Source of the DNA: Hyphococcus flavus | GTDB taxonomy: Bacteria > Pseudomonadota > Alphaproteobacteria > Caulobacterales > Parvularculaceae | Length of the DNA: 64,000 nucleotides | Direction: 5' to 3' | Assembly: GCF_028748065.1 (NCBI RefSeq) | Contig: NZ_CP118166.1 | Span: 325,501-389,500, forward strand | Shown here: piece after piece, positions 1-64,000 of the stretch | How positions within the stretch are numbered: the stretch's first letter is position 1 | Layout of the letters: every line of letters begins with the position of its first letter | The notes under the pieces: generated by a model | Database searches by the model: none | Told to the model about the DNA's origin: nothing | What the model saw: the letters and a program-made list of their open reading frames with translations, nothing else | Position numbers and translations under genes: made by a program

Positions 1-104
1 GCGAGTCTTATTGTGAGACGTTTACAGGTCGTCTATATTGCCAACCGCATGCTGTTCTTTGCGGATAAATGGGGACCAGAAGGGGAATACCTGAGGGGGA
101 TCAA

Positions 105-2351
105 GTGAGTAATTACGATCGACGCATCCGTTTGGCTGAATTGTCGGACGGTCATGGGGAAACACGCACGCTTCTCGCACGGCGCCGCAAATCGTTGCGC
201 TGGTGTTGCACCATTGCACATTGCGGTCTTGTCTTATGTTGCGGCTTTTCCTCAATCGCACCTGCACTCGCGAACTCCGAGGAAAGTCAATCGACCGAGA
301 GGGACGAGGGCGCTTCGCCCGAGACGATTATTGTCATCGGCAAACGCGAAAGCAAATCCACAGACGGCTACAAGCCCGAAACCGTCACCACCACCGGTCC
401 CTGGGGCGGGCGGTCGATCCAGGACGTTCCGTATTCCATCACCGTATTGCCGAGTGAATTCATCGAGAACACCGTCGCGCGCAATCTCGACTCCCTGTTC
501 ACTGCGAGCCCCCTCGTCCAGGCAGGCCAGTCCCAGGACGTCAACAACATTGCACAGGCGACGCTACGCGGCTTCAATGTCGCCAGAGCCTATGTCAACG
601 GCGTGCAAAACAACAATCTCGGCATGGGCGTGTTCGTCGAGGAAATCGGGCAGCTGGAGCTGCTCAACGGGCTGTCCGGCTTTCTGTATGGAGCAAGCCC
701 CGTCGGCGGCGTCATCAACTATCAGCTCAAACGGCCGACCGGGTATGATTTGCGCAACATAACGCTCGGCAATTACGGCGGCGAACAGTTTTACGCCCAT
801 GCGGATTTCGGCGGCGCTCTCGGCGCCGAGGGCCGTTTCGGCTACCGGCTCAACCTACTCTATCAGGACGGCGATACGCCAATCGACCACCAGTCGCTTC
901 AACGCAGCATGATCAGCGCCGCCGCCGATTGGCGCCCCACCGACGAGATGGCGCTGGAGTTTTTCCTGTCGGCGAAGGATTACAAACTCGACGGGCGCCA
1001 GTTTCAGTTTTTCCTGAACGGCAACGTCCCGCCCGCCATCGACGGATCGAAACTTTACGCCCCGAAAGACACTTATCTCGACGTCGAGTCCAAGGATGCT
1101 GGCGTGACCTTCGCCTATGCGCCCTCCGACGACTGGGCGATACGCGCCGCCTATGCCTTCAAGACGGATACCCGCTCGCTGGTCTATCCCCTTGGCAGCC
1201 TCCTGCCCGGCGATACGGAGTTCCAGTTCACCCTCTATGGCGGACGCAACGGGGCGAAAACCAACGGCGGATATGTCTATATCGATCACGCCTTCTCAAC
1301 GGGGCCGGTAAAACACCGTCTCACCGTAGGCGCCAACGGGCATTTCTTCGTCAACAGCCTCGCGATCCAGTCGAACGGCTTTCCCTCTTTCTTCTCCGCC
1401 CCTTACGTCTACGCCCTCGACGATCGCTCCGTCATCGACCTGCCGGTCCCCGACTGGGACATCGATGATTCCTATACGATCGTGAATGCAAGAAGCCGCA
1501 ATCTGAACGGGATTATTGGCGACGACATTGCGTTCGGCGAAAAATGGTCGATGCTGCTGGGGCTCAATCTGAGCAACATTCGCTCGGAAAGTTTCGACTT
1601 CGCGACCGGCGCGGCGCTGCCCGGCACGCTGTACGACGAAACGGCGCTCACGCCCACGGCCTCTCTGCTGTTCAAGCCGTTTGACAATTTGACCGCCTAT
1701 GCGAGCTACATGGAGTCGATTGAACAAGGCGCCATCGTCGGTCCGACCTACGCCAACGCCAACCAGATCCTGGCGCCGCTAACGAGTCAGCAGTTGGAGA
1801 TTGGCGCCAAGGCGAATCTCAAGGGCGTTCTTCTTTCCGCTGCGCTCTTCCAGATCGAAAAGGCGAGCGAGCGTTCCGACGACGGGACGATGACCGGCCG
1901 TTTTATCCAGGACGGGCTTCAGGTTCACAGAGGCCTTGAGCTCAGCGCGAGCGGCAAGCCTCTCAGGGAACTCAGCATCATCGCAGGGCTGACCCTGCTG
2001 GACGCCGAAATACGCGAAAGCGCCGATCCCGCACTCGAAGGGCGGCGGCCGAACTGGGTCGCGCAGAAAATCTTCAAGGTCTATGCGGAGTATTTCCCCG
2101 ATATCCTGCCCGGCGTGACCTTCACAGGCGGCCTCTACTACACCGGAGAACAATATCAGGATCCGCTCAACACCCGCACGATTCCGGATTACATACTTGT
2201 CGATGTCGGGGCGCGCTACAAAGCCAAGCTGCTCGGGGAGAACATCGTGATCCGCATGAACGTGACCAATGTCGGCGACAAGCGCTATTGGGCCGCGACC
2301 TCGCCCGGCGCGCCGCGAACGGTGGCGTTCTCGATTACCGGCGAGTTTTGA
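105..2351 (+). CDS. TonB-dependent siderophore receptor
   Basis: Outer-membrane receptor that imports an iron chelate using TonB/ExbBD energy. The start is taken as GTG at 105 because a GAGGGGG ribosome site lies just upstream; an in-frame ATG at 69 lacks one. A signal segment ends near APALA, followed by a TonB-box-like stretch (TIIVIGKRE) and the plug domain (RSIQDVPYSITVLPSEFIEN, YGASPVGGVINYQLKRPT), then a beta-barrel that ends in a C-terminal Phe. About 748 residues, normal for the family. It heads a same-strand row with binding protein, permease and ATPase genes, which supports siderophore rather than vitamin uptake. No convincing Fur box was found by eye in the 100 bases upstream. The exact ligand is unknown. 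Confidence 0.92.
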   Translation: MSNYDRRIRLAELSDGHGETRTLLARRRKSLRWCCTIAHCGLVLCCGFSSIAPALANSEESQSTERDEGASPETIIVIGKRESKSTDGYKPETVTTTGPWGGRSIQDVPYSITVLPSEFIENTVARNLDSLFTASPLVQAGQSQDVNNIAQATLRGFNVARAYVNGVQNNNLGMGVFVEEIGQLELLNGLSGFLYGASPVGGVINYQLKRPTGYDLRNITLGNYGGEQFYAHADFGGALGAEGRFGYRLNLLYQDGDTPIDHQSLQRSMISAAADWRPTDEMALEFFLSAKDYKLDGRQFQFFLNGNVPPAIDGSKLYAPKDTYLDVESKDAGVTFAYAPSDDWAIRAAYAFKTDTRSLVYPLGSLLPGDTEFQFTLYGGRNGAKTNGGYVYIDHAFSTGPVKHRLTVGANGHFFVNSLAIQSNGFPSFFSAPYVYALDDRSVIDLPVPDWDIDDSYTIVNARSRNLNGIIGDDIAFGEKWSMLLGLNLSNIRSESFDFATGAALPGTLYDETALTPTASLLFKPFDNLTAYASYMESIEQGAIVGPTYANANQILAPLTSQQLEIGAKANLKGVLLSAALFQIEKASERSDDGTMTGRFIQDGLQVHRGLELSASGKPLRELSIIAGLTLLDAEIRESADPALEGRRPNWVAQKIFKVYAEYFPDILPGVTFTGGLYYTGEQYQDPLNTRTIPDYILVDVGARYKAKLLGENIVIRMNVTNVGDKRYWAATSPGAPRTVAFSITGEF

Positions 2352-2433
2352 CCTCGTCCGGCATGGGGGCGCTTCGCTCATCCCGCCGCGATCCGCGACG
2401 GCGTTGCGCAAGGGCGCAGGCCGGACAAGTGAA

Positions 2434-3333
2434 ATGCACAAGCGGGGCATGAACCTCACGCGCCGGGCAGTGTTGCAGGGGATGAGCCTGCCTGCGCTCG
2501 CTGCCTGCGCTCCCGCTCCGGCTGGATTGTCCCGCGGCGGCGTCGCCGCGCTCGACTGGGCGCTCGCTGAAACCATGATCGCCCTCGGCGAGCCGCCCGC
2601 CGGCGTCGTCGCCGCCGCCGACTGGCGCCGCTTTGTCGTCGAGCCTGCCTTGCCTGATGGCGTCACCGATCTCGGCCTGCAACAGGAACTGAATTTCGAG
2701 CTCATTGCCGCATTGCGCCCGCGGCTCATTCTCATATCGCCGTTTCTGGAGCGCTTCAAACCGAAGCTTGACCGCATCGCGCCATCGGTCAATCTCTCGG
2801 TCTATGAACCCGCAGACACGCCGCTGGCCAACCGCATCAGGATTACCCGGAAGCTGGCCTCGCATATCGACGCCGAGCAAGCGGCTGACGCGTATATTTC
2901 CGCGCTCGACGCGTTGCGCGATGGGGCGGAAGCGCGTCTTTCCAGGCTGAAGCGACGGCCGGTGCTGCTTATCAGCTTTATCGACAATCGCCATGCGCGC
3001 GTTTACGGCGGAAGCAGTCTTTACGCCGATACGCTCGCCTGGCTCGGCCTCGAAAACGGCTGGAGAAAACCTGTGGGCTATTTCGGCTTCGCAACTGTAG
3101 GGCTGGAAGACCTCGCCACGGCAGCCGATGTCGAACTGATCGCGGTCGAACCCGTTCCGCCGGATATTTCACGAGCGTTGTCGTCAAGTCCGCTATGGAC
3201 CGAACTGCCCTTCGTCAGGGCCGGGCGCGAAGGACGCATTCCCCCGGTGTTCATGTTCGGCGCCCTGCCCTCCGCGCAACGCTTCGCCAAGCTGCTGCTC
3301 GCCTATCTGGAAACAAAATGGGACAGAGCTTGA
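2434..3333 (+). CDS. Iron-siderophore ABC transporter substrate-binding lipoprotein (FhuD-like)
   Basis: Periplasmic receptor that hands a ferric siderophore to the permease encoded next. The N-terminus shows a Tat-type motif (LTRRAVLQG) and a lipobox (LPALAAC), so it is probably a Tat-exported lipoprotein. The rest has the helical-backbone two-lobe pattern of FecB/FhuD proteins (ALRPRLILISPF, RPVLLISFIDNR). About 299 residues from ATG 2434; ATG 2449 (MNLTRR) is an equally possible start and neither has a strong ribosome site. It lies 82 bases after the receptor gene and its end overlaps the permease start by 16 bases, so translation is probably coupled. Confidence 0.9.
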   Translation: MHKRGMNLTRRAVLQGMSLPALAACAPAPAGLSRGGVAALDWALAETMIALGEPPAGVVAAADWRRFVVEPALPDGVTDLGLQQELNFELIAALRPRLILISPFLERFKPKLDRIAPSVNLSVYEPADTPLANRIRITRKLASHIDAEQAADAYISALDALRDGAEARLSRLKRRPVLLISFIDNRHARVYGGSSLYADTLAWLGLENGWRKPVGYFGFATVGLEDLATAADVELIAVEPVPPDISRALSSSPLWTELPFVRAGREGRIPPVFMFGALPSAQRFAKLLLAYLETKWDRA

Positions 3334-5315
3334 AACGGACGCTTGATCCAGGATTGTTGTCCGGCGCCTTGTCGGCCGCCGCGGTGATATTCGGCGCCAT
3401 TCTCTTGCGCGAGCCTTTGCAAACAAGTCTCGCTGCAGCTTCGGTTGAAGAGCAATTCGAGCGCCTCATATTGCTGCACGCGACTTTGCCGCGGATAACG
3501 ATGGCGATTCTCTGCGGCGCCGGGCTCGCCTTGTCGGGGACGATCCTTCAGCAAGTGCTTCGCAATCCCCTGGTCGCTCCCGACACGGTGGCGGTGAACG
3601 CCGGGGCAAGGCTCGCCCTCGCCCTTGCCGCCGTCCTGGCGCCAGGCCTGCTCGGGTTTGGCCGGGATCTCGTCGCAATCGCCGGCGCAGCCGTCACAAC
3701 CCTTCTCGTCCTCGCGATTGCAGGCTCGCGGCGATATTCGCCACTATCGATGATCCTCGCCGGTCTCGTGGTCAGTCTCTATTGCGGGGCGGCGTCAACC
3801 GTCCTTGTGCTGCTCAAGGACCGGTATCTGGTCGGTCTTTTCATCTGGGGCTCCGGCTCCCTGAGCCAGCAAAGCTGGGAGCCCGCCATTCAACTGGCGC
3901 TGCGGCTGCTGGCTTGCGGGCTCCCTCTCACGATGCTGATGCGCCCCCTGTCAGTCATGGACGCCGGTGAAGAGGCGGCGCACGCAGTCGGCGTGCCGGT
4001 CGAGCGGGTCCGGATCTTCGCGGTTGGGCTCGCCGTGCTGATGGCGGCGTTCGTCACAAGCGCGGTCGGCGTGATCGGTTTCATCGGCCTTGCCGCGCCC
4101 GCACTCGCAACTCTGTGCGGCGCCGAGCGATTTGTCGCGCGGTGCTTTTGGTCGACTATATTTGGCGCCCTGCTGCTTGTGGTCACAGACTTGGCGGTTC
4201 AGGTGATAGGTGGGGATGGCGGCGCCTTCATCCCCACCGGCGCGGTGACGGCGGTGATCGGATCTCCTCTTCTGCTTGTCTTCCTTTCGCGACTACGCTC
4301 CCACGAGCCGCAACTTCTTGCGGTCGATGCGAGCATGCCAGTGCGTGCGCCGCGTCCGGCCCTAAACGCGCCTGTGTGGGCCTTTCTTGCGGCGGGGGCT
4401 TTTCTTTGTCTCTGCTTCCTTCCGCTCATCGGCCGCGCGCCGGACGGAAGCTGGTTCATTCTGCCTGCCGGCATGTTCGGCGACGTCATGCCCTGGCGTT
4501 TGCCGCGCACGCTTGGCGCGGCGGGCGCCGGCGGCCTTCTCGCGATTGGCGGATACATCCTCCAGCGGGTGACGCAGAACCCGATGGCCAGCCCCGAAAT
4601 CATCGGCGTGAGCGCCGGCGCGATCATGGGCGCGGCCATTGTTCTCGCTCTGGGCGGCGCAGCCTCCGAAATCAGTCTCGGCCTTGCGGCCGCGGCAGGA
4701 TCGTTCGCGGCGCTAGTGTTCGTTCTCAACATTGCGTTTCGCGGACCGGCGGCACCCGAACGGATGCTGCTGGCGGGCGTCGCCCTGACGGCGCTCGTCG
4801 ACGCCGCCGTCGGCGTGTTTTCCGCTAGCGGCAATCCATCCGCTGTTCTCCTGCTCGCCTGGATGGCCGGCTCCGCCGGCGGCGTCGACATGACGATGGC
4901 GGCGAGCGCGTGCGCGGCGGCGCTGATCTTTCTCTGCGTCGCGTTGCTCGGTTCGCGCTGGCTCGCCGTCCTGCCCCTGGGAACGCCCGTCGCCGCCGGG
5001 GTCGGCGTGCGGGTTCCGCTCGCGCTGTCCTCTCTCTTCGCACTTGTCGCGGTGATGACAGCCATCGCAACCCCGGTGATCGGACCGTTGACCTTTGTCG
5101 GGCTGATGGCCCCCCATATGGTTCGCCTGCTAGGCGTCAGAAGCGCGCCGGCGGGCCTTGTCGCGAGCGCGCTGACGGGCGCCGCGCTGATGACGATCGC
5201 CGACAGCCTCGCGAGGACCATTGCGTTCCCGCTTCAACTGCCGACCGGCGTGCTGGCAAGCCTGATCTCCGGTCCCATTCTTCTTCTGCTAATCGCAAAG
5301 GGAAGGAAGCAATGA
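3318..5315 (+). CDS. Fused double FecCD-type iron-siderophore permease (FhuB-like)
   Basis: Inner-membrane permease of the BtuCD/FecCD class. Two homologous halves lie in one chain of about 665 residues, as in FhuB (about 660). Half 1 has GLALSGTILQQVLRNPLVAP and GVIGFIGLAAPALATL; half 2 repeats these as GGYILQRVTQNPMASPEIIG and GPLTFVGLMAPHMVRLLGV, which are the FecCD signature and the loop that contacts the ATPase. Many hydrophobic segments run throughout. The start is ATG 3318, inside the end of the binding-protein gene; a longer upstream reading frame only overlaps that gene in another frame. The stop overlaps the ATPase start (ATGA). The fusion means one gene supplies the whole channel. 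Confidence 0.93.
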   Translation: MGQSLKRTLDPGLLSGALSAAAVIFGAILLREPLQTSLAAASVEEQFERLILLHATLPRITMAILCGAGLALSGTILQQVLRNPLVAPDTVAVNAGARLALALAAVLAPGLLGFGRDLVAIAGAAVTTLLVLAIAGSRRYSPLSMILAGLVVSLYCGAASTVLVLLKDRYLVGLFIWGSGSLSQQSWEPAIQLALRLLACGLPLTMLMRPLSVMDAGEEAAHAVGVPVERVRIFAVGLAVLMAAFVTSAVGVIGFIGLAAPALATLCGAERFVARCFWSTIFGALLLVVTDLAVQVIGGDGGAFIPTGAVTAVIGSPLLLVFLSRLRSHEPQLLAVDASMPVRAPRPALNAPVWAFLAAGAFLCLCFLPLIGRAPDGSWFILPAGMFGDVMPWRLPRTLGAAGAGGLLAIGGYILQRVTQNPMASPEIIGVSAGAIMGAAIVLALGGAASEISLGLAAAAGSFAALVFVLNIAFRGPAAPERMLLAGVALTALVDAAVGVFSASGNPSAVLLLAWMAGSAGGVDMTMAASACAAALIFLCVALLGSRWLAVLPLGTPVAAGVGVRVPLALSSLFALVAVMTAIATPVIGPLTFVGLMAPHMVRLLGVRSAPAGLVASALTGAALMTIADSLARTIAFPLQLPTGVLASLISGPILLLLIAKGRKQ

Positions 5316-6124
5316 ACGAAATCCAGACTGAAGCACCGGCGCCGATAAGCGCCGCTGTCGAGATCAAGGCCGCCTCCGTGTCGATTGGCGATGTCAACCT
5401 GCTCGACAATATCGACATCCGATTGGCGCCGTTATGCGTCACCGGCCTGATCGGACCCAACGGCGCCGGCAAGTCCACTCTCGCAAAAGTCGTCGCGCGC
5501 CAGCTGTCGCTTTCTTCCGGCGAATGCAGGCTCGAAGGAAAACCCTATGACGCCTTCGGCGCGCGCGATTTCGCCCGCCGCATCGCATATCTTCCCCAAT
5601 CCATCCCCGTCGCCACCGGCCTGACCGTGCATGAGCTGGTCCGCACCGGACGATATCCGTGGCACGGCGCCCTTGGACAATTCTCCGCCGATGACCGCGC
5701 GGCGGTCGACGAGGCTCTAGCCATCACCGGCATGGACCAGCTTGCGGACCGTTCGACCGACACCCTCTCCGGCGGAGAACGCCAACGCTGCTGGATCGCA
5801 ATGCTTCTGGCGCAGCAGGCAAACGTCCTAATTCTGGATGAGCCAATTTCCGCGCTCGACATACGCTTTCAGATTGAAACGATGAACCTTGTGCGCAGCA
5901 TCTCCCGCATGCGCGCAGTTTCGATTCTGGTTATTCTGCACGACATCAATCTCGCGGCGCGCTATTGCGATGAAATCGTCGCCCTGAAGGAAGGCCGCGT
6001 CGCCTGGCGGGGACCGGCGGCCTCGCTCATCGACCCGGATGTGCTGGAGCCCATCTACGACGTCCGGATGACCGTCCACACCGCCGGGGTTGTGAAACTC
6101 GCGTTTCCAAAGCTCGCTGATTAA
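5312..6124 (+). CDS. Iron-siderophore ABC transporter ATP-binding protein (FhuC/FecE-like)
   Basis: ATPase that powers the FhuB-like permease. Visible motifs: Walker A GPNGAGKST near residues 48-56, the ABC signature LSGGERQR near 152, Walker B VLILDEP near 172, and the H-loop histidine in LVILHDINLAARYCDEI. About 270 residues, usual for the family. The start ATG 5312 sits behind GGAAGGA and overlaps the permease stop by four bases. It is the last gene of the four-gene uptake operon. Confidence 0.95.
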   Translation: MNEIQTEAPAPISAAVEIKAASVSIGDVNLLDNIDIRLAPLCVTGLIGPNGAGKSTLAKVVARQLSLSSGECRLEGKPYDAFGARDFARRIAYLPQSIPVATGLTVHELVRTGRYPWHGALGQFSADDRAAVDEALAITGMDQLADRSTDTLSGGERQRCWIAMLLAQQANVLILDEPISALDIRFQIETMNLVRSISRMRAVSILVILHDINLAARYCDEIVALKEGRVAWRGPAASLIDPDVLEPIYDVRMTVHTAGVVKLAFPKLAD

Positions 6125-6142
6125 ACGCAAACCGGATCCGGA

Positions 6143-6427
6143 TCACTTCCAGAACGGGCGATTGACCGTCATCAACACAATCCCCTTTTCCACAATCTGT
6201 TTTTCACAGTCGATCAGGGCGTCATTGTCCGCCATCAGCTTCCTACGCCAATCAGCCGCTGAGGTCTCCCATCGGGCGGGCAAGTCCTCGGCATCGTAAA
6301 ACCTGTCGACCAACTCTGTCAGATAACCGCGATATCGTGTCCATGCCGAATAGCATACATGCACATTTTTGCGAAATAGGTTTGACTGAGCAGCGTCCGG
6401 TCCGATTGCGCAAGGGCGTCCCATCAT
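6143..6427 (-). CDS. Small hypothetical protein, possibly a gene remnant
   Basis: A 94-residue frame converging on the siderophore operon. It has a plausible protein-like composition (aromatic and charged, ending in NRPFWK), but no ribosome site is visible at the start and I recognise no family. It lies at the edge of a degraded region, so it may be a remnant or a chance frame. Confidence 0.25.
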   Translation of the reverse strand: MMGRPCAIGPDAAQSNLFRKNVHVCYSAWTRYRGYLTELVDRFYDAEDLPARWETSAADWRRKLMADNDALIDCEKQIVEKGIVLMTVNRPFWK

Positions 6428-6720
6428 TCCGGCGACCGGGCCAAAGCCTCGCCGGAAATTCGTTGCGCGTCAATCGCATCGGACTGAAAGGGCGGAATGA
6501 CGATGCTGGCGGCGCGTGACTTCAGTATACCGATTGTATGCTGATACCCTGCGAGCTTCGCCGAAAGAATGGAAATCTTCCTTACGCCCTTCAGACCACC
6601 TTTCGAGATTCGAACGCCTGGAAAATTCCATTTGGATGAGCTATGCCAAGGGCGTTGAACAACGCTAACAACACAACTGGCTGATTTATCTGTATTTTTT
6701 ACCCCACTAACGTCCTATGT
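6428..6720. other. Region with no recognised gene
   Basis: No convincing coding region, RNA gene or repeat was seen. It lies between a doubtful small frame and the first copy of the dispersed repeat, and is locally more AT-rich than the flanking operons, as expected of degraded accessory DNA. Confidence 0.4.
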
Positions 6721-6812
6721 TCTGTAATAGCCCTCGAAATTCAGGCTTCGGCGCCTGACAATGGGTTCGATACGCATTCACGAAGTGGAGCCATTAACGC
6801 TTTGAAATCACG
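6721..6812 (+). repeat. Dispersed repeat, copy 1 (diverged)
   Basis: Contains GTTCGATACGCATTCAC (6765-6781) followed by a GAAGTGGAGCC segment. The same core occurs at 35644-35660 and 39983-39999 in the same orientation, with similar upstream sequence (GAAATTC, GCCTGACA). This copy diverges soon after the core. One reading frame, with EI followed by FDTHSR-GA-N, is shared by all three copies, so this may be a coding remnant. Confidence 0.7.
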
Positions 6813-6854
6813 CAGAAATTTCAAACGAACTTGCCTCGCATTATCGCGTGAATT

Positions 6855-7256
6855 TCACCACGCTAGCACTGCGCTACCAACTTGCTCAAAGTCGGCCCGC
6901 GAAATAGCGCTCCTGAAACGCGGCGTGGTGATTAGGAATACTGAATCGGTCCAAAAAAATGCGCCGACTTTGGCGGCCGTGTAATCGACGGCCCTGCGGA
7001 TAACCCGCTCAACGTTTTCAGCGCCCGCATCTCGAACCTCGCGCCATTCAGCGACGCGCTGACGGGAAACGCCGATTTCATCCATTTCCGAAACGTCCGC
7101 ACCACGGACATTTGACCGCTGACGCTGTTTCGCTAACGCGCCGTCCGCCTGCCCCTTATCGATCTCGTCGGCCATGCGCATTTCAGCGCGCACAATCATT
7201 CGCATACAGTCGGCTTGCGTTTCGTTCGCCGCCTTCGTGACTTTAGCGTAATGCAT
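6855..7256 (-). pseudogene. Fragment of a phage/plasmid-type helical DNA-associated protein
   Basis: The first part (MRMIVRAEMRMADEI, then VSEMDEIGVSRQRVAEW) resembles proteins from phages and plasmids in which a helical RAERR-GE segment is followed by a small HTH-like motif (LGVSKxQSSRWQ in relatives). The frame is open only from a TAG just upstream of residue 1. The C-terminal 40 residues no longer look like the family. I infer a decayed mobile-element gene; family assignment is by memory and moderate only. Confidence 0.4.
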
Positions 7257-7548
7257 CGCCGCCTGCGCCGCGCGCTGCGCCTATTGCCACGCTTCGTTCT
7301 TACAGAGCCTATGGTAAACTCTATAGGTAGTCCTGAGGCGGGACGAATAAATTGGGGTAAGATATTCCAACGAGTACTCATGCGGAGCGCAAACGCCGGT
7401 TATCAATCTATTTAGTCCTACTTTAGATTGCTACGCCGCATTGCGTTCCGTCACGGTACCGAGTTCTGAATTTTTCGGTGTCGGCGACCAGTCCTTCCAC
7501 GCATTCGTTGCGGGCCTATTGACGAAACCCCGATAGCGCAGCCACCTT
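7257..7548. other. Region with no recognised gene
   Basis: No supportable gene, promoter or repeat was seen. It separates the phage-type fragment from the transposase fragment and is presumably part of the same decayed segment. Confidence 0.4.
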
Positions 7549-7703
7549 TTATGTTACCGTGAGATCGCTGTCGATGGAAGGCCCAACTGGCCGGAGCCAT
7601 CCAATAGTGGAGGCCAGGTCGGCCGGGAGAATGGCGAGCGGGGCTGGCGGTCTGTAGCCTAGCGATGAATGAGGGCGCACCGAGTTGTAATGCCTGCGCC
7701 AAT
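7549..7703 (-). pseudogene. C-terminal remnant of an IS3-type transposase
   Basis: Read on the minus strand, the frame gives WRRHYNSVRPHSSLGYRPPAP and runs to a TAA at 7549. This matches the conserved end of IS3-family OrfB integrases (W-x-x-x-YN-x-x-RPHSSLGY-x-x-P). Everything upstream of about 7703 is missing, and a serine-hydrolase fragment on the other strand begins there. It is not a copy of the intact element at 25.2 kb, which reads RPHMALGN at this point. Confidence 0.8.
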
Positions 7704-7964
7704 GATCTGGTGCGCTACGCGACGTTCACGCCAGTGAAGCCGGAGCCATATGGGAGCAGCGCGACAAGTCACAACGGAGCGCTCACGGGAACCTGGACCG
7801 TGTTGCGCGAAAAGGGGGACGTGCGGGTCGCGATTCTTTTAAACGGATCGCCCCTTGACCGTAAGAAGTTTCCGCTTGAACCGCTCATTGACGAGCAAAT
7901 TGCGGCGACAAGCCAATGGCCGACGCGCAATCTCTGGTCGGAATACGGCTACCCGCAACAGTAA
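7704..7964 (+). pseudogene. C-terminal fragment of a serine hydrolase (beta-lactamase/esterase superfamily)
   Basis: About 86 residues with SHNGALTGTWTVLREKGDV, AILLN and a terminal AATSQWPTRNLW. This is the usual end of class-C-type serine hydrolases, where the H-x-G of SHNG stands for the KTG motif and is followed by a beta-strand. The catalytic SxxK half is absent. The fragment starts where the opposing transposase remnant ends, so an insertion followed by deletion probably destroyed the gene. It may be a lost relative of the serine hydrolases at 13-15.7 kb. Confidence 0.65.
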
Positions 7965-8174
7965 CGCCTAACTAAATTCGGGCGTCTCAAGCACTTGGCT
8001 TCAACTGAAGCCGAAACAGCTTTGGAGACACCGACATTGAAGTTGTCATAGCCGAATTCGACGCTGATTTTCCCAGTTACGGGGACTCCCGGCCCCGGAG
8101 CTGTTCGTCTCAACGCCCTCCTGCACCTGCTTCTCCGGCACTGAAGCCCGGGCAACCGGCGCGCATTTTGACGA
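7965..8174. other. Intergenic region, nothing recognised
   Basis: No gene was found. It lies downstream of the convergent hydrolase fragment and the SDR gene. A GC-rich stretch (GGGGACTCCCGGCCCCGG) is present but no clean terminator hairpin could be defined. Confidence 0.4.
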
Positions 8175-8963
8175 TTAAAATGAAAACGCCAAATGCGCGC
8201 CGGCGTCGACAAGCAGGGTCTCTCCGGTTACATGGCGCGCATCCGGCGACGCCAGAAACAATGCGGCGCCGCAAACATCTTCCGCCGTTGAGGCCTCTTT
8301 TAGCGGAACGGCGTCTTTAATGTGCTTGCGCAAGGAATCCATCTGATCAGCGGCAAGCCTCTTTGCAAACCACGGCGTATCGATAAATCCGGGACAGACC
8401 GCATTGACCCTGATTTTCGGCGCCAGCACGCGCGCCAGGCACAGCGTCATCGTGGTCAGCGCGCCTTTTGACGCTGCATAGGCGATGGAAGACCCGATGC
8501 CCGTAAGAGCGGCGATTGACGACGTGTTGACGACCGCCGCGCGCTTGGGCGCCGCTTCGAGCAGCGGCCGCGCGCCCCGCGTCATCTGATAGGCGCCGAC
8601 GACATTGACGCGATAGAGGCGCATGAAGTCTTCGCTGTTCAAGGCGCCAAGATCGCTCTGGTCCAACGCGACCGCCGTGACGCCTGCATTGTTGAACAAC
8701 GCATCGATGCGCCCGAAGGGCTCAGCGGCGGCGGCGATTTTCTTGCAATCCTCGTCATCGCCGACATCCCCCCGGACCAGGACCGCTTTAGCGCCCGCCT
8801 CCTCGACCAGCGCCGCAGTCTCGTCCGCCTCTTCGGCATTCGCGTGATAATTGATGATGACGGCCTCAGCTCCGCGCGCCGCAGCCCCTTGGGCGATGGC
8901 GCGCCCAAGCCCTGTCGACGCGCCCGTTACAGCGACAATGCAGTCGGCGAAGGTCTTTGACAT
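8175..8963 (-). CDS. Short-chain dehydrogenase/reductase (SDR)
   Basis: NAD(P)-dependent oxidoreductase of the classical SDR family, about 262 residues from ATG 8963 (ribosome site GGAAAGGG upstream). The cofactor motif TGASTGLG is at residues 13-20, NNAG at 91-94, catalytic Ser in the NTSS stretch near 148, and Y162-x3-K166. It is the last gene of a three-gene minus-strand operon (MFS, TauD-type oxygenase, SDR) with 23-24 base gaps. In that setting it probably oxidises an alcohol or reduces a ketone made during breakdown of the imported compound; the substrate cannot be read from sequence. Confidence 0.9.
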   Translation of the reverse strand: MSKTFADCIVAVTGASTGLGRAIAQGAAARGAEAVIINYHANAEEADETAALVEEAGAKAVLVRGDVGDDEDCKKIAAAAEPFGRIDALFNNAGVTAVALDQSDLGALNSEDFMRLYRVNVVGAYQMTRGARPLLEAAPKRAAVVNTSSIAALTGIGSSIAYAASKGALTTMTLCLARVLAPKIRVNAVCPGFIDTPWFAKRLAADQMDSLRKHIKDAVPLKEASTAEDVCGAALFLASPDARHVTGETLLVDAGAHLAFSF

Positions 8964-8986
8964 GGCGCCAGCCCTTTCCCGTTCCG

Positions 8987-9868
8987 TTAAAAAGGACGGT
9001 CGCCCTTGATTGTGACCCTGTTTCCGTAACGGCGATGGGGCCAGTAGTCCCACACCGCATGATGCTGCGCGCAGCGATTGTCCCAAAAAGCAAGGGAGCC
9101 CGGCGCCCAGCGAAAGCGGCACTGAAACGCCGGATGCGCCGCATGCCGGATCAGGAAACGCAAGATCGCATCGCTTTCGTCAGGAGGAACACCGTCGATC
9201 GCAGTCGTAAAGCCGGCGTTCACATAAAGGCATTTGCGCTTCGTTTCCGGATGCGTGCGCACGACCGGATGATGGGCGCGCGGATATTGCGGCTTATCCT
9301 TGACGCCCAAGTCCGCATAAAGCCCTCGATAAACATGCTCGCCGTCATGGATCGCGATCATGCCGTCGAGATAGGTTTTCATCTGCGGCGACAAGGCATC
9401 ATAGGCCGCATACATGTTTGCGAACAGCGTATCGCCGCCACAAGGCGGGGTTTGCTTGATGTAAAGAATGCTGCCCAGCGGCGGCTCTGGCTCGCAGGAT
9501 ACGTCCGTATGCCATGTTTCCCCATTCGCCCGCGAGGAGTTCTCATCGGCAGCGATGACCATCAGCTCCGGATGGCCGGCTTCGCTCGGGGCCGCCGGAT
9601 GCGCATGCAGCTCGCCAAAGAGCTTGCCGAAGGCGACATGCTGATCCGGCGTCAGGTCCTGACCGCGGAAGAAAATCACCAGATTTTCGAGGAAGGCGCG
9701 GCGAATTTCCTCAATGACGGCGCCGGAAAGCTCTTTGCCAAGATCGACGCCGCCAATCTCGGCGCCGATCACCGGCGTAAACTTGTTGACGGCGATGTAA
9801 CGATAGCTGTCCGTCTCCATGTCCCCAACCGCGGGAGCATTCAAGGGTTTTTGCTTTAGATTCATCAT
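8987..9868 (-). CDS. TauD/TfdA-family Fe(II)/2-oxoglutarate dioxygenase
   Basis: Non-haem iron dioxygenase, 293 residues. The iron triad is visible as H120-x-D122 (GETWHTDVSC) and the distal His in WDNRCAQHHA (about 269); the 2-oxoglutarate-binding Arg is in GNRVTI (about 284). Members of this family hydroxylate a carbon next to sulfonate, ether, ester or amine groups, which then falls apart. The start is one of two adjacent ATGs (9868, 9865); the ribosome site is weak. Second gene of the MFS-TauD-SDR operon. Taurine is not implied: no tauABC genes are nearby. Confidence 0.92.
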   Translation of the reverse strand: MMNLKQKPLNAPAVGDMETDSYRYIAVNKFTPVIGAEIGGVDLGKELSGAVIEEIRRAFLENLVIFFRGQDLTPDQHVAFGKLFGELHAHPAAPSEAGHPELMVIAADENSSRANGETWHTDVSCEPEPPLGSILYIKQTPPCGGDTLFANMYAAYDALSPQMKTYLDGMIAIHDGEHVYRGLYADLGVKDKPQYPRAHHPVVRTHPETKRKCLYVNAGFTTAIDGVPPDESDAILRFLIRHAAHPAFQCRFRWAPGSLAFWDNRCAQHHAVWDYWPHRRYGNRVTIKGDRPF

Positions 9869-9892
9869 TTGCTACTTCGATTTCTAAGGCAT

Positions 9893-11197
9893 TCAACATG
9901 GTTTGTCGGCCCGTCCCCAGGCTCTGCCTGCAAAATAAAAGGCGATGGCGGACGGTATGTTGAACAAAAATGAAAAGGCGATCGCCATGCCGAGCGCCGC
10001 AACGCCAACGGACGGCGCCAGCGCATCGCTGATTAAACCGATCACCAGCGGTCCAAGCCCAAGCCCCACTAAATTCTGTATAAAGATCATCAACGCGGCG
10101 GCGCTCGCGCGCTCTTGCGGATCCGCAACTCCCTGGACAAGCGCGTAGGAGGCCGGCTGATAAAGCGTGTTGCAAAACACCGCCGCCACCGCGCCGATGA
10201 GCGCAAACACAAGACCTTGCGCCAGAAAAGCGGGCACGCCGACAAAGGTCGCGGCGAAAACCGTCACGGCGGGCCACCAGGCGAGCCAGCGGCGATCGCG
10301 TTTGGCGAGAAAATCCCCGGCCGCGCCGCCAATCAGGCTGCCTAACGCACCCGCAATCGCCGCTGATGCGCCCAGGATCGCCGCCGCCGCACCGACCGAC
10401 ATGCCGTGAGCGCGCACGAAATACGCAATGCCGAAAGCAGCGAGCCCATAGGCCACCATCAAGTGAAACGCAGATCCGGCGACGCAGAGCAGGAACGGCG
10501 GTGATTTCATCAATGCGCCGAACGCCTTAACCGCGCGCCCCGCCCTGGCGGCGCCGCCCAGGCGAACCGGCTCCTTAAGCGTGAAATAGACCAGCGCGGA
10601 CACGATCAATCCGGGCGCGCCAAGCGCCATAAACGCCGCGCGCCAGCCATGGGTTTCCGCCACGAGGCCGCCGATCAGCGACGCAACAAGACCGCCGGCC
10701 GAGATGCCCACAACGAGGACGGAAAACGCAGACGAGCGCCGCTCCGGCGAAACGGAATCCGCGATAAGCGAATGTGTGCATGGAGCATATCCCGCCTCGC
10801 CGGCGGCGACTCCGGTGCGCGCGACGGCGAGATACCAAAAACCGGGCGCCACGCCGCACAACATCGTCATGGCGCTCCAGACCGCCAGACACGCCGCAAG
10901 GATGTTGCGGCGATTGAGCCGGTCTGCGGCGCGTGCAATCGCAAGCCCCAATGTCGGGTAAACGAGCGCAAAGGCGGTTCCGCCCACCAGCCCCAGCATG
11001 GTGTCCGAAAGACCGAATTCATTTTTGATGGGCTCGGCCACGATGCCGATAATCTGCCGGTCGGCCATGTTCAGGGTCGACACCAGAAACATGACGCCAA
11101 GGAAATACGGCAAGGACGTTCCTGCGGCCTTGCCGGACGCCGCGCCAGACATCGGGATTGCGCCGGGCTCCGGCCTGCCGCTCGCCGCCATTCTCAT
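9893..11197 (-). CDS. MFS transporter
   Basis: Inner-membrane transporter of about 434 residues with twelve hydrophobic segments. Typical features are LNMADRQIIGIVAEPIK in helix 1 and the loop 2-3 motif (ARAADRLNRRNIL). The sequence style is that of the sphingomonad-type MFS group often found beside TonB receptors and catabolic genes. ATG 11197 is chosen because AGGAG precedes it by five bases; a longer upstream reading has no ribosome site. First gene of the operon with the dioxygenase and SDR, and its promoter carries a palindrome shared with other genes of this island (11324-11338). Confidence 0.9.
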   Translation of the reverse strand: MRMAASGRPEPGAIPMSGAASGKAAGTSLPYFLGVMFLVSTLNMADRQIIGIVAEPIKNEFGLSDTMLGLVGGTAFALVYPTLGLAIARAADRLNRRNILAACLAVWSAMTMLCGVAPGFWYLAVARTGVAAGEAGYAPCTHSLIADSVSPERRSSAFSVLVVGISAGGLVASLIGGLVAETHGWRAAFMALGAPGLIVSALVYFTLKEPVRLGGAARAGRAVKAFGALMKSPPFLLCVAGSAFHLMVAYGLAAFGIAYFVRAHGMSVGAAAAILGASAAIAGALGSLIGGAAGDFLAKRDRRWLAWWPAVTVFAATFVGVPAFLAQGLVFALIGAVAAVFCNTLYQPASYALVQGVADPQERASAAALMIFIQNLVGLGLGPLVIGLISDALAPSVGVAALGMAIAFSFLFNIPSAIAFYFAGRAWGRADKPC

Positions 11198-11323
11198 GTC
11201 CTCTCCTAACGCACGTCTTATTTTATGGCATGCAGCCCCAAGCCGAGCTGACGGTGTTTCATCGCCAGCGCGTTCTGGCCATGTTGTTCTGTTTGCCCCC
11301 ATGAAACGCCGCCCCGGAGCTTT

Positions 11324-11338
11324 TGTCAATAATCGACA
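11324..11338. promoter_or_regulatory. Palindromic operator candidate, site A (MFS-TauD-SDR operon)
   Basis: TGTCAATAATCGACA is an almost perfect 15-base palindrome. On the minus strand it contains TTGACA, a consensus -35, about 125 bases before the MFS start. The same 14-base core recurs at 20974-20987. Proposed binding site of the nearby GntR regulators; this is inference. Confidence 0.6.
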
Positions 11339-11429
11339 TTAAGTGCGTTTCGCGCGGAAATGCGGCGCAGGCGGGTCATGTCTCACGCCTACGCGCTCAC
11401 CCCCGCCGGCCAGCAAGGTTCGCACGTCC

Positions 11430-12221
11430 CTAGTCGGAAGCCCCGGCCTTTGACGACTTTTCCAGCGTCGCCTCTGACGTCTCGCCTGTTGGCGTCTCGC
11501 CCGTTTCGGCGCGCCGCCGGATCTCCGCAAGACTGTCGAGCACCAGATCCCGCGCCAGACGCTCCGCCTCGCCAACACGCGCTTTTTCAATCGCCTTACA
11601 TAGCGCCGTCCAGCGCGCCGCCGATCTGCGGCGGCGTTCAGGACTTAAAATGCTGGCCCATAGCACGGCGACTTCACGCTCAAACACTGCGGACATCCGC
11701 CCGAGATACCGCGCGCCGGACAGGCTGGTGATCAAAACGGAAACAGCGCGGCGCACTGTGATGTAATCGCCGACAGTCGCTTCCTTCGCGATCGACAACC
11801 GCGTCAGCAGAGCGACGCCGTCCGCAATGGCGGCGAGCGCGGCGGCGCTGCGCTCGCTCGCGGACGCGGCAAGGCCCGCCTGGGCGGCGAACAACTCAGC
11901 GCGAATATGAAAAAGCGCCTCCAGCTCGTCGTCCGTTAGCTTGCGCACGATTGCGCCTTTTCGCCCTCGAAGCGTGACAAGCCCGTCCCTGTCCAGGAGG
12001 CGCAACGCTTCGCGCACCGGCCCGCGGCTGACATCAAAATGATCCGCCACCGCCAGCTCCCGAATCGACTCGCCCGGCTTGAAATCACCAAACTGAATCC
12101 GATCTGCAATCCAGGCCGCGATATAACCGGGCAAAGACGGCGGCGGCGGCTGCGCCACACCAGCGATGGTTTCAGCCCGCGCAACGAAAGCCCTGATATC
12201 CGGTGCAAGCTCCGCCGTCAT
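11430..12221 (-). CDS. GntR-family regulator with full-length FCD domain
   Basis: FadR/FCD-type repressor, 263 residues. Winged HTH at about residues 29-95 (ESIRELAVADHFDVSRGPVR, EALRLLDRDGLV), then an all-helical FCD ligand domain up to about residue 240 and a low-complexity tail. Its ATG overlaps the stop of a second GntR gene (ATGA), so both are made from one message. The ligand is presumably a carboxylate or CoA intermediate of the local pathway. Confidence 0.9.
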   Translation of the reverse strand: MTAELAPDIRAFVARAETIAGVAQPPPPSLPGYIAAWIADRIQFGDFKPGESIRELAVADHFDVSRGPVREALRLLDRDGLVTLRGRKGAIVRKLTDDELEALFHIRAELFAAQAGLAASASERSAAALAAIADGVALLTRLSIAKEATVGDYITVRRAVSVLITSLSGARYLGRMSAVFEREVAVLWASILSPERRRRSAARWTALCKAIEKARVGEAERLARDLVLDSLAEIRRRAETGETPTGETSEATLEKSSKAGASD

Positions 12222-12772
12222 CGGTTCAGACTTTCTCCGATTTCTCCAAGCCGTTCCGGCGCAACGATGGACACATGCAAGGCGATGCGCGCCATCGCCC
12301 TGGCGAGACGCGCATTCCTGGACGCCGCTCCAAGCCGCTCAAGCTGCTCTTCAACGAGGACGAGCCGGCGCGACGGCGCCTTCGCCGTTATCTCGCCAGC
12401 GCGCAACTGTTCAACCGACGCGTCATGACGGCGAAGTTCCTCCCCCAAGAGCCAGCGCAGCCGGTCCCACACGATAAACAGCTCCGCGGGCGGTGCGTAT
12501 TGATCGTCGATCACCCGGGCGCCGCGGCGCGCAGACACGATGATCGCGCCCTGCTTTTCCAGAAGGTGAAACGCTTCGCGGGTCGTCGCCGCCGTGCAAT
12601 GAAACCGCTCGGCGACCGCGCGCTCGGTGATGCGGGCGCCCGCCTTGAAGGACCCATCGACAATCAGCGCGCGCAGCTCGTCCGCGACCAGCGAAGGGCC
12701 TGGCCCGCTTTTGCCTGAATCCGTCCTCGAGGACTTTGGCGACTGACGCGTTGTGGTTGGTTTTTTGGTCAC
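12218..12772 (-). CDS. GntR-family regulator, C-terminally short
   Basis: Second GntR protein, 184 residues. A basic N-terminal tail is followed by a wHTH at about 28-95 (ITERAVAERFHCTAATTREA) and only part of an FCD domain. Aligned by eye with its neighbour, it stops right after PERLGEIGESLN, where the paralogue continues with about 30-50 more residues of FCD helix. The stop overlaps the next start, so the truncation looks fixed rather than recent. It may form heterodimers with the downstream regulator. A half-palindrome lies upstream at about 12823-12832. Confidence 0.88.
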   Translation of the reverse strand: MTKKPTTTRQSPKSSRTDSGKSGPGPSLVADELRALIVDGSFKAGARITERAVAERFHCTAATTREAFHLLEKQGAIIVSARRGARVIDDQYAPPAELFIVWDRLRWLLGEELRRHDASVEQLRAGEITAKAPSRRLVLVEEQLERLGAASRNARLARAMARIALHVSIVAPERLGEIGESLNR

Positions 12773-12822
12773 GCCCTGACTTTATCTGCCTGCTGTGGGT
12801 CCCTGAAATGGCGAGAGAAAAT

Positions 12823-12832
12823 AATTGACTTT
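12823..12832. promoter_or_regulatory. Operator half-site candidate upstream of the GntR pair
   Basis: ATAATTGACT is the reverse complement of AGTCAATTAT and resembles one arm plus centre of the island palindrome. The other arm is not conserved. Suggests possible autoregulation; weak evidence. Confidence 0.3.
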
Positions 12833-12895
12833 CTTATATTTACGCAACTGTTTGCCAAACATTGCAAATTTTAACGCCGGCGCCGAAAATGCGGA

Positions 12896-12922
12896 GGGAG
12901 CGCCGGCCTTGCCGGCGCTCCC
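12896..12922 (-). terminator. Intrinsic terminator of the minus-strand serine hydrolase gene
   Basis: Perfect 12-base stem (GGGAGCGCCGGC) with a CTT loop, 30 bases past the stop of the hydrolase gene. On the minus strand a short ATTTTC follows the hairpin. It would isolate the hydrolase from the downstream GntR genes. Confidence 0.75.
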
Positions 12923-12951
12923 CGAACAATTCGCCTCGAAGCTTTCAGCGA

Positions 12952-14163
12952 TTACGGATTGTTGTTCGCCTGAATATCAATCAGGTCCGCGAGCCCGCCC
13001 GAATTGATGATGAGATCCGTCGCGTCGATATATCCCGTCAAAAGATGGTCATCGAGGTGGATATAGGCGGCCCAGTCCTTGTCGGGCGAATAAAACGTAA
13101 CCGCGCCCCAGGCGCCGACGCCCAGATAGATTTTCGAGCCGCCCTGGTCGAACACCCACTGGCCGCGCGCATAATCGAGATCGAGATCCTTGATCGGGCT
13201 GCTCACCGTCGGTACAGATCCGCTCTGCAACGGAACCGTGACTTCATTCAATGAAGCAAGAGAAGCCGCATTGAAAAGCGTGTGATTGTTTCCGCACTCG
13301 CCGCTCAGCAGCGCCTGCGCGAAGGCGCCGCCATCGAACAGATCGGTTTCAAATCCGCCTGCCGCCCATTCATTATTGGGGCGCTTCACAAGCGTGTCCG
13401 TAAGGTTGCAGGGACCGGTCAAATAGTCCTCAAGAATTGTCGTAAAGTCATCATTGACAGCGTTAGCCACCGCAAGTCCGAGAATCTGCCACGACATTGG
13501 ACCGTAAGAGAAAGCTTCGCCGGGCGCGTAAACATAAGCGCTGTTGTTGTTCGGATCGTCATCTTCCGCGATGTCAGCGGCGATCATATCCTCCCCGCAT
13601 GTTTCAAACGAAACGAACGGATTGTTAATGCACGAAGTCAGCCCAATCGGCCAAGCGCTGACGGTCTCATGTCCTGTCATCATGGTAATGAGATCGTTGA
13701 TCGTCATGTGGTCGTAAACGAGACGCGATGTCCCGTTATCGTCGAATTGACTTGCGTTCAACGACGTCGCGTTTGTGATATGGTCCTTCACCAGATCGTT
13801 CAGCGAAAAATTGACATTCGGATCCTGCGCCACCGCCATCGCCACCGCCGCCGTAAAGGTTTTCGACAAAGATGCGACATTAAAGTTGTGATTGTTGATG
13901 AAGTAATCGCAGCTTTGGCCGTCCCACCAACCGAAGCCGGTCCAATAAACGACCTCGCCCTTGTGATAGATGATCATTCCCCCGCGCTGGAAAGGGGAAT
14001 TTTCCAACGCAGCTTTGACGTCGGTCCAATCATAACCCGATGGCAAAGGATCATCCGGACATTTAGCGTTGGTTTGCGCGGCGGCCTGCGTTGCAAAGAC
14101 CAGCGCCAGTAGCGCGCCGCATAGTGCTCCCACTCCTCCAAAATGCTTGCTTTTGAACCTCAC
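12952..14163 (-). CDS. Serine hydrolase, beta-lactamase/penicillin-binding superfamily, exported
   Basis: Probable periplasmic esterase or amidase with a class-C beta-lactamase fold. The start is GTG 14163, because GGAGGA lies five to six bases upstream; an upstream ATG at 14187 lacks one. A signal peptide ends at AAAQ near residue 30. The catalytic SxxK is SLSK at about 98-101 (NVASLSKTF). The expected Y-x-N is altered to YGPMSW (SYGP), and the third KTG-type motif is not obvious. The protein is rich in Asn, Asp and Cys for the family. Divergent from a second serine hydrolase, with palindromes in between. Substrate unknown; a role in resistance to beta-lactams is not implied. Confidence 0.85.
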   Translation of the reverse strand: MRFKSKHFGGVGALCGALLALVFATQAAAQTNAKCPDDPLPSGYDWTDVKAALENSPFQRGGMIIYHKGEVVYWTGFGWWDGQSCDYFINNHNFNVASLSKTFTAAVAMAVAQDPNVNFSLNDLVKDHITNATSLNASQFDDNGTSRLVYDHMTINDLITMMTGHETVSAWPIGLTSCINNPFVSFETCGEDMIAADIAEDDDPNNNSAYVYAPGEAFSYGPMSWQILGLAVANAVNDDFTTILEDYLTGPCNLTDTLVKRPNNEWAAGGFETDLFDGGAFAQALLSGECGNNHTLFNAASLASLNEVTVPLQSGSVPTVSSPIKDLDLDYARGQWVFDQGGSKIYLGVGAWGAVTFYSPDKDWAAYIHLDDHLLTGYIDATDLIINSGGLADLIDIQANNNP

Positions 14164-14287
14164 TGTTTCCTCCTTTTTTGATTGCATTCCATCCCCGCCG
14201 GAAGAGCCGCGATCGGGAATGCTTTTGGGTTGCCGGCGTACAAGGCGAGCAGGAAGAATCGGCGTTGCGGCCGGTGCGCCGTCATAT

Positions 14288-14302
14288 TGTCAATTATTTG
14301 CA
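14288..14302. promoter_or_regulatory. Palindrome-like operator candidate, site D
   Basis: TGTCAATTATTTGCA between the divergent serine hydrolases. The left arm matches sites A-C (TGTCAAT-AT); the right arm is degenerate. Inferred to belong to the same regulatory family. Confidence 0.4.
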
Positions 14303-14367
14303 ATTAGTCAAGAAAGCAGTGGATAGTCTGATATATTTCCTATATTTTCCTGAAAAAATCATAAATA

Positions 14368-14382
14368 TGAAATTTATTGACA
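14368..14382. promoter_or_regulatory. Palindrome-like operator candidate, site E
   Basis: TGAAATTTATTGACA, the reverse complement of TGTCAATAAATTTCA, sits 16 bases before the TTG start at 14399 and touches the ribosome-site region. TTGTCAATAA, read on the minus strand, is identical to the matching part of site A. Confidence 0.4.
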
Positions 14383-14398
14383 ATTCAGGGAGGAATTT

Positions 14399-15709
14399 TT
14401 GACTGCGCTTTTCACCCGCCGGAGCACGCTCGCCGCCGCCGCGTCAGCGCCGCTCGCCGCGCTCGCCCTGCCCTCCTGCGTCTCGAAAAAGTCGCCCGCC
14501 GGAATGTTCGACATCGGCCGCCTCAGCGCGGCGGGCGAGATGATCGACGGCCTCGTTGAAAGCGGCCAAATTCCCGGCGGCGCGGTGCGCATATCGCAGC
14601 ATGGCGAGCTGCTTTTCGAGCATTATGCGGGCAAGGCGGACATCGCATGCGGCAAGAACATCGCCCCGGATACGATCTATCGGGCTTATTCCATGACCAA
14701 GCCGGTTACGGCCGCCGCCATCATGCTGCTGGTCGAGGACGGCAGGTTGTCGCTCGATGATCCGGTGACCGCTTATGTTCCGGAGTTTTCCGATCTCGCC
14801 GTTTATGTTTCGCAGGACGGCGAGAAAATCGTGACGGAGCCTGCGGGCGTCATGCGCGTCGCTCACCTGCTGACGCATACGTCCGGCCTCAGCAATAGCT
14901 GGAATCCCGGTCCGCTTTCTCCTCTCTATCGCAAGGCCGGCCTTGTTTCAGCAAAATATGTCTACGATCCGGAATTCAGCGCCGGTCTTTCGGAATTCGC
15001 GGCCCGGCTCGGAAAAATCCCTCTGCAGTTTCAGCCCGGCTCGCAATGGCTCTACAGCATTTCCCCTGATATTGCGGGATTGGTTGTCGAGCGTGTCACG
15101 GGGACGAGCTTCAGCGCCTTTTTAAAGGCACGGATTTTCAACCCGCTTGGCATGGAGGATGCGGATTTTTATGTGCCCGCACCCAAGGCCGAACGGCTTG
15201 CGAGCATGTATGCATTAAAAGAAGGAAGCCTCATCCTCGCGGAAGCAGCGGCCGACTCTCCTTTCCTGACCAAGCCCTGCGCTGAATCCGGCTCCGCCGG
15301 ACTGTTATGCACGCTCAGCGATTATCACCGCTTCGCCAATATGCTTGCGGAATTCGGTGAAACCGGCGGCGCACGCGTCATGAGCCGCAAAAGCGTCCGC
15401 ACAATGACAGCGCCTCATGTGGGCGCCGAGATCCTCGGCGACACATTCCAGAAATTCATGGGGTTCGCCTCGGGCGGGTCCGGCCTCGGCATGGAGATGG
15501 CGCTTGGCGGCGCTGTGCTTACCGACCCGGCTGCCGCCGAAAAGCCCGGCCTTAAAGGCGAATACACCTGGGGCGGCGCGGCGAGCACGACCTTTTTCGC
15601 GGTTCCCGAGGCCGGCTTGTCGGCGACGCTGATGACCCAGCTTTTCCCATCGGGAACGCTGCCCTTGCGCGACATGCTGAAGACCGCCGTCTATCAGGCC
15701 ATGAATTAA
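14399..15709 (+). CDS. Serine hydrolase (EstB/class-C beta-lactamase family) lipoprotein
   Basis: Probable envelope esterase, 436 residues. The start is TTG 14399 with GGGAGGA upstream. The N-terminus has FTRRSTLAAAAS (Tat-like) and a lipobox ending at LPSC (about 27). Catalytic S98-MT-K101 (YRAYSMTKPVTAA) and YSIS at the second motif place it with EstB-like esterases. The C-terminal WGGAASTTFF stretch stands where KTG/HTG occurs and is typical of this group (Trp-Gly-Gly). Same operon as the DUF3089 esterase, 38 bases downstream. Divergent from another serine hydrolase. Confidence 0.9.
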   Translation: MTALFTRRSTLAAAASAPLAALALPSCVSKKSPAGMFDIGRLSAAGEMIDGLVESGQIPGGAVRISQHGELLFEHYAGKADIACGKNIAPDTIYRAYSMTKPVTAAAIMLLVEDGRLSLDDPVTAYVPEFSDLAVYVSQDGEKIVTEPAGVMRVAHLLTHTSGLSNSWNPGPLSPLYRKAGLVSAKYVYDPEFSAGLSEFAARLGKIPLQFQPGSQWLYSISPDIAGLVVERVTGTSFSAFLKARIFNPLGMEDADFYVPAPKAERLASMYALKEGSLILAEAAADSPFLTKPCAESGSAGLLCTLSDYHRFANMLAEFGETGGARVMSRKSVRTMTAPHVGAEILGDTFQKFMGFASGGSGLGMEMALGGAVLTDPAAAEKPGLKGEYTWGGAASTTFFAVPEAGLSATLMTQLFPSGTLPLRDMLKTAVYQAMN

Positions 15710-15747
15710 ACCGCTTTCCACGCCCGCCGCCCACCAAGGACTCAGTA

Positions 15748-16863
15748 ATGAAAATACATGTTCTGGCTTTGCTGGCGACGGCGCTCGCCGTCGCGTGCTC
15801 GTCGCAGAAAGATGACGAAACCAAAGTCGCACAAAGGCTGGTTTTCAAACCGGACCATGATTTTTCGCCAGACCTTGCCCCGCCGGCGCCGGACTATCGT
15901 TCGCCGGACGCCTGGGCGGCGCTGCCGGAGCGCAAGGACAACGCCGACCAGACGCCGGAAGGCGTTGCAGATAAGCAGGCGGAAGCGGCGGCCGATGTCT
16001 TTTTCATCCACCCGACAACCTATTTCAAAAAGGACGGATGGAACGCGCTTTATGACAATTCCGGCGAAGGCCGCATGAGCGTCGAAGAGGGAACCTTGCG
16101 AGGCCAAGCAAGCGTTTTTAACGGTTGCTGCCGCGTTTTCGCGCCACGCTATCGCCAGGCGACGCTTTATACGTTCTTTGCATTCAACGAAAACAGCGAA
16201 CACGCCCTTGATCTCGCCTATCAGGACATCGCCGCAGCGTTCGATAATTTTATCCGTGAAAGAAACGACGGACGGCCCTTCATCATCGCCAGCCACAGCC
16301 AGGGCAGTTATCACGCCATGCGCCTTCTTGAAGAGCGCGTCATCGGCACAGACCTTATGGATAGGCTTGTCGCCGTTTATGCGGTCGGGGGGCCCGTGCC
16401 GGAAGCGTTCGCACCGGACCGGCTGCCGCCTTGCGACGACGCCCGGCAGACCCGCTGCATCATCGGCTGGAATACGGTCAGCAACAAAAACGAACCTGAT
16501 CTGCGCCGCGACGAACGCGCCCTCATCTGGCTTGACGGCGGCTACCAGCCGGTCGCCGGGCGCCCGCTCTTATGCGTCAATCCGCTGAACTGGAAAGCAG
16601 GCGGCGGCGCGCCCGCCAGCGACAATCTCGGCGCGCTTTCGGGCAATCAGGACCCCGGCGCCTTATCGGCGCTCCTCCCCCACCTCACCGGCGCCAGATG
16701 CGAAAACGGATATCTGGTGATCGATTTCAATGAAGACATAGACGGCTTTAAAAGCCGGCAGACTAAGAACGGCTCTTATCACGTTTTCGACTACAATCTC
16801 TTCTATATGAATATCCGCGCAAACGCGATCGATCGGGTCGACGCTTTTCTTGAAGAACAATGA
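15748..16863 (+). CDS. DUF3089-family alpha/beta-hydrolase lipoprotein
   Basis: 371-residue lipoprotein (LAVAC17). The DUF3089 fold is indicated by DVFFIHPTTYF near 83-93 and by the nucleophile elbow ASHSQGS with Ser184. The family consists of alpha/beta hydrolases of mostly unknown substrates. It follows a serine hydrolase on the same strand, so the pair could remove two ester or lactone bonds from the same molecule. It ends 10 bases from the convergent MmgE/PrpD gene. Confidence 0.85.
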   Translation: MKIHVLALLATALAVACSSQKDDETKVAQRLVFKPDHDFSPDLAPPAPDYRSPDAWAALPERKDNADQTPEGVADKQAEAAADVFFIHPTTYFKKDGWNALYDNSGEGRMSVEEGTLRGQASVFNGCCRVFAPRYRQATLYTFFAFNENSEHALDLAYQDIAAAFDNFIRERNDGRPFIIASHSQGSYHAMRLLEERVIGTDLMDRLVAVYAVGGPVPEAFAPDRLPPCDDARQTRCIIGWNTVSNKNEPDLRRDERALIWLDGGYQPVAGRPLLCVNPLNWKAGGGAPASDNLGALSGNQDPGALSALLPHLTGARCENGYLVIDFNEDIDGFKSRQTKNGSYHVFDYNLFYMNIRANAIDRVDAFLEEQ

Positions 16864-16872
16864 GGCCGGTCT

Positions 16873-18348
16873 CTACGCGCCGCAGAGCTTTTGCGCATGC
16901 CGCACCCAAGCCCGCATGGAGCGTGCGTTTTTCAGCTCCATGCAGTGCTCGTGCAAATCCGCTTTTCGCTCTTCATTCAGCCGCGATCCGGCAAGCGCGT
17001 TGAATTTATTCATCCGCTGCGCTGCACTCAGCGGCGCAGGCGCATTGCGATCCGGATCCTGCGCGACGGCGTGAATTCTTTCTCCGTAGCGAAGCACGAT
17101 TTCGATGGAAAGATGATCGCTGTCATTTACTTCAAACGATCCGGACCGCGCCAGCGAAATAATGTCCGGGTCCCGGAACGCTTCTTGCGTGTAATCGCCG
17201 GGCAGAACCGAACGGCGCACCAGCCACATGGCGACGACAAAGCTGAAATTGAGCGCCGCCCCGATCCGCGATGACGGCGGTTCAAAATCATTGATCTTGC
17301 GCGCCACAATACGGCTCCAGGAGGCGTTGCCGCGAACAATGAAACTTTCAATCGACGCCGGATCAAGCTCAGGAGGCGCCGCCGCCTGCAGGCCGTCAAG
17401 CGTCGGAATAATGGAATGCGATGCGGCGAAAAATTTAGGACGCAGATAAAGCGGCCCCTCAAGCCGGCCAAGATCATCCGTCAACTGCGCCAGCGCCGGC
17501 GCATCCGTCCCAGCGAAAAGGTGATAAAGCCCGGCGCGCCCCTCCAGAATGCGCGCCGCCCCGTGCTCGCCCAAGGCGGCGAGATCGGCGCTTTCGATCG
17601 CAGCGCGCGCGGCGCGCGCGACGATGATCCGCTTTTCGTCCGTCTGGTCGAAATAATATTGAAACGCGCCGCCAGCGGCGGAACCCGCGAGCGACATCGC
17701 CGAAGTGATGTCCGCAGCCGGCCTGCCCCGAAGGAAAGAGACGGCGGCGGCGGCGGCCGGTGGCCCCCATACGCCGGACGCCATCCAGCCCCGCGTTTGA
17801 ACCGGCCCTACCGGCTGAACGAAACGCCCCTGAAGCGTGTAGCCGAGCGCCGCCGCGCGAAGAAATTCGGGCCCGCTTGCATCCGCAGCCTGCGCCGCGG
17901 CAAGACAGGCCGGCATGATGACCGCCGAGGCGCGCAGCTCTCCGCGTGGATCGCTGTCGTCGATTTCAGCGGCGTGCAGCAAATACGCCATCGCAGAAGC
18001 GGCGCCTGTCTGCGAAGAAACAAGGTCGGCCGTCAACACGTCCGCATCGCGGCCGGGCGTGTTTTTTGCGAAATAGGCGGCCGCGCTCATCGGACGCGCA
18101 AGCGTTCCCGCATAAAGCATCGACGCAAGATTATCGAGCAAGGTCCACGCGACGCGCTCTTCGACCTCAACCGGCGCTCGCTCGGGCAACGCCGTCACGG
18201 CTTCTGCAATCGCTTTGGTAAAGCTGTCCGGCGGCACTTGGCTTTTCTCAGTCAGGGCGCAGGCCGGCCCGGCGCCAGCCAACGCCGCCGCGCCGCCCAA
18301 CACGCTTCTGCGCGTCATGGCGCTTTTTGAACCGCGAAAATCCGACAA
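16873..18348 (-). CDS. MmgE/PrpD-family protein with Tat signal
   Basis: About 491 residues, all-helical MmgE/PrpD type. Relatives include 2-methylcitrate dehydratase, cis-aconitate decarboxylase and iminodisuccinate epimerase. A twin-arginine signal (MTRRSVLGGAAALAGAG) suggests export, which is unusual for the family. Family features: TLLDNLASMLYAGTLARP near the N-terminus, GAASAMAYLLHAAEIDDSD, and KFFAASHSIIPTLDGL. TTG 18348 is preferred because AGAGAGG lies five bases before it; ATG 18318 is the alternative and has no ribosome site. It lies downstream of a TonB receptor gene on the same strand (73 bases). Confidence 0.85.
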   Translation of the reverse strand: MSDFRGSKSAMTRRSVLGGAAALAGAGPACALTEKSQVPPDSFTKAIAEAVTALPERAPVEVEERVAWTLLDNLASMLYAGTLARPMSAAAYFAKNTPGRDADVLTADLVSSQTGAASAMAYLLHAAEIDDSDPRGELRASAVIMPACLAAAQAADASGPEFLRAAALGYTLQGRFVQPVGPVQTRGWMASGVWGPPAAAAAVSFLRGRPAADITSAMSLAGSAAGGAFQYYFDQTDEKRIIVARAARAAIESADLAALGEHGAARILEGRAGLYHLFAGTDAPALAQLTDDLGRLEGPLYLRPKFFAASHSIIPTLDGLQAAAPPELDPASIESFIVRGNASWSRIVARKINDFEPPSSRIGAALNFSFVVAMWLVRRSVLPGDYTQEAFRDPDIISLARSGSFEVNDSDHLSIEIVLRYGERIHAVAQDPDRNAPAPLSAAQRMNKFNALAGSRLNEERKADLHEHCMELKNARSMRAWVRHAQKLCGA

Positions 18349-18421
18349 AAAAACCTCTCTTTTTGCTGGTGGCAGCATGCTCATATTTTTCAGCGTTCGC
18401 CATGGCGCACATCGGGTTTGC

Positions 18422-20650
18422 TCAGAACCTGTAACGCAGTTCCACGCCGGTCGCGCGCGGCGTTCCGAGCCTTTGCGTCGTCGCTTCCTGGAAAGTGAGA
18501 TACTGTTCATCAAAGAGATTGTTGACAAAACCGGCGATCTCGATCCGGTCATAGGTTACGCCGAACCGAAGATTGACGATTTGAAAATTATCAAGCAACG
18601 GAGACGGAACCGTCAGCTCCTGCGTTCCGCCCCATTGCCCGTAAGCGAACAAATTGACGAACATGTCGATCTTGTCGTTGAACGGCTGACGATAGTTGAG
18701 GTTTGAAGAAGCAAGCCAGTTCGGCGTCTGCGCCGTCGGCACGCCGGTCAGCGGTCCCTCCGTCACTTTTCCGTCCTGGCGAGAGGCCGCCAAAGTCGCC
18801 GTCAGCGTCCCTGCCCCGACCTCGAACGAACCGTTGAATTCGGCTTCAACGCCCCAGGTTCGCGCCTTGCCCGCATTGTCGAGAAAAACCGTCGGGGCCA
18901 CCGGACACGCCGGCAGGGTCACGCTGCAGCCATTGTCACGCTGCACGATGAGATCATCGGCCTCGGCGACATAGCCCGCAATCGCTACATATAAGTCGCC
19001 AAACTGGCCCTTTACGCCGCCCTCATACTCCGTCGAGGTTTCATCATTATAGGCGGCCGGGACCGGTATTGGCTGCAACGGCGTGCCAAGACTCGCATTG
19101 AACCCGCCGGCGCGATAGCTGCTCCCGACTTTTCCGTAGATTTGCCAGTCATCGGCGAAGCGATAAGCCAGCGTCGCATTATAGGAAACATTATCCGACG
19201 ACCGGTCAGCGGAAAAATTGAACGCATCCCCGCCTGTTTCCATGCCGGTGAAATCGTCGATCAAGCTCGACGTGCTGGAACGGTCGTCATTTGTGTAACG
19301 CAGTTCTCCCGTCAGGTTCAGCCGCGGCGTGATGTCTATCCCTAAAGACCCGAAAAACGCATAGGAATCATATTCCAGATCGACATCCGCACGGGTCCGC
19401 GTGAACACATTGATGATCTGGTTCGTTTGCGTCAGGCGGAAGGCGTTGCTGTCTTGCGTGAGATATTCAAAACCGCCCAGCCAGACGACGCGATCGTCAA
19501 ACAGTGTTCCGGTCAGATGCGCGACCTCGGTGATCGTCCTCGTTTCGTCGCGCTGATTGACGTAACTTTCACCGCCAAGCGGGAAAATCACCTCCCCGCT
19601 CAGATACGCTTCAAGCGCGCGCTCAGGCGTGATGGCGTCGGCGTCAAACGTATATTCGGAATTGCGCTGACGGATCAGCGTGTTCGAATGCAGCGTCGCC
19701 CAGCCAAGATCATATTCGATTGAAAGACCGCCGGCGTTGATTTCCTGATGCGCGAAAGGCTCCGTGCTGTGGTCGTATTCATAAGGCGGCTGGACGAAGC
19801 CGAGGGGAAAGATCGGTCCCGGGTCGATGACGACGCGATAGGTGATCGCCGGCACATCGAGATTCTGACGCTCGCCAAGAAGCGTGACGTCAAGCCGGTC
19901 ATTTTTGTATCGGACTTGCCCCCTATAGTCCAAGCCTTCCTGTCGGTCGAAATAAACGTCATTGCTCGGATTATAGAAAAAGCCTTCATTTTGATGAACG
20001 CCGTCGATCCCGACACGAAACGCCCATTCGTCCGAGGGCGATGCGTTCAGCACAAGCTGGCCTTCTTTTCCTTTCGTCTGCGTCGTGTAGCGCAGGTCGA
20101 GATAGCCGCTGTTTTCGAATTTCGGTTTCGCCGTGATCAAGTTGACGGCGCCGCCGACTGCATTGCGCCCGTAAAGCGCCCCTTGCACGCCCCGCAGCAC
20201 CTCAACACGCTCCGCATCGAAAATATCAAGGCGGGAAAAACTGCGCCCGCCAACCGTGCCGCCGCCGATGTAAACGCCATCACGATAAAGCCCCACGCTC
20301 GGATCGGCGTTTGTCGCGCGCGCTGTCGAAGAACCGCGGATGGACACTTCGGAATTGACGGGCGAGGTCGTATCGAAGAAACGCACGCCCGCCTGGCCCG
20401 CAAGAAGGTCCTTGGCGGATCGCGGCCCGCCCCTCTCCTGAAGATAGTCGGCGGAGAGCACCGCGGCCGACGCAGGCACATCCGACAGACGCTCTTCACG
20501 GCGGCGCGCCGTGACGACGATCAGGTCGCTTGCGGCGGCCGACGCGTCAATATCAGCAGCGCCAGCTTCCGCCTGCGCCGCCGCGCCGCCGCTCGCCAGC
20601 GAAAGCGCCCCCAGAGCCACGCCGCTCGCAAGCCAATCACCCAGTTTCAT
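18422..20650 (-). CDS. TonB-dependent receptor (catabolic-island type)
   Basis: Outer-membrane receptor, 742 residues, with a signal peptide ending near GAAAQA, a TonB-box-like IVVTARRREE, plug domain (RVEVLRGVQGALYGRNAVGG, AVNLITAKP) and a barrel that ends in RYRF. Ribosome site AGGGAGG precedes ATG 20650. It belongs to the large group of receptors that take up complex organic compounds in sphingomonad-like bacteria, not obviously siderophores. Its promoter carries palindrome site B. Probably co-transcribed with the MmgE/PrpD gene. Confidence 0.92.
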   Translation of the reverse strand: MKLGDWLASGVALGALSLASGGAAAQAEAGAADIDASAAASDLIVVTARRREERLSDVPASAAVLSADYLQERGGPRSAKDLLAGQAGVRFFDTTSPVNSEVSIRGSSTARATNADPSVGLYRDGVYIGGGTVGGRSFSRLDIFDAERVEVLRGVQGALYGRNAVGGAVNLITAKPKFENSGYLDLRYTTQTKGKEGQLVLNASPSDEWAFRVGIDGVHQNEGFFYNPSNDVYFDRQEGLDYRGQVRYKNDRLDVTLLGERQNLDVPAITYRVVIDPGPIFPLGFVQPPYEYDHSTEPFAHQEINAGGLSIEYDLGWATLHSNTLIRQRNSEYTFDADAITPERALEAYLSGEVIFPLGGESYVNQRDETRTITEVAHLTGTLFDDRVVWLGGFEYLTQDSNAFRLTQTNQIINVFTRTRADVDLEYDSYAFFGSLGIDITPRLNLTGELRYTNDDRSSTSSLIDDFTGMETGGDAFNFSADRSSDNVSYNATLAYRFADDWQIYGKVGSSYRAGGFNASLGTPLQPIPVPAAYNDETSTEYEGGVKGQFGDLYVAIAGYVAEADDLIVQRDNGCSVTLPACPVAPTVFLDNAGKARTWGVEAEFNGSFEVGAGTLTATLAASRQDGKVTEGPLTGVPTAQTPNWLASSNLNYRQPFNDKIDMFVNLFAYGQWGGTQELTVPSPLLDNFQIVNLRFGVTYDRIEIAGFVNNLFDEQYLTFQEATTQRLGTPRATGVELRYRF

Positions 20651-20734
20651 CTGCCGCCTCCCTTACACGCCGGCGCTGTTCGCGCGTTCGCCACCCGCGC
20701 GCCGTCAATTATGACTGTTATGCGAGCGATATTA

Positions 20735-20749
20735 TGTCAATAATTCACA
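20735..20749. promoter_or_regulatory. Palindromic operator candidate, site B (TonB receptor gene on minus strand)
   Basis: TGTCAATAATTCACA matches site A in 13 of 15 positions. On the minus strand it includes TTGACA, usable as -35. A second dyad, GTCAATTATGAC (20704-20715), lies nearer the receptor start and could cover the -10 area. Confidence 0.55.
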
Positions 20750-20874
20750 AATAGGAAGACGGTGGAGAGATTTCCTCGCGTAATTTTCAGCGCTGCAGCA
20801 CGCCAGCGCCTCACTGAAAAGGCGCCGCGGGCCGCCGGGGGCGTCCCTATTTTCCTCATGTTTCCCAGAAAATG

Positions 20875-20917
20875 TGCCAGCCGAAGCGCCGCCGGCGCCA
20901 GCGCGTAATGGCTGGCA
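20875..20917. repeat. Nested inverted repeat between divergent TonB receptor genes
   Basis: TGCCAGCC (20875-20882) pairs with GGCTGGCA (20910-20917), and the spacer holds a second dyad GCGCC-GCC-GGCGC (20886-20898). No T-run follows on either side, so it does not look like a terminator. Function unknown. Confidence 0.45.
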
Positions 20918-20972
20918 AGCCAAGGAATCGCAGGCGCTGTGGATTTTCACAGTTGCCTTTCACCAGACATTA

Positions 20973-20987
20973 AGTCAATAATCGACA
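20973..20987. promoter_or_regulatory. Palindromic operator candidate, site C (TonB receptor gene on plus strand)
   Basis: AGTCAATAATCGACA is identical to site A over 14 bases and lies 85 bases before ATG 21072. The flanks ATTAAG-/-CATATTG continue AT-rich, as in a promoter. Confidence 0.55.
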
Positions 20988-21071
20988 TATTGTAAAAATA
21001 GCCCGTCCACGCGCCGGCAAGAAGCGCAACAGACGGACAGCAGCCCGACATTCGGGCGCAAGGGAGGGAAA

Positions 21072-23321
21072 ATGCGCAAGACTATCCTGACGGCTTCCGT
21101 CTGCGCCGCCGCGTTTACAGCAAGCGCCGGCGCGCAAGCACAACAATCGACGTCCGGCGACGTGATTGTGGTAACGGCCCAAAAGCGCGAGCAAAACATT
21201 CTCGACGTCGGCGCGACCGTGACTGCGATCAGCCAACAAACGCTTCGGGACGCGCGCGTCCTCGAAATGCGCGACATCGCGACTTTTGTTCCGAATGTCG
21301 ACATCCGCGAACAGGCGCCCGGCACCCTGCCGGTGATCACCATTCGCGGCGTCGGACTCAATGATTTCAGCAACACCAACAACCCGAGCGCCGGCGTTTA
21401 CATCGATGAAGTCTATCTCTCCTCGCTTGGGCTTCTTGCTTTCGACTTTTTCGACCTTGAGCGCATCGAAGTTCTGAAGGGCCCGCAAGGCACGCTTTAC
21501 GGCCGCAACTCAACAGCGGGCGCCGTCAATTTCATCACGGCGAAACCGAATTTCGACGCCCCCCTGACCCGGCTGTCCGCTAGCTATGGCAATTACGACA
21601 CGCTCGAAGTCGAGGGCGTGACCAATATTCCCGTTACCGAAGAACTCGCCATTCGCCTCGGCGCCAAGTCCATCCGCCAGTGGGAGGGCTATTATTTCAA
21701 CCGCGCAGTCGACGACGATATCGGCGAACGCAACATCGCGCTCGGCCGCGCGCAGCTTCGCTGGACGCCGGGAGACAGCGCGGACATTCTGTTGAAAGTC
21801 GAGGGCTACTCGAACAATTCCGGACTTGGTCAGGGCGCGTTTTTCGGCGCTGTAGACTATACAAACCCGCCGAGTTTTGCGTGCGCCGCCATTGCGGAAA
21901 ATGAAATCGACCCGACCTGTACGGACTTTTTCGGCTACAGCGATCCTGACGGCGACCCTTACACAGGCGACTGGTCGGATCGGCAGTTTTACGACGCCAA
22001 ACAGATCGGCGCGACGCTTCGCGGCGTATTCGACCTTGGCGGCGCGGAACTGACCAGCGTCACCGGCTTCATCGATCACTATCGTGAAGCTTATAACGAT
22101 CTCGACGCCTCGCCGCTGACCGCGCTTGAATTCCTGCCGACCACAGACGTCCGGCAATATTCTCAGGAACTCAGGCTCGCCGGCAATCTCAATGAGAATT
22201 TTGACTGGCTCGTCGGCGCTTTCTGGTCGCACGATCACATCGTCGTCGGATCCACCGGCTATGCAGACGTCCTCTTTCAAACCCGCACAAGCGGCTTTGG
22301 CGACCAGACGACGGATTCAGTCGCCGGTTTTATCCACGGCGAATATGCGCTGACCGACACGCTATCCGTTATCGGCGGCCTCCGGCTCACCTGGGAGGAA
22401 AAAGAATACACGGCGCGCGTCTTTGACGACAATCCGTTCGGCACGAGCTGCCTGATCAGCCTCACCTGCTCGCCGGGCCCGACGCCTCAAATTACGCTCG
22501 CTGCGGCGGACGCCCTTAAAGCGGAAGACACCAACCTCTCCTGGAAAGCCGGGCTCGACTGGAAGCCGCTTCCTTCAACGCTGCTTTACGTCAGCGCCTC
22601 GCGCGGCGTGAAATCGGGCGGCTTCTTCTTCGGCTTCGCCACAAACAGCGGCTCCTTCCAGCCCTTCGAACCGGAAAGCCTGGTCTCTTATGAAGCCGGC
22701 GTGAAGCACCAGACCGCGAACGGCGCCCTGCGGCTGGCCGCGAGCGGGTTTTATTACGACTATTCCGACATCCAGACCTTCATCCGCGACCAGTCGGGCG
22801 CAGTCCCGTTCCAGCGCCTCGGCAACGTTGATGAAGCGAATCTGTACGGCGCCGATCTCGAAGCGACATTGGCGCCGCCGGCAATTGAAGGGTTGACGCT
22901 GACGGTCGGGCTCGGACTTCTCGATTCCGAATTGGGCGAGTTTGTCGCCCTTTCCGGCCCGGCGCCGAAGGGCAACGAATTCCCCAATGCGCCCAGCGTC
23001 ACCTTCAACACCCTGGCGCGTTATGAACGCGCGATCTCTCCCGGATTGCGCGGCGTCATCCAGATTGACGGCCGCTATTCCGGCTCCACCTTCAAGGACG
23101 CGCTCAACGATCCGCTGATCGCGTCTGACAGTTTCACGTTATGGAACGGCCGGCTCGCCGTTGGCGCTGAGGACGGAAGCTGGGAAGCCGCGCTCTGGGC
23201 CAAAAATATCTTTGACGAAGCTTATAAGGTTCAAGGCGTCAATCTGACGAGCCTCGGTTTCGGCTATGAAAACTACAATCCACCGCGCACTTTCGGCGGA
23301 ACGATAACCGTTCAGTTTTAA
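21072..23321 (+). CDS. TonB-dependent receptor (catabolic-island type)
   Basis: 749-residue outer-membrane receptor. Signal peptide to about residue 23 (SAGAQA), then VIVVTAQKREQNILDVG, plug motifs ERIEVLKGPQGTLYGRNSTA and AVNFITAKP, and a barrel ending in TVQF. AGGGAGGG ribosome site before ATG 21072. It diverges from the other receptor gene of the island; both promoters carry the same palindrome. Followed after 175 bases by a terminator and the acyl-CoA ligase gene. The substrate is unknown. Confidence 0.93.
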   Translation: MRKTILTASVCAAAFTASAGAQAQQSTSGDVIVVTAQKREQNILDVGATVTAISQQTLRDARVLEMRDIATFVPNVDIREQAPGTLPVITIRGVGLNDFSNTNNPSAGVYIDEVYLSSLGLLAFDFFDLERIEVLKGPQGTLYGRNSTAGAVNFITAKPNFDAPLTRLSASYGNYDTLEVEGVTNIPVTEELAIRLGAKSIRQWEGYYFNRAVDDDIGERNIALGRAQLRWTPGDSADILLKVEGYSNNSGLGQGAFFGAVDYTNPPSFACAAIAENEIDPTCTDFFGYSDPDGDPYTGDWSDRQFYDAKQIGATLRGVFDLGGAELTSVTGFIDHYREAYNDLDASPLTALEFLPTTDVRQYSQELRLAGNLNENFDWLVGAFWSHDHIVVGSTGYADVLFQTRTSGFGDQTTDSVAGFIHGEYALTDTLSVIGGLRLTWEEKEYTARVFDDNPFGTSCLISLTCSPGPTPQITLAAADALKAEDTNLSWKAGLDWKPLPSTLLYVSASRGVKSGGFFFGFATNSGSFQPFEPESLVSYEAGVKHQTANGALRLAASGFYYDYSDIQTFIRDQSGAVPFQRLGNVDEANLYGADLEATLAPPAIEGLTLTVGLGLLDSELGEFVALSGPAPKGNEFPNAPSVTFNTLARYERAISPGLRGVIQIDGRYSGSTFKDALNDPLIASDSFTLWNGRLAVGAEDGSWEAALWAKNIFDEAYKVQGVNLTSLGFGYENYNPPRTFGGTITVQF

Positions 23322-23338
23322 GCGCCTGGATTGACCAG

Positions 23339-23376
23339 ATGTGAGCGGAGCGCTTCCTCCCCCGTTCCGCTCACAT
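23339..23376 (+). terminator. Hairpin after the TonB receptor gene
   Basis: Perfect 11-base stem ATGTGAGCGGA / TCCGCTCACAT with a 16-base loop, starting 18 bases after the receptor stop. No clear T-run follows, so it may be a Rho-assisted or attenuating terminator. Confidence 0.6.
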
Positions 23377-23496
23377 TCCCTCACCCCGGCAGAGGCCGGC
23401 GTGCAATTTTCCGGAAGACGGCCGGATTTGCTATGTAAACTGCATGGCCTGATCTGCTAAGCACTCTGCAAATGTAAAAAAATTTGGGAAGAAACC

Positions 23497-25116
23497 GTGC
23501 TTGACGGGCTCATGCAACGTTCGCCGCTGATGATCAGCGGCATTCTGGACTACGCGGCCAACGCGCATGGCGACAGGGAAATCGTCTCCCGACTCCTAGA
23601 CGAGCCTTTGCATCGCTATGACTACGCCGGATTGCGCCGCCGCGCGGCGAAATGCGCACAGATGCTCAAAACGCAAGGAGTAGCGCCCGGAGAATGCGTC
23701 ACCTCTCTTGCCTGGAACACGCACCGGCATCTTGAGTTATTTTACGCCGTTCCCGGCATTGGAGCCGTTTTGCATACGGCCAATCCCAGATTTTCAGAGC
23801 AACAGCTCGCCTACACCATCAATCATGCGGGCAGCCGGATTTTGATGTTTGACAAGTCTTTCGCCGCGCTGGTCGAACGCCTGCGGCCGCAGCTTTCCTC
23901 CATCGATACTTTTATTGTGCTGTCGGAAGACGCCTCCTCCGTAAACGGCGAACTCAATGCGGCGAGATACGAAGATCTTATCGCCGATCAGGACGAGGAA
24001 ATCGTTTGGCCCGCCTTTGATGAAAACGCCGGAGCGTTCTTGTGCTACACATCGGGAACGACCGGCGATCCCAAAGGCGTTCTCTACAGCCACCGGTCTG
24101 TCGTGCTGCACGGCCTGGCCGCCGGCCTGCCCGGCGCTTTCAATTTTTCCGCATTTGACTGCGTCATGCCCTGCTCTTCGCTTTATCACGCGACAGCCTG
24201 GGGCCTTCCTTTCGCTGCCGCGATCAATGGCTGCAAGATCGTGCTGCCTTGCGAAAAGATGGATGGCGCCAGTCTTCAGGAGCTTATCAAAAACGAAGGC
24301 GTCACCTTTTCCGGGGGCGTGCCGACCATATGGACCATGTATCTCGACCATCTTGCACGTACAGGCGAAACCACAGAAACGCTGGAACGCATCATCATCG
24401 GCGGATCGGCCGTGCCCCGCGCCATGGCGGAAACCTTCCGGGACAAATACGGCGTCACAGTTCGCCAGATCTGGGGCATGACCGAAACCAGCCCGCTCGG
24501 CGTCGTGGCGACGCCAACGCCCAAACTGGCGGCGCGCGGTGAAAAAGAGCTGAACGACGTCATCTGGACCCGTCAGGGCCGTCTGCAATTCGGCATTGAA
24601 CTCAAGATCGTCGACGACGATGGCAAGGCGTTGCCGAATGACGGCGAAACCTCTGGCGCACTTCTTGTTCGCGGCCCATGGACGATTGAACGCTATTACC
24701 GGGCGGAGAAATCCGCGCTTGATGCAGACGGATGGTTCGACACCGGCGACATCGCCACGATCGACTCGCAAGGTTTCCTGCGCATTACTGACCGCAGCAA
24801 AGACGTCATCAAATCCGGCGGCGAATGGATCAGCTCCATCGATATCGAAAACGCGGCCGTCTCGCACCCGGACATTCGAATCGCCGCTGTCGTCGGCGTG
24901 AAGCATCCAAAATGGGAAGAGCGCCCAATTCTCGTCGTTGAAACACATAACGGCGCCGCCCTGTCGGATCAGGAGGTCCTGAGCCATATCGAGCCGCATT
25001 TTGCAAAATGGTGGCTTCCGGACGCCGTTATCTTCGCAGAGGTGCCGCTGACGGCGACTGGAAAAATCGACAAGAAGAAACTGCGCGATCAATATAGATC
25101 ACGCTTATTGTTTTGA
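23497..25116 (+). CDS. AMP-binding acyl-CoA synthetase (long/medium-chain type)
   Basis: Activates a carboxylic acid to its CoA thioester with ATP; 539 residues. The start is GTG 23497 after GGGAAG. AMP-binding motif [12 protein letters not shown] at about 184-195, GMTETSPLG in the A5 region, TGD near 430, and the catalytic lysine in TGKIDKKK (about 523). N-terminal [19 protein letters not shown] is typical of the group containing long-chain fatty-acid and methylmercaptopropionate CoA ligases. In context it would activate an acid released by the island's esterases. Confidence 0.93.
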
Positions 25117-25230
25117 ACAGGGCGCCCACGCAACACTTATGGCCTGACCCATCGAAGTTGAGGTGACATTGTGAAAGTGGCCCAGACTCAGGGTTAGTTT
25201 TCCGGCGAAAATCTCGAGAAGGAGATCGCC

Positions 25231-25512
25231 GTGAAGAGGAAGAGATATTCAGTTGAACAAATTGTCGCCGTCCTGAAGCAGGCCGAGATGGGAACGCCGG
25301 TTGCGGACCTGATTCGGCATGCCGGCATTACTGAACAGACCTTTTATCGATGGAAGAAGAAGTATGCCGGCCTCGAGAGTGACCAGGTGCGGGAGCTGAA
25401 GCAGGTTCTCGATGAGAACACGCGTCTGAAGAAGCTTGTTGCGGAGTTAAGCCTCGACAAATCTGTGCTCCAGGATGTTCTTTCAAAAAAGTTTCCCGGC
25501 CAGCGCTCATGA
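25231..25512 (+). CDS. IS3-family OrfA (HTH transposase subunit)
   Basis: 93-residue HTH_Tnp_1 protein with KRKRYSVEQIVAVLKQAEMG and GITEQTFYRWKKKYAG, then a leucine-zipper-like stretch (ENTRLKKLVAELSLDKSVLQ). The start is GTG 25231 after GAGAAGGAG. Near the end an A6G run (25485-25491) allows a -1 shift into OrfB. Confidence 0.92.
   Translation: MKRKRYSVEQIVAVLKQAEMGTPVADLIRHAGITEQTFYRWKKKYAGLESDQVRELKQVLDENTRLKKLVAELSLDKSVLQDVLSKKFPGQRS
25485..25491 (+). promoter_or_regulatory. Programmed -1 frameshift site of the IS3 element
   Basis: A-AAA-AAG is placed in the slippery frame of OrfA (TCA AAA AAG). After a -1 slip the frame continues without stop into OrfB through its ATG at 25509, giving the OrfAB transposase expected of IS3 elements. 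Confidence 0.75.
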
Positions 25513-26354
25513 AGGAAGTTGTAGCCTATATCATGGCGGCGCATGGCTACAGCGAGCGCAGGGCCTGTCAGGTGACGCGCCAGCATCGATCGACCCAGCG
25601 GAAGAAAATGGTCAGCGATCCGCTGACAGAGCTGCGCCAGCGCATGCATGAGATTGTGGCGACGCGCATCCGCTATGGCTATCGAAGGGTTCACATCATG
25701 CTCAAGCGTGAAGGCTGGAAGATCGGCCACAACAGAGTCTACCGGGTCTACCGTGAAGAGGGTTTAGTCCTGAAAACAAAGCGTCCGCGGCGCCGGAAGA
25801 TGGCGACGCATCGCGAGGCGCGATGTCAACCGAAAGTGCCGAACGAAGCCTGGAGCCTCGACTTCGTTCACGATCAGCTTTCGAATGGCCAGAAGATCAG
25901 GGCGCTTACCATCATTGATGTCTACACCCGCGAATGTTTGGCGATCGAGGTCGGCTATCGGCTGCGAGGGGAGAATGTGGTCGAGGTTTTGAACCGGCTC
26001 GTTCGCTTCCGTGGCGCGCCCAAAGCGCTGTTCTGTGACAATGGCGCCGAGTTCACCGGCCAGATGGTGGATCTGTGGGCTTACCACAACAAGGTCCGCA
26101 TGGACTTCTCCAAGCCCGCCACACCGACTGACAACGCCCATATCGAGTCTTTCAACGGCTCGCTGCGCGACGAGTGCCTCAATCTGCATTGGTTCGAAAC
26201 GCTGGCCGAGGCGAAACGGGAAATCGAAGCCTGGAGACGCGATTACAATGAGAGCCGGCCTCACATGGCCCTTGGCAACATCGCCCCTTCGGAATATGCT
26301 TTGCAAGCAAGGAATTGCCGGACCACAATGGAAAGATCAGCAGTCGGAAAATAA
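25509..26354 (+). CDS. IS3-family OrfB (DDE integrase)
   Basis: 281-residue catalytic subunit. HTH_21-like N-terminus, then rve core with the first Asp in SLDFVHDQLSNG, the second in FCDNGAEFTGQ, and the Glu in AHIESFNGSLRDEC; ends with RPHMALGNIAPSEYA. The start overlaps the OrfA stop (ATGA). All catalytic residues are present. Confidence 0.93.
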   Translation: MKEVVAYIMAAHGYSERRACQVTRQHRSTQRKKMVSDPLTELRQRMHEIVATRIRYGYRRVHIMLKREGWKIGHNRVYRVYREEGLVLKTKRPRRRKMATHREARCQPKVPNEAWSLDFVHDQLSNGQKIRALTIIDVYTRECLAIEVGYRLRGENVVEVLNRLVRFRGAPKALFCDNGAEFTGQMVDLWAYHNKVRMDFSKPATPTDNAHIESFNGSLRDECLNLHWFETLAEAKREIEAWRRDYNESRPHMALGNIAPSEYALQARNCRTTMERSAVGK

Positions 26355-26439
26355 CGCTGACCCTGGACCACCATTCCCAAGCGCTTCACAGCAGTCGGAA
26401 AATAACGCTGACCCTGGACCACCATTCCCAAGCGCTTCA
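26338..26439. repeat. 51-base exact tandem duplication at the right end of the IS
   Basis: The 51 bases 26338-26388, which contain the right inverted end (CGGAAAATAACGCTGACCCT onward), are repeated without change at 26389-26439. This gives the element two right ends in a row. Confidence 0.9.
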
Positions 26440-26594
26440 ACAACACGCCGAGTCTAACAAATGGCTCGGAACACTTCGATGGGTCAGGCCAGTAAGGACA
26501 GCGGGTTCGGCCGCCGATATGGACAACGAACCGCCGCGCTTGAGTCGGGCATGCGGCTATGTAGACTCAGACTAACGTCCCCGATCCGGCGCGT

Positions 26595-28550
26595 TCAGCT
26601 GCTCAAGTTAAGTTGCTCGAGCAAACCTAAAAACCGCATGTCCTCGCGGATCAGATCATAGAGTGGGTTGATCTTGAGAAACATCACGCCGCGCGCCCCG
26701 TCCTCGACGCCCTTTTCCAGCCATAAAAACGCTTCGTCATGTTCGCCGAGATTAGCGTAAATCTGCGCGATCAACGGCGCCGGCACATAGTCATCCCGGT
26801 CAAGGAGGTTTTCTAAGATAGTTTGCGCTTCCGCCATTCGGCCGGCGCGGGCGAGTGCGACGGCGAGATCGGATTCAGCGACCGCCGCGCCGTTCATCAG
26901 GCGCGCTGCGTTTGAAAAGGATTCGATTGCCTCATTGGCTTGCCCTAGAAGAAGCTGGGCGCGCCCGAGCACTCTGTATCCGTCGGCGAACGCGGCGTCT
27001 TCCAACAGTACGGCGCCGGCCTCCCGCATGGCGTCGTCATAGCGCCGCGCGTTGAAGTATGCCCAGGCGAGGTTGTTGTGAATTCCGATATCGCCATTGA
27101 TTCCAATATTGGCTGCGCCGTCTTCCAGTAATTTTTTCAATATGCTGATCGCGACGTCGTGATTGCCCACAATGGAGTTGGTCAATGCGTAACCGAGCGG
27201 CGGCGTTCCAGAGAGTTCAAAAGCGCGTTCATAGGCTGAGAGCGCGCCGGGCCAGTCCTGGTCGCCCCAGGCCAGAACGTCGCCATAAACCGACAACGCC
27301 GACGCTCGCGTCAAAGGGTTGGCCGCCGACACGCCGTAAACCAGCGAAGCTTTCACTTTCGGTATAGCCTCCGCCGGCGTCATCCAGCCGTAATGCGTGC
27401 CGGCGAAATAATATGCCCTGCCCATTGCAAGCCGGGCTTCGGCGAATTCAGGATCAAGCGCGACCGCCCGTTGAAAAAAGTCTATGGAGCGCCTGTTTCC
27501 CTCAGGCGTCCATTTACGCAACTCGTGAATGCCGATGAGATATTGCTCATAGGCCTCAAAATTCTCCGTCGGCAGCGTTGTCAGGAGATCGCGTTCCGTT
27601 TCGCTGATCTCGTCGGCGAGAGCGTCAGCGATGTTGATCGCGATGTCCCGTTGAATCGCCAATATGTCTTCGGCCTGCCGGTCATAGGTCGACGACCATA
27701 AGTGTGCCCCGTTTTCGGCGGAAATCAGCTGAGCAGTAACGCGCAACCTGCCGCCCTCGCGGCGGACGCTTCCCTCAAGAATATTGGCGACGCGCAGACG
27801 ACGCGCGATTTCCGTAATCGAGTCCTTGCTGTCGCGAAATTGAAAAGAGTCCGTGCGCGACGCCACTCTCAGCGAATCGATTTGCGAAAGCGCATGCAAA
27901 ATTTCCTCGGCCAGTCCGTCCGAAAAATAAACATTGCCCTGTTCGCCGCTCATATTGACGAAAGGCAGGACGGCGATGGAGTTCGGGTCCAGCTCTTCAG
28001 AATTGTCCGCATTCGCCGTCTCGACGGTGGGCTGGCGTTGAAAGTAAGCGATCGCGCCGGCGACCATAACAAGCGCGGCGAGGATGGAAGCCAGAACCGC
28101 GCCACGCCAGCGGGCTGTAAGAGCGCGGCCCTTCCGTGTCTGCGCCGGCTCGACAATGCGCCCAGCTGTCGGCGGCGGAGCGGCGGCGTCAGCCCTTGCC
28201 TCAGTCTCTGGCTCAACCGGCGCGCAGAGCCGGTATCCCTGTTTCGGAATCGTTTGAATCAGTCGTCGATCAGCATTCGTGTCCTCAAGCGCCCGCCGCA
28301 GAAGCGATATGGCGTTGTTGAGGGATTGATCCGCGCCGGGCGCGCCGTTCCACACTGCATCGATCAGTTCCTGACGGCGCACCGTTTCGCCCTGTCGCTG
28401 CGCGAGGGCGACCAGCACAGCCATGACCCGCGGTTCGACTTCGACCGTGGAGTTTGCCGAAACAATAACATGCGCGGCGGGATCGATTCTGCGGCCGGCA
28501 AGCGCAAAGGGCTGATTCAGCTCCGGCTCCCATAAGCGTACGTTGGACAT
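26595..28550 (-). CDS. CadC/ToxR-like membrane regulator with TolB-like and TPR domains
   Basis: One-component regulator, 651 residues. N-terminal OmpR-type winged helix at about 1-112 (LLRRALEDTNADRRLIQTIP, KQGYRL), a membrane helix at about 149-170, a TolB/FlgO-like domain (SIAVLPFVNMSGE, VYFSDGLAEEILHAL) at about 190-310, then TPR repeats to the end. In such proteins the periplasmic part senses and the cytoplasmic wHTH binds DNA. GAGTGAGG precedes ATG 28550. It is divergent from a row of envelope-protein genes that it may control. Confidence 0.88.
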   Translation of the reverse strand: MSNVRLWEPELNQPFALAGRRIDPAAHVIVSANSTVEVEPRVMAVLVALAQRQGETVRRQELIDAVWNGAPGADQSLNNAISLLRRALEDTNADRRLIQTIPKQGYRLCAPVEPETEARADAAAPPPTAGRIVEPAQTRKGRALTARWRGAVLASILAALVMVAGAIAYFQRQPTVETANADNSEELDPNSIAVLPFVNMSGEQGNVYFSDGLAEEILHALSQIDSLRVASRTDSFQFRDSKDSITEIARRLRVANILEGSVRREGGRLRVTAQLISAENGAHLWSSTYDRQAEDILAIQRDIAINIADALADEISETERDLLTTLPTENFEAYEQYLIGIHELRKWTPEGNRRSIDFFQRAVALDPEFAEARLAMGRAYYFAGTHYGWMTPAEAIPKVKASLVYGVSAANPLTRASALSVYGDVLAWGDQDWPGALSAYERAFELSGTPPLGYALTNSIVGNHDVAISILKKLLEDGAANIGINGDIGIHNNLAWAYFNARRYDDAMREAGAVLLEDAAFADGYRVLGRAQLLLGQANEAIESFSNAARLMNGAAVAESDLAVALARAGRMAEAQTILENLLDRDDYVPAPLIAQIYANLGEHDEAFLWLEKGVEDGARGVMFLKINPLYDLIREDMRFLGLLEQLNLSS

Positions 28551-28932
28551 GGCCTCACTCGCTTCGGCCCGGCTGCGTCTATAGATGCGCTCAAACCGTC
28601 AGCCGAGTTTGTTTTACAGGCGCCGCCGTCTTTACAAATCATATTTTATGCGCCTGCGAAGACATAAATCAACGTTCGCTGGCGTGTTCGGCGAAATCTT
28701 CCTTCAGCTTTTCTTAAGCTTTCTTCCGCCGAAATTATGTTTTCTTTCAATACATTGCATCTCCGTCTCCATAGGCTCTGACAATGATTGGGGGCGGTCA
28801 ACGGCCCTGGCGGGCGCGCCGGGGCCGGGCGATCGCGCTTCATTTGACGCGCTGCGCAGAAAACCGACCCGCCTTTGGATGCGGGCCAACTGTCCGAAGG
28901 GAGCAGCCGATCGGCCGCGAGGAGAACGACAC
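28551..28932. other. Divergent intergenic region
   Basis: No gene is supported here. It separates the CadC-like regulator from the first lipoprotein gene and is AT-rich around 28650-28760, as a promoter region would be. No clear operator was recognised. Confidence 0.4.
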
Positions 28933-29379
28933 ATGAAAAACGCCTTGCTTGCATCCCTCATCGCGGTCGCAGCATGCGCTAACGATCCTTTATACGATGA
29001 CCCCGTTCAAGACACGTTCCGCGAGCTTGAGGACAACCGTAATGCTAATGCGAGGACGTGCTCCTACAGATTTGACGCTGTCGAGGCTGCAGCGGCGACG
29101 CTTGATGAAGCAATCCGGGCGGGCGATGCAGCCCGCTATAGTCCGGAGCTGGATAGGCTGAAGGGGGCGTGCGACGGATTCTACAGCCTTGATCTTTTTC
29201 CCGATTCTCTTCCTCGCCCCCGCTCCGCTTTCATCAGAGGGAGCTGCGCCGAAGCCTTGAAGAAGGCCGGAGACCCGACGATCGGCCGGCAAATGGTCGA
29301 AAGAGCGAACGCATTGTGCGAGGCCGCTCGCGGCCTGCCCGCAAACATGCCGGATCAACCTGACGGAAATGGCCAATGA
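28933..29379 (+). CDS. Small hypothetical lipoprotein
   Basis: 148 residues starting at ATG 28933 after GAGGAGAAC. The N-terminus (MKNALLASLIAVAAC) has a lipobox with Cys15. The mature part is mainly helical with further Cys residues (RTCSYRF, KGACDGF, RGSCAE, NALCEA) spaced evenly, which may form disulfides. No family recognised. First of five same-strand envelope genes. Confidence 0.7.
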   Translation: MKNALLASLIAVAACANDPLYDDPVQDTFRELEDNRNANARTCSYRFDAVEAAAATLDEAIRAGDAARYSPELDRLKGACDGFYSLDLFPDSLPRPRSAFIRGSCAEALKKAGDPTIGRQMVERANALCEAARGLPANMPDQPDGNGQ

Positions 29380-29478
29380 CGGGGAAGCGAGTTTTTATGA
29401 CGTGCGGCGACTGCAGGCCGCGCGCTGGAATGTCAGAAATGAAAATCCGGCGTGTTTCGCCGTACGGAGGAACTTGAA

Positions 29479-30135
29479 ATGCATAGAGCGCCTTGCAAAC
29501 GAACAGTGAGCCGATCAGGACGCATTGGCGAATTGACTGCAATGCTGACGATCGGCGCCGCCATCGCGGTATCCGCAGCGGCGGACGAGATGAAAAGCGC
29601 ATGGACGCAAGACGATATCGCCGCGCTGTTTCCCGCTCCGTTGGATTCATGGTCCGCCGGGGACGTCGCCATTGAGGAACGCGATACAATCGTAAGCGGG
29701 CTTGAATCATTTGCACTCGCCCCTCTGGCCGAAACTGCGACCGCCGGCGTCAGCGTGCGGCTGAAAGCGACGCGGGCGTACCGTTCCGGCGACCGCGCGA
29801 TCGCCATTTCTATCGACACGGAAGATATCGAAACAGCCGCGATGGTCGACGCCGTCGACGCCGTTGCGAGCGCCGAGGACGACGGACCCGACGAACTTGT
29901 CGCTTTGGGAGAGGAACTTCTCGCGGCAGGCGTTACAGCGCTGTCGCGCGACGGTTATCGGGGCGTTTCGGCGGAGACCGACAGCGAAGCTGGACGCGCG
30001 TTCAAAATCGGATCGGCCGGCGTCGTCTCGCTTGAATGCGCGTATCCCGATTGTGGCGCTGACCTCGACGTCATGGTCGAACGTCTCGACCTTTTCGCTA
30101 TCGCGGAGTTCGCCGCCTTCGATCATCGGCGGTGA
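29479..30135 (+). CDS. Hypothetical exported protein
   Basis: 218 residues from ATG 29479 (GGAGGAA upstream). Signal segment up to about AVSAAADE, then an acidic mature domain with a single disulfide-like pair (LECAYPDCG). Family not recognised. Same-strand neighbour of a lipoprotein and a SEL1 protein, so probably an envelope component. Confidence 0.6.
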   Translation: MHRAPCKRTVSRSGRIGELTAMLTIGAAIAVSAAADEMKSAWTQDDIAALFPAPLDSWSAGDVAIEERDTIVSGLESFALAPLAETATAGVSVRLKATRAYRSGDRAIAISIDTEDIETAAMVDAVDAVASAEDDGPDELVALGEELLAAGVTALSRDGYRGVSAETDSEAGRAFKIGSAGVVSLECAYPDCGADLDVMVERLDLFAIAEFAAFDHRR

Positions 30136-30161
30136 CAACGCAGCCAAAGGAGATCCGTGCA

Positions 30162-30212
30162 ATGAACCGTAGACTGATCGAATTCACCGTTTCGCGGCGG
30201 CAAAGGAGATAG
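30162..30212 (+). CDS. Putative 16-residue leader peptide
   Basis: ATG 30162 follows AAAGGAGATCC and encodes a 16-residue Arg-rich peptide (MNRRLIEFTVSRRQRR). Its last codons AGG-AGA form the ribosome site of the SEL1 gene, and its stop is four bases before that ATG. This would couple translation of the two; there is no protein-level evidence. Confidence 0.35.
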   Translation: MNRRLIEFTVSRRQRR

Positions 30213-30215
30213 GCG

Positions 30216-31166
30216 ATGAACGAGATGCGAAACGCATTGGCGATTGCGCTCGCTGCGGCCGTGCTGTCTGCATGCGGCAGTCTCGATACGATGCTCGCCT
30301 GCGCGCCGACGGGCGGCGGCGGGTGGAACACGGATTATGCTTCGCCGGGCCCGATCGGAACGCGAAATCCTTACACATATGACGACGCAGGCTGCGCGGC
30401 CGCGAAGGCGGAAAAAGAAACGCAGGCGTATTATCGGGAGAAGGCCGAACGACAGGCCAGGAACGGATCGTCCTATGACAAGTTCAGCCTCGGCGAAAAA
30501 TATGAGACGGGCGGAACGGCCTGGATCGACGACGTGGACGGCACATGGCGCGGCGAGAGCGTCGATCTGAAAAAGAGCCGCCGGCGCGCGATCTATTGGT
30601 ACAAAGAGGCGGTGAAACAGGGCGGATCCGGCGCCGACAAGGCGCGCGAGGCGCTGATCCGCCTTGGCAAGACACCGCCGGAGACGCCGCCCGCAACGCT
30701 CGTCGCGCAAGCTTATGACGCGCATAAAAAGGGCGACGACGCCGAGGCGGTCCGCCTGTGGCGCCGGGCCGCAGAAAAAGGAAATGCTTCGGCGCAATAC
30801 AATCTGGGGTGGGCCCATGCGAACGGCCGCGGCGTCGCGCAGAACGATGTCGAGGCCGCTCGCTGGTATCGCAAGGCAGCAGAACAGGGCGATGCGGCCG
30901 CGCAGAATTCTCTCGGTGCGGCGTATGAACAAGGCCGCGGCGTCGCGCAGAACGATGTCGAAGCAGTTCGCTGGTTTCGTCTTGCGGCGGAGCAGGACCA
31001 TGTACTTGCGCAATATAATCTTGCCTGGATGTATGAAAATGGGCGCGGCGTCGCCAAAGATCTCGACGAAGCGATCCGCTGGTATCGCAAGGCCGCCGAG
31101 AACGGAGACGAGAAAGCACAAAACGCGCTGGCCCGCATCCGCGCCTCGATATTTCGTCATGATTGA
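30216..31166 (+). CDS. SEL1-repeat lipoprotein
   Basis: 316 residues, ATG 30216 after AAAGGAGAT. Lipobox LSAC with Cys near residue 20. An N-terminal region of about 160 residues with a partial SEL1-like stretch (FSLGEKYETGG) is followed by at least four clear SEL1 repeats, for example AQYNLGWAHANGRGVAQ, AQNSLGAAYEQGRGVAQ and AQYNLAWMYENGRGVAK. SEL1 proteins are usually scaffolds for protein contacts, here at the inner or outer membrane surface. Part of the envelope gene row. Confidence 0.85.
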   Translation: MNEMRNALAIALAAAVLSACGSLDTMLACAPTGGGGWNTDYASPGPIGTRNPYTYDDAGCAAAKAEKETQAYYREKAERQARNGSSYDKFSLGEKYETGGTAWIDDVDGTWRGESVDLKKSRRRAIYWYKEAVKQGGSGADKAREALIRLGKTPPETPPATLVAQAYDAHKKGDDAEAVRLWRRAAEKGNASAQYNLGWAHANGRGVAQNDVEAARWYRKAAEQGDAAAQNSLGAAYEQGRGVAQNDVEAVRWFRLAAEQDHVLAQYNLAWMYENGRGVAKDLDEAIRWYRKAAENGDEKAQNALARIRASIFRHD

Positions 31167-31191
31167 TGGCGCTGCAAAGGGAGAATTCGTT

Positions 31192-32808
31192 TTGCCTTTT
31201 CTATCGCTTCTCGTCGCGCCGATTATCGCTGGCGCACAATACGGCCCGGCCGCGAGCGCATGCGAAGCCAGCGCCGGCGCGATCGGCCATCGGCTTTGGA
31301 GATTGCGCGCAAAATGTGTTTTCACCCTTCCTATTTTCGTATGCGTTGCAGCGGCATCGCCTCAAGCGCTAGCCGCGTCCGCCTGGGATAAATGCAGCAA
31401 TGCGCTAGATGTAAAGAATGATTTTTGGGACGAGAAGATCGAGGCGTGCCAAAAGGTTATTCGCAAGGAAAAGAATCCCGAACGTCTCGCCGTCGCGCAT
31501 TTTTACATGGCCGAAAATCTCGGCCATTCATACTATGCTTTTAGGAGAACCCGCAAAACCGATCCGTGCGATTTCGACAAGGAAAATTTCAGCTTTCAGG
31601 ACGAACGGATTATGCAATCGGGGATATGTTTTCCTGAGGGGGCGGCGGCGGATCGGAGCTTCGAGCTATCATTTATCGCTCTTTCATATCGCGTGCAGCG
31701 CATCGCCGAGCCGACGACGACTGACTATAATGCAGTTCTGGCTGAATACGACAAGGCGCTTTCATATAGTCCCGGCAATGAGGAAATAAAAAAAGCGCGG
31801 GCGGATTTTGTCAGCATTATCCAGGACAGGAACGATGCTATTGTCGCGTCCCTGAATAACGCCGGGCGCGATGAATTCCGGGATCAACTTGCACGCGATG
31901 AATTCAACGCTGTGGCAAAACAGGCCGAAGAGCAATTTCGAGGCGGTGACTTCAAAAAGGCGAATGCTGACCTCGATGGGCTTATCGCCGACCCGCTTTT
32001 CGCCGACCAGCAAGCGACGTTTCGCCAAAACGCCTATTTGATGCGCGGCGTGTCGCGCCTGCAGCTAAACGATCCGTCTGGCGCGCTCGCCGATCTTACG
32101 AAATCGATCGAAATCAATCCGGACAGGAACACGTATTTTCAGCGCGGTCTTGCCTATGGGGCGCTCGGCAAGCCGGGAGACGCCGCCGCCGATTTTACGC
32201 GGGCGCTCGAAACAGCGCCGAACGATAATGCGAAAGCGGAATTGCTCTATCAGCGCGCGCTTGCGCGGTATGCGGCGAAAAATGCGGGCGGCGCGCTAGA
32301 CGACTTTAACGCAGCGATTGCAATGATAGAGAACGGCGTCCTCTATGCTGCGCGCGGCAGGCTCTATCTGGACCGTCAGGACTATACAGCCGCAAAGGCC
32401 GATTTCGACCGCGCGCTGGCGCTCGGTCTGCCCGACGCAGCGCAGCGCGCATACGCCTATGAGTTGCGCGGCCAGGCGTCGGCCTATCTTCAGGACTATG
32501 ACGGCGCCATTGCGGATTATACGCTCATCATCGATATGTCCGCCGCGCCCGCGGCCCGCAGGCTCGACGCGCGTCTGTCGCGCGCGATTCTTCATCACAT
32601 GCGCCGCGACCGCGCAAAGGCGATGGCCGATTACGACGCTTTTTTCGCACGAATGGACGAGGCGAGCGAGCCAACGCGTGCGAAGGCGTTAGCGATTATC
32701 GACGGCCTCAAACGGGCCGGTCTTTATGACGGAAGCGGGGAACAATACGGCCCGGCGTTGCGCGGCGCGCTGGCGCAATGCGTCGCCGATCCTGCATGCC
32801 GGTTTTGA
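31192..32808 (+). CDS. Exported TPR protein
   Basis: About 538 residues. The start is uncertain: TTG 31192 has AAAGGGAG upstream; ATG 31159 overlaps the end of the SEL1 gene and is an alternative. A hydrophobic export segment (LPIFVCVAAASPQALAASA) lies near residues 45-63 from TTG, longer than a normal signal, so the real start may be further in. The mature part has TPR repeats (GALADLTKSIEINPD, YFQRGLAYGALGKPGDAAAD, GALDDFNAAIAM, YDGAIADYTLIID). Probably an envelope scaffold working with the adjacent SEL1 protein. Confidence 0.75.
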   Translation: MPFLSLLVAPIIAGAQYGPAASACEASAGAIGHRLWRLRAKCVFTLPIFVCVAAASPQALAASAWDKCSNALDVKNDFWDEKIEACQKVIRKEKNPERLAVAHFYMAENLGHSYYAFRRTRKTDPCDFDKENFSFQDERIMQSGICFPEGAAADRSFELSFIALSYRVQRIAEPTTTDYNAVLAEYDKALSYSPGNEEIKKARADFVSIIQDRNDAIVASLNNAGRDEFRDQLARDEFNAVAKQAEEQFRGGDFKKANADLDGLIADPLFADQQATFRQNAYLMRGVSRLQLNDPSGALADLTKSIEINPDRNTYFQRGLAYGALGKPGDAAADFTRALETAPNDNAKAELLYQRALARYAAKNAGGALDDFNAAIAMIENGVLYAARGRLYLDRQDYTAAKADFDRALALGLPDAAQRAYAYELRGQASAYLQDYDGAIADYTLIIDMSAAPAARRLDARLSRAILHHMRRDRAKAMADYDAFFARMDEASEPTRAKALAIIDGLKRAGLYDGSGEQYGPALRGALAQCVADPACRF

Positions 32809-32836
32809 TGATGACTGAAGCAAGGAAGCTGCGTCA

Positions 32837-33556
32837 ATGAAGACCACAAAACGTACTTTTTCCCTAGGCTCAGCATTGATTGCCGTAATTGCAGCCGCCG
32901 GTGTCACCGGCTGTAGCGAGTCGCAGAAATATCCGCAATCGATCGAGATCGCCGCGCGTCCCGGCGCGGCGCTCGTCGTGCCGTTCAAGCAGCGGGTGAA
33001 AGGCGCGCCCAAACGCGCTTTGGGCGCTATTGAGGCAAGTCCGTTGATCGATCCCAATCCGTTGCCGCAGGGCGCTGAGTTGCTGGATTCGAGCCTTTAC
33101 TTATTCGGCAGCGGCGATGTCGGCGGCGATGTTTTGATTTACGTGCCGGAGACAGCGTCCGGCGCATTCACATTCTCCCTGGCCGCGTCCGGCGACGGCC
33201 GCGGACAGAGCGCGAGCGCGGTGTTTTTCAAAACCGAAGCGACCGACGTGACCGTCCAAATTGCGGGCGCGCCGGTTGAGAACGCCCCGTCGTCCGACCT
33301 CGCTGGCCCGTGGACGCGAGACGACGAGGTCTGGACGTTTGAAGACGGGGTAATCCCCTCATTGCGCATTCTTTATCCTTCGGGCGAGGAGAAGGTTATG
33401 CGTTACGCGGCTTATCCGGACGGAGCCGGGCGGTGGTTTCTCATCGATTATGATCCGGCGGGCGCGACCTATTGGGCGAGCCTTGAAGGCGACACGCTTT
33501 TATTGGCGCATCCCGATGCTCAGTTCGAACCGTTCGCAACGCTCGCGCGGCAATAG
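32837..33556 (+). CDS. Hypothetical lipoprotein
   Basis: 239 residues. Signal with lipobox GVTGC (Cys about 26). The mature part seems to have an Ig-like or beta-rich segment (DVLIYVPETASGAFTFSLAA) and a C-terminal domain with WTFEDGVIPSLRILYPSGEE. Family not recognised. Last of the row of envelope genes, 28 bases after the TPR gene. Confidence 0.7.
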   Translation: MKTTKRTFSLGSALIAVIAAAGVTGCSESQKYPQSIEIAARPGAALVVPFKQRVKGAPKRALGAIEASPLIDPNPLPQGAELLDSSLYLFGSGDVGGDVLIYVPETASGAFTFSLAASGDGRGQSASAVFFKTEATDVTVQIAGAPVENAPSSDLAGPWTRDDEVWTFEDGVIPSLRILYPSGEEKVMRYAAYPDGAGRWFLIDYDPAGATYWASLEGDTLLLAHPDAQFEPFATLARQ

Positions 33557-33679
33557 AACGCGTGGCGTGCGAGAGCGGATTTTATTTGATTTCAATTAGA
33601 TGTTCAGTCCCGGAAAGTTCTGGACTGGCAACTTGAGCGGCTTGACGAGTTTCGCAAAGCCATCCTGCGCCGCACCAGC

Positions 33680-33877
33680 GTGCGGCTCCTGAGCGACGAA
33701 GAAATCGCGACGGTTGCAGCTGAGCTCAACACCGAGGCTTCAGACATCATCCCGGCCTTTAATTTTCTGATTGAAAGTTCGGCGAACGTGCTCGCCGCTG
33801 AAATAGTTCTGGAAAAGGAATGGTCCGCGCTCGAAGAGCGCGTGCAAAGCGCTCTCAGCGGCCGCCGTCAGAAGTAG
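33680..33877 (+). CDS. Small acidic helical protein
   Basis: 65 residues from GTG 33680; the open frame extends upstream to about 33590 (including LDWQLERLDEFRKAILRR), so the true start may be earlier. Predominantly helical with no known motif. No good ribosome site. It may be the C-terminal part of a decayed gene next to the hipBA locus. Confidence 0.35.
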   Translation: MRLLSDEEIATVAAELNTEASDIIPAFNFLIESSANVLAAEIVLEKEWSALEERVQSALSGRRQK

Positions 33878-33910
33878 ATGTTGACAGACTTAAAAATCGA
33901 GTTCGGAAAG

Positions 33911-35170
33911 TTACGGAATACGCTGGCAAAGAGAACTCGCACGCATGCTAATTAGATCGGCAATTTCTTGAACAGCGTCTCCATCGGACGCGGATTCCAA
34001 TATCTCGGAATTAGTTTTGCCGATTGATTCGATCACCGCATTAGCCAGTTCTTTGGCGCGCGTTCTGATGAACCGTAATGCAAGCCCGGTTTCATCCGCG
34101 AATTTCTCCCAATCGCTTGGTTTCAGCTCTTCCAGCGTATGACGCTTTGCGATCTTCATCGCGAGGCGCGGCGACAATTCTGGATAATAGGCAGTGGACA
34201 GAAGATCGTAGAGCGGCGCAAGTTCAATGGCACCGTTTTTGCGGTAGAGCAGACTGAAGTTTTTCGCGTGGGCGTCGGCGTTGCCGATGATCAGGTTGTA
34301 GATCGCCGCGTCGAAAAGTTTTAAAACCTCAACCGCCGGCCGCGTAGCCGCGCGGCGGAGCAAATCGAAACAATCTCGAAAAACCGGGCCGCCATCGGCA
34401 GCGTATTTGCGGTCCGAAGTAAAGCCGAGCGCTTGGCAAAAATCTTCCTGATGCAAGCGTTGCAACGCGCCGTCATCGCCGCGAATGCGGTCGTAACGTG
34501 CGACGAGCAGAAAGGAGCGCTCTCCGGCGCGCCGGATTTCTACGTTGGCGGCATCAAGACCGATTTTTATGGCAAGTCGCATGGCGAAGGCTTCGTTCTC
34601 AGTCGTTCCGGGAAACCGTTCGATAGGCGGTTTCAAAATATGGCTCGTCGCCTCCCCTGGCGCCGGCAACGCTATTTCTCCATCGACGAGGATGACCGGG
34701 ATTTTCGACTGCGCGCCGGCAAGCGACAGGCGGAACCCTTCGCGCCCGGCGAGAAAAGGTCGCGACGGTAATTCGTCGAGCAAATCAACAAGCGCTGCTT
34801 CGCCAAGCGGTTTATTTTGTGTCGCAAGTGACGGCGCTGGCGGCTCCTCCCCTTCCGGCCAGAGCGTCAGCGCTCCAGCGACCTCACCGCCCAATTCGTT
34901 CAGGAGTTTGAATTCATTGCCGTGGGATACGCCGAGCGCGCGGGAGACGGCGAAGCGCTGGCTCTCTTCCGGCAACAATCCTTCGAAGAACGGGCGACAT
35001 TCGCGCCGGTTAAACGGCTCTTCTCTTTTCGGCAAGGAGAATGACAGGGCCGGTTTTTCCGGATCAGCTAGCCAGTCGCTTGCGTATGAAAAGCCCATCT
35101 CGCCGTGTTGGTCGATGGTCAAGGCGCCGACGATCTCGCCGCCCCACCAGACCTTCAATGTCTTGGTCAT
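33911..35170 (-). CDS. hipA: HipA-family toxin kinase
   Basis: Type II toxin of the HipA Ser/Thr kinase fold, 419 residues. Features: N-terminal HipA domain (ALSFSLPKREEPFNRRECRP), phospho-loop-like GFRLSLAGAQSK with Ser149, catalytic N297-x-D299-x-H301-x-KN (GNADAHAKNF), and YDLLST as metal-binding motif. In E. coli HipA phosphorylates glutamyl-tRNA synthetase; the target here is not known. The start overlaps the stop of the antitoxin gene by four bases. Confidence 0.93.
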   Translation of the reverse strand: MTKTLKVWWGGEIVGALTIDQHGEMGFSYASDWLADPEKPALSFSLPKREEPFNRRECRPFFEGLLPEESQRFAVSRALGVSHGNEFKLLNELGGEVAGALTLWPEGEEPPAPSLATQNKPLGEAALVDLLDELPSRPFLAGREGFRLSLAGAQSKIPVILVDGEIALPAPGEATSHILKPPIERFPGTTENEAFAMRLAIKIGLDAANVEIRRAGERSFLLVARYDRIRGDDGALQRLHQEDFCQALGFTSDRKYAADGGPVFRDCFDLLRRAATRPAVEVLKLFDAAIYNLIIGNADAHAKNFSLLYRKNGAIELAPLYDLLSTAYYPELSPRLAMKIAKRHTLEELKPSDWEKFADETGLALRFIRTRAKELANAVIESIGKTNSEILESASDGDAVQEIADLISMRASSLCQRIP

Positions 35171-35382
35171 GAGCCGTCCCCGCCGGGATCGGCAAGTTCG
35201 ATTTTGCAGCCGAGAGCGTTCAAAACCGCCAGCGTCTTGCCGAGTTGCGCGGTTTCTTTGCCCGCCTCCAATTCGATCAGAAAGCGCAAGCCGACGCCGG
35301 CGGCGCCGGCGAGCTGGTCTTGGCGCAGGCCCTGGCGTTTGCGTAATTCCCGTATCTTCAAGCCGATTTTTTTTGGTGTCAT
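35167..35382 (-). CDS. hipB: HipB-family XRE antitoxin
   Basis: 71-residue HTH protein from ATG 35382; HTH: RELRKRQGLRQDQLAGAAGVG, with LRFLIELEAGKETAQLGKTL after it. Overlaps hipA (ATGA). It binds the toxin and represses the operon. Three palindromes TTCCCG-N2-CGGGAA lie at or just upstream of its start and are its likely operators. Confidence 0.9.
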   Translation of the reverse strand: MTPKKIGLKIRELRKRQGLRQDQLAGAAGVGLRFLIELEAGKETAQLGKTLAVLNALGCKIELADPGGDGS

Positions 35383-35388
35383 GTCGTG

Positions 35389-35500
35389 TTCCCGTTCGGG
35401 AATATATGCTTGAGAATTCAGAAAAGCAAGAAGATTATTCCCGATCGGACACTTAGTTGTTATTGTATAACGAATATGCCAAAATATTACCGATCGGGAA
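35389..35500. promoter_or_regulatory. Triple operator of the hipBA promoter
   Basis: Three copies of a palindrome: TTCCCGTTCGGGAA (35389-35402), TTCCCGATCGGACA (35438-35451, right arm decayed) and TTACCGATCGGGAA (35487-35500). The spacing is about 49 bases centre to centre, roughly five helical turns, so bound repressors would lie on one face and could loop or bend DNA. Inferred HipB sites. Confidence 0.75.
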
Positions 35501-35590
35501 TATAATTCTGCGTCGCAAATCGGCAACGTACCACTACCCGGCTGTCCGGTTCCGGCTGCTCGGCGAGCCCGAAACAAGCGGCCTACGAAG

Positions 35591-35742
35591 CGCCGATCTC
35601 CTGCAAAAGCGCCCGAAATTCCGTCCTGGGAGCCTGGCATAAAGTTCGATACGCATTCACGAAGGGGAGCCACTAATTTCTCGCAATATATTCAATGGAT
35701 TATAGCGCAAAAATCGCGACCCCATTTTTCATTTCGAACTTT
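35591..35742 (+). repeat. Dispersed repeat, copy 2
   Basis: About 150 bases similar along the whole length to copy 3 (39930-40081). The core from ATAAAGTTCGATACGCATTC through GGGGAGCCACTAATTT differs at one base. Shared frame: EI, then FDTHSRRGATNFSQ. It lies immediately upstream of the hipBA promoter region. Confidence 0.85.
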
Positions 35743-35816
35743 TGCCGCGAGCTAACTCGGCGTGATCTGTTTCCAAAGTCCCAACCCACCGGCAAATGCA
35801 GTCTTCTAAGAGCAAA

Positions 35817-36674
35817 TCAATCATCGCTCGGCGCATTTATGGGCAAAAACGCTGCATCATCGCCCGCGATGAAACTGAGTCTTTCCATGCCGACGCCGTA
35901 ACAGGTCATTGACAGCGACCCCAGCGAATATCCTTTGACGATTGGCGCAGCGTCTCCAGCCTCTGCGGCGAGACCCGCCGTATATAGCAACGGAATAAAG
36001 TGATCTGGCGTCGGCACCGCTAAATTGTAGTCCGGATGTTCGAGTGTTTTGAGAATATCGGCCGGGCCCGCTGTCATCTGCTCCATCACGGCGTCGTCGA
36101 AGCGATGCGCCCAATCGGCGCCGTGGTTCTCCGCCTTCCAGTCAATGCGCCTCAGATTGTGAACCACGTTTCCGCTCGCCAGTATCAGCACTCCTTTGTC
36201 TCGCAACACTGCAAGGCGTTGCGCGAGTTCGAGGTGGTAATCCATCGGTTTCAGCGAATTTATCGACAACTGCACCACAGGAATATCCGCATCCGGAAAG
36301 ATGTGAGTGAGGACGCTCCAAGTTCCATGGTCCAGACCCCATTGATCGTGATCGGCGCCGACCCAGACCGGCTTCGCAAGCTCTGCGATTTCACCCGCAA
36401 GCTCTGGAAGACCAGGCGCCGGATATTCGATCTCAAAAAGCGGTTTGGGGAATCCATAAAAGTCATGGATGGTGCGCGGGCGCGCCATGGCGGTGACCGC
36501 GGTTGCGCCGATATACCAGTGGGCTGAGATCGCCAAAACGGCGCGCGGACGCGGAAGCACTTCGCCGATACGCCGCCATGCGCGGGTGTGGCTGTTTTCT
36601 TCAAGAGCGTTCATCGGGCTGCCATGTCCCACAAACAGGGCGGGCATCTGGCTTTCTGCAGTGGTTGGGGTCAC
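35817..36674 (-). CDS. 4,5-DOPA extradiol dioxygenase family protein (YgiD-like, LigB superfamily)
   Basis: 285-residue extradiol ring-cleaving dioxygenase of the YgiD/LigB type, which in bacteria opens catechol-like rings such as DOPA. Metal ligands visible as H17 (FVGHGSP), H52 (ISAHWY), H172 (NVVHNLRR) and H225 (TPDHFIPLL), in the same order and spacing as YgiD. Last gene of a minus-strand group with an FMN reductase, DoxX protein and LysR regulator, a combination often seen in quinone or catechol stress clusters. Confidence 0.92.
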   Translation of the reverse strand: MTPTTAESQMPALFVGHGSPMNALEENSHTRAWRRIGEVLPRPRAVLAISAHWYIGATAVTAMARPRTIHDFYGFPKPLFEIEYPAPGLPELAGEIAELAKPVWVGADHDQWGLDHGTWSVLTHIFPDADIPVVQLSINSLKPMDYHLELAQRLAVLRDKGVLILASGNVVHNLRRIDWKAENHGADWAHRFDDAVMEQMTAGPADILKTLEHPDYNLAVPTPDHFIPLLYTAGLAAEAGDAAPIVKGYSLGSLSMTCYGVGMERLSFIAGDDAAFLPINAPSDD

Positions 36675-36724
36675 GGTTAATTCCTCGTTTTATTCTCTTG
36701 CCCATTGGACATGGCGAACAACGA

Positions 36725-37291
36725 CTATGAAGTAGTGGCGGTGCGTTCGATCCAGTCGCCGAACGCATCGATAATGCTTTTGAAGAAGGCGCGGGTATCG
36801 TCGCTTTTAATATCGCCCTGTTCATCGAACATGTCCCAGCCGCCGCCAATATAAGCTTCGGGCTGCTGAAGAACCGGCATGTCGAGGAAGACGAGCGATT
36901 GGCGCAAGTGATGATTGGCGCCAAAACCGCCAATCCCGCTGGGAGATACAGTCACGACCGCCGCAGGCTTTTTCGCCCACGAACTTTCGCCATAGGGGCG
37001 TGATCCGACATCGATGGCGTTCTTCAATACGGCCGGTACAGATCGATTATACTCCGGCGTTACGAAAAGAACGGCATCGGACGCTGAGAGCTCTTCGCGA
37101 AACCGCAACCATTCAGCAGGCGTCTCACCTGCCTCTAAGTCCTCGTTGAAAAACGGCAAGTCTCCGATTTCCAGGAACTGGAATTTGAGGTTCGAAGGCG
37201 CCAGCCGAGCTAACACTTTGGCCGCTTTGCGATTTACGGAATCTTTCCGCAGGCTGCCAACGAGTACGGAAACTTGATAAGATTTGGTCAT
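36725..37291 (-). CDS. NADPH-dependent FMN reductase / quinone reductase
   Basis: 188-residue flavodoxin-fold reductase (ChrR/YieF-like). ATG 37291; an upstream extension only crosses the intergenic region. FMN phosphate loop: VGSLRKDSVNRK at about 9-20; PEYNRSVPAVLKNAIDVGSR is the family signature. Reduces quinones, nitro compounds or chromate by two electrons. Group member with DoxX and YgiD-like dioxygenase; it could keep catechols reduced for ring cleavage. Confidence 0.92.
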   Translation of the reverse strand: MTKSYQVSVLVGSLRKDSVNRKAAKVLARLAPSNLKFQFLEIGDLPFFNEDLEAGETPAEWLRFREELSASDAVLFVTPEYNRSVPAVLKNAIDVGSRPYGESSWAKKPAAVVTVSPSGIGGFGANHHLRQSLVFLDMPVLQQPEAYIGGGWDMFDEQGDIKSDDTRAFFKSIIDAFGDWIERTATTS

Positions 37292-37337
37292 GGTATGCTC
37301 CTTAATTTGATGCGATTGAATTTTATTTGTCTCGTGT

Positions 37338-37733
37338 TCAGCGCGAACTTCGGCGCAAGGCATCGAGACTCCAGGCGCCCGGACCCGAAAACACCAGAAG
37401 CAAGAATACAAACGAGAACAGGATTGCGGCGTCGCCGCCATTCAGCACCGGATAGAAATTAGCCGGCGCATGGAACATCCAATAGGCGACGGCCATCTGT
37501 CCCGAGAGCACGAATGCAACGGGTCTTGTAAAGAGGCCGCCGAGAAGCAGGGCGCCGCCCACAAGTTCAATCCAGGCGCCAATCCAAAACAGCGACCACA
37601 TTTCCGGCAGACCGCCCTCCGGCGGCGCTGGGAAGCCGAACAGCTTCTGGGTTCCATGCGCCATAAAGAGAAGCGCGGCGACAATTCGCAAAGCGCCAAG
37701 CGCGTAAGGCGTATTTTTTTCGAGCGACAACAT
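37338..37733 (-). CDS. DoxX-family membrane protein
   Basis: 131 residues, four hydrophobic helices; RIVAALLFMAHGTQKLFGFP and GAWIELVGGALLLGGLFTRP are typical DoxX. Such proteins accompany oxidoreductases and quinone-linked stress genes. Start ATG 37733, 98 bases below the LysR gene on the same strand; 46 bases upstream of the FMN reductase gene. Confidence 0.92.
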   Translation of the reverse strand: MLSLEKNTPYALGALRIVAALLFMAHGTQKLFGFPAPPEGGLPEMWSLFWIGAWIELVGGALLLGGLFTRPVAFVLSGQMAVAYWMFHAPANFYPVLNGGDAAILFSFVFLLLVFSGPGAWSLDALRRSSR

Positions 37734-37831
37734 AATATCCTCCTTGATCGGTCGGGCTGAACATAGCGGCCACGATCGTTCGGGATAATATGCAAATTTC
37801 TGATTTTATTATCCGGGCATACCGGATAGTG

Positions 37832-38737
37832 CTATGTCGCCCAAAAGGGCGATCCGCTGAAATGCTCGACCAAATAGTCAATGAACGCCCGGGTTTTCGC
37901 CGGTTGGAACGGACCCGGCGGATAGAGCGCATAAACGCCAAGATCTCCTGCGCGCCATCGCGGCAGCAATTCCACAAGCCGTCCTTCCTCGAGGGCGGGG
38001 CCGACAATAAACGCCGGCTGCAATGTGATCCCGGCGCCGGCGGCGGCGGCTTCAACAAGGGCGTCGCCATTGTTACACCGCAAGCGGCTTGCGACCCGGA
38101 CAGTTTCAACTTCATTTTTGTGTTTGAATTTCCAGTCGAGGCCCTCTGAATAGTAGGTGAACGTCAGGCATGGGTGATTGCTTAAATCGTCCGGTTTTCG
38201 GATTTTCCGGTGATTGTCGAGGTAGCCCGGCGACGCGCAAAGAATGATCCGGCAGGCGGCGAGCTTGCGTGCGATGAGCGTTGAATCCTTCAGGTTCGCG
38301 CTAATGCGTATCGCAACATCAATGCCTTCTTCAATCAAATCGACGCGGCGGTCATTCAGCGTCAGGTCGATCGATACCTGTTCGTGTTGCTTAAGAAACT
38401 CGCCGACGACGGGCGCAACATGACGCATACCGAAGCTCAATGGTGCATTGACCCGCAATCCGCCGCGCAAATCTGCAGAGAGATTTGCAGCCTCAGCGGC
38501 TGCTTCTGAAATAACGTCTATTCCGGGACGAACACGTTCAAGAAACAGGGCGCCGGACTCCGTCAGGCTCACTTTTCTCGTCGTTCGGCGCAACAGTTGA
38601 ATGCCGAGGCTTTCTTCAAGATCCTTGACGCGGTCGCTAACCAGCGTGCGAGATAGATTTAAGTCATTGGCGGCGGCCGCAAAGCTTTGCAGCTCTGCAA
38701 CGCGAATGAAGATCTCGATCGCCTGCAAACGGTCCAT
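37832..38737 (-). CDS. LysR-family transcription regulator
   Basis: 301 residues. N-terminal wHTH (RLQAIEIFIRVAELQSFAAA, ANDLNLSRTLVSDRVKDLE) and C-terminal periplasmic-binding-like effector domain. The subgroup is the one often seen with DoxX and FMN-reductase genes. It is on the same strand as and upstream of those genes; it probably regulates them in response to a quinone-type inducer. ATG 38737. Confidence 0.92.
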   Translation of the reverse strand: MDRLQAIEIFIRVAELQSFAAAANDLNLSRTLVSDRVKDLEESLGIQLLRRTTRKVSLTESGALFLERVRPGIDVISEAAAEAANLSADLRGGLRVNAPLSFGMRHVAPVVGEFLKQHEQVSIDLTLNDRRVDLIEEGIDVAIRISANLKDSTLIARKLAACRIILCASPGYLDNHRKIRKPDDLSNHPCLTFTYYSEGLDWKFKHKNEVETVRVASRLRCNNGDALVEAAAAGAGITLQPAFIVGPALEEGRLVELLPRWRAGDLGVYALYPPGPFQPAKTRAFIDYLVEHFSGSPFWAT

Positions 38738-39024
38738 TGCCGGCGCAGATTATCCTGAATTCACGGATAGACAAACCAGAATTCAGACAATTGTTCACGG
38801 AAATTGAAGGCGCATTTCTGCGACATTCGAGAACATCAAGGGACGTAGCCGCAGTACTGATCATCACTTAACTCGCGCCGCCGGTCTCTCCCCCTTGGGC
38901 GGCGCCTGCGTCCGGCCGGGCTGTCTCATGGTGCTGTCACGGCTGGACGCTTTCTTTCATCAAAAACGGCTCGCTTATGTCGCGGTCAGCCAGGATAAGA
39001 ATATTATCATAAGAGCAACCACCG

Positions 39025-39666
39025 ATGATGGCTATCATGACTGATTTCGACGCTATATCCGCTTTAAATATCTTCGGATTGTTTGTCTTCGCTATATCGG
39101 GCGCGCTGACGGCATTGCGAAATGACATGGATTTTTTCGGCGTCGCGATGATAGCGATCGTTACTGGTGTTGGCGGCGGAACCGTACGCGATGTGCTGTT
39201 AGGATCCTTTCCGGTTTGGTGGATTAAAGACACCTCGGCCGTTTATGTGTGCCTTGGCGGTGCAGTTGCGGCAACCCTTGCGCAACCCCTGCTAGCTTTG
39301 CGTCAAAATGCGCTTGTCTGGGCTGACGCCCTGGGACTGTCAGCTTTTGCCATTCTCGGCGCGCAGTCGGCAATGTCTGTAAACGCGCCAGCTATCATTG
39401 CAATCTTTATGGGTGCGGTCACGGCGACATTTGGCGGTGTGATGCGCGACGTATTGTTGAACGAGCCCCCATTGATTTTGAAACAGGACATTTATGCAAC
39501 CGCAGCGCTTATCGGGGCGGCCGTTTATGTCGGACTTGTCGCTGCAGGAACAGACGCGGACGTCGCAGCGCCTGTCGCCGCTGCTGCTGCCTTTGCAATT
39601 CGCGCCGCCGCCATAAGATTCAACATTCCTTCGCCGAAATTCGGTAGACCGCGACTGAAGAAGTAG
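39025..39666 (+). CDS. TRIC-type (UPF0126/YicG) membrane channel protein
   Basis: About 213 residues from ATG 39025 (39037 also possible). Seven hydrophobic segments in two similar halves with GVGGGTVRDVLLG and FGGVMRDVLLNEPPLIL, the twice-repeated GG-x-x-RD motif of trimeric intracellular cation channel homologues. Ends with a basic tail. Divergent from the LysR gene. Lies inside the segment bounded by the two direct repeats. Confidence 0.92.
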   Translation: MMAIMTDFDAISALNIFGLFVFAISGALTALRNDMDFFGVAMIAIVTGVGGGTVRDVLLGSFPVWWIKDTSAVYVCLGGAVAATLAQPLLALRQNALVWADALGLSAFAILGAQSAMSVNAPAIIAIFMGAVTATFGGVMRDVLLNEPPLILKQDIYATAALIGAAVYVGLVAAGTDADVAAPVAAAAAFAIRAAAIRFNIPSPKFGRPRLKK

Positions 39667-39929
39667 AAGGACTGCGACGGCCGGTTTGCGCGCAAAATCG
39701 GACACCAGAATCCAAGCGTCTGAGCGAGTGTATTGCGAATCCCCCTTGTCGATTTGCAACATCTCTGCGAACGGTTAGCAACTCCAAATTGCCGCCTTTG
39801 TTGCAGATCAAATTTCGGCGTTTTCCGCGACTTCGGACATGAAGCAGGTCTGACTGTCGTTGGTGGCTTTTTTACAGAATTTGCGTCAGAAGTTTCATGA
39901 CTTTACCTCGCAGGTATTGCGCATTGGGA
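39667..39929. other. Intergenic region, nothing recognised
   Basis: No gene supported. It leads into copy 3 of the dispersed repeat. The repeat-associated reading frame can be followed back to about 39900 (LPRRYCALGRQAP) but has no start, so a decayed gene is possible. Confidence 0.35.
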
Positions 39930-40081
39930 CGCCAAGCTCCTGTAAAACAACGAGAAATTCAGCCTGTGGTGCCTGACATAAAGTTCGATACGCATTCACA
40001 AAGGGGAGCCACTAATTTTCTACAACATATTCAACGGATTAACGGATAAAAATCGCCACCCCATTTTTACTTTCGAACCAG
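39930..40081 (+). repeat. Dispersed repeat, copy 3
   Basis: About 150 bases, same orientation as copies 1 and 2. Shared core GTTCGATACGCATTCAC at 39983-39999. Encodes in the shared frame EI, FDTHSQRGATNFLQHIQRIN and then a stop. It stands between the TRIC gene and the metal operon. Confidence 0.85.
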
Positions 40082-40220
40082 TATGGGTGACGCCCTTTGT
40101 CTTGCGCCGCCGTCGGCTGGCTTTATTTGCGGACAACGAAAATGAGATTCCGGTTCCAATTCGATATTCGAAGGAAGTTAACTGCAGCCGCCCCACCAAG
40201 AGACCCAACGCCCCCAGCGT

Positions 40221-40595
40221 TCAGTTCACATATTTTCCGAAGATCGGCTCGGTCAGATAGGTAAGGAGCGCGAGCACGAGCGTTCCCCACACGACAATTA
40301 TAAGCCCATCGGCGCCAATCGACACGATCTCAAAGCCGACCAGCAAGACGCCGGCGCCGCCAGCGATAAAGACCGGACCCGAATAATAACAATGTCGTCT
40401 TCGACATCGTCTTGCGTTTAATACGCACGCGAGGCCCATCCAGAAAAACGAACCGCTCATCATCATGGGGATAATTGTCTGGGGAACGACCCCGCTCATG
40501 AAGTTCGTTGAAAACAATATCGCGAGCGGCAGCCCCCATGACCAGGAGAAGGGCAACGGCTTGGCGGCGTGATCGTTTTTCGTTGCGTCAACCAC
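40221..40595 (-). CDS. Small membrane protein of the MerT-like operon
   Basis: 124 residues from GTG 40595 (GGGAGGG upstream). Three to four hydrophobic segments; a Cys-rich middle NARRCRRRHCYYSGPVF resembles small membrane proteins that accompany mercury-type or other metal genes. The start overlaps the stop of the Cys-rich protein gene by 8 bases. Metal transport or sensing is inferred from the neighbours only. Confidence 0.7.
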   Translation of the reverse strand: MVDATKNDHAAKPLPFSWSWGLPLAILFSTNFMSGVVPQTIIPMMMSGSFFWMGLACVLNARRCRRRHCYYSGPVFIAGGAGVLLVGFEIVSIGADGLIIVVWGTLVLALLTYLTEPIFGKYVN

Positions 40596-40800
40596 AACAC
40601 GCCCTCCCAGCTTGTATGGGCGGACACTTCACATCGCCATAGGAGCAGTAAACGCAGCAATCGCCTGGCTTCGGTTTCAGGACGGCGCCGCAGCCCTTGC
40701 AATCGTAAAACCACTGACATGCATCAGTCGGCATTTCGTCCGTCGACTGATGCCCGCATTGAGGACAGGTGATGGTGGATTTTGCGATGACGCCGCTCAT
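40588..40800 (-). CDS. Small cysteine-rich protein (GDCCVYCSYG type)
   Basis: 70 residues with eleven cysteines: C12-x2-C15, C28, C34-x2-C37, C48-C49-x2-C52, C59 and C68-C69. The GDCCVYCSYGDVKCPP block is a recognisable conserved motif of a small family found in metal-resistance operons. Likely a soluble metal-binding protein. Overlaps the MerT-like gene (ATGA) and the membrane-protein gene, so the three are translated together. Confidence 0.8.
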   Translation of the reverse strand: MSGVIAKSTITCPQCGHQSTDEMPTDACQWFYDCKGCGAVLKPKPGDCCVYCSYGDVKCPPIQAGRACCG

Positions 40801-41162
40801 TGATTCACCCAGCGAAGCAATTGCGGTTCATAGAACGGCATAATGTAGGCGGCGACTATTAGCGCCGCCGCAAGGGCGAGCGTGATCACAACGCGCTTGT
40901 CTGGCCGCCGCCCCCTCCAGAACGCCGCGGCAATCGCCACGGCAAGCAGAACGATCGCCGCGCCCATAAAATAATGTTGAAACCGTGCAAAGAACGCGAG
41001 CTTGCCGACAAGTGCCGCGCTGACGCCAAGATTGATCAAGATGAGCGGCAATATGCAACACGACGCGCCGATTAACGCCCCGAGGCCTGATAGGGCCCCG
41101 CCGCCGGCGATCCATCCGCTTTTTCTGCGCGCTTTTGTTTTGTTCGGGTCTTCACCTGTCAT
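40797..41162 (-). CDS. MerT-like metal transporter
   Basis: 121 residues, three hydrophobic segments, with the MerT-type vicinal pair C35-C36 in the first (ASCCILPLILINLG). The second Cys pair of classical MerT is missing. Start ATG 41162 is taken because a longer upstream frame runs through the promoter; it would place the first base of the codon at or next to the predicted transcription start, so the mRNA may be leaderless. No merP or merA lies near. Transport of mercury or another soft metal is plausible but unproven. Confidence 0.75.
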   Translation of the reverse strand: MTGEDPNKTKARRKSGWIAGGGALSGLGALIGASCCILPLILINLGVSAALVGKLAFFARFQHYFMGAAIVLLAVAIAAAFWRGRRPDKRVVITLALAAALIVAAYIMPFYEPQLLRWVNQ

Positions 41163-41169
41163 GCCGTAC

Positions 41170-41201
41170 ATCGTAAATTCTGTAGTCGCTACAGGATCAA
41201 G
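41170..41201 (-). promoter_or_regulatory. MerR-type promoter of the MerT-like operon
   Basis: On the minus strand: -35 TTGATC, 19-base spacer, -10 TACGAT. The spacer contains the perfect dyad CTGTAG-CGA-CTACAG (41180-41194). A 19-base spacer with a central dyad is the hallmark of MerR-activated promoters; the regulator is encoded on the other strand. Confidence 0.85.
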
Positions 41202-41205
41202 AGAG

Positions 41206-41604
41206 ATGGACCAATTCAATCTGACAATCGGGAAACTGAGCGATCAAACCGGCGTGAAGATCGAGACCATCCGCTATTACGAAAAAATAGGATTGATGCC
41301 GGAGCCGCCGCGGACTGAAAGCGGTCGCAGACTTTATGACGGCGTCCTCGCCGACCGGCTTTGCTTCATCCGGCGCGGACGCGAGCTCGGATTTTCGCTC
41401 GATGATATCCGTGCGCTCCTGGGGCTGGAGGACCGAAAACCCACTTGCGCAGAAGTCTTCGAAATCACCTCCACGCATGTGGAGATGATCCGGACGAAGA
41501 TATCGGATCTGAAAAAGCTCGAACGCACCCTTTCGACGGTCGCCAAAGGCTGCAGCCGTAACAGGACGCCCGATTGCGCGATCATCAAGACGCTGTTCTC
41601 CTGA
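41206..41604 (+). CDS. MerR-family metal-responsive regulator
   Basis: 132 residues from ATG 41206 (GAGAG upstream). N-terminal HTH (LTIGKLSDQTGVKIETIRYY) and dimer helix. Cysteines C81, C116 and C124 have the C-x34-C-x7-C layout of Zn/Cd/Pb/Hg/Cu-sensing MerR proteins, and C53 is additional. It would twist the 19-base-spacer promoter on metal binding. Divergent from the MerT-like gene. Confidence 0.9.
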   Translation: MDQFNLTIGKLSDQTGVKIETIRYYEKIGLMPEPPRTESGRRLYDGVLADRLCFIRRGRELGFSLDDIRALLGLEDRKPTCAEVFEITSTHVEMIRTKISDLKKLERTLSTVAKGCSRNRTPDCAIIKTLFS

Positions 41605-41822
41605 AAGGCTTGAGAAAAGGTGTCTTAGGCTGTCATGGGCAGCGGCTCGTCCCGCGCTTTTTCTGCGGTCCCACAGCTCTTGAGCCGAGCCCGATTCTCA
41701 GTCAGAAGTAGTGAATTTGGTGCTTTAATAATTCTAGAATTTAATGGTAATTAACCCCCACCACGCGATTATCATAAACTCCACTCTTGCCAGCGCTTTG
41801 AAATTTCCCTATTTTGTTGGCT
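41605..41822. promoter_or_regulatory. Intergenic region with AATTCTAGAATT palindrome before the abiE genes
   Basis: AATTCTAGAATT (41730-41741) is a perfect 12-base palindrome about 80 bases before the AbiEi start, in AT-rich DNA. AbiEi antitoxins autorepress by binding inverted repeats, so it is a candidate operator. Confidence 0.45.
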
Positions 41823-42662
41823 ATGACCCAACAACGCCAGGAACGATTAAAGCCCCTGCTTGACGACCTGCCGCCCGGCTATGTCGCCGACGCGGCCTGG
41901 CTGACCGCGCGCGGCATAAACCGCAAATCGATCCTGCAATATGAGCAACGCGGCTGGCTCGAAAAGCTCGTCCGCGGCGTTTACCGCCGGCCTGACACGC
42001 ACCGCAATGTCAGCGCCGACGGCGACTGGCGGCGCCTCGTTCTCTCTCTTCAGCGGGTGATGGAATACGAGGTCCATGTGGGCGGGCGCACCGCCCTGTC
42101 GCTACACGGCTTTGAGCACTATCTGAGCCTCGGCGCCGAGGCACCGCGCGTCTATCTCTATGGCGATGTCCCGTCCTGGCTTGCGCGGCTGCCGAACGCG
42201 AGCCGGTTCGAAACAAGAACCCTGAGCCTCTTCGGCGGATCCAAAACCGGCGTCGACGGCGTCGACATTGAAAAGCAATCATCCCCGCCGCAACGACGAT
42301 TAAACAATCTCGTTGTCTCAACGCCCGAACGAGCGATCCTCGAAATGCTGAACGAACTGCCGGCACATGAATCCTTTCACAATGTCGATGCGATATTCGA
42401 TGGGCTCGCCAATCTGCGCCCGCGGCTTCTCGAAGCCCTGCTCAAGGAATGCCGCAGCGTGAAAGCAAAGCGCCTGTTCTTCGTCTTCGCCGACAGCCAA
42501 GACCACGCATGGCGACAATATCTGGACCCGGATGATTACGATCTCGGATCAGGCCCGCGCGCGCTCGTTGAAGGCGGACGGCTGCACCCGCGCTACGACA
42601 TCACCGTGCCGCAGGAGCTGATAGACGGTAAGGAAAGCGATGAGTCTGACGATGGCCCGTGA
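41823..42662 (+). CDS. abiEi: AbiEi-family antitoxin (type IV toxin-antitoxin)
   Basis: 279 residues from ATG 41823. N-terminal wHTH (YVADAAWLTARGINRKSILQ, YEQRGWLEKLVRGVY) and AbiEi_3/C-terminal domain (HVGGRTALSLHGFEHYL, STPERAILEMLNELP). Antitoxin and autorepressor of the AbiE system. End overlaps the toxin gene by 23 bases. Confidence 0.9.
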   Translation: MTQQRQERLKPLLDDLPPGYVADAAWLTARGINRKSILQYEQRGWLEKLVRGVYRRPDTHRNVSADGDWRRLVLSLQRVMEYEVHVGGRTALSLHGFEHYLSLGAEAPRVYLYGDVPSWLARLPNASRFETRTLSLFGGSKTGVDGVDIEKQSSPPQRRLNNLVVSTPERAILEMLNELPAHESFHNVDAIFDGLANLRPRLLEALLKECRSVKAKRLFFVFADSQDHAWRQYLDPDDYDLGSGPRALVEGGRLHPRYDITVPQELIDGKESDESDDGP

Positions 42663-43569
42663 CGCCTATCTCGCGCAGGTGCGGCTCTTGATGCGCCTCC
42701 TGCCTGTGGTCTCGACAGAACCCGCCTTCGCCCTCAAGGGCGGCACGGCGATCAACCTATTCTATCGCGACATGCCGCGCCTCTCCGTCGATATCGATCT
42801 CGCCTATCTGCCCATTGAAAATCGTGCGACATCGTTACACGCCATCGACGCTGCGTTCGACCGATTCATGGCGCAAATCAACAAACTGCCAGGCGTCAAC
42901 GCCCAGCGCATCGCCGGCGGCGGCGACGGCGACACTCGAGTCCTTGCAACCGCTGACGGCGTGACCGTTAAAATCGAAACCTCGCCGGTGATGCGCGGCG
43001 CCATCGGCGAGCCGCGACTGATGCGCACCACCGACGCTGTCGAGGACGCCTTCGGATTCGTTGCAACAAATGTTCTGGCGTTCGATGATCTTTACGCGGG
43101 AAAACTGCACGCGGCGCTCGACCGCCAGCATCCGCGTGACCTGTTTGATATTAAACTCCTCTACGAAAACGAAGGCCTCACGGACGATCTCTTCCGCGTT
43201 TTTCTCGTCTACGCCGCCTGCTCTAGCCGCCCCATGCATGAACTGCTCGCGCCGAATGAAAAAGACATTGCTGAGGACTTCGCGCGCGAATTCGCCGGCA
43301 TGACGGTCGAACCGGTCAATATCGACGCTCTTTTCTCCGCGGGAAAAAGGCTGATCGGCGACATTCAGGCGCGGCTCAATGGAAACGCCGCTGAATTCCT
43401 GCGCACGCTGCAAGCGGGCGAGCCGGATTTCACGCTCATCGGCCTGCCGCAGGCCGCGGACCTGCCAGCGATTAAATGGAAACTTTTGAACCTCAAAAAA
43501 TTGATGGCAGACAATCCGGATAAGCATCGAGCGCAAAGCGAGGCGCTGAACGCTATCATCCGGAATTGA
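42640..43569 (+). CDS. abiEii: AbiEii-family nucleotidyltransferase toxin
   Basis: 309 residues. Motif I KGGTAINLFYRDMPRLSVDI with G34-G35-T36 and Asp51-x-Asp53, and motif III AGKLHAALDRQHPRDLFDI, are those of the DUF1814 nucleotidyltransferase. In streptococcal AbiE the toxin binds GTP and causes abortive phage resistance; here a defence or stabilisation role is inferred. All key residues are present. Confidence 0.92.
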   Translation: MSLTMARDAYLAQVRLLMRLLPVVSTEPAFALKGGTAINLFYRDMPRLSVDIDLAYLPIENRATSLHAIDAAFDRFMAQINKLPGVNAQRIAGGGDGDTRVLATADGVTVKIETSPVMRGAIGEPRLMRTTDAVEDAFGFVATNVLAFDDLYAGKLHAALDRQHPRDLFDIKLLYENEGLTDDLFRVFLVYAACSSRPMHELLAPNEKDIAEDFAREFAGMTVEPVNIDALFSAGKRLIGDIQARLNGNAAEFLRTLQAGEPDFTLIGLPQAADLPAIKWKLLNLKKLMADNPDKHRAQSEALNAIIRN

Positions 43570-43674
43570 GAGCGGCGGCGCCTTCTTGTGCGAACAACCT
43601 TTACCTCACCGGACAAACAATGCAGGCCAGTACATCGGTGGCGTCTCTATTGGCAATATTGTTGCACATTATTA

Positions 43675-45726
43675 TCACTTCACCGACTGCTCCGCGGACC
43701 AGAGATCGCCATTCAGATATGTCGTCTTTTTTGGTTCGTTGTACGCCAATAATCGTAATGCATTAGCGACGACAATGAGGGTCGATCCCTCATGCACCAG
43801 AACAGCTGGCCCGATGCCAAGTCCGAAAAGCGTCGCAGGAATAAGAACCGCAACAATGCCCAGACTGACCCAAAGGTTTTGACGGATCGTTCGGCTGGTC
43901 GCGCGGCTCAGTCCGACGGCAAATGGCAGCGTTTCAAGATCATCCGCCATAAGAGCGACATCGGCCGTTTCGAGCGCAACATCCGAGCCGGCTGCGCCCA
44001 TCGCGATTCCGACTGTTGCGTTCGCCATTGCGGGCGCATCGTTTACACCGTCGCCGACCATGGCGACGCCGCCTGATTCTTTTAGCTCCTTGATCTTCTC
44101 GACCTTATCGTCGGGCATAAGATCGCCGAAGGCGTGATCGAGACCTACCTCGCGCGCAATCGCGTCCGCGACTTGTTGATTGTCGCCCGAAATCATCACC
44201 ATTTTCGAAACGCCGATATCGCGCAGACGTTGGATAACACGCCTGGCGGCGGAGCGCGGCGTGTCCATCAAGCCCAGAGCGCCAAGATACGCATCGCCCC
44301 GCCGGACAATCATCGTTGTCCGCCCCCGCGCCGACATGCTCTTGACGGTCACGCGAAGATCGTCCGGCAGCGGCGTTCCATTTGTCTCAGTAAAGAGAGC
44401 CGTTTTTCCGATGTGAACGAGTTCGTCATTCAATCGCGCGGAAACGCCTTTGCCGGTGATGCTTTTGAATTCCGTCGCATTGCGTTCAATGGCTCCCATT
44501 CGTTCTTTGACATCGCGGACGATCGCCTCGGCGAGCGGGTGGTCGCTTAATGCTTCAACAGCCGCGGCGACGCGAAGAAGCTCTGTTTCCGTTACGCCGG
44601 CGGCGGGCGTGATTTCAACGAGCTTTGGCTCTCCGGATGTGAGCGTGCCCGTCTTGTCGAATGCAATTGAATCGAGCCTGCCCAGCGATTCAAGCGGCGC
44701 GCCGCCTTTGATCAGCACGCCGCCGCGTGCGGCGCGGGCGATGCCGCTGAGGATTGCGCTGGGCGTTGCGATGGCGAGCGCGCAAGGACTAGCCGCGACC
44801 AGCACCGCCATCGACCGGTAAAAACTTTGCGCGGGGTTTTCGTCGAGAAAGAGCCATGACAAGGCCGTGATGAAGGCCAGCATGACGACGCATGGAACAA
44901 ACACCTTCTCAAACTTCTTGGTGAAATTTTGCGTCGGCGACTGCCTGGTTTCAGCGGCGCTGACCATATCGATAACGCGGGCCAGCGTCGTTTCAGAGGC
45001 TCGCCGGGTCACCTGAATTTCGAGGCTTCCGGCGCCGTTAATCGAACCGGCGAAGACCTTGTGCGCCGGTTTGATTTTGTCGGGATTGTCAGCCGCTTCA
45101 CTGCTATATTTCACAGGCGACTTATCGGCCGGCGCGCTTTCGCCCGTAATTGGCGCCTGATTGACGCTGCTTTCGCCCTTGATGACGAACCCGTCGGCGG
45201 GAATACGGTCGTTCGAGCGAACAATTACAATGTCGCCTGGTTTCAATTCGTCGACGGGTACTTTCGTTTCCCTCCCGTCCCGGCGAACGAGCGCCTCCTC
45301 AGGCGCAAGATCGGCGAGCGCTGATATGGCGTTACGGGCTCTCGCCATCGCGTAATTTTCAAGGGCGTGGCCGATGCTGAACAGAAACAGGAGGAACGCG
45401 CCCTCCGCCCATTCGCCGAGGACAGCTGCGCCGCCTGCGGCGACGAGCATAAGAAAGTCGATCTCAAATTTGCCGTGTGAAACTTTTCCGATTGCTTCTT
45501 TCAGCGTGAAATACCCGCCGAAAAAATATGCAGCCAATAACAAGCCAAACGCAACGCCGTCAGGCATCGCCGATATTTTCGGCCCGAGCCAGCCAGCAAG
45601 AAGTGCGGCGCCGCACATTAACGAGAAGACGAGTTCAGCCCTGCCGTCCAACAAGCTGTTTAGCCATTCGTCGTGCTGATGATTGTCTTGCGTGGCTTTG
45701 TCGGTCGGCGGGCTTGTTTTATTCAC
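43675..45726 (-). CDS. P1B-type metal-translocating ATPase (P1B-4-like)
   Basis: About 683 residues from GTG 45726 (AGAGGA nine bases before); a TTG at 45750 is less likely. N-terminus without HMA or CxxC domain. TGES, SPC at about 313-315 (AASPCALAIATP), DKTGT with Asp357, GDGVND, and a HEGST sequence in the last helices. SPC plus HEG-x-T near the end is the P1B-4 (Co/Zn/Cd/Fe) signature. In a metal-resistance island it probably exports divalent metals. A terminator hairpin separates it from the czc-type operon. Confidence 0.9.
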   Translation of the reverse strand: MNKTSPPTDKATQDNHQHDEWLNSLLDGRAELVFSLMCGAALLAGWLGPKISAMPDGVAFGLLLAAYFFGGYFTLKEAIGKVSHGKFEIDFLMLVAAGGAAVLGEWAEGAFLLFLFSIGHALENYAMARARNAISALADLAPEEALVRRDGRETKVPVDELKPGDIVIVRSNDRIPADGFVIKGESSVNQAPITGESAPADKSPVKYSSEAADNPDKIKPAHKVFAGSINGAGSLEIQVTRRASETTLARVIDMVSAAETRQSPTQNFTKKFEKVFVPCVVMLAFITALSWLFLDENPAQSFYRSMAVLVAASPCALAIATPSAILSGIARAARGGVLIKGGAPLESLGRLDSIAFDKTGTLTSGEPKLVEITPAAGVTETELLRVAAAVEALSDHPLAEAIVRDVKERMGAIERNATEFKSITGKGVSARLNDELVHIGKTALFTETNGTPLPDDLRVTVKSMSARGRTTMIVRRGDAYLGALGLMDTPRSAARRVIQRLRDIGVSKMVMISGDNQQVADAIAREVGLDHAFGDLMPDDKVEKIKELKESGGVAMVGDGVNDAPAMANATVGIAMGAAGSDVALETADVALMADDLETLPFAVGLSRATSRTIRQNLWVSLGIVAVLIPATLFGLGIGPAVLVHEGSTLIVVANALRLLAYNEPKKTTYLNGDLWSAEQSVK

Positions 45727-45821
45727 GGCAAAAAATCCTCTGATGGGCAATTAAGTTAGGACAATGCAAGTAATGCGACCGGCAGGTATGGAAGCGTTAG
45801 CTTTATTGAAACGAAAAGGCG

Positions 45822-45856
45822 GAGCCGCCGTGTTAGGGGGACGAACCCGGCGGCTC
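45822..45856 (-). terminator. Terminator of the czc-type operon
   Basis: GAGCCGCCG (45822-45830) pairs with CGGCGGCTC (45848-45856); on the minus strand the stem is followed by CCTTTTCGTTTC. It ends the operon whose last gene is the PII-like protein and precedes the ATPase gene. Confidence 0.7.
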
Positions 45857-45955
45857 CTCTGGTTACGCCGGACGACTACGCGCGCAGGAAGTTGGCGCTA
45901 TCGCCCGCTCGCAATTCGTAATGACACACGAACTGCGAGACCAGAAACTAAAGAC

Positions 45956-46264
45956 TCAAATCGGAATGGCGGCCGTGATCTTGCTCACATAAATGAAGCC
46001 CGATTCCTCCATATCGGTTTTCCCGTTGGCGCGTATCAGATCGGCGGCTTCGGAGAGCCGGTCGTCTTCGCAGACAAGCTCCAGCTTCACCTCGGTGATC
46101 ACGCGATCGCCAAGCTCGGTTGAATATTGCTGTTCTTTTTCGTCGAGCGCTTTGACCATGCCTTTGACATCGACGGCGGTCATGTTCGTGAAACCGCCCT
46201 TGCGCAAGGCGCGAACGACGCTCGCCGCCCGGCTGCGATGAATGAACGCCTTGATCTCAATCAT
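45956..46264 (-). CDS. PII-like (GlnB-fold) protein of the metal efflux operon
   Basis: 102 residues from ATG 46264 (AAGGAAG upstream). The GlnB fold is indicated by MIEIKAFIHRSRAASVVRAL, a T-loop-like GMVKALDEKEQQYSTEL, and the terminal ESGFIYVSKITAAIPI, which stands for the GDGKIFV part of PII. PII-like proteins in RND metal operons are known but poorly understood; probably a nucleotide or metal-responsive regulator of the pump. 13 bases after the RND gene. Confidence 0.85.
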   Translation of the reverse strand: MIEIKAFIHRSRAASVVRALRKGGFTNMTAVDVKGMVKALDEKEQQYSTELGDRVITEVKLELVCEDDRLSEAADLIRANGKTDMEESGFIYVSKITAAIPI

Positions 46265-46277
46265 GATGCGCTTCCTT

Positions 46278-49200
46278 TCATTCGGCTGCTGTTGCATGCG
46301 CGTCGGCGAGTTCGAGATCGCCGCGGGATGGGGATGACGCCGACTTCCGGCCGCGCGTTTCCATCCACTCATAGATGACCGGCAGGAGAATCAGCGTCAG
46401 CGCTGTCGACGTCAGCAAACCGCCGACGACGACAGAGGCCAGAGGCCTTTGCGTCTCGGCCCCGACGCCAGTTGACAAGAGCATCGGTATAAGGCCGAGA
46501 ATAGCGACGCTCGCCGTCATCAGCACAGGCCGCAAGCGCAGTTCTGTGCCGCGCCGAACGGCGTCGCGAACACTGAAGCCGGCGTCGCGCTGTTCATTAA
46601 TGAAACTGACGAGCACGATGCCGTTCAACATAGCGACGCCGAAGACGGCGATGAAGCCGATCGCCGACGGCACGGACAGATATTGCCCGGTGACGAAGAG
46701 CGCGAAGAGCCCGCCGCTGGCTGCAAAGGGGACGTTTGCGATAATCAACGCGGCGTATTTCACAGAATTGAACGCCGTGTAGAGCAGCACGAAGATGAAA
46801 AAGATCGTCGCCGGAACAATCAAAGACAGTTTCGCAAGCGCGCGTTGCTGGTTTTCAAAGGCGCCGCCCCATTCGATCCAGTAACCCGGCGGCAAATCCA
46901 CATTCGCCGCGATGACGTCATTAGCGTCCTTGACAAAGCCGTCGACATCGCGCCCGCGCACATCCATCTGGATGACGGCGTAGCGCTGCAACTGTTCGCG
47001 GCGGACGAAGGAATAGCCTTCCGCCGACGTGACCGTTGCAACCCGTCCGAGCGGAATGATCGCGCCATCCGCCGTCTGCAGCGGAATATTGCGGATCGAT
47101 TCCATGGACACTTTCGATGCATCTTGAAGACGCGCCGTAATGTCGAATCGCCGGACGCCGTCAATGAGCGTGCCTACCGGTTCAGCGCCGATGCCAGTCC
47201 GCACGACATTGAGAACGTCGTCAGCGTTCATGCCGTAACGCGCGAGTTCAGCGCGATCGACCTGAATGCGGATTTGCGGCTTGCCGATATTGGCTTCGAG
47301 AGAAAGATCAGCCGCGCCCGGCACGCCGGATATCGCCTCCTTGATTTCCTGGCTAAGCCGGTCGAGTTCGCCAAGATCCTGACCGTAGATTTTGGCGGCC
47401 AGCGTCGCGCGCACGCCGGAGATCAACTCCTCAACGCGCATCTGAATCGGCTGAGTAAAAGCGACGACCGATGTCGGCACGGTTTCTTCAAGCTTTTCGC
47501 GCATGTCATCGGCGAGCGATGCGACCGACCGCTTGCGCGGCCATTCGCTTTGCGGTTTCAAGGCCGTGTAGATTTCCATGTAGTTGACGTCGGCGGTTTC
47601 GCCTTTTTCGGCCCGGCCGATCATGGCGATGGTGGTTTCTACCTCGGGAAACTCGCCAAGTGCGTGTTCGATCTCCTTCGAAATCTCGATTGACTGATCA
47701 AGCGACGTCGATGGGATCGACGTCACCCGCCACATGATCGAGCCTTCCTGCAATTGCGGCATGAATTCCTTGCCGAGGAAGGGAAAGAGCGCGAGGCTGG
47801 CGACAAGGAGGCCGCCGGCGGCAAGTCCTACTTTGCGCTTGTTGTCGAGTGACCAGGCGATCAGGGGCAGATAGCCGCGCTTGACGATGCGCATCAGCAT
47901 GGTGTCGCGCTCTTCCTTGGGCTTCAGGATCATCGCCGCCAGAACCGGAATGATGGTCAGCGTCAGGATTAAAGAACCGGCCATGGCGAAGCTGATATTA
48001 AACGCCATGGGTTTGAAGAGTTTGCCTTCGAGCCCTTCAAGGCTGAACAAAGGCAAAAAGACGACGATGATGATCATGATCGCGAACGCGATCGGATTTG
48101 CGACTTCCCGCGCGGCCTGCAGAACAGCGGCGGTGCGGTTGACCTCGCCGCCCTCTTCTTTTCGTTCCGCCATGATCCGAAACGAGTTTTCGACCATGAC
48201 GACGGCGCCGTCTACCATCATGCCGATGCCGATGGCGAGACCGGCCAGCGACATGAGATTGGCCGAGAGTCCCGCCTGGCCCATGAAAATAAAGGCGATC
48301 AGCATGGCGAGCGGCAGCGCCGTGATCACGACCAGCGCGGAGCGGATTTCGCCGAGAAACAGAAACAGCACGATGGCGACGAGAATTGACCCTTCAATGA
48401 GGGCTTTCTCCGCTGTGCCAACTGCCTTTTCCACAAGCTCGGTGCGGTCGTAAATCGGTTTGATGACGACGCCTTCGGGCAGCGCGCCCTCGACCGTCTC
48501 GACCTTTTCTTTCACCGCGTCGACGACATTCTTGGCGTTCTCGCCGATTCGCGCGAGCGCCATGCCTAGTACGACTTCTTCGCCGTCTCGGGTGACGGCG
48601 CCGAAGCGCAGCGCCGGCGCCTGTTCGACTTTCGCAACATCGCGAACATAGACTGGGGCGCCGTCCTTCACCTTGACGACGATATTGCCGATATCGGTTT
48701 CGTCCCGGACGAGACCCAGGCCGCGAACGAGATATTGCTCCGGCCCCTGATCGATATATTGCCCGCCGACCTGCCGGTTATTCGCGTCAAGCGCTTCGAC
48801 GACATCCGAAAACCCGAGCTCATATTTGATGAGTTGCAAAGGGTCGATCTGAACCTGAAACTGGCGCTCCTGCCCGCCCCAGGACATTACGTCGTCGACG
48901 CCGGCGGCCGTGCGCAGGATGAGGCGCACGTTCCAGTCCTGCAGCGTCCTCAAATCCATATCGCTGATGTCGCCCTTAAGGGACTCGTCAGCGCGTTCGA
49001 GCGTGTACCAGAAGACCTGTCCGAGGCCGGAAGCGTTCGGACCCATTTCCGGCGAGCCGTAGCCTTCCGGTATCCGGTCGCGAACTTCCGCAAGCCGCTC
49101 CATGACGAGACGGCGAGCGAAATAGATATCGACGCTGTCCTTGAAGTAGACGGCGACATAGGAAAGGCCGAAGAGACTGACCGAACGGATTTCCGATACG

Positions 49201-49433
49201 TCGGGAAGTCCGGCCATCGCCGACTCCACGGGAAATGTCAGCAATTGTTCGACATCTTCGGCGGCGAGCCCCGGCGATTCCGTGTAGATGTTGACCTGCA
49301 CGGGCGTCACGTCCGGAAACGCGTCGATGGGAACCGTTGTGACGGCGCGCCAGCCGAGAAAGCCGACGACGGCGAAGATGATAAGCACCAGGAATTTATA
49401 CTGGAGCGAGAATTCAACGAGTTTATTCAACAT
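46278..49433 (-). CDS. HME-RND metal efflux pump, inner-membrane subunit (CzcA/CusA family)
   Basis: 1051-residue RND proton antiporter. Twelve helices; repeats of a porter domain. In helix 4 the relay region is AIGIGMMVDGAVVMVEN: the second Asp and the Glu of the CzcA motif are present, but the first Asp of DFG is replaced (IGIG). That departs from classical Zn/Co/Cd CzcA and from CusA (GAMVD), so the metal is uncertain. Forms a tripartite complex with the adaptor and outer-membrane protein encoded upstream. Confidence 0.92.
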   Translation of the reverse strand: MLNKLVEFSLQYKFLVLIIFAVVGFLGWRAVTTVPIDAFPDVTPVQVNIYTESPGLAAEDVEQLLTFPVESAMAGLPDVSEIRSVSLFGLSYVAVYFKDSVDIYFARRLVMERLAEVRDRIPEGYGSPEMGPNASGLGQVFWYTLERADESLKGDISDMDLRTLQDWNVRLILRTAAGVDDVMSWGGQERQFQVQIDPLQLIKYELGFSDVVEALDANNRQVGGQYIDQGPEQYLVRGLGLVRDETDIGNIVVKVKDGAPVYVRDVAKVEQAPALRFGAVTRDGEEVVLGMALARIGENAKNVVDAVKEKVETVEGALPEGVVIKPIYDRTELVEKAVGTAEKALIEGSILVAIVLFLFLGEIRSALVVITALPLAMLIAFIFMGQAGLSANLMSLAGLAIGIGMMVDGAVVMVENSFRIMAERKEEGGEVNRTAAVLQAAREVANPIAFAIMIIIVVFLPLFSLEGLEGKLFKPMAFNISFAMAGSLILTLTIIPVLAAMILKPKEERDTMLMRIVKRGYLPLIAWSLDNKRKVGLAAGGLLVASLALFPFLGKEFMPQLQEGSIMWRVTSIPSTSLDQSIEISKEIEHALGEFPEVETTIAMIGRAEKGETADVNYMEIYTALKPQSEWPRKRSVASLADDMREKLEETVPTSVVAFTQPIQMRVEELISGVRATLAAKIYGQDLGELDRLSQEIKEAISGVPGAADLSLEANIGKPQIRIQVDRAELARYGMNADDVLNVVRTGIGAEPVGTLIDGVRRFDITARLQDASKVSMESIRNIPLQTADGAIIPLGRVATVTSAEGYSFVRREQLQRYAVIQMDVRGRDVDGFVKDANDVIAANVDLPPGYWIEWGGAFENQQRALAKLSLIVPATIFFIFVLLYTAFNSVKYAALIIANVPFAASGGLFALFVTGQYLSVPSAIGFIAVFGVAMLNGIVLVSFINEQRDAGFSVRDAVRRGTELRLRPVLMTASVAILGLIPMLLSTGVGAETQRPLASVVVGGLLTSTALTLILLPVIYEWMETRGRKSASSPSRGDLELADAHATAAE

Positions 49434-49444
49434 GGTTCACGCTC

Positions 49445-50611
49445 CTAATGCCCGTGACCTTCGCCCATTTTCGTCTTTTGAATGAGCGATTTGAGGAGAA
49501 AGGTTTGTTCAGTGACGATCTCATCGCCTGCCGAGACGCCAGACGCGATTTCGATCCATCCGCCGCTGGCGGTCCCGGTTTCAACACTGACGGGTTCGAT
49601 CTCATCGCCTTCGATGCGGAAGACGGTCGGCGCGCCGTCCATCAGGACGACCGCGCTTTCCGGCAGCGCCAGCGTTTCATCGCCGCCGCCGGCGGCGATT
49701 GCTGCATCGACGAATTGACCGGCGTGAAAATCATCGTCTTCATTGCTGATCTCGACGCGAGCCATCAACGTGCGCGTCGTTTCATCAAGCGCGTGCTGGA
49801 GCTGAATGACCTCGCCTTCTTCCCAGTGTCCCGCGCTGGACCTAACGCGCGCGGATGCGCCAATAGCGATGCGTTGCGCCTGTTCGGCGGTCAGTCGCGC
49901 TTCAACCCAGACCGTCGATTCGTCGCTGATTTCGACCAGCACTCTCCCCGGATCGACAAACTCTCCCAGGGTGAAATCGTCGCGGACGACCGTGCCGGAC
50001 TGCGGAGCGAACAGAACGAAGCGACCCGTCGCCTTGCTGGCGTCGCCGGTATTCCGAAACGCGGCGACTTCCTGTTCAGCCATGCCGAATGAGAGGAGTT
50101 TGGCATGGGCCTGCTGGCGCGCGACGTCCGCCTCAACGTAACGTTTTTCAGAAACGACGTCCCGGCCGAGATTTCGGACGCGGCGCCATTCTTTGTCGTT
50201 GATGATGAGCGCGCCTTGCGCTTCGGCCATTTCGACGCTGGAGAGCGTGACCAGCGGCGCGCCTTCCTCGACTTTCTCGCCGCGCACGATATGTCGCTCA
50301 ACAATCTGCGCGCTGATGCGCGGCGCGACCTGCGCCGTCCTGTAGCGGTTCGCCGTCACCTCGCCCGGCGCAATGAACTCACCGGTCAGTTGCCGTTTGC
50401 CGAGCGCAATGGATTTGATCCCCTTGGCGCTGCGTTCCGCCGCCGTCATTTCGATATGACCGCCGCCTTCTTCGCCGTGGCCCTCTTCCGACTGCTCGGC
50501 TGACGCTGATTTTTGTTCAGCATCCGATGCGCCGCAGCCTGCGACTGTCAGCGCCCCGAGGGCGATGATCGCCAGTCCAAGGCCAGAATTCAGTTTCCGA
50601 AAGTTACGCAT
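49445..50611 (-). CDS. RND efflux periplasmic adaptor (CzcB-like)
   Basis: 388-residue membrane-fusion protein. ATG 50611 follows GGAGA and shares its A with the upstream stop (TGATG). Lipobox TVAGC (about 26-27), His-rich stretch (EEGHGEEGGGHIE), lipoyl/barrel-sandwich domain (YRTAQVAPRISAQIVERHIV, RGEKVEEGAPLVTL), coiled coil and beta-barrel. The His-rich part and HGH end could bind metal. Partner of the RND and TolC-type proteins. Confidence 0.9.
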   Translation of the reverse strand: MRNFRKLNSGLGLAIIALGALTVAGCGASDAEQKSASAEQSEEGHGEEGGGHIEMTAAERSAKGIKSIALGKRQLTGEFIAPGEVTANRYRTAQVAPRISAQIVERHIVRGEKVEEGAPLVTLSSVEMAEAQGALIINDKEWRRVRNLGRDVVSEKRYVEADVARQQAHAKLLSFGMAEQEVAAFRNTGDASKATGRFVLFAPQSGTVVRDDFTLGEFVDPGRVLVEISDESTVWVEARLTAEQAQRIAIGASARVRSSAGHWEEGEVIQLQHALDETTRTLMARVEISNEDDDFHAGQFVDAAIAAGGGDETLALPESAVVLMDGAPTVFRIEGDEIEPVSVETGTASGGWIEIASGVSAGDEIVTEQTFLLKSLIQKTKMGEGHGH

Positions 50612-51846
50612 CACAGAGTCTCCATCCATTCATTGAGCGTCCCTGACGCATCGAGCCAATCGATCCAGGCGCGCCATAAAGACCCTTGAAGTTCAATTCC
50701 TGCGCGTTCCGCGCTGTAGGTTTGATCGAGCTGCACGAGATATTCGACCGCAGTGATGTCGCCCGACCGCCATAGTTGATCGAGCACGCGGCGTTGCTCA
50801 CCGAGCACATCCGACCCGTCGCGCATCCACGCGCGCCACGTCCCCGCCGCGACGGCGAAGCGTCCGCTGGCTTCGACGAGCCGCGCTTCGGCGTTGCGTA
50901 GCTGATTGCGGATCGCTTGCTCGGCGGCGATGCGTTCGGCGCGCGCCTCATCGACTTCGGCCTGTCCGGACGCAAAAACCGGAATGGGTACGGACAATCG
51001 GACGCCGGCGAAATCGGCGTCTCCTTCGCGTCCATAGGCGGCGCCGATGGTCGGATCGGGAATGCGTGCTTTTTTCGCAAACCGGATTTCGGCCGACAGC
51101 GCGTCGGCGCGCGCTTCCGCCGCGCGCAATTCCGGCAAGCGGCGGACCAGCGTCATATCGAGCGGCGGCGCGGCCGCCGGCGGGTCAGGTAGCACCGGCC
51201 AAGCCGGCATGACTTCGCCCACAAGCGCTGTCAAAGCTTGTCGCGCTTCGGAGAACTCGCTTCGGGCGGTCGTTTGCTCCGCGATCGCCTGGGAAAAGCT
51301 CAAGCGCGCAGCAAGACGCTCCGATTTTGATAAGTCGCCGGCCTCTGCGCGGCGGTCCGCAATCGAAGAAAACTCGCGCGCGACGTCGGCGCGCTCGGCC
51401 GCCAGATCGGAAAGGCGTTTCCTCGCCTGGTAATCCGCCAGCGCGGTCAGGAGTTCGGCGAATAACGCACGCTTTTCCGCTTCATAGGCAAAACTTGCGG
51501 CGTCGACGGCGCTGCGCGCGCCCTTCGCCCGAGTGGCGCGCTTATTGGTGATGTCGAAGGCTTTCGACAGACCGATAGAGCGACTGTCATCCGCATCGTC
51601 TTCGCTGTCCGAGAACTCGCCCTCGAATTCCGGATTGTAGAGCGGCCGCGAATTGGCGCGCCCGCGCGCTTCCGCCGCATCGAGTTCGGCGCGCGCTTCT
51701 TCGAGCCTTGGATGATTGCGCGCGGCGTCTTCAAGAAATTGTCCTAGCGTCGGGCCAGGCTCAGCGGCGCTCTCCTGCGCGGACGCAGCGCCGAGCCCCC
51801 ACGCCGCAAAAGCGGCGAGCGCGAGCCCGCATATTCTGATGGTCAT
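50611..51846 (-). CDS. TolC-family outer-membrane protein (CzcC-like)
   Basis: 411 residues, signal peptide to about GAASAQE, then two long coiled-coil repeats (EEARAELDAAEARGRANSRP, LPELRAAEARADALSAEIRF) characteristic of OEP family. Outer-membrane channel of the CzcCBA pump. Overlaps the adaptor gene by one base. Confidence 0.9.
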   Translation of the reverse strand: MTIRICGLALAAFAAWGLGAASAQESAAEPGPTLGQFLEDAARNHPRLEEARAELDAAEARGRANSRPLYNPEFEGEFSDSEDDADDSRSIGLSKAFDITNKRATRAKGARSAVDAASFAYEAEKRALFAELLTALADYQARKRLSDLAAERADVAREFSSIADRRAEAGDLSKSERLAARLSFSQAIAEQTTARSEFSEARQALTALVGEVMPAWPVLPDPPAAAPPLDMTLVRRLPELRAAEARADALSAEIRFAKKARIPDPTIGAAYGREGDADFAGVRLSVPIPVFASGQAEVDEARAERIAAEQAIRNQLRNAEARLVEASGRFAVAAGTWRAWMRDGSDVLGEQRRVLDQLWRSGDITAVEYLVQLDQTYSAERAGIELQGSLWRAWIDWLDASGTLNEWMETL

Positions 51847-51905
51847 TGGTCATTGTCCTCTTGGAATCAAAATTACTGATGGGCGCGCAGAGCGCGCGCG
51901 ATCAG

Positions 51906-52262
51906 TCAGATTCGCGGAGGACGGAATAATGAGGAAAGAGAAGCCTGGGGGACGACACCGTTTTCCGGCGCTCTGACCTTGCTTGCAAAGAGCAGCAGGG
52001 ACGCTGGCTCCAATGAGGCGCGAGACAGGGCGTGAAAATGACATGCGCCGGCATGACAATGCGCGGCGTGCTCCGGATGGATGGAACCTTCGTCAGCCGG
52101 CTCGCCTTGTGTCGCAGCGCGCTCTTCGCCCGCGTCGTGTTGCGTCGCATGATGGATGTCTTCTTCCGCCGCGTGCGCAGGCGCGACGATGCCAACCGCG
52201 CCCCATAGCGCAATCAACAATACCGCAATGACGCGGTGCATATGTCGAATGGATGACATCAT
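51906..52262 (-). CDS. Small His-rich exported protein heading the czc-type operon
   Basis: 118 residues with a signal peptide (IALWGAVGIVAPAHA), then a His/Glu/Asp-rich mature part (EEDIHHATQHDAGEER, HPEHAAHCHAGACHFHAL) and the terminal SLFRPPRI. Another small protein at the head of the cus operon (60972-61334) ends in PPPPRI. Reminiscent of CopL-type metal-binding leader proteins. Metal buffering or sensing in the periplasm is inferred. Confidence 0.65.
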   Translation of the reverse strand: MMSSIRHMHRVIAVLLIALWGAVGIVAPAHAAEEDIHHATQHDAGEERAATQGEPADEGSIHPEHAAHCHAGACHFHALSRASLEPASLLLFASKVRAPENGVVPQASLSSLFRPPRI

Positions 52263-52299
52263 CTCAAATGCGTCCTACTGTAAAACTCCTGACAAATCA

Positions 52300-52887
52300 T
52301 TATAATTTTTCGTTTACATCGTTGCGCCGACCAGACGGCGACCTGAAATATCGCGCGGTCCGCCTCAAATACGACTCATAGGCTTTTCCAAAAGCCGCCC
52401 GAAGATGCGGCTCTTCGACCGATACAATATAACAATGAATGAAGAGCGCGAATGATAGGGTGAGCACGGACGCCCAAACCGAAAGCGCGGCCAATGACAC
52501 TCCACCCAGGAACAAGGCGTATCCGACATATTGCGGGTTGCGCGACCAACGGTAAACGCCCCGGTCAATAAGTTCGTCTTCCTTGAGGCCATAGACTCTC
52601 GAAAAATCCGCATAGGCGTTCCGGCCCAGATAAATCAGCGCAGCCCCAGCAATCGCAAGAAATCCGCCAGCGGCGCTCGTAAGAATGCCTGGGGCGCCAA
52701 GCGAACCCCGATCGAACCACGCGATTGCAAGCAGCAACAAAGCATTGCCGTGCATGGCGGCGCCGGTCCAGACTGCCAACGGTATGCTGACGCGACCGCG
52801 TTTCAAAAAGTCCCGTTTAACCAGCATCGCCATCGGAATGGAAAGCGCAGCATTGACCGCCGCCAAAATGAGTAACACCCGTACCAT
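52300..52887 (-). CDS. Isoprenylcysteine-carboxyl-methyltransferase-like membrane protein
   Basis: 195 residues with several hydrophobic helices and GVYRWSRNPQYVGY, the motif of ICMT/PEMT-like methyltransferases, plus EEPHLRAAFGKAYESY at the end. Begins two bases after the CDF gene stop, so translationally coupled. The physiological substrate is unknown; such proteins recur beside CDF and RND metal genes. Confidence 0.82.
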   Translation of the reverse strand: MVRVLLILAAVNAALSIPMAMLVKRDFLKRGRVSIPLAVWTGAAMHGNALLLLAIAWFDRGSLGAPGILTSAAGGFLAIAGAALIYLGRNAYADFSRVYGLKEDELIDRGVYRWSRNPQYVGYALFLGGVSLAALSVWASVLTLSFALFIHCYIVSVEEPHLRAAFGKAYESYLRRTARYFRSPSGRRNDVNEKL

Positions 52888-52889
52888 GC

Positions 52890-53540
52890 TCAAACACGCC
52901 CCTCGGCGAAATTCAGCGACGCGCGGCGTTCTTTCATCGACTGCGCAATGATCGAGCAAGCTGATCTTGCGAACAAGCTCGCAAGCAATGCCGCCACAAT
53001 CAAATCGGGCCAGAACGATCCCGTACCCCACACCGCCGCGCCGGCGGCAATCACGGCGACATTGCCGATGGCGTCATTGCGCGAGCACAGCCAGACGGAG
53101 CGGACATTTGAGTCGCCGTCCCGCCAGCGAAGGAGAATGAAAACGCTTGCAACATTGGCGGCGAGCGCAGCAAAGCCGATGCCACTCATCATGGGCGCAA
53201 CAGGAGAGGCGTCGCTGAACGCGCTCGCAACCGTGGTGGTCAGGACAAACAGCGCCATCAAGCCAAGACTGGCGCCTTTTATCAGCGCCGCCGTTGCGCG
53301 CGTGCGCAGCGCCGCGCCGATCACAGCGAGGCTCAAGGCGTATGTCGCGGTATCGCCGGCAAAGTCCAGGGCGTCGGCTTTCAGCGCCTGTGAACTCCCA
53401 AGATAGCCAGCCGACATTTCAACCAGAAACATTGCGGCGTTGATGGCGATCACCGCGATCAGCGCCCGCTTATAGGCGGGCGACCGGCCGTCGAATCGAT
53501 CGGCGTCAATTTGATTGTCCTCACAGGCGCATCCGGCCAT
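52890..53540 (-). CDS. CDF-family cation efflux protein
   Basis: 216 residues, six helices; ADALDFAGDTATYALSL (metal-site helix 2, Asp-rich), and SRNDAIGNVAVIAAG (helix 5). A short N-terminus and no C-terminal cytoplasmic domain. Similar to CzcD/ZitB-like exporters, but variant at the metal sites (D-x3-D instead of H-x3-D in helix 2; N-D in helix 5), so metal preference is unclear. ATG 53540 has AAGGAGA upstream. Controlled by the divergent MerR. Confidence 0.85.
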   Translation of the reverse strand: MAGCACEDNQIDADRFDGRSPAYKRALIAVIAINAAMFLVEMSAGYLGSSQALKADALDFAGDTATYALSLAVIGAALRTRATAALIKGASLGLMALFVLTTTVASAFSDASPVAPMMSGIGFAALAANVASVFILLRWRDGDSNVRSVWLCSRNDAIGNVAVIAAGAAVWGTGSFWPDLIVAALLASLFARSACSIIAQSMKERRASLNFAEGRV

Positions 53541-53570
53541 CCCGGCTCTCCTTGCTTTGCCGCTAAGCCT

Positions 53571-53601
53571 AACCTAATGTCTACAGCAACTGTAGGTTCA
53601 A
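53571..53601 (-). promoter_or_regulatory. MerR-type promoter of the CDF gene
   Basis: On the minus strand: -35 TTGAAC, 19-base spacer, -10 TAGGTT. The spacer holds the perfect dyad CTACAG-N3-CTGTAG (53581-53595). Typical MerR-activated layout. The arms are the same hexamer as in the 41.18-kb promoter but swapped. Confidence 0.85.
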
Positions 53602-53609
53602 GGGGTAAA

Positions 53610-54050
53610 ATGCCGAAATCCGAAAAAAGTCCCGTGACTATAGGCCGGCTGGCAAAAGCCTCGGACGTCAAGGTCACGACGATCCGCTATTATGAGAGCA
53701 TCGGCCTTATCGATCCGCCGGATCGGTCCGAAGGCGGCCAGCGAATATACGACGCCAAAGCCATTGAGAGAATGCGGTTCATTCGTCATGCCCGCGATCT
53801 TGGCTTTCCGTTGGAGGCGATCCGTGAGCTGATCGCCCTCTCCAGAAATGAGAACCGGTCTTGCGCGGACGTTGATGAAATCGCACGCCGTCACGCCGAA
53901 GATGTCAGACAACGCATCAAGCGATTGAAATCGCTCGAACGCGAGCTCAATCGGATGATCAAGGAATGCAGCGTCGACAAAATTTCAGACTGCCGCGTGA
54001 TTGAAATTCTCTCCAATCACGCGCTCTGCGCAACAGAACATCGGAATTAG
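53610..54050 (+). CDS. MerR-family metal-responsive regulator
   Basis: 146 residues from ATG 53610. HTH VTIGRLAKASDVKVTTIRYY; cysteines C85, C120 and C128 with C-x34-C-x7-C spacing, the same as in the other MerR of this window. Responds to a soft or divalent metal; divergent from the CDF gene and likely its activator. Confidence 0.9.
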   Translation: MPKSEKSPVTIGRLAKASDVKVTTIRYYESIGLIDPPDRSEGGQRIYDAKAIERMRFIRHARDLGFPLEAIRELIALSRNENRSCADVDEIARRHAEDVRQRIKRLKSLERELNRMIKECSVDKISDCRVIEILSNHALCATEHRN

Positions 54051-54071
54051 GTCGGCTGCCGGAGGCGAAGT

Positions 54072-54191
54072 CTACTTTTCGTGAAAGAAAAGATACTTCA
54101 CGAACGCCGCAATACCCAAGAGTAAAAACACGGCGATCAACAACATTACAATTGCACCGCCCGCACCCATCATCATCCCACCTTCCATCAT
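54072..54191 (-). CDS. Small single-helix membrane protein of the cus operon
   Basis: 39 residues from ATG 54191 with AAGGAGA upstream. Met/Gly-rich start (MMEGGMMMGAGG) and a hydrophobic helix ending in KYLFFHEK. Small membrane proteins like this are common at the end of copper efflux operons; function unknown. Confidence 0.65.
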   Translation of the reverse strand: MMEGGMMMGAGGAIVMLLIAVFLLLGIAAFVKYLFFHEK

Positions 54192-54275
54192 TTCGATTCT
54201 CCTTTCGAATATTGCGTGAGCATTTTCCAAACCGCCAAAAAGCGATCGCGCGTCCATTCAAGATGTTCTTCTCAA

Positions 54276-54755
54276 TCAATTTTTATCCTTCTCCGACCCT
54301 TGCCCCATGCCGTCCATCATGCCATCGCCCATGTTCATTCTGTCGCACATCATGCGGCTGCCCATCATCGATTTCATCGCGGCCTTGAATTCCTCCGGCT
54401 CGCCGGCGATTGGCATCATCAGGGATACGTCGTAGCCGCCGTCATCGTTCTTCGTCAGCATGAAATGAACATTGTCGCCCTCTTCAAATTTCTGCAGCGC
54501 GACCATATCGCTGACAGCGAAATCCATCGTCATCTTGCCCCATCCGATTTTTTTGATGGGGTCATGCGAGAGATTGACTTTTTTCGCTTTCAAGTCGACG
54601 GAGTTGACCGTGCCGAACCCGGACGCCATGTCGCTGCAGCAGGACATGCCGTCCATACCATCCATTTTCATGCCGCCGCTTTGGCTAAGCGCCGGAACGG
54701 AAATTAGCGCGATAGCGGCGCCAACGGCGATCGTGGAGAGTTTCATAGATTTCAT
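54276..54755 (-). CDS. cusF: CusF-like periplasmic copper/silver-binding protein
   Basis: 159 residues, ATG 54755 with AAAGGAT upstream. Signal peptide to about SVPALSQ; Met-rich stretches (GGMKMDGMDGMSCCSDM, and a Met-rich tail); CusF fold with HDPIKKIGWGKMTMDF, in which the conserved His, Trp and Met residues bind Cu(I)/Ag(I). Downstream of cusA. Both termini are longer and richer in Met than in CusF of E. coli. Confidence 0.88.
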   Translation of the reverse strand: MKSMKLSTIAVGAAIALISVPALSQSGGMKMDGMDGMSCCSDMASGFGTVNSVDLKAKKVNLSHDPIKKIGWGKMTMDFAVSDMVALQKFEEGDNVHFMLTKNDDGGYDVSLMMPIAGEPEEFKAAMKSMMGSRMMCDRMNMGDGMMDGMGQGSEKDKN

Positions 54756-54924
54756 TGCTGTTATCCTTTCAATTCAATGCGCACAGAGAGACGGCTGACT
54801 TCGTCGCGCATGAAACGAAGCCGCCAACAAAAGCGAATGGAGCGTTTCGGTTCTTCTTCAATTTATCTGCTCCGTATACGTGTTTCTGACCAACGCGATT
54901 TGCAATCAGCCAATCGCTGTATGC

Positions 54925-57900
54925 TTACTCTGCCGGCGCCAGTTTCGGCCCGATAGAGTCAATCTGTTCAACGGGCTGCAACGCCCGCCGGTTCCACAGG
55001 AAGTAAACCGCCGGGATGACGACAAGGGCGAGCACCGTTGTGCTGACGATGCCGCCGATCATCGGGGCAGCAATGCGGCGCATGACTTCCCCGCCGGCGC
55101 CGTGGCCGTACATGATCGGCAGGAGGCCTGCGAAGATGACCGCAAATGTCATCATGATGGGCCGCAAACGCCGCAGCGCGCCCTTGGCGATAGCGTCAGC
55201 GAAATGCGCTTCATCAAGCGGCGCGCCTTCCTCGCGCGCCGTCGCATTCGCCGCCGCGACTTCCTGCTTCAGATACATGATCATCAACACGCCGATTTCG
55301 ACGGCGACGCCGGCGAGCGCGATAAACCCGACGGCGACGGCGACGGACATGTTGAAACCAAGCAAGAACATGAGCCATAGCCCGCCAACGAGCGCGAATG
55401 GCAATGTGCCCAAAATAATCAGGACGTCCGCGACGTTCCTGAAGTTCAAGAACAAGAGCAGCATGATGATCAGCAGCATGCCGGGCCCGACATAGGCGAA
55501 GCGTTCCTTGGCGCGCTGCATATATTCGTACTGTCCGGACCAGGAGATGGAATAGCCCGCCGGCAAGTCCACGTTTTCAGCAACCACATTCCGGGCCTCC
55601 TCGACATAGGAGCCGATGTCCCGCCCGGCGATGTCCACATAGATCCAGCCGTTAAGCCGCGCATTCTCGCTGCGGATGATCGCCGGTCCTTCATTGATGC
55701 GGATGTCGGCGATGCGACCGAGCGGAATCTCCGCGCCCGACGCTGTGACGATTGGCAATTCGCGCAGACGCGCTGGCGAATCGCGCACATCGCGCGGATA
55801 TCTGAGATTGATCGGATAGCGTTCAAGACCTTCGACGCTCTGCCCGATCGTCATGCCGCCGATCGCGGTGCGCACGATATCCTGGACATCGGCGATATTG
55901 AGACCGAAGCGCGCCGCCGCTTCGCGATTGATATCAACATCGATGAACCGCCCGCCGGTCACGCGTTCTGCGTATACTGACGCCGTGCCATCGACGCCCT
56001 GCAGGACGTTCTCGATGTCGCGGCCAACCTCTGCGATGACGTTGAGATCGGGTCCGGCGACCTTGACGCCGACCGGCGTCTTGATCCCGGTCGCCAGCAT
56101 GTCGAGCCGGTTCTTGATCGGCATAATCCAGACATTGGTGAGGCTCGGCACATCGACGAGCGAATTCAATTCGGCCTTGAGCGAGTCCATGGTGACGCCG
56201 GGACGCCATTCGTCGCGCGGTTTCAACTGGATCGTCGTTTCGATCATTGGTAAAGGCGCAGGGTCGGTTGCGGTCTCCGCCCTGCCCGCCTTGCCGTAAA
56301 CGGTCTCGACTTCCGGAACGGTCTTGATCAACTTGTTCGTCTGCTGAACGACCTGGGCGACCTTTCCAGCGGAGATGCCCGGATAGGCGCTCGGCATATA
56401 CAGCAGATCGCCTTCATCGAGATCAGGCATGAACTCGCCGCCAATAAGACTTGCGGGGATCGCCATGCTCGCCATCAACAAGGCGGCGGCGCCGATGGTC
56501 GCCCAGGGGCGGCGCAGCGCCAGCCCGATAATTGGCCGATATCCACGCATGAGCAGAAGATTGACCGGGTTTTTATGCTCCGGGGCGATGCGGCCACGGA
56601 CCAGCAACCCGATCAGCACCGGTACGAGGGTCACTGACAGGATCGTCGCCGCCGCCATGGCGTAAGTTTTGGTAAAAGCGAGCGGCGAGAACAACCGTCC
56701 CTCCTGCGCTTGCAGCGCGAAGATCGGCGTAAAGCTCAGCGTGATAATCAGGAGAGAGAAGAAGAGCGGCGGTCCGACTTCGACGCAAGCATCGGCGATC
56801 AACCGCCAGCGGCCGGAACCCTTCACATCGCTATTTTCTTCCAGCTTCTTATGTACATTCTCGATCATCACAATGGTCGCATCGACCATGGCGCCGATGG
56901 CGATGGCGATGCCGCCGAGCGACATGATGTTGGCGGTGATGCCCTGCGCGTTCATGACGATAAACGCTGCGAGCACTCCCAAGGGCAGGCTGACGACAAC
57001 CACGAGCGCGGATCGCAAATGGTAAAGAAACAGCGCGCAGACCAGCGCGACGATGAGGAATTCTTCAAGCAGTTTCCCTTGCAGCGTTTCGACGGCGCGT
57101 TCGATCAGTTTTGAGCGGTCATAGGTTGTGACCAGTTCGACGCCTTCCGGCAGACTCGCCTTCAGGGTTTCGAGCTTTTTCTTGACGCGCTTGATCGTCG
57201 CTTCGGCGTTGCCACCGGCGCGCATGATGATGACGCCGCCGACCGCCTCGCCTTCGCCATTGAGTTCGCCGACGCCGCGGCGCAGCTCCGGACCGAGCCT
57301 CACTTCCGCTACATCGCGGAGCAGGATTGGCGTACCCGCCTCGTTCACACGCAGCGGAATGCGTTCGAGGTCTTCGATAGACTCGACATAGCCGCCGGCG
57401 CGGACAATATATTCGGCCTCCGCCATTTCGACGACGCGCCCGCCCGATTCCATATTGCCGCGTTCAATGGCGCGGCGGGCCTCGGCCAGCGGGATGCCGA
57501 AAGACCGCAACCGATTGGGATCGACGACCACCTGATACTGCTTGACCATGCCGCCGATGGCGGCGACTTCCGAGACGCCTTCGATGGTCTGAAGCTCATA
57601 TTTCAGGAACCAGTCCTGCAATGAGCGTAGGTCCGCAAGATTGTGCCGGCCCGTTTCATCAACGAGCGCGTATTGATAGACCCAGCCGACGCCGGTCGCA
57701 TCGGGGCCGAGCGCCGGTTTTGCCGCTTCCGGCAGTTGCGGCGCGACCTGGCTTAAATATTCGAGAACGCGCGAGCGCGCCCAGTACAGATCGGTTCCGT
57801 CCTCGAAGATGATGTAGACGTATGAGTCGTTGAAGAAGGAATAGCCGCGCACGGTTTTCGCGCCAGGCACGGCGAGCATCGCCGTCGCCAGCGGATAGGT

Positions 57901-58095
57901 GACTTGATCCTCGACGACCTGCGGCGCCTGTCCAGGATAGCTGGTCTTGATGATGACCTGGACGTCGGAGAGATCGGGGATCGCGTCGAGCGGCGTGGAA
58001 CGCAACGAAATGACGCCGGCGACCGCGAGAAACAGCGCCCCGATAATAATCAGGAAACGGTTTTCTATCGAACCGCGGATGATTTGGGAGATCAT
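54925..58095 (-). CDS. cusA: CusA-family copper/silver RND efflux pump
   Basis: 1056 residues. HME-RND of the monovalent-metal branch: helix 4 GGIAIAIGAMVDATIVMIEN has the CusA-type GAMVDA motif with Asp and Glu, unlike the czc-type pump at 46-49 kb. Porter repeats and twelve helices are evident. Start overlaps the cusB stop (ATGA). Exports Cu(I)/Ag(I) with CusB, CusC and the CusF-like chaperone. Confidence 0.95.
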   Translation of the reverse strand: MISQIIRGSIENRFLIIIGALFLAVAGVISLRSTPLDAIPDLSDVQVIIKTSYPGQAPQVVEDQVTYPLATAMLAVPGAKTVRGYSFFNDSYVYIIFEDGTDLYWARSRVLEYLSQVAPQLPEAAKPALGPDATGVGWVYQYALVDETGRHNLADLRSLQDWFLKYELQTIEGVSEVAAIGGMVKQYQVVVDPNRLRSFGIPLAEARRAIERGNMESGGRVVEMAEAEYIVRAGGYVESIEDLERIPLRVNEAGTPILLRDVAEVRLGPELRRGVGELNGEGEAVGGVIIMRAGGNAEATIKRVKKKLETLKASLPEGVELVTTYDRSKLIERAVETLQGKLLEEFLIVALVCALFLYHLRSALVVVVSLPLGVLAAFIVMNAQGITANIMSLGGIAIAIGAMVDATIVMIENVHKKLEENSDVKGSGRWRLIADACVEVGPPLFFSLLIITLSFTPIFALQAQEGRLFSPLAFTKTYAMAAATILSVTLVPVLIGLLVRGRIAPEHKNPVNLLLMRGYRPIIGLALRRPWATIGAAALLMASMAIPASLIGGEFMPDLDEGDLLYMPSAYPGISAGKVAQVVQQTNKLIKTVPEVETVYGKAGRAETATDPAPLPMIETTIQLKPRDEWRPGVTMDSLKAELNSLVDVPSLTNVWIMPIKNRLDMLATGIKTPVGVKVAGPDLNVIAEVGRDIENVLQGVDGTASVYAERVTGGRFIDVDINREAAARFGLNIADVQDIVRTAIGGMTIGQSVEGLERYPINLRYPRDVRDSPARLRELPIVTASGAEIPLGRIADIRINEGPAIIRSENARLNGWIYVDIAGRDIGSYVEEARNVVAENVDLPAGYSISWSGQYEYMQRAKERFAYVGPGMLLIIMLLLFLNFRNVADVLIILGTLPFALVGGLWLMFLLGFNMSVAVAVGFIALAGVAVEIGVLMIMYLKQEVAAANATAREEGAPLDEAHFADAIAKGALRRLRPIMMTFAVIFAGLLPIMYGHGAGGEVMRRIAAPMIGGIVSTTVLALVVIPAVYFLWNRRALQPVEQIDSIGPKLAPAE

Positions 58096-59636
58096 TGTTC
58101 GTCTCCCGTCTCGGCGTCTTCCGGCATCGGTTCGAGCATGTCGAGTTCATAGCCGGTCTCGGTCTCGCGAAATGCAAATCGCACCGGTTCGCCGGGTTTG
58201 ACGCTCATCAAGTCGATTTTTGGCGAGGCCTTGAACGCCATCACCATCGACGGCCAGCCGATTTCGGGGACAGGCTTATGATCGATCGTGACATTTTTAC
58301 TGCTCATATCGACTGAAACGACGCGCCCCTCGGCGCCGACAGCCTCACTCGTCTTCATGTCATCTGCCGGCATATTCATGTCCGACATGGACATCCCGTC
58401 CATATCCATCGGCGCGTTGTCTTTTTCGTCGGGCGTCGCCATGCGTAGCAATCCGGAATCGAGGCTCGCTTCGGAATCGATCAGGAACTGGCTTTCCACG
58501 ACAATGCGCTCGCCTTGCGCGAGTCCCGCGAGCACCTCGACCTTGCCGCCGCTCTCCATGCCGGTTCTGACTTCCGCCGGGCGGAAGCGTCCCTCGCCCA
58601 ACGCGAGGATGACGCGATCGCCCCTGCTCGACCGGATGACCGCCGATTGCAGGATCGTCAGGACGTCCTGCTTGGGCTCGGCGCCGATTGTCACATTGGC
58701 GAACATATTCGGCCGCAAGCGGTCGCCGGGATTGGGAAACCGCAATCGAACCTGCACCGTGCGCGTCATCATTTCGGCGGTGGGATAAACATAGTCGACT
58801 TCGCCCTCCCATGTTTCGCCGGGAAACGCGGGCAAAGTCATGACCGCGCGATCGCCGGCCGAAACCCAGGCGGCCTCCGTGTCGAACACGTCAGCGATGA
58901 TCCAGACATTCTTAAGATCGGCGAGCCGCATGGCCATATCGCTGGGCTTCAGATACATGCCGTTGCGGGCGTTCAGCATGGTGACGACGCCTGCTTGCGG
59001 CGCCTTCACTGCGACAAGACGCATTTGCTTCTGAGTGCGCTTTAACTCCGCAATCTGATCGGCGCTCATGCCGAGCGCAGTCAGCCGCTCGCTCGCCGCC
59101 TCAATCAACGGCGTACGCCCGATTTTCAGCGCCTGGATGAATTCCGACTGTGCTGCAACCAATGCCGGCGCATAGAGTTCGAACAGAACATCGCCGGCAT
59201 CGACTTTCTCACCGACCGCTTCAACGTGCAGTTTTTCAATCCATCCTTCGGCGCGAACGTGAATGTCCGATCGCGCTTCCTCGTCGATCATGATCGAGCC
59301 GACCGTATTGATGTCGCGCGCCATATCCTCGCGCACGACATCCGCGGTCTTGACGCCGATATTCTGAACGACCGCGGCGTTTATTTTCAGCGACGGTTCT
59401 CCGCTGCCGTTTTCTTCGCCTTCATAGACAGGAATAAGATCCATCCCCATCGGCGACTTGCCGGGTTCATCGCGTCGATAATTGGGGTCCATCGGCGCGA
59501 CCCAATAGGCGATCTTGCGTTCCCCGCCTTCCGCCATGTCCATAGAGGAATGGCCGCCGCCTTGTCGCAACAGGAAGAATGCACCTGATGCTCCAATTAC
59601 CAGCAATAAAATAATGATCATGCGAAATTTTGTCAT
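58092..59636 (-). CDS. cusB: CusB-like adaptor with fused metal-binding (HMBD) and CusF domains
   Basis: 514 residues from ATG 59636 (overlaps the cusC stop). Single membrane helix, then a heavy-metal-binding domain (YWVAPMDPNYRRDEPGKSPM), coiled-coil/lipoyl adaptor core, Met-rich linker (MDMDGMSMSDMNMP) and a C-terminal CusF-like domain (VTIDHKPVPEIGWPSMVMAF, with His, Trp, Met). So the adaptor carries its own chaperone domain besides the separate CusF gene. Confidence 0.92.
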   Translation of the reverse strand: MTKFRMIIILLLVIGASGAFFLLRQGGGHSSMDMAEGGERKIAYWVAPMDPNYRRDEPGKSPMGMDLIPVYEGEENGSGEPSLKINAAVVQNIGVKTADVVREDMARDINTVGSIMIDEEARSDIHVRAEGWIEKLHVEAVGEKVDAGDVLFELYAPALVAAQSEFIQALKIGRTPLIEAASERLTALGMSADQIAELKRTQKQMRLVAVKAPQAGVVTMLNARNGMYLKPSDMAMRLADLKNVWIIADVFDTEAAWVSAGDRAVMTLPAFPGETWEGEVDYVYPTAEMMTRTVQVRLRFPNPGDRLRPNMFANVTIGAEPKQDVLTILQSAVIRSSRGDRVILALGEGRFRPAEVRTGMESGGKVEVLAGLAQGERIVVESQFLIDSEASLDSGLLRMATPDEKDNAPMDMDGMSMSDMNMPADDMKTSEAVGAEGRVVSVDMSSKNVTIDHKPVPEIGWPSMVMAFKASPKIDLMSVKPGEPVRFAFRETETGYELDMLEPMPEDAETGDEQ

Positions 59637-60877
59637 TGGTCGTCTCCTGCGAGATAGGAAAGCCGCGCCCACGCCTTGGCGCGTTCGACGCGCAATTCGA
59701 GGCGTTTCAGTTCCGCATCGAGTTCGGCGAGTTGGCTGCGGATAAGTTCGGGAAAGTCTGTAAGTCCGCCGCCATAAGCGGAAACGGAAGCGTCGGCGGT
59801 TTCATTGGCGCGCTTGATGACGGCGTCATCATATAGAGCGACGCGCCGGTCCAGCTGCGTCCAGTCGGCGTAGGCGCGAACAAGATCGCGCCTCAGATCG
59901 AGCAATGTCGTCGCGCGATCGAGTTCAGCGGCGGACTTGTCTTTCCGGGCCGCCGACAAGGCGCGATCCTGACGCTTGCCTGTGAATAACGGGATCGTCA
60001 GGCTTACGCCGACACTGGCGAAATCGGGCCGGTCGGCGCCGCGCGCGCCGTACCCGCCTTCGATCGCCCAAGCCGGTTTGTAGTCTTGCTTTGCGAGTTC
60101 AACATCCGTTTCTTCGACGCCGATCATGGCGTCTCTTACCCGAACAATTGGATGACGAACGAGACGAGCTTCTATGTCATCTACGGTTCCGGGCGATATG
60201 AACGCCGGTAAATTATCCGGCGAAGGCCGCGAGGCGTTCGCGCCGATAAATCGCGAAAGCTCTGCTTCGGCCGTTGCGCGTTGTTGTTGCAATTCGGCGA
60301 GTTTGTCGTCCAGGAGCGACAGCTCAAGTTCGGCGCGCAGCACGTCCTGACTTGTCAGCTTGCCCTGCGCAAACGATGCGCTTAACGCATCAACGAGCTC
60401 ACTGACCGCATTGCGGCTGTCCGCAACAAGGGCCTGCGCGTTGGCTGCATGAAATTTGTCCAGCCATGCAATCCGCACTGAGAGCGCGACATTGCGAACC
60501 GTCGCCTCGCGGCGCATGCGTTCGATTTCTGCCTCGCCCTCGCGCTTTTCGCGGTTGAGCCGCAAGGTGCTCCCTCGCGGTATTTCCTGACGCAATCCCA
60601 CCTGCGCTTGCGTCATCGGCTCCTGGCCGAATGCGAATGTATCGATTGGTACATTTGCGAGCGCAGTCCGCAAAGTCGGGTCCGGCAATTGTGAGTCTGA
60701 AACGGCGCGATCTTCCTGCGCCGCGGCGCGCGCTTCGAACCGAGCGTAGGCCGGGTCTTCGGCGGTGACGGCGATCTCAACCGCTTCGCTCAATTCCAGC
60801 GGTTGACCGGCGGCGTTTGCATTCGCCAATGCCAGTCCAGCGATAGCCGCAGCCATCGCGCTAATAATCTTTAGCAT
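59633..60877 (-). CDS. cusC: TolC-family outer-membrane protein (CusC-like)
   Basis: 414 residues from ATG 60877 (a TTG at 60889 is an alternative). Signal peptide to about LANANAAG, two coiled-coil repeat halves typical of OEP proteins (LRLNREKREGEAEIERM, ARKDKSAAELDRATTLLD). Outer-membrane channel of the Cus pump. Overlaps cusB by four bases. Confidence 0.9.
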   Translation of the reverse strand: MLKIISAMAAAIAGLALANANAAGQPLELSEAVEIAVTAEDPAYARFEARAAAQEDRAVSDSQLPDPTLRTALANVPIDTFAFGQEPMTQAQVGLRQEIPRGSTLRLNREKREGEAEIERMRREATVRNVALSVRIAWLDKFHAANAQALVADSRNAVSELVDALSASFAQGKLTSQDVLRAELELSLLDDKLAELQQQRATAEAELSRFIGANASRPSPDNLPAFISPGTVDDIEARLVRHPIVRVRDAMIGVEETDVELAKQDYKPAWAIEGGYGARGADRPDFASVGVSLTIPLFTGKRQDRALSAARKDKSAAELDRATTLLDLRRDLVRAYADWTQLDRRVALYDDAVIKRANETADASVSAYGGGLTDFPELIRSQLAELDAELKRLELRVERAKAWARLSYLAGDDQ

Positions 60878-60971
60878 GATAATTCTCAAATCTGAGCACG
60901 TTCAACAAGCGCCCCGCGCGCCTTAAAGGCGCGGCGACGGTGACGGCGTCCGCACTAAATTGCGGGCATGC

Positions 60972-61334
60972 TCAGATTCGAGGAGGCGGCGGGTCTAGAT
61001 GAGAGGGTGTTGCAAGCCCCGAATCGATTTGCGGGATTGCATATTGCACTATGCGAAAGGCCGGTTCTTGAGCCGCTGACAGGACCGGACCTGAATAAAA
61101 GCCCGGGCAGGCAAGCGCGCAGGCGGCGGCGCAGCCGGCGTCATGCGATTGCTGGGGCGCGCCGTCCATATCCGCGCAATCGCCCGAACCCATGTCGGCC
61201 ATTTTCATTGGCGCGTCATCTGACGTCATCTCCGCCATCTCGATATCGGAACCCATGGAGACGCAGGATGCGAGCGCCGCCGCTGGAGCGACAGCCATCG
61301 ACAGCATCAGGGTTATGAACAGCAGTATCCGCAT
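60972..61334 (-). CDS. Small Met/Cys-rich exported protein heading the cus operon (CopL-like)
   Basis: 120 residues from ATG 61334. Signal peptide (LMLSMAVAPAAALA), then Cys/Met/Asp-rich (SCVSMGSDIEMAEM, MKMADMGSGDCADM, GCAAACALACPG) and C-terminal PPPPRI. The end resembles the RPPRI end of the protein at 51906-52262. Placed first in the operon, like CopL of xanthomonads. Metal binding inferred. Confidence 0.65.
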   Translation of the reverse strand: MRILLFITLMLSMAVAPAAALASCVSMGSDIEMAEMTSDDAPMKMADMGSGDCADMDGAPQQSHDAGCAAACALACPGFYSGPVLSAAQEPAFRIVQYAIPQIDSGLATPSHLDPPPPRI

Positions 61335-61667
61335 TGCATTGAATATTTGCCCGCCTAGGCGGATTGTCAATCGGGCAAATATGTATGCGCTGGCTGAATA
61401 AATTCTAAATAGCCGTAAAACCTTGTGAAGCCTGCCTCGAAACCCCGGGCGGAAAAGCCCCGTGTTCAATTTGTGCGCCGCGTTCGGATCGGCAGTCATG
61501 TTGGGCTCGATGGCAAAGCCCCCTGCCGATAGAAACGATAACTCTTCGCAACTGCGCTCACCCATATGTGAAAGCCGAGCGAACAATGGATGGCCGCATG
61601 ATCCGCCCGCCGCCTTAGGAATTCCATATTCCTCATTGAAAATGTTGGTATCAGAAGCGAATTTTAT
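61335..61667. other. Divergent intergenic region, nothing recognised
   Basis: Promoter region between the cus operon and the M23 peptidase gene. No CueR- or CusR-type site was recognised by eye, no MerR gene is adjacent, so the copper regulator must lie outside the window or act on a site not seen here. Confidence 0.4.
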
Positions 61668-62282
61668 ATGCCTGAATACTCGTTTAACATTTTTCGTTTG
61701 ACCGTGCTGGCGGCGTTTTCTTTGAGCGCATGCGTTACGGCCCCAGCTGGCGGCCCTCCAAACTCCGATGCGCCTATGTCCGCGGGCGGGTTCGCCTCAA
61801 CGCTGCATCTCTGCAAAGGCGATCACATCGATAACGCGCCGCCGACAGATAGCGGGCGCCACATAATCAATTATCGCCCGTTCGCGAATGTTGCTGGCGT
61901 TTCGCTGGCGCGTGCGCCGGTTCGGCGCGCCTGTTTTTCATCAGGGTTCGGCTTTCGCCACGATCGGCCGCGACGACATAACGGAATTGATCTGTCTACG
62001 GGCCACCCTCACGCCGTCTACGCGGCCGCGGACGGCGTCGTTGAAGAAATGCGAAGCGCCGGCGGCTACGGCAAAATGCTTTTAATACGCCATAACGGAC
62101 GTGTAAAAACGCGTTACGCTCATCTTTCAGCTTTCGCCTCTTCGATGCATATCGGCCACGACGTTCGCCAAGGCGACGTTATCGGAAAAACGGGCAAGAC
62201 AGGAAATGCGGAGGCGGTCATTCTGCATTATGAAATTATTTTTGACGGCGAGCCGCGGGATCCGATGGCAGTCGGATTCTGA
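61668..62282 (+). CDS. M23-family metallopeptidase lipoprotein (LytM-like)
   Basis: 204 residues; lipobox LSAC with Cys22. LytM-type zinc ligands: H104 and D108 in RRHNGIDLST, H152 in RYAHLSAF, H187 in LHYEI. Cuts or remodels peptidoglycan at the envelope, probably outer-membrane anchored. No ribosome site is obvious before ATG 61668. Not part of the cus operon (opposite strand). Confidence 0.88.
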   Translation: MPEYSFNIFRLTVLAAFSLSACVTAPAGGPPNSDAPMSAGGFASTLHLCKGDHIDNAPPTDSGRHIINYRPFANVAGVSLARAPVRRACFSSGFGFRHDRPRRHNGIDLSTGHPHAVYAAADGVVEEMRSAGGYGKMLLIRHNGRVKTRYAHLSAFASSMHIGHDVRQGDVIGKTGKTGNAEAVILHYEIIFDGEPRDPMAVGF

Positions 62283-62306
62283 TTTCCGTCCTAATCGATG
62301 ATCTGA

Positions 62307-63044
62307 TCACGCGTCTGCCGGCGCGACCTTTTTTCTATTGCTTCTCCATAGGGCAAGACTCCGCCGCATTTTGATGATCAGTAAAATGAACCCGGACATC
62401 GAGACGAAAATAGCCATGCCGGCGGCGGTGATGAGCAACGGATGATTGAAATCAGCGCCGTCGTCATAGTCCATCACATGGAGTTTCCAGAAGAAGTCGA
62501 AAAGACGCCAGGTTTCTGAACGCCGTGCCGTCACCTCACCTGTCGATGGATCGATATATATTGTTGTTTTGTCGTCATCATTGAACTGAACGCGCCAGAC
62601 GGGTCCGGATTTGTTGTACTCTGTCGGCGGCGATTCAACATATTCGGCAGATTGAATGTCAGCGCTGCCGCTAAAATCGCGCTCGGCGATCACGCGCGCC
62701 GTCGATTCATCTATGGGCGATAAAATCGCGCCATTGCGGGCGTCGACAATCGCAAGTCCATCATCTTGCCTGATTATTCTCCAAACGGGCAGCCCCAACA
62801 TCTCACCAAGCGCTGCGGATTTCACAATAGAAACCTCGGCCGCCGTGGTTGCTTCGCTAAGCGAAAGCAATCCTTCAACATCAAACGGCTCAACCTCGTG
62901 CTGCGCGATTTTGTGTTCGCCGCGCACGATTTCAATCGGAATGGCGCTCATAACAAAGCCGCCGGCGATCCAGAGAACGATCTGCAATCCGACAATCAAC
63001 GCGATCCATTTGTGGACGCGTACTATCCACTTTTGAACGCTCAT
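62307..63044 (-). CDS. PepSY-domain membrane protein
   Basis: 245 residues: N-terminal helix (WIALIVGLQIVLWIAGGFV), a periplasmic PepSY-type part (VWRVQFNDDDKTTIYIDPST, TGEVTARRSETWRLFDFFWK) and a C-terminal helix. PepSY proteins of this type accompany metal uptake or reductase systems. 9 bases from the DUF4198 gene, so one operon. Confidence 0.85.
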   Translation of the reverse strand: MSVQKWIVRVHKWIALIVGLQIVLWIAGGFVMSAIPIEIVRGEHKIAQHEVEPFDVEGLLSLSEATTAAEVSIVKSAALGEMLGLPVWRIIRQDDGLAIVDARNGAILSPIDESTARVIAERDFSGSADIQSAEYVESPPTEYNKSGPVWRVQFNDDDKTTIYIDPSTGEVTARRSETWRLFDFFWKLHVMDYDDGADFNHPLLITAAGMAIFVSMSGFILLIIKMRRSLALWRSNRKKVAPADA

Positions 63045-63053
63045 GATTTGCGC

Positions 63054-63878
63054 CTATGGGAGCTGATCGAGGTCGACAGTCAGCGTCGCATAGTCACTAT
63101 GATAAACGCCGTCGGGTTCATCGGGCAGCGTGATCCAGACGGCCGATAACATGATGACGCCGGATAGGGCATCGGTAACAATAATCTTGCCGTCTTCATC
63201 GGTTGTGACTGACGTCGTTTCGCCATCGAGCGGAACGATTGTCACCTGCTTGCCGGTGAGCGGATCACCATCGAGGAGTAGTTGAAATGAACGGTCAGCC
63301 TTTGCGATGAACTCCAGCTTCTGCTCGACCGACGATGCATGATTTTCAAAATCGTTGCAGGTCTCAATACAAAGGAATGTCTTTGCGTGTTTGGCGTAGC
63401 TACGCTGGAGCGGCGGCGAACCGGGCAATGCCTCGAATGCAGCAATGACCGTTTCGTCCGCTTCGATTTCGTCCAGATAAAGCTCAACATCTTTGGGGGG
63501 AATCTCGCCCGCGCGCGGTTTGCTGCTGATGGCGACGACAGCAGCGCCGGAATGCCCGGCGGCAAACCGCATTGTCAGCGCGGTCTCACCTTCCTCAAAC
63601 GACACGTCTCTAATACTTTCATCGCGGATTGAGGCCGAATAATACGCAATACGGTCTTCCGCGGGCCCGCTTTCCATGTCCGGGAAAGCAAGGGCGCTTG
63701 TCAGCGCGACGCTGACGGTTTCCGCTTCGGCGTATTGGAATTTATCCGGCAGCAGAAACGTCTGATGGGCGTGTGCGGAAACGCTCAGAATTGCGCTCGC
63801 CAATACTACTCCCGGAATTAGAATTCGATTTCGCCGAACCAGACTTTTAGCTCGACGCTTACAATTAGATACTTTCAC
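63054..63878 (-). CDS. DUF4198-family periplasmic protein
   Basis: 274 residues with an export signal (LIPGVVLASAILSVSAHAHQ). The HAHQTFLLPDKFQ start of the mature part and a beta-rich C-terminal (VTIVPLDGETTSVTTDEDGK) are typical of DUF4198, often linked to Ni/Co or other metal transport and to TonB genes. Function not established. Confidence 0.82.
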   Translation of the reverse strand: MKVSNCKRRAKSLVRRNRILIPGVVLASAILSVSAHAHQTFLLPDKFQYAEAETVSVALTSALAFPDMESGPAEDRIAYYSASIRDESIRDVSFEEGETALTMRFAAGHSGAAVVAISSKPRAGEIPPKDVELYLDEIEADETVIAAFEALPGSPPLQRSYAKHAKTFLCIETCNDFENHASSVEQKLEFIAKADRSFQLLLDGDPLTGKQVTIVPLDGETTSVTTDEDGKIIVTDALSGVIMLSAVWITLPDEPDGVYHSDYATLTVDLDQLP

Positions 63879-63910
63879 ATTTCCCTCCGCGACGCGCTCA
63901 CGCGACGTCC

Positions 63911-64000
63911 TTATCGTTTTGTTTTCTCGAACAAATCGACCAGTTCCGAAAACTTCTCCTGTTGCACCTTGGCGCTGCCGGTTTTAATCGCTTCAGCCAC
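63911..64000 (-). CDS. C-terminal end of a gene cut by the window edge
   Basis: 29 residues (ending KFSELVDLFEKTKR) before a TAA at 63911, 32 bases upstream of the DUF4198 start on the same strand. Helical; too short to assign. Probably the preceding gene of the PepSY/DUF4198 operon. Confidence 0.5.
   Translation of the reverse strand: MAEAIKTGSAKVQQEKFSELVDLFEKTKR

Follow-up and report, generated by a model that had tools for sequence, protein, structure and literature searches.

AlkR of Pseudomonas aeruginosa SJTD-1, a GntR/VanR regulator (PDB 9ISW), represses alkB2 and other alkane genes, is released by C16/C18-CoA, requires the first arginine of its recognition helix for DNA binding, and has the footprinted operator ATTGTC-A-GACAAT, with a spacer of 1 nucleotide (PMC12042122). 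Atu1419, a VanR regulator of Agrobacterium fabrum, is a homotetramer in which a helix 3 arginine reads an essential guanine of a 10-bp operator, ATGTATACAT (PMC7797058). Both proteins repress from sites over or near the -10 element (PMC12042122, PMC7797058).

Here, we describe a 16.9-kb island of Hyphococcus flavus, located in the window (the whole 64-kb stretch of DNA that was analysed), with two GntR-family proteins, GntR-A and GntR-B. GntR-A resembles AlkR in its near-identical recognition helix, in the half-sites of its candidate operator, and in its predicted control of catabolic genes, but the island spacer is 7 rather than 1, and the available part of the AlkR report mentions no GntR-B-like partner (PMC12042122). 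Atu1419, an FCD-type regulator, represses a set of catabolic genes through several palindromic operators, as predicted for the island pair, and differs in its operator length and homotetrameric state (PMC7797058). ExuR and UxuR of Escherichia coli resemble the island pair as two paralogous GntR proteins acting on one metabolic regulon (PMC9369180).

Island and gene content

The island forms a block common to the window and contig C2 of Marinicaulis flavus, aligning over 16,953 bp at 96.5% identity, whereas the rpoB/rpoC region of the same two genomes reaches 83.5–86.9% identity only; judged by this comparison, the island is a recent horizontal transfer. Its genes, apparently for the catabolism of an ester-like compound, fall into six predicted transcription units, delimited by strand and gene order.

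8175..25119, no strand: whole island, block common to M. flavus C2, with sharp ends
8175..8963, minus: SDR oxidoreductase; open reading frame (ORF) open from 9122, likely start 8963
8987..9868, minus: TauD-family 2-oxoglutarate dioxygenase (PF02668, 245 bits)
9893..11197, minus: MFS transporter (PF07690); ORF open from 11329, ATG at 11197 with ribosome-binding site by eye
11430..12221, minus: GntR-A; GntR winged helix-turn-helix and diverged, putative FCD-like domain, recognition helix SRGPVREAL
12218..12772, minus: GntR-B; GntR winged helix-turn-helix in which the first reading arginine is missing, followed by a shortened, possibly FCD-like helical domain
12952..14187, minus: bla1, beta-lactamase-fold serine hydrolase (PF00144, 60.1 bits); signal peptide by eye
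14399..15709, plus: bla2, beta-lactamase-fold esterase (PF00144, 220 bits); twin-arginine/lipobox leader by eye
15748..16863, plus: DUF3089 protein (PF11288, 230 bits); lipobox leader by eye
16873..18381, minus: MmgE/PrpD-fold protein (PF03972/PF19305); twin-arginine-like leader by eye
18422..20650, minus: TBDR1, TonB-dependent receptor (PF00593, PF07715)
21072..23321, plus: TBDR2, TonB-dependent receptor (PF00593, PF07715)
23497..25116, plus: acyl-CoA ligase (PF00501)

The gene functions named in the original prediction agree with the family scans. The PDB matches of bla2 are esterases (7PP3, 4IVI, Est-Y29, and 1CI8), and we take it to be a family VIII esterase. The MmgE/PrpD frame is open from 18552 and overlaps TBDR1, its start being the predicted one. 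Scanned with the island proteins, the family libraries yielded no substrate-specific family above its cut-off; the best NCBIfam equivalog of the acyl-CoA ligase, 3-(methylthio)propionyl-CoA ligase, scores 700 bits, under the cut-off of 822. Naming the substrate by homology was rejected because the dioxygenase is about as close to TauD (228 bits) as to phenoxypropionate dioxygenase (222 bits), the MmgE/PrpD protein has only weak PDB matches to cis-aconitate decarboxylases and IDS epimerase, and the DUF3089 protein has no PDB relative at E 0.001. One TTGTTGACAA lies within the TBDR1 gene.

Candidate operators

Near-identical palindromes had been reported at the promoters of the island, and their coordinates and identities hold: 11324–11338 (TGTCAATAATCGACA) and 20973–20987 (AGTCAATAATCGACA) agree at 14 of 15 positions, and 20735–20749 (TGTCAATAATTCACA) shares 13 of 15 with the 11324 site. 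With a scoring matrix trained on 12 sites from other genomes, picked by pattern with a spacer of 7, the sites below are the top six of the 64 kb (matrix scores in parentheses), the seventh-best place reaching 10.1.

11324..11338, minus: candidate operator of the MFS-TauD-SDR unit, TGTCGATTATTGACA toward the gene, 126 bp before ATG 11197 (30.8)
12816..12830, minus: candidate degenerate operator of the GntR-B/GntR-A unit, sixth best, 43 bp before the GTG (14.0)
14288..14302, minus: candidate operator in the divergent esterase promoter, on its bla1 side (24.0)
14368..14382, plus: second candidate operator, half-degenerate, fifth best, 16 bp before the bla2 start (17.2)
20735..20749, minus: candidate operator of the TBDR1-MmgE/PrpD unit, 84 bp before the ATG (27.4)
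20973..20987, plus: candidate operator of the TBDR2-acyl-CoA ligase unit, 84 bp before the ATG (25.5)

The promoter positions first proposed are thus borne out, with one operator-like site for each of the six units. Their consensus is ATTGTC-AATAATT-GACAAT.

Allowing three mismatches, the window contains nine matches, five of them in the island; shuffles average 3.19, and none of 100 reaches nine. The complete genome of 3,472,649 bases contains 20 matches with two mismatches or fewer, and four are in the island, where about 0.1 would be expected (Poisson P 3.5e-6); at most one mismatch leaves four places, three in the island and the fourth in a long ORF adjoining rpoB. The 16 places outside the island lie in ORFs of at least 120 aa (15) or 109 aa (1), with ORFs taken mechanically; by this criterion three of the four island sites are likewise inside ORFs (172, 114, and 85 aa), which are read as chance ORFs because the sites fall between island genes, and the contrast between island and elsewhere is therefore suggestive, not clean.

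A pattern-free word scan of promoter stretches chosen by us, and in genomes G311 and G067 placed around known sites, found that among 4-base half-sites TGTC with a gap of 7 is the only word shared by all five loci. Extended to 5-base half-sites, the scan yields words that occur in two loci at most and, since 34 of 200 shuffles (base composition kept, dinucleotides not) do as well, that scan shows nothing.

The half-sites ATTGTC/GACAAT of the consensus ATTGTCAATAATTGACAAT are those of AlkR, and the spacer of 7 is found both in the 12 training sites and in the 4-base scan. Among other GntR loci (46 non-duplicate, i.e. 54 minus 8 overlapping), TTGT-N2-ACAA occurs 11 times and the N3 form six times, each in six loci, versus Markov means of 1.4 and 1.3 (60-run maxima of 5 and 5); N11 and N14 occur six and five times. 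With ATTGT half-sites, the counts are N2 7, N3 4, N4 1, N11 1, N14 2, and 0 elsewhere. Short spacing in GntR relatives thus has good evidence at N2 and moderate evidence at N3.

The GntR pair

GntR-A has an N-terminal GntR winged helix (PF00392, 52.7 bits; cut-off 27). Its C-terminal, putative FCD domain (PF07729) scores below the cut-off of 24.3 in the window (21.1 bits) and Hyphomonas oceanitis (23.5 bits), and above it in G311 (40.8) and G067 (42.9). The reading arginines R66 and R70, corresponding to R45 and R49 of AlkR, are present in all six GntR-A proteins, making GntR-A the likely reader of the operator. The winged helix of GntR-B is also recognized (PF00392, 45.3 bits; model and structural matches agree), and AlkR 9ISW is the best PDB match of both proteins. 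In GntR-B, the first reading arginine is replaced at all six loci (Ala, Ala, Ser, Ala, His, and Gln), the second and an RRGA wing are retained, and the C-terminal domain is shortened, with no PF07729 match in any of four GntR-B proteins, the one of the window having been searched at E 0.001 and its three orthologues at E 0.1. This asymmetry and the AlkR half-sites with a wider spacer were missed by the original prediction.

We know of no degenerate reading helix or stretched operator for ExuR and UxuR, which, unlike the island pair, are both full-length regulators. The GntR-family protein BusR (PDB 7OZ3) reads two separated half-motifs as a tetramer by a ruler mechanism, but it has a different effector domain and is one protein only.

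A homodimer of GntR-A alone might read the stretched palindrome through altered dimer geometry, GntR-B being a separate regulator or a degenerating, co-inherited paralogue. The complete reading helix and FCD-like domain of GntR-A speak for this account, as does the recognition helix of GntR-B, which diverges between loci while the operator is unchanged. It is harder to reconcile with the position of GntR-B directly upstream of GntR-A at all six loci, down to 31% identity, with the genes overlapping by 4 bp (as in the window) or one base apart, and with the preference of other GntR relatives for 2, less clearly 3, bp between TTGT halves. Also against it is the union of two GntR domains in one 482-aa protein of a distant genome (G533). 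We consider the homodimer a serious possibility, though one we would not bet on.

The C-terminal half of the G533 protein carries both reading arginines, and its N-terminal half matches GntR-A slightly better than GntR-B. It is a single case, from a genome that is 83% complete and alone represents its order. The centre of the site at this protein differs from the motif, and in the sequence scanned TGTC-N7-GACA words outside the motif occur roughly every 60 kb. Two more GntR-A relatives of the class, one in G441 and another in G533, lack both a GntR-B neighbour and a TGTC-N7-GACA site. A search for further two-GntR proteins matched only the window's own GntR-A in 299 genomes of the phylum (E 1e-30) and, among 72,556 plasmid records, no place that reached 80% query coverage.

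Tentatively, and with more doubt than confidence, we suggest a two-protein repressor in which GntR-A would occupy the half-sites and GntR-B, placed between two GntR-A subunits, would contact the AT-rich centre via RRGA wings, stretching the operator by 6 bp; the G533 protein would be its single-chain form.

Motif and pair in other genomes

A motif search of 398 genomes matched nine, including all five that carry the GntR pair; G311 and G067 were found through the motif alone. In GntR searches, which scored the best six or seven first-look candidates per genome, the window's GntR-A as sole query gave 162 bits in G311 and 144 in G067, the next match reaching at most 82.4. A site lies within 1.5 kb at four of the six GntR-A loci, since those of G311 and G067 are 2–3 kb away, and next-best GntR matches have no motif within 1.5 kb (24 of 25 checked, one being without a locus). 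The overlap of motif genomes with GntR-A genomes has a hypergeometric P of 1.6e-9, which is not a clean probability because the genomes are related and G311 and G067 contributed rows to the profile. A 428-aa ORF of G311, considered as a bla1 relative, shows no similarity to bla1; it matches an H. oceanitis protein at 46% identity.

Exact sites also occur without the pair, in four of the nine genomes of the order that have an exact site (G396, and, in the form of the variant TGTCGATWATCGACA, G005, G007, and G247) and in eight further genomes of the class sample, as expected if the palindrome were bound by a regulator encoded elsewhere in the genome. Yet 11 of these 12 genomes have a single site (G007 has two), motif and pair occur together in five of five genomes, and in the host no more than one of the 16 places beyond the island is outside an ORF of 120 aa; we regard such a regulator as very improbable.

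The 11324 operator is kept in two M. flavus clusters and also precedes a second tauD of M. flavus and the tauD of H. oceanitis. Both M. flavus clusters also keep the 12816 and 14368 operators, counterparts of which were looked for and not found in H. oceanitis, where GntR-B has no site of its own. The position of the 14288 operator is kept in both clusters and in H. oceanitis. In the latter, TBDR1, which adjoins a LysR gene, has no site before it, and the counterpart of the 20973 operator stands at the matching place, 81 bp before the start. The window and C2 copies, being 96.5% identical, say little against chance or the common ancestry of recently copied DNA as the source of the palindromes. 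That explanation deserves next to no credence, as the 15-mers are kept amid diverged flanks in H. oceanitis and the M. flavus C12 cluster (75–81% DNA identity where alignable), and G311 and G067 were located by motif alone.

As far as sequence comparison can tell, a local regulon with one operator per island unit is well supported, and it is most likely read by the island's own GntR-family protein. The local GntR regulon originally proposed thus stands, extended to all six units and to co-occurrence of motif and pair across genera and families; its argument for repression does not. Among the matches listed from the open-licence literature, none concerned the island, the operator, or a GntR pair with a degenerate member, which is weak evidence of absence because matches were listed in part and only open-licence papers were covered.

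Sign of control and proposed mechanism

Repression had been deduced from the presence of TTGACA, a -35 hexamer, in two sites. By eye, the hexamer is found on the gene-facing strand of four sites; it arises from the recognition half-site itself and is therefore no evidence for a -35 element. A promoter scan of 10 kb gave three promoter-like sites versus 3.2 expected and, being at chance, was set aside as evidence for the sign of control; one such site, 20953–20982, would place a -10 element inside the 20973 operator. We instead infer repression from the precedent of AlkR and Atu1419 and from the 14368 site, which is only 16 bp away from the start of bla2.

Activation from sites upstream of the core promoter would suit the TonB receptor genes, whose sites, in the window as in H. 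oceanitis, precede the start codons by 81–84 bp and, given a short leader, would be upstream of -35. An activator is hardly workable for bla2, given the 14368 site, and AlkR and Atu1419 are repressors (PMC12042122, PMC7797058). We consider activation unlikely.

We think it likely that the island is a catabolic unit acquired by horizontal transfer which GntR-A, probably with GntR-B, represses from a stretched operator. GntR-A would, with good reason, be expected to read the ATTGTC/GACAAT halves via its two recognition-helix arginines, as AlkR does. GntR-B, encoded in the same operon, may join the complex, with less certainty, and could sit over the invariant AT-rich centre, accounting for a spacer of 7 versus 1. 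The complex would repress all six units until released by a pathway intermediate, possibly a CoA ester made by the island's own ligase. The two TonB receptors and three exported hydrolases would take up and de-esterify a hydrophobic ester, the MFS transporter would import the product, TauD and the SDR would oxidize it, and the ligase would activate it for beta-oxidation.

Significance

The regulon is of an ordinary kind but unusually complete, with an operator at every predicted unit of a mobile catabolic island, and the motif offers a handle on the substrate, as it allows the marked genes to be listed genome by genome. The novelty is in the asymmetry, i.e. AlkR-type half-sites at an unusual spacing together with a conserved partner lacking a DNA-reading residue, and the occurrence of one protein with both winged helices in a single chain. 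If the two-protein reading is true, this would be a heteromeric FCD-type regulator in which a degenerate partner sets the operator spacing, and a large regulator family would thereby have a route to new operator specificity through pairing with a degenerate paralogue.

Palindromic sites of the island and the host genome

All six palindromes of the original prediction are present in the island (window 8175-25119), at 11324-11338, 12816-12830, 14288-14302, 14368-14382, 20735-20749 and 20973-20987. Gene order and strand predict six transcription units there, each with one site in front.

Distance from each putative operator to the likely start codon of its unit (start codons partly inferred)
MFS-TauD-SDR: 126 bp
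GntR-B/GntR-A: 43 bp
bla1: 100 or 124 bp
bla2-DUF3089: 16 bp
TBDR1-MmgE/PrpD: 84 bp
TBDR2-ligase: 84 bp (81 bp in Hyphomonas oceanitis)

Allowing up to three mismatches, TGTCRATWATYGACA occurs at 9 places in the 64-kb window, 5 of them in the island; the shuffle mean was 3.19 and none of 100 shuffles reached 9. With up to two mismatches, the entire genome holds 20 places, and 4 of the 20 fall in the island, 0.5% of the genome, which speaks against a palindrome scattered at random frequency. Fifteen of the 16 places outside the island lie within ORFs of at least 120 aa and one within a 109-aa ORF; the best-matching is inside a long ORF adjoining rpoB. Such coverage also applies to three of the four island sites (ORFs of 172, 114 and 85 aa), where we take it as chance because the sites sit between island genes.

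Recovery of the motif from other loci

Twelve sites, taken from four loci that are not part of the window (the second Marinicaulis flavus cluster, H. oceanitis and two further genomes, G311 and G067), served to train a matrix. Its six best places in the window were 11324, 20735, 20973, 14288, 14368 and 12816 (30.8 to 14.0), followed by a seventh at 10.1. Since these training sites had originally been picked with the predicted pattern (at most one mismatch), a pattern-free scan of all 4-base inverted words with gaps of 0 to 15 was added. In hand-chosen promoter stretches of five loci, those of G311 and G067 being taken around already known sites, TGTC with gap 7 was the sole word found in all five; no word was common to more than three loci in 200 shuffles, and no 5-base word stood out in the same scan. 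Leave-one-locus-out matrix scans over whole stretches (20-58 kb) gave eight strong sites in C12, the M. flavus contig with the more divergent cluster (next match 6.3), three in H. oceanitis (5.0), two in G311 (3.9) and two in G067 (4.2). In the H. oceanitis scan, TBDR1 lacked a site, as did the stretch immediately upstream of GntR-B, and a single one lay between bla1 and bla2.

Co-occurrence with the GntR pair

The pair consists of two adjacent regulator genes of the island:
11430-12221 (-), GntR-A, candidate operator reader
12218-12772 (-), GntR-B, partner gene directly upstream

Among 398 genomes of the order, nine have an exact site (reversed control, 0). The GntR pair lies near a site in five (Hyphococcus flavus itself, M. 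flavus, H. oceanitis, G311 and G067), and G396, G005, G007 and G247 are without the pair. A GntR-A profile, which itself included rows of the matched loci, found six loci in exactly those five genomes (E <=2.1e-118), followed by a gap to 2.5e-32; with the single window GntR-A as query, G311 scored 162 bits, G067 144 bits and the next match at most 82.4. Loci were available for 24 of 25 further GntR matches (84.5 kb), and these held no site at up to two mismatches. In a class sample of 385 genomes, nine had an exact site, one being H. flavus itself, and a control pattern matched three; the other eight carried single sites, and no gene of the island type lay up to 1.5 kb away. A variant with full symmetry, TGTCGATWATCGACA, is present in two copies over 17 kb of G007 (L075:2331 and 19604) and in one copy in both G005 and G247 (L077:9963 and L078:285); in these three genomes it possibly serves a different regulator.

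Relationship to AlkR

The top PDB match of GntR-A is AlkR (9ISW, E 8.7e-12), with the recognition helix VSRGSVREAL in AlkR and VSRGPVREAL in GntR-A. According to the AlkR study (PMC12042122), its DNase I footprint is ATTGTCAGACAAT, covering the -10 region, mutation of R45 or R49 strongly reduces DNA binding, and C16- and C18-CoA release the protein. Both equivalent arginines are present in all six GntR-A proteins. Set against the AlkR operator as given there, the island consensus (ATTGTC-AATAATT-GACAAT) has two identical 6-bp halves but a spacer of 7 rather than 1. At 46 other GntR loci, TTGT/ACAA spacing 2 was enriched, spacing 3 less clearly so, and spacing 9 was absent; the count has limits, as spacings 11 and 14 also gave 6 and 5 cases. 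A solo GntR relative in genome G555 (35% identical to GntR-A) has TTGTTGACAA, a short-spaced operator-like site with the same TTGT/ACAA half-site, before the neighbouring tauD (40% identical) and, provided that its own gene begins with the ATG close to L129:9772, immediately ahead of that gene as well (copies at L129:7995 and L129:9795).

GntR-B and a two-GntR protein

GntR-B is directly upstream of GntR-A at six of six loci, overlapping it by 4 bp in the window, both M. flavus contigs and H. oceanitis and lying one base apart in G311 and G067. The four copies scanned gave no Pfam FCD match, and about 95 residues follow the winged helix; the predicted structure, which is confident (pLDDT 85.4), has a shortened helical domain that can still be aligned to FCD regulators along 155 residues. 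All copies retain the R49 position and an invariant RRGA in the wing, and the R45 position reads Ala, Ala, Ser, Ala, His and Gln across the six loci, as against Arg in 43, Lys in two, His in one and Gln in one of 47 distinct other GntR segments. Four of the six GntR-B proteins are closely related to one another, as are the remaining two, so that this loss counts for two or three independent lineages rather than seven.

A class-wide GntR profile search at E 1e-30 matched 4 of 372 genomes (H. flavus, G441, G533 and G555). In G533, an incomplete genome and the one such case, a single 482-aa ORF (L128:9078-10526) combines two GntR winged helices (SHSPVREA, then SRGPIRDA) with a single FCD-like stretch that stays below the cut-off at 20.3 bits; the N-terminal half does not clearly resemble GntR-B more than GntR-A. 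TGTCGGTTGTCGACA, another TGTC-N7-GACA word, precedes the ORF by 123 bp, and among the nearby genes is one for a DUF3089 protein (43% identical). Such words not fitting the full motif number 4 in ~230 kb of scanned stretches, which gives an expectation of ~0.3 for the 15.5 kb of this contig piece. The G441 GntR and a second GntR of G533 have neither partner nor site. Among the open-licence papers listed in our literature searches, none describes such a two-GntR protein.

We propose that GntR-A would repress the island regulon, probably complexed with GntR-B, and that a pathway intermediate would release it. Repression is suggested by family precedent and by the bla2 site adjoining the ribosome-binding site; a promoter scan gave no signal beyond chance.

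Transfer and surroundings of the island

The block common to the M. flavus contig C2 runs from 8175 to 25119, with sharp ends at most 3 bases from the stop codons that bound the gene set on either side. Because identity reaches 96.5% across the 16,953 bp of the island and 83.5-86.9% in the rpoB/rpoC region of the same two genomes, sequence comparison indicates that the whole regulon, operators and regulators included, was transferred recently and horizontally.

Features flanking the island (window coordinates)
6124-8175, left of the island: short ORFs only, neither of the two scanned matching a Pfam family; looks like gene debris
25509-26354: IS3-type transposase gene (rve, HTH_21), shortly past the right border
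33911-35170 and 41814-42662: HipA-type kinase gene and AbiEi-type antitoxin gene, downstream

Conservation and catabolic content

At such identity, the sites in C2 prove little. C12 (proteins 66-89% identical to the window; alignable DNA 75-81%) and H. oceanitis (common genes beside the GntR pair 54-73%; TBDR1, located elsewhere, 61%) retain sites at matching promoters despite drifted flanks. The sole tauD matches beside the C12 MFS gene are fragments; a second M. flavus tauD (75% identical), ~18 kb from the pair, has the perfect-form TGTCAATAATTGACA in front. It is followed by a 599-aa gene, acyl-CoA dehydrogenase-like by eye, with a weaker site, counted among the eight of C12, at its start codon (L050:423-1406 and joined C12 38156-38171 for this region).

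From the gene families, the island would be catabolic, with receptors, exported hydrolases (leaders judged by eye), MFS, TauD/SDR and CoA ligase. The MmgE/PrpD-fold protein (16873-18552) has a twin-arginine leader apparent by eye; to our knowledge, known family members are cytoplasmic or mitochondrial, and such a leader is unusual there. G311 and G067 have the same operator and TBDR1 with different companions (a beta-lactamase-fold protein, a 428-435-aa protein of no Pfam family that is peptidase-like by eye, and DUF1254/1214); in H. oceanitis there are carboxylesterases and also a protein related to the 428-aa one. As these companion genes differ, the constant theme across loci, as far as gene content tells, is uptake and hydrolysis, and the downstream chemistry varies.
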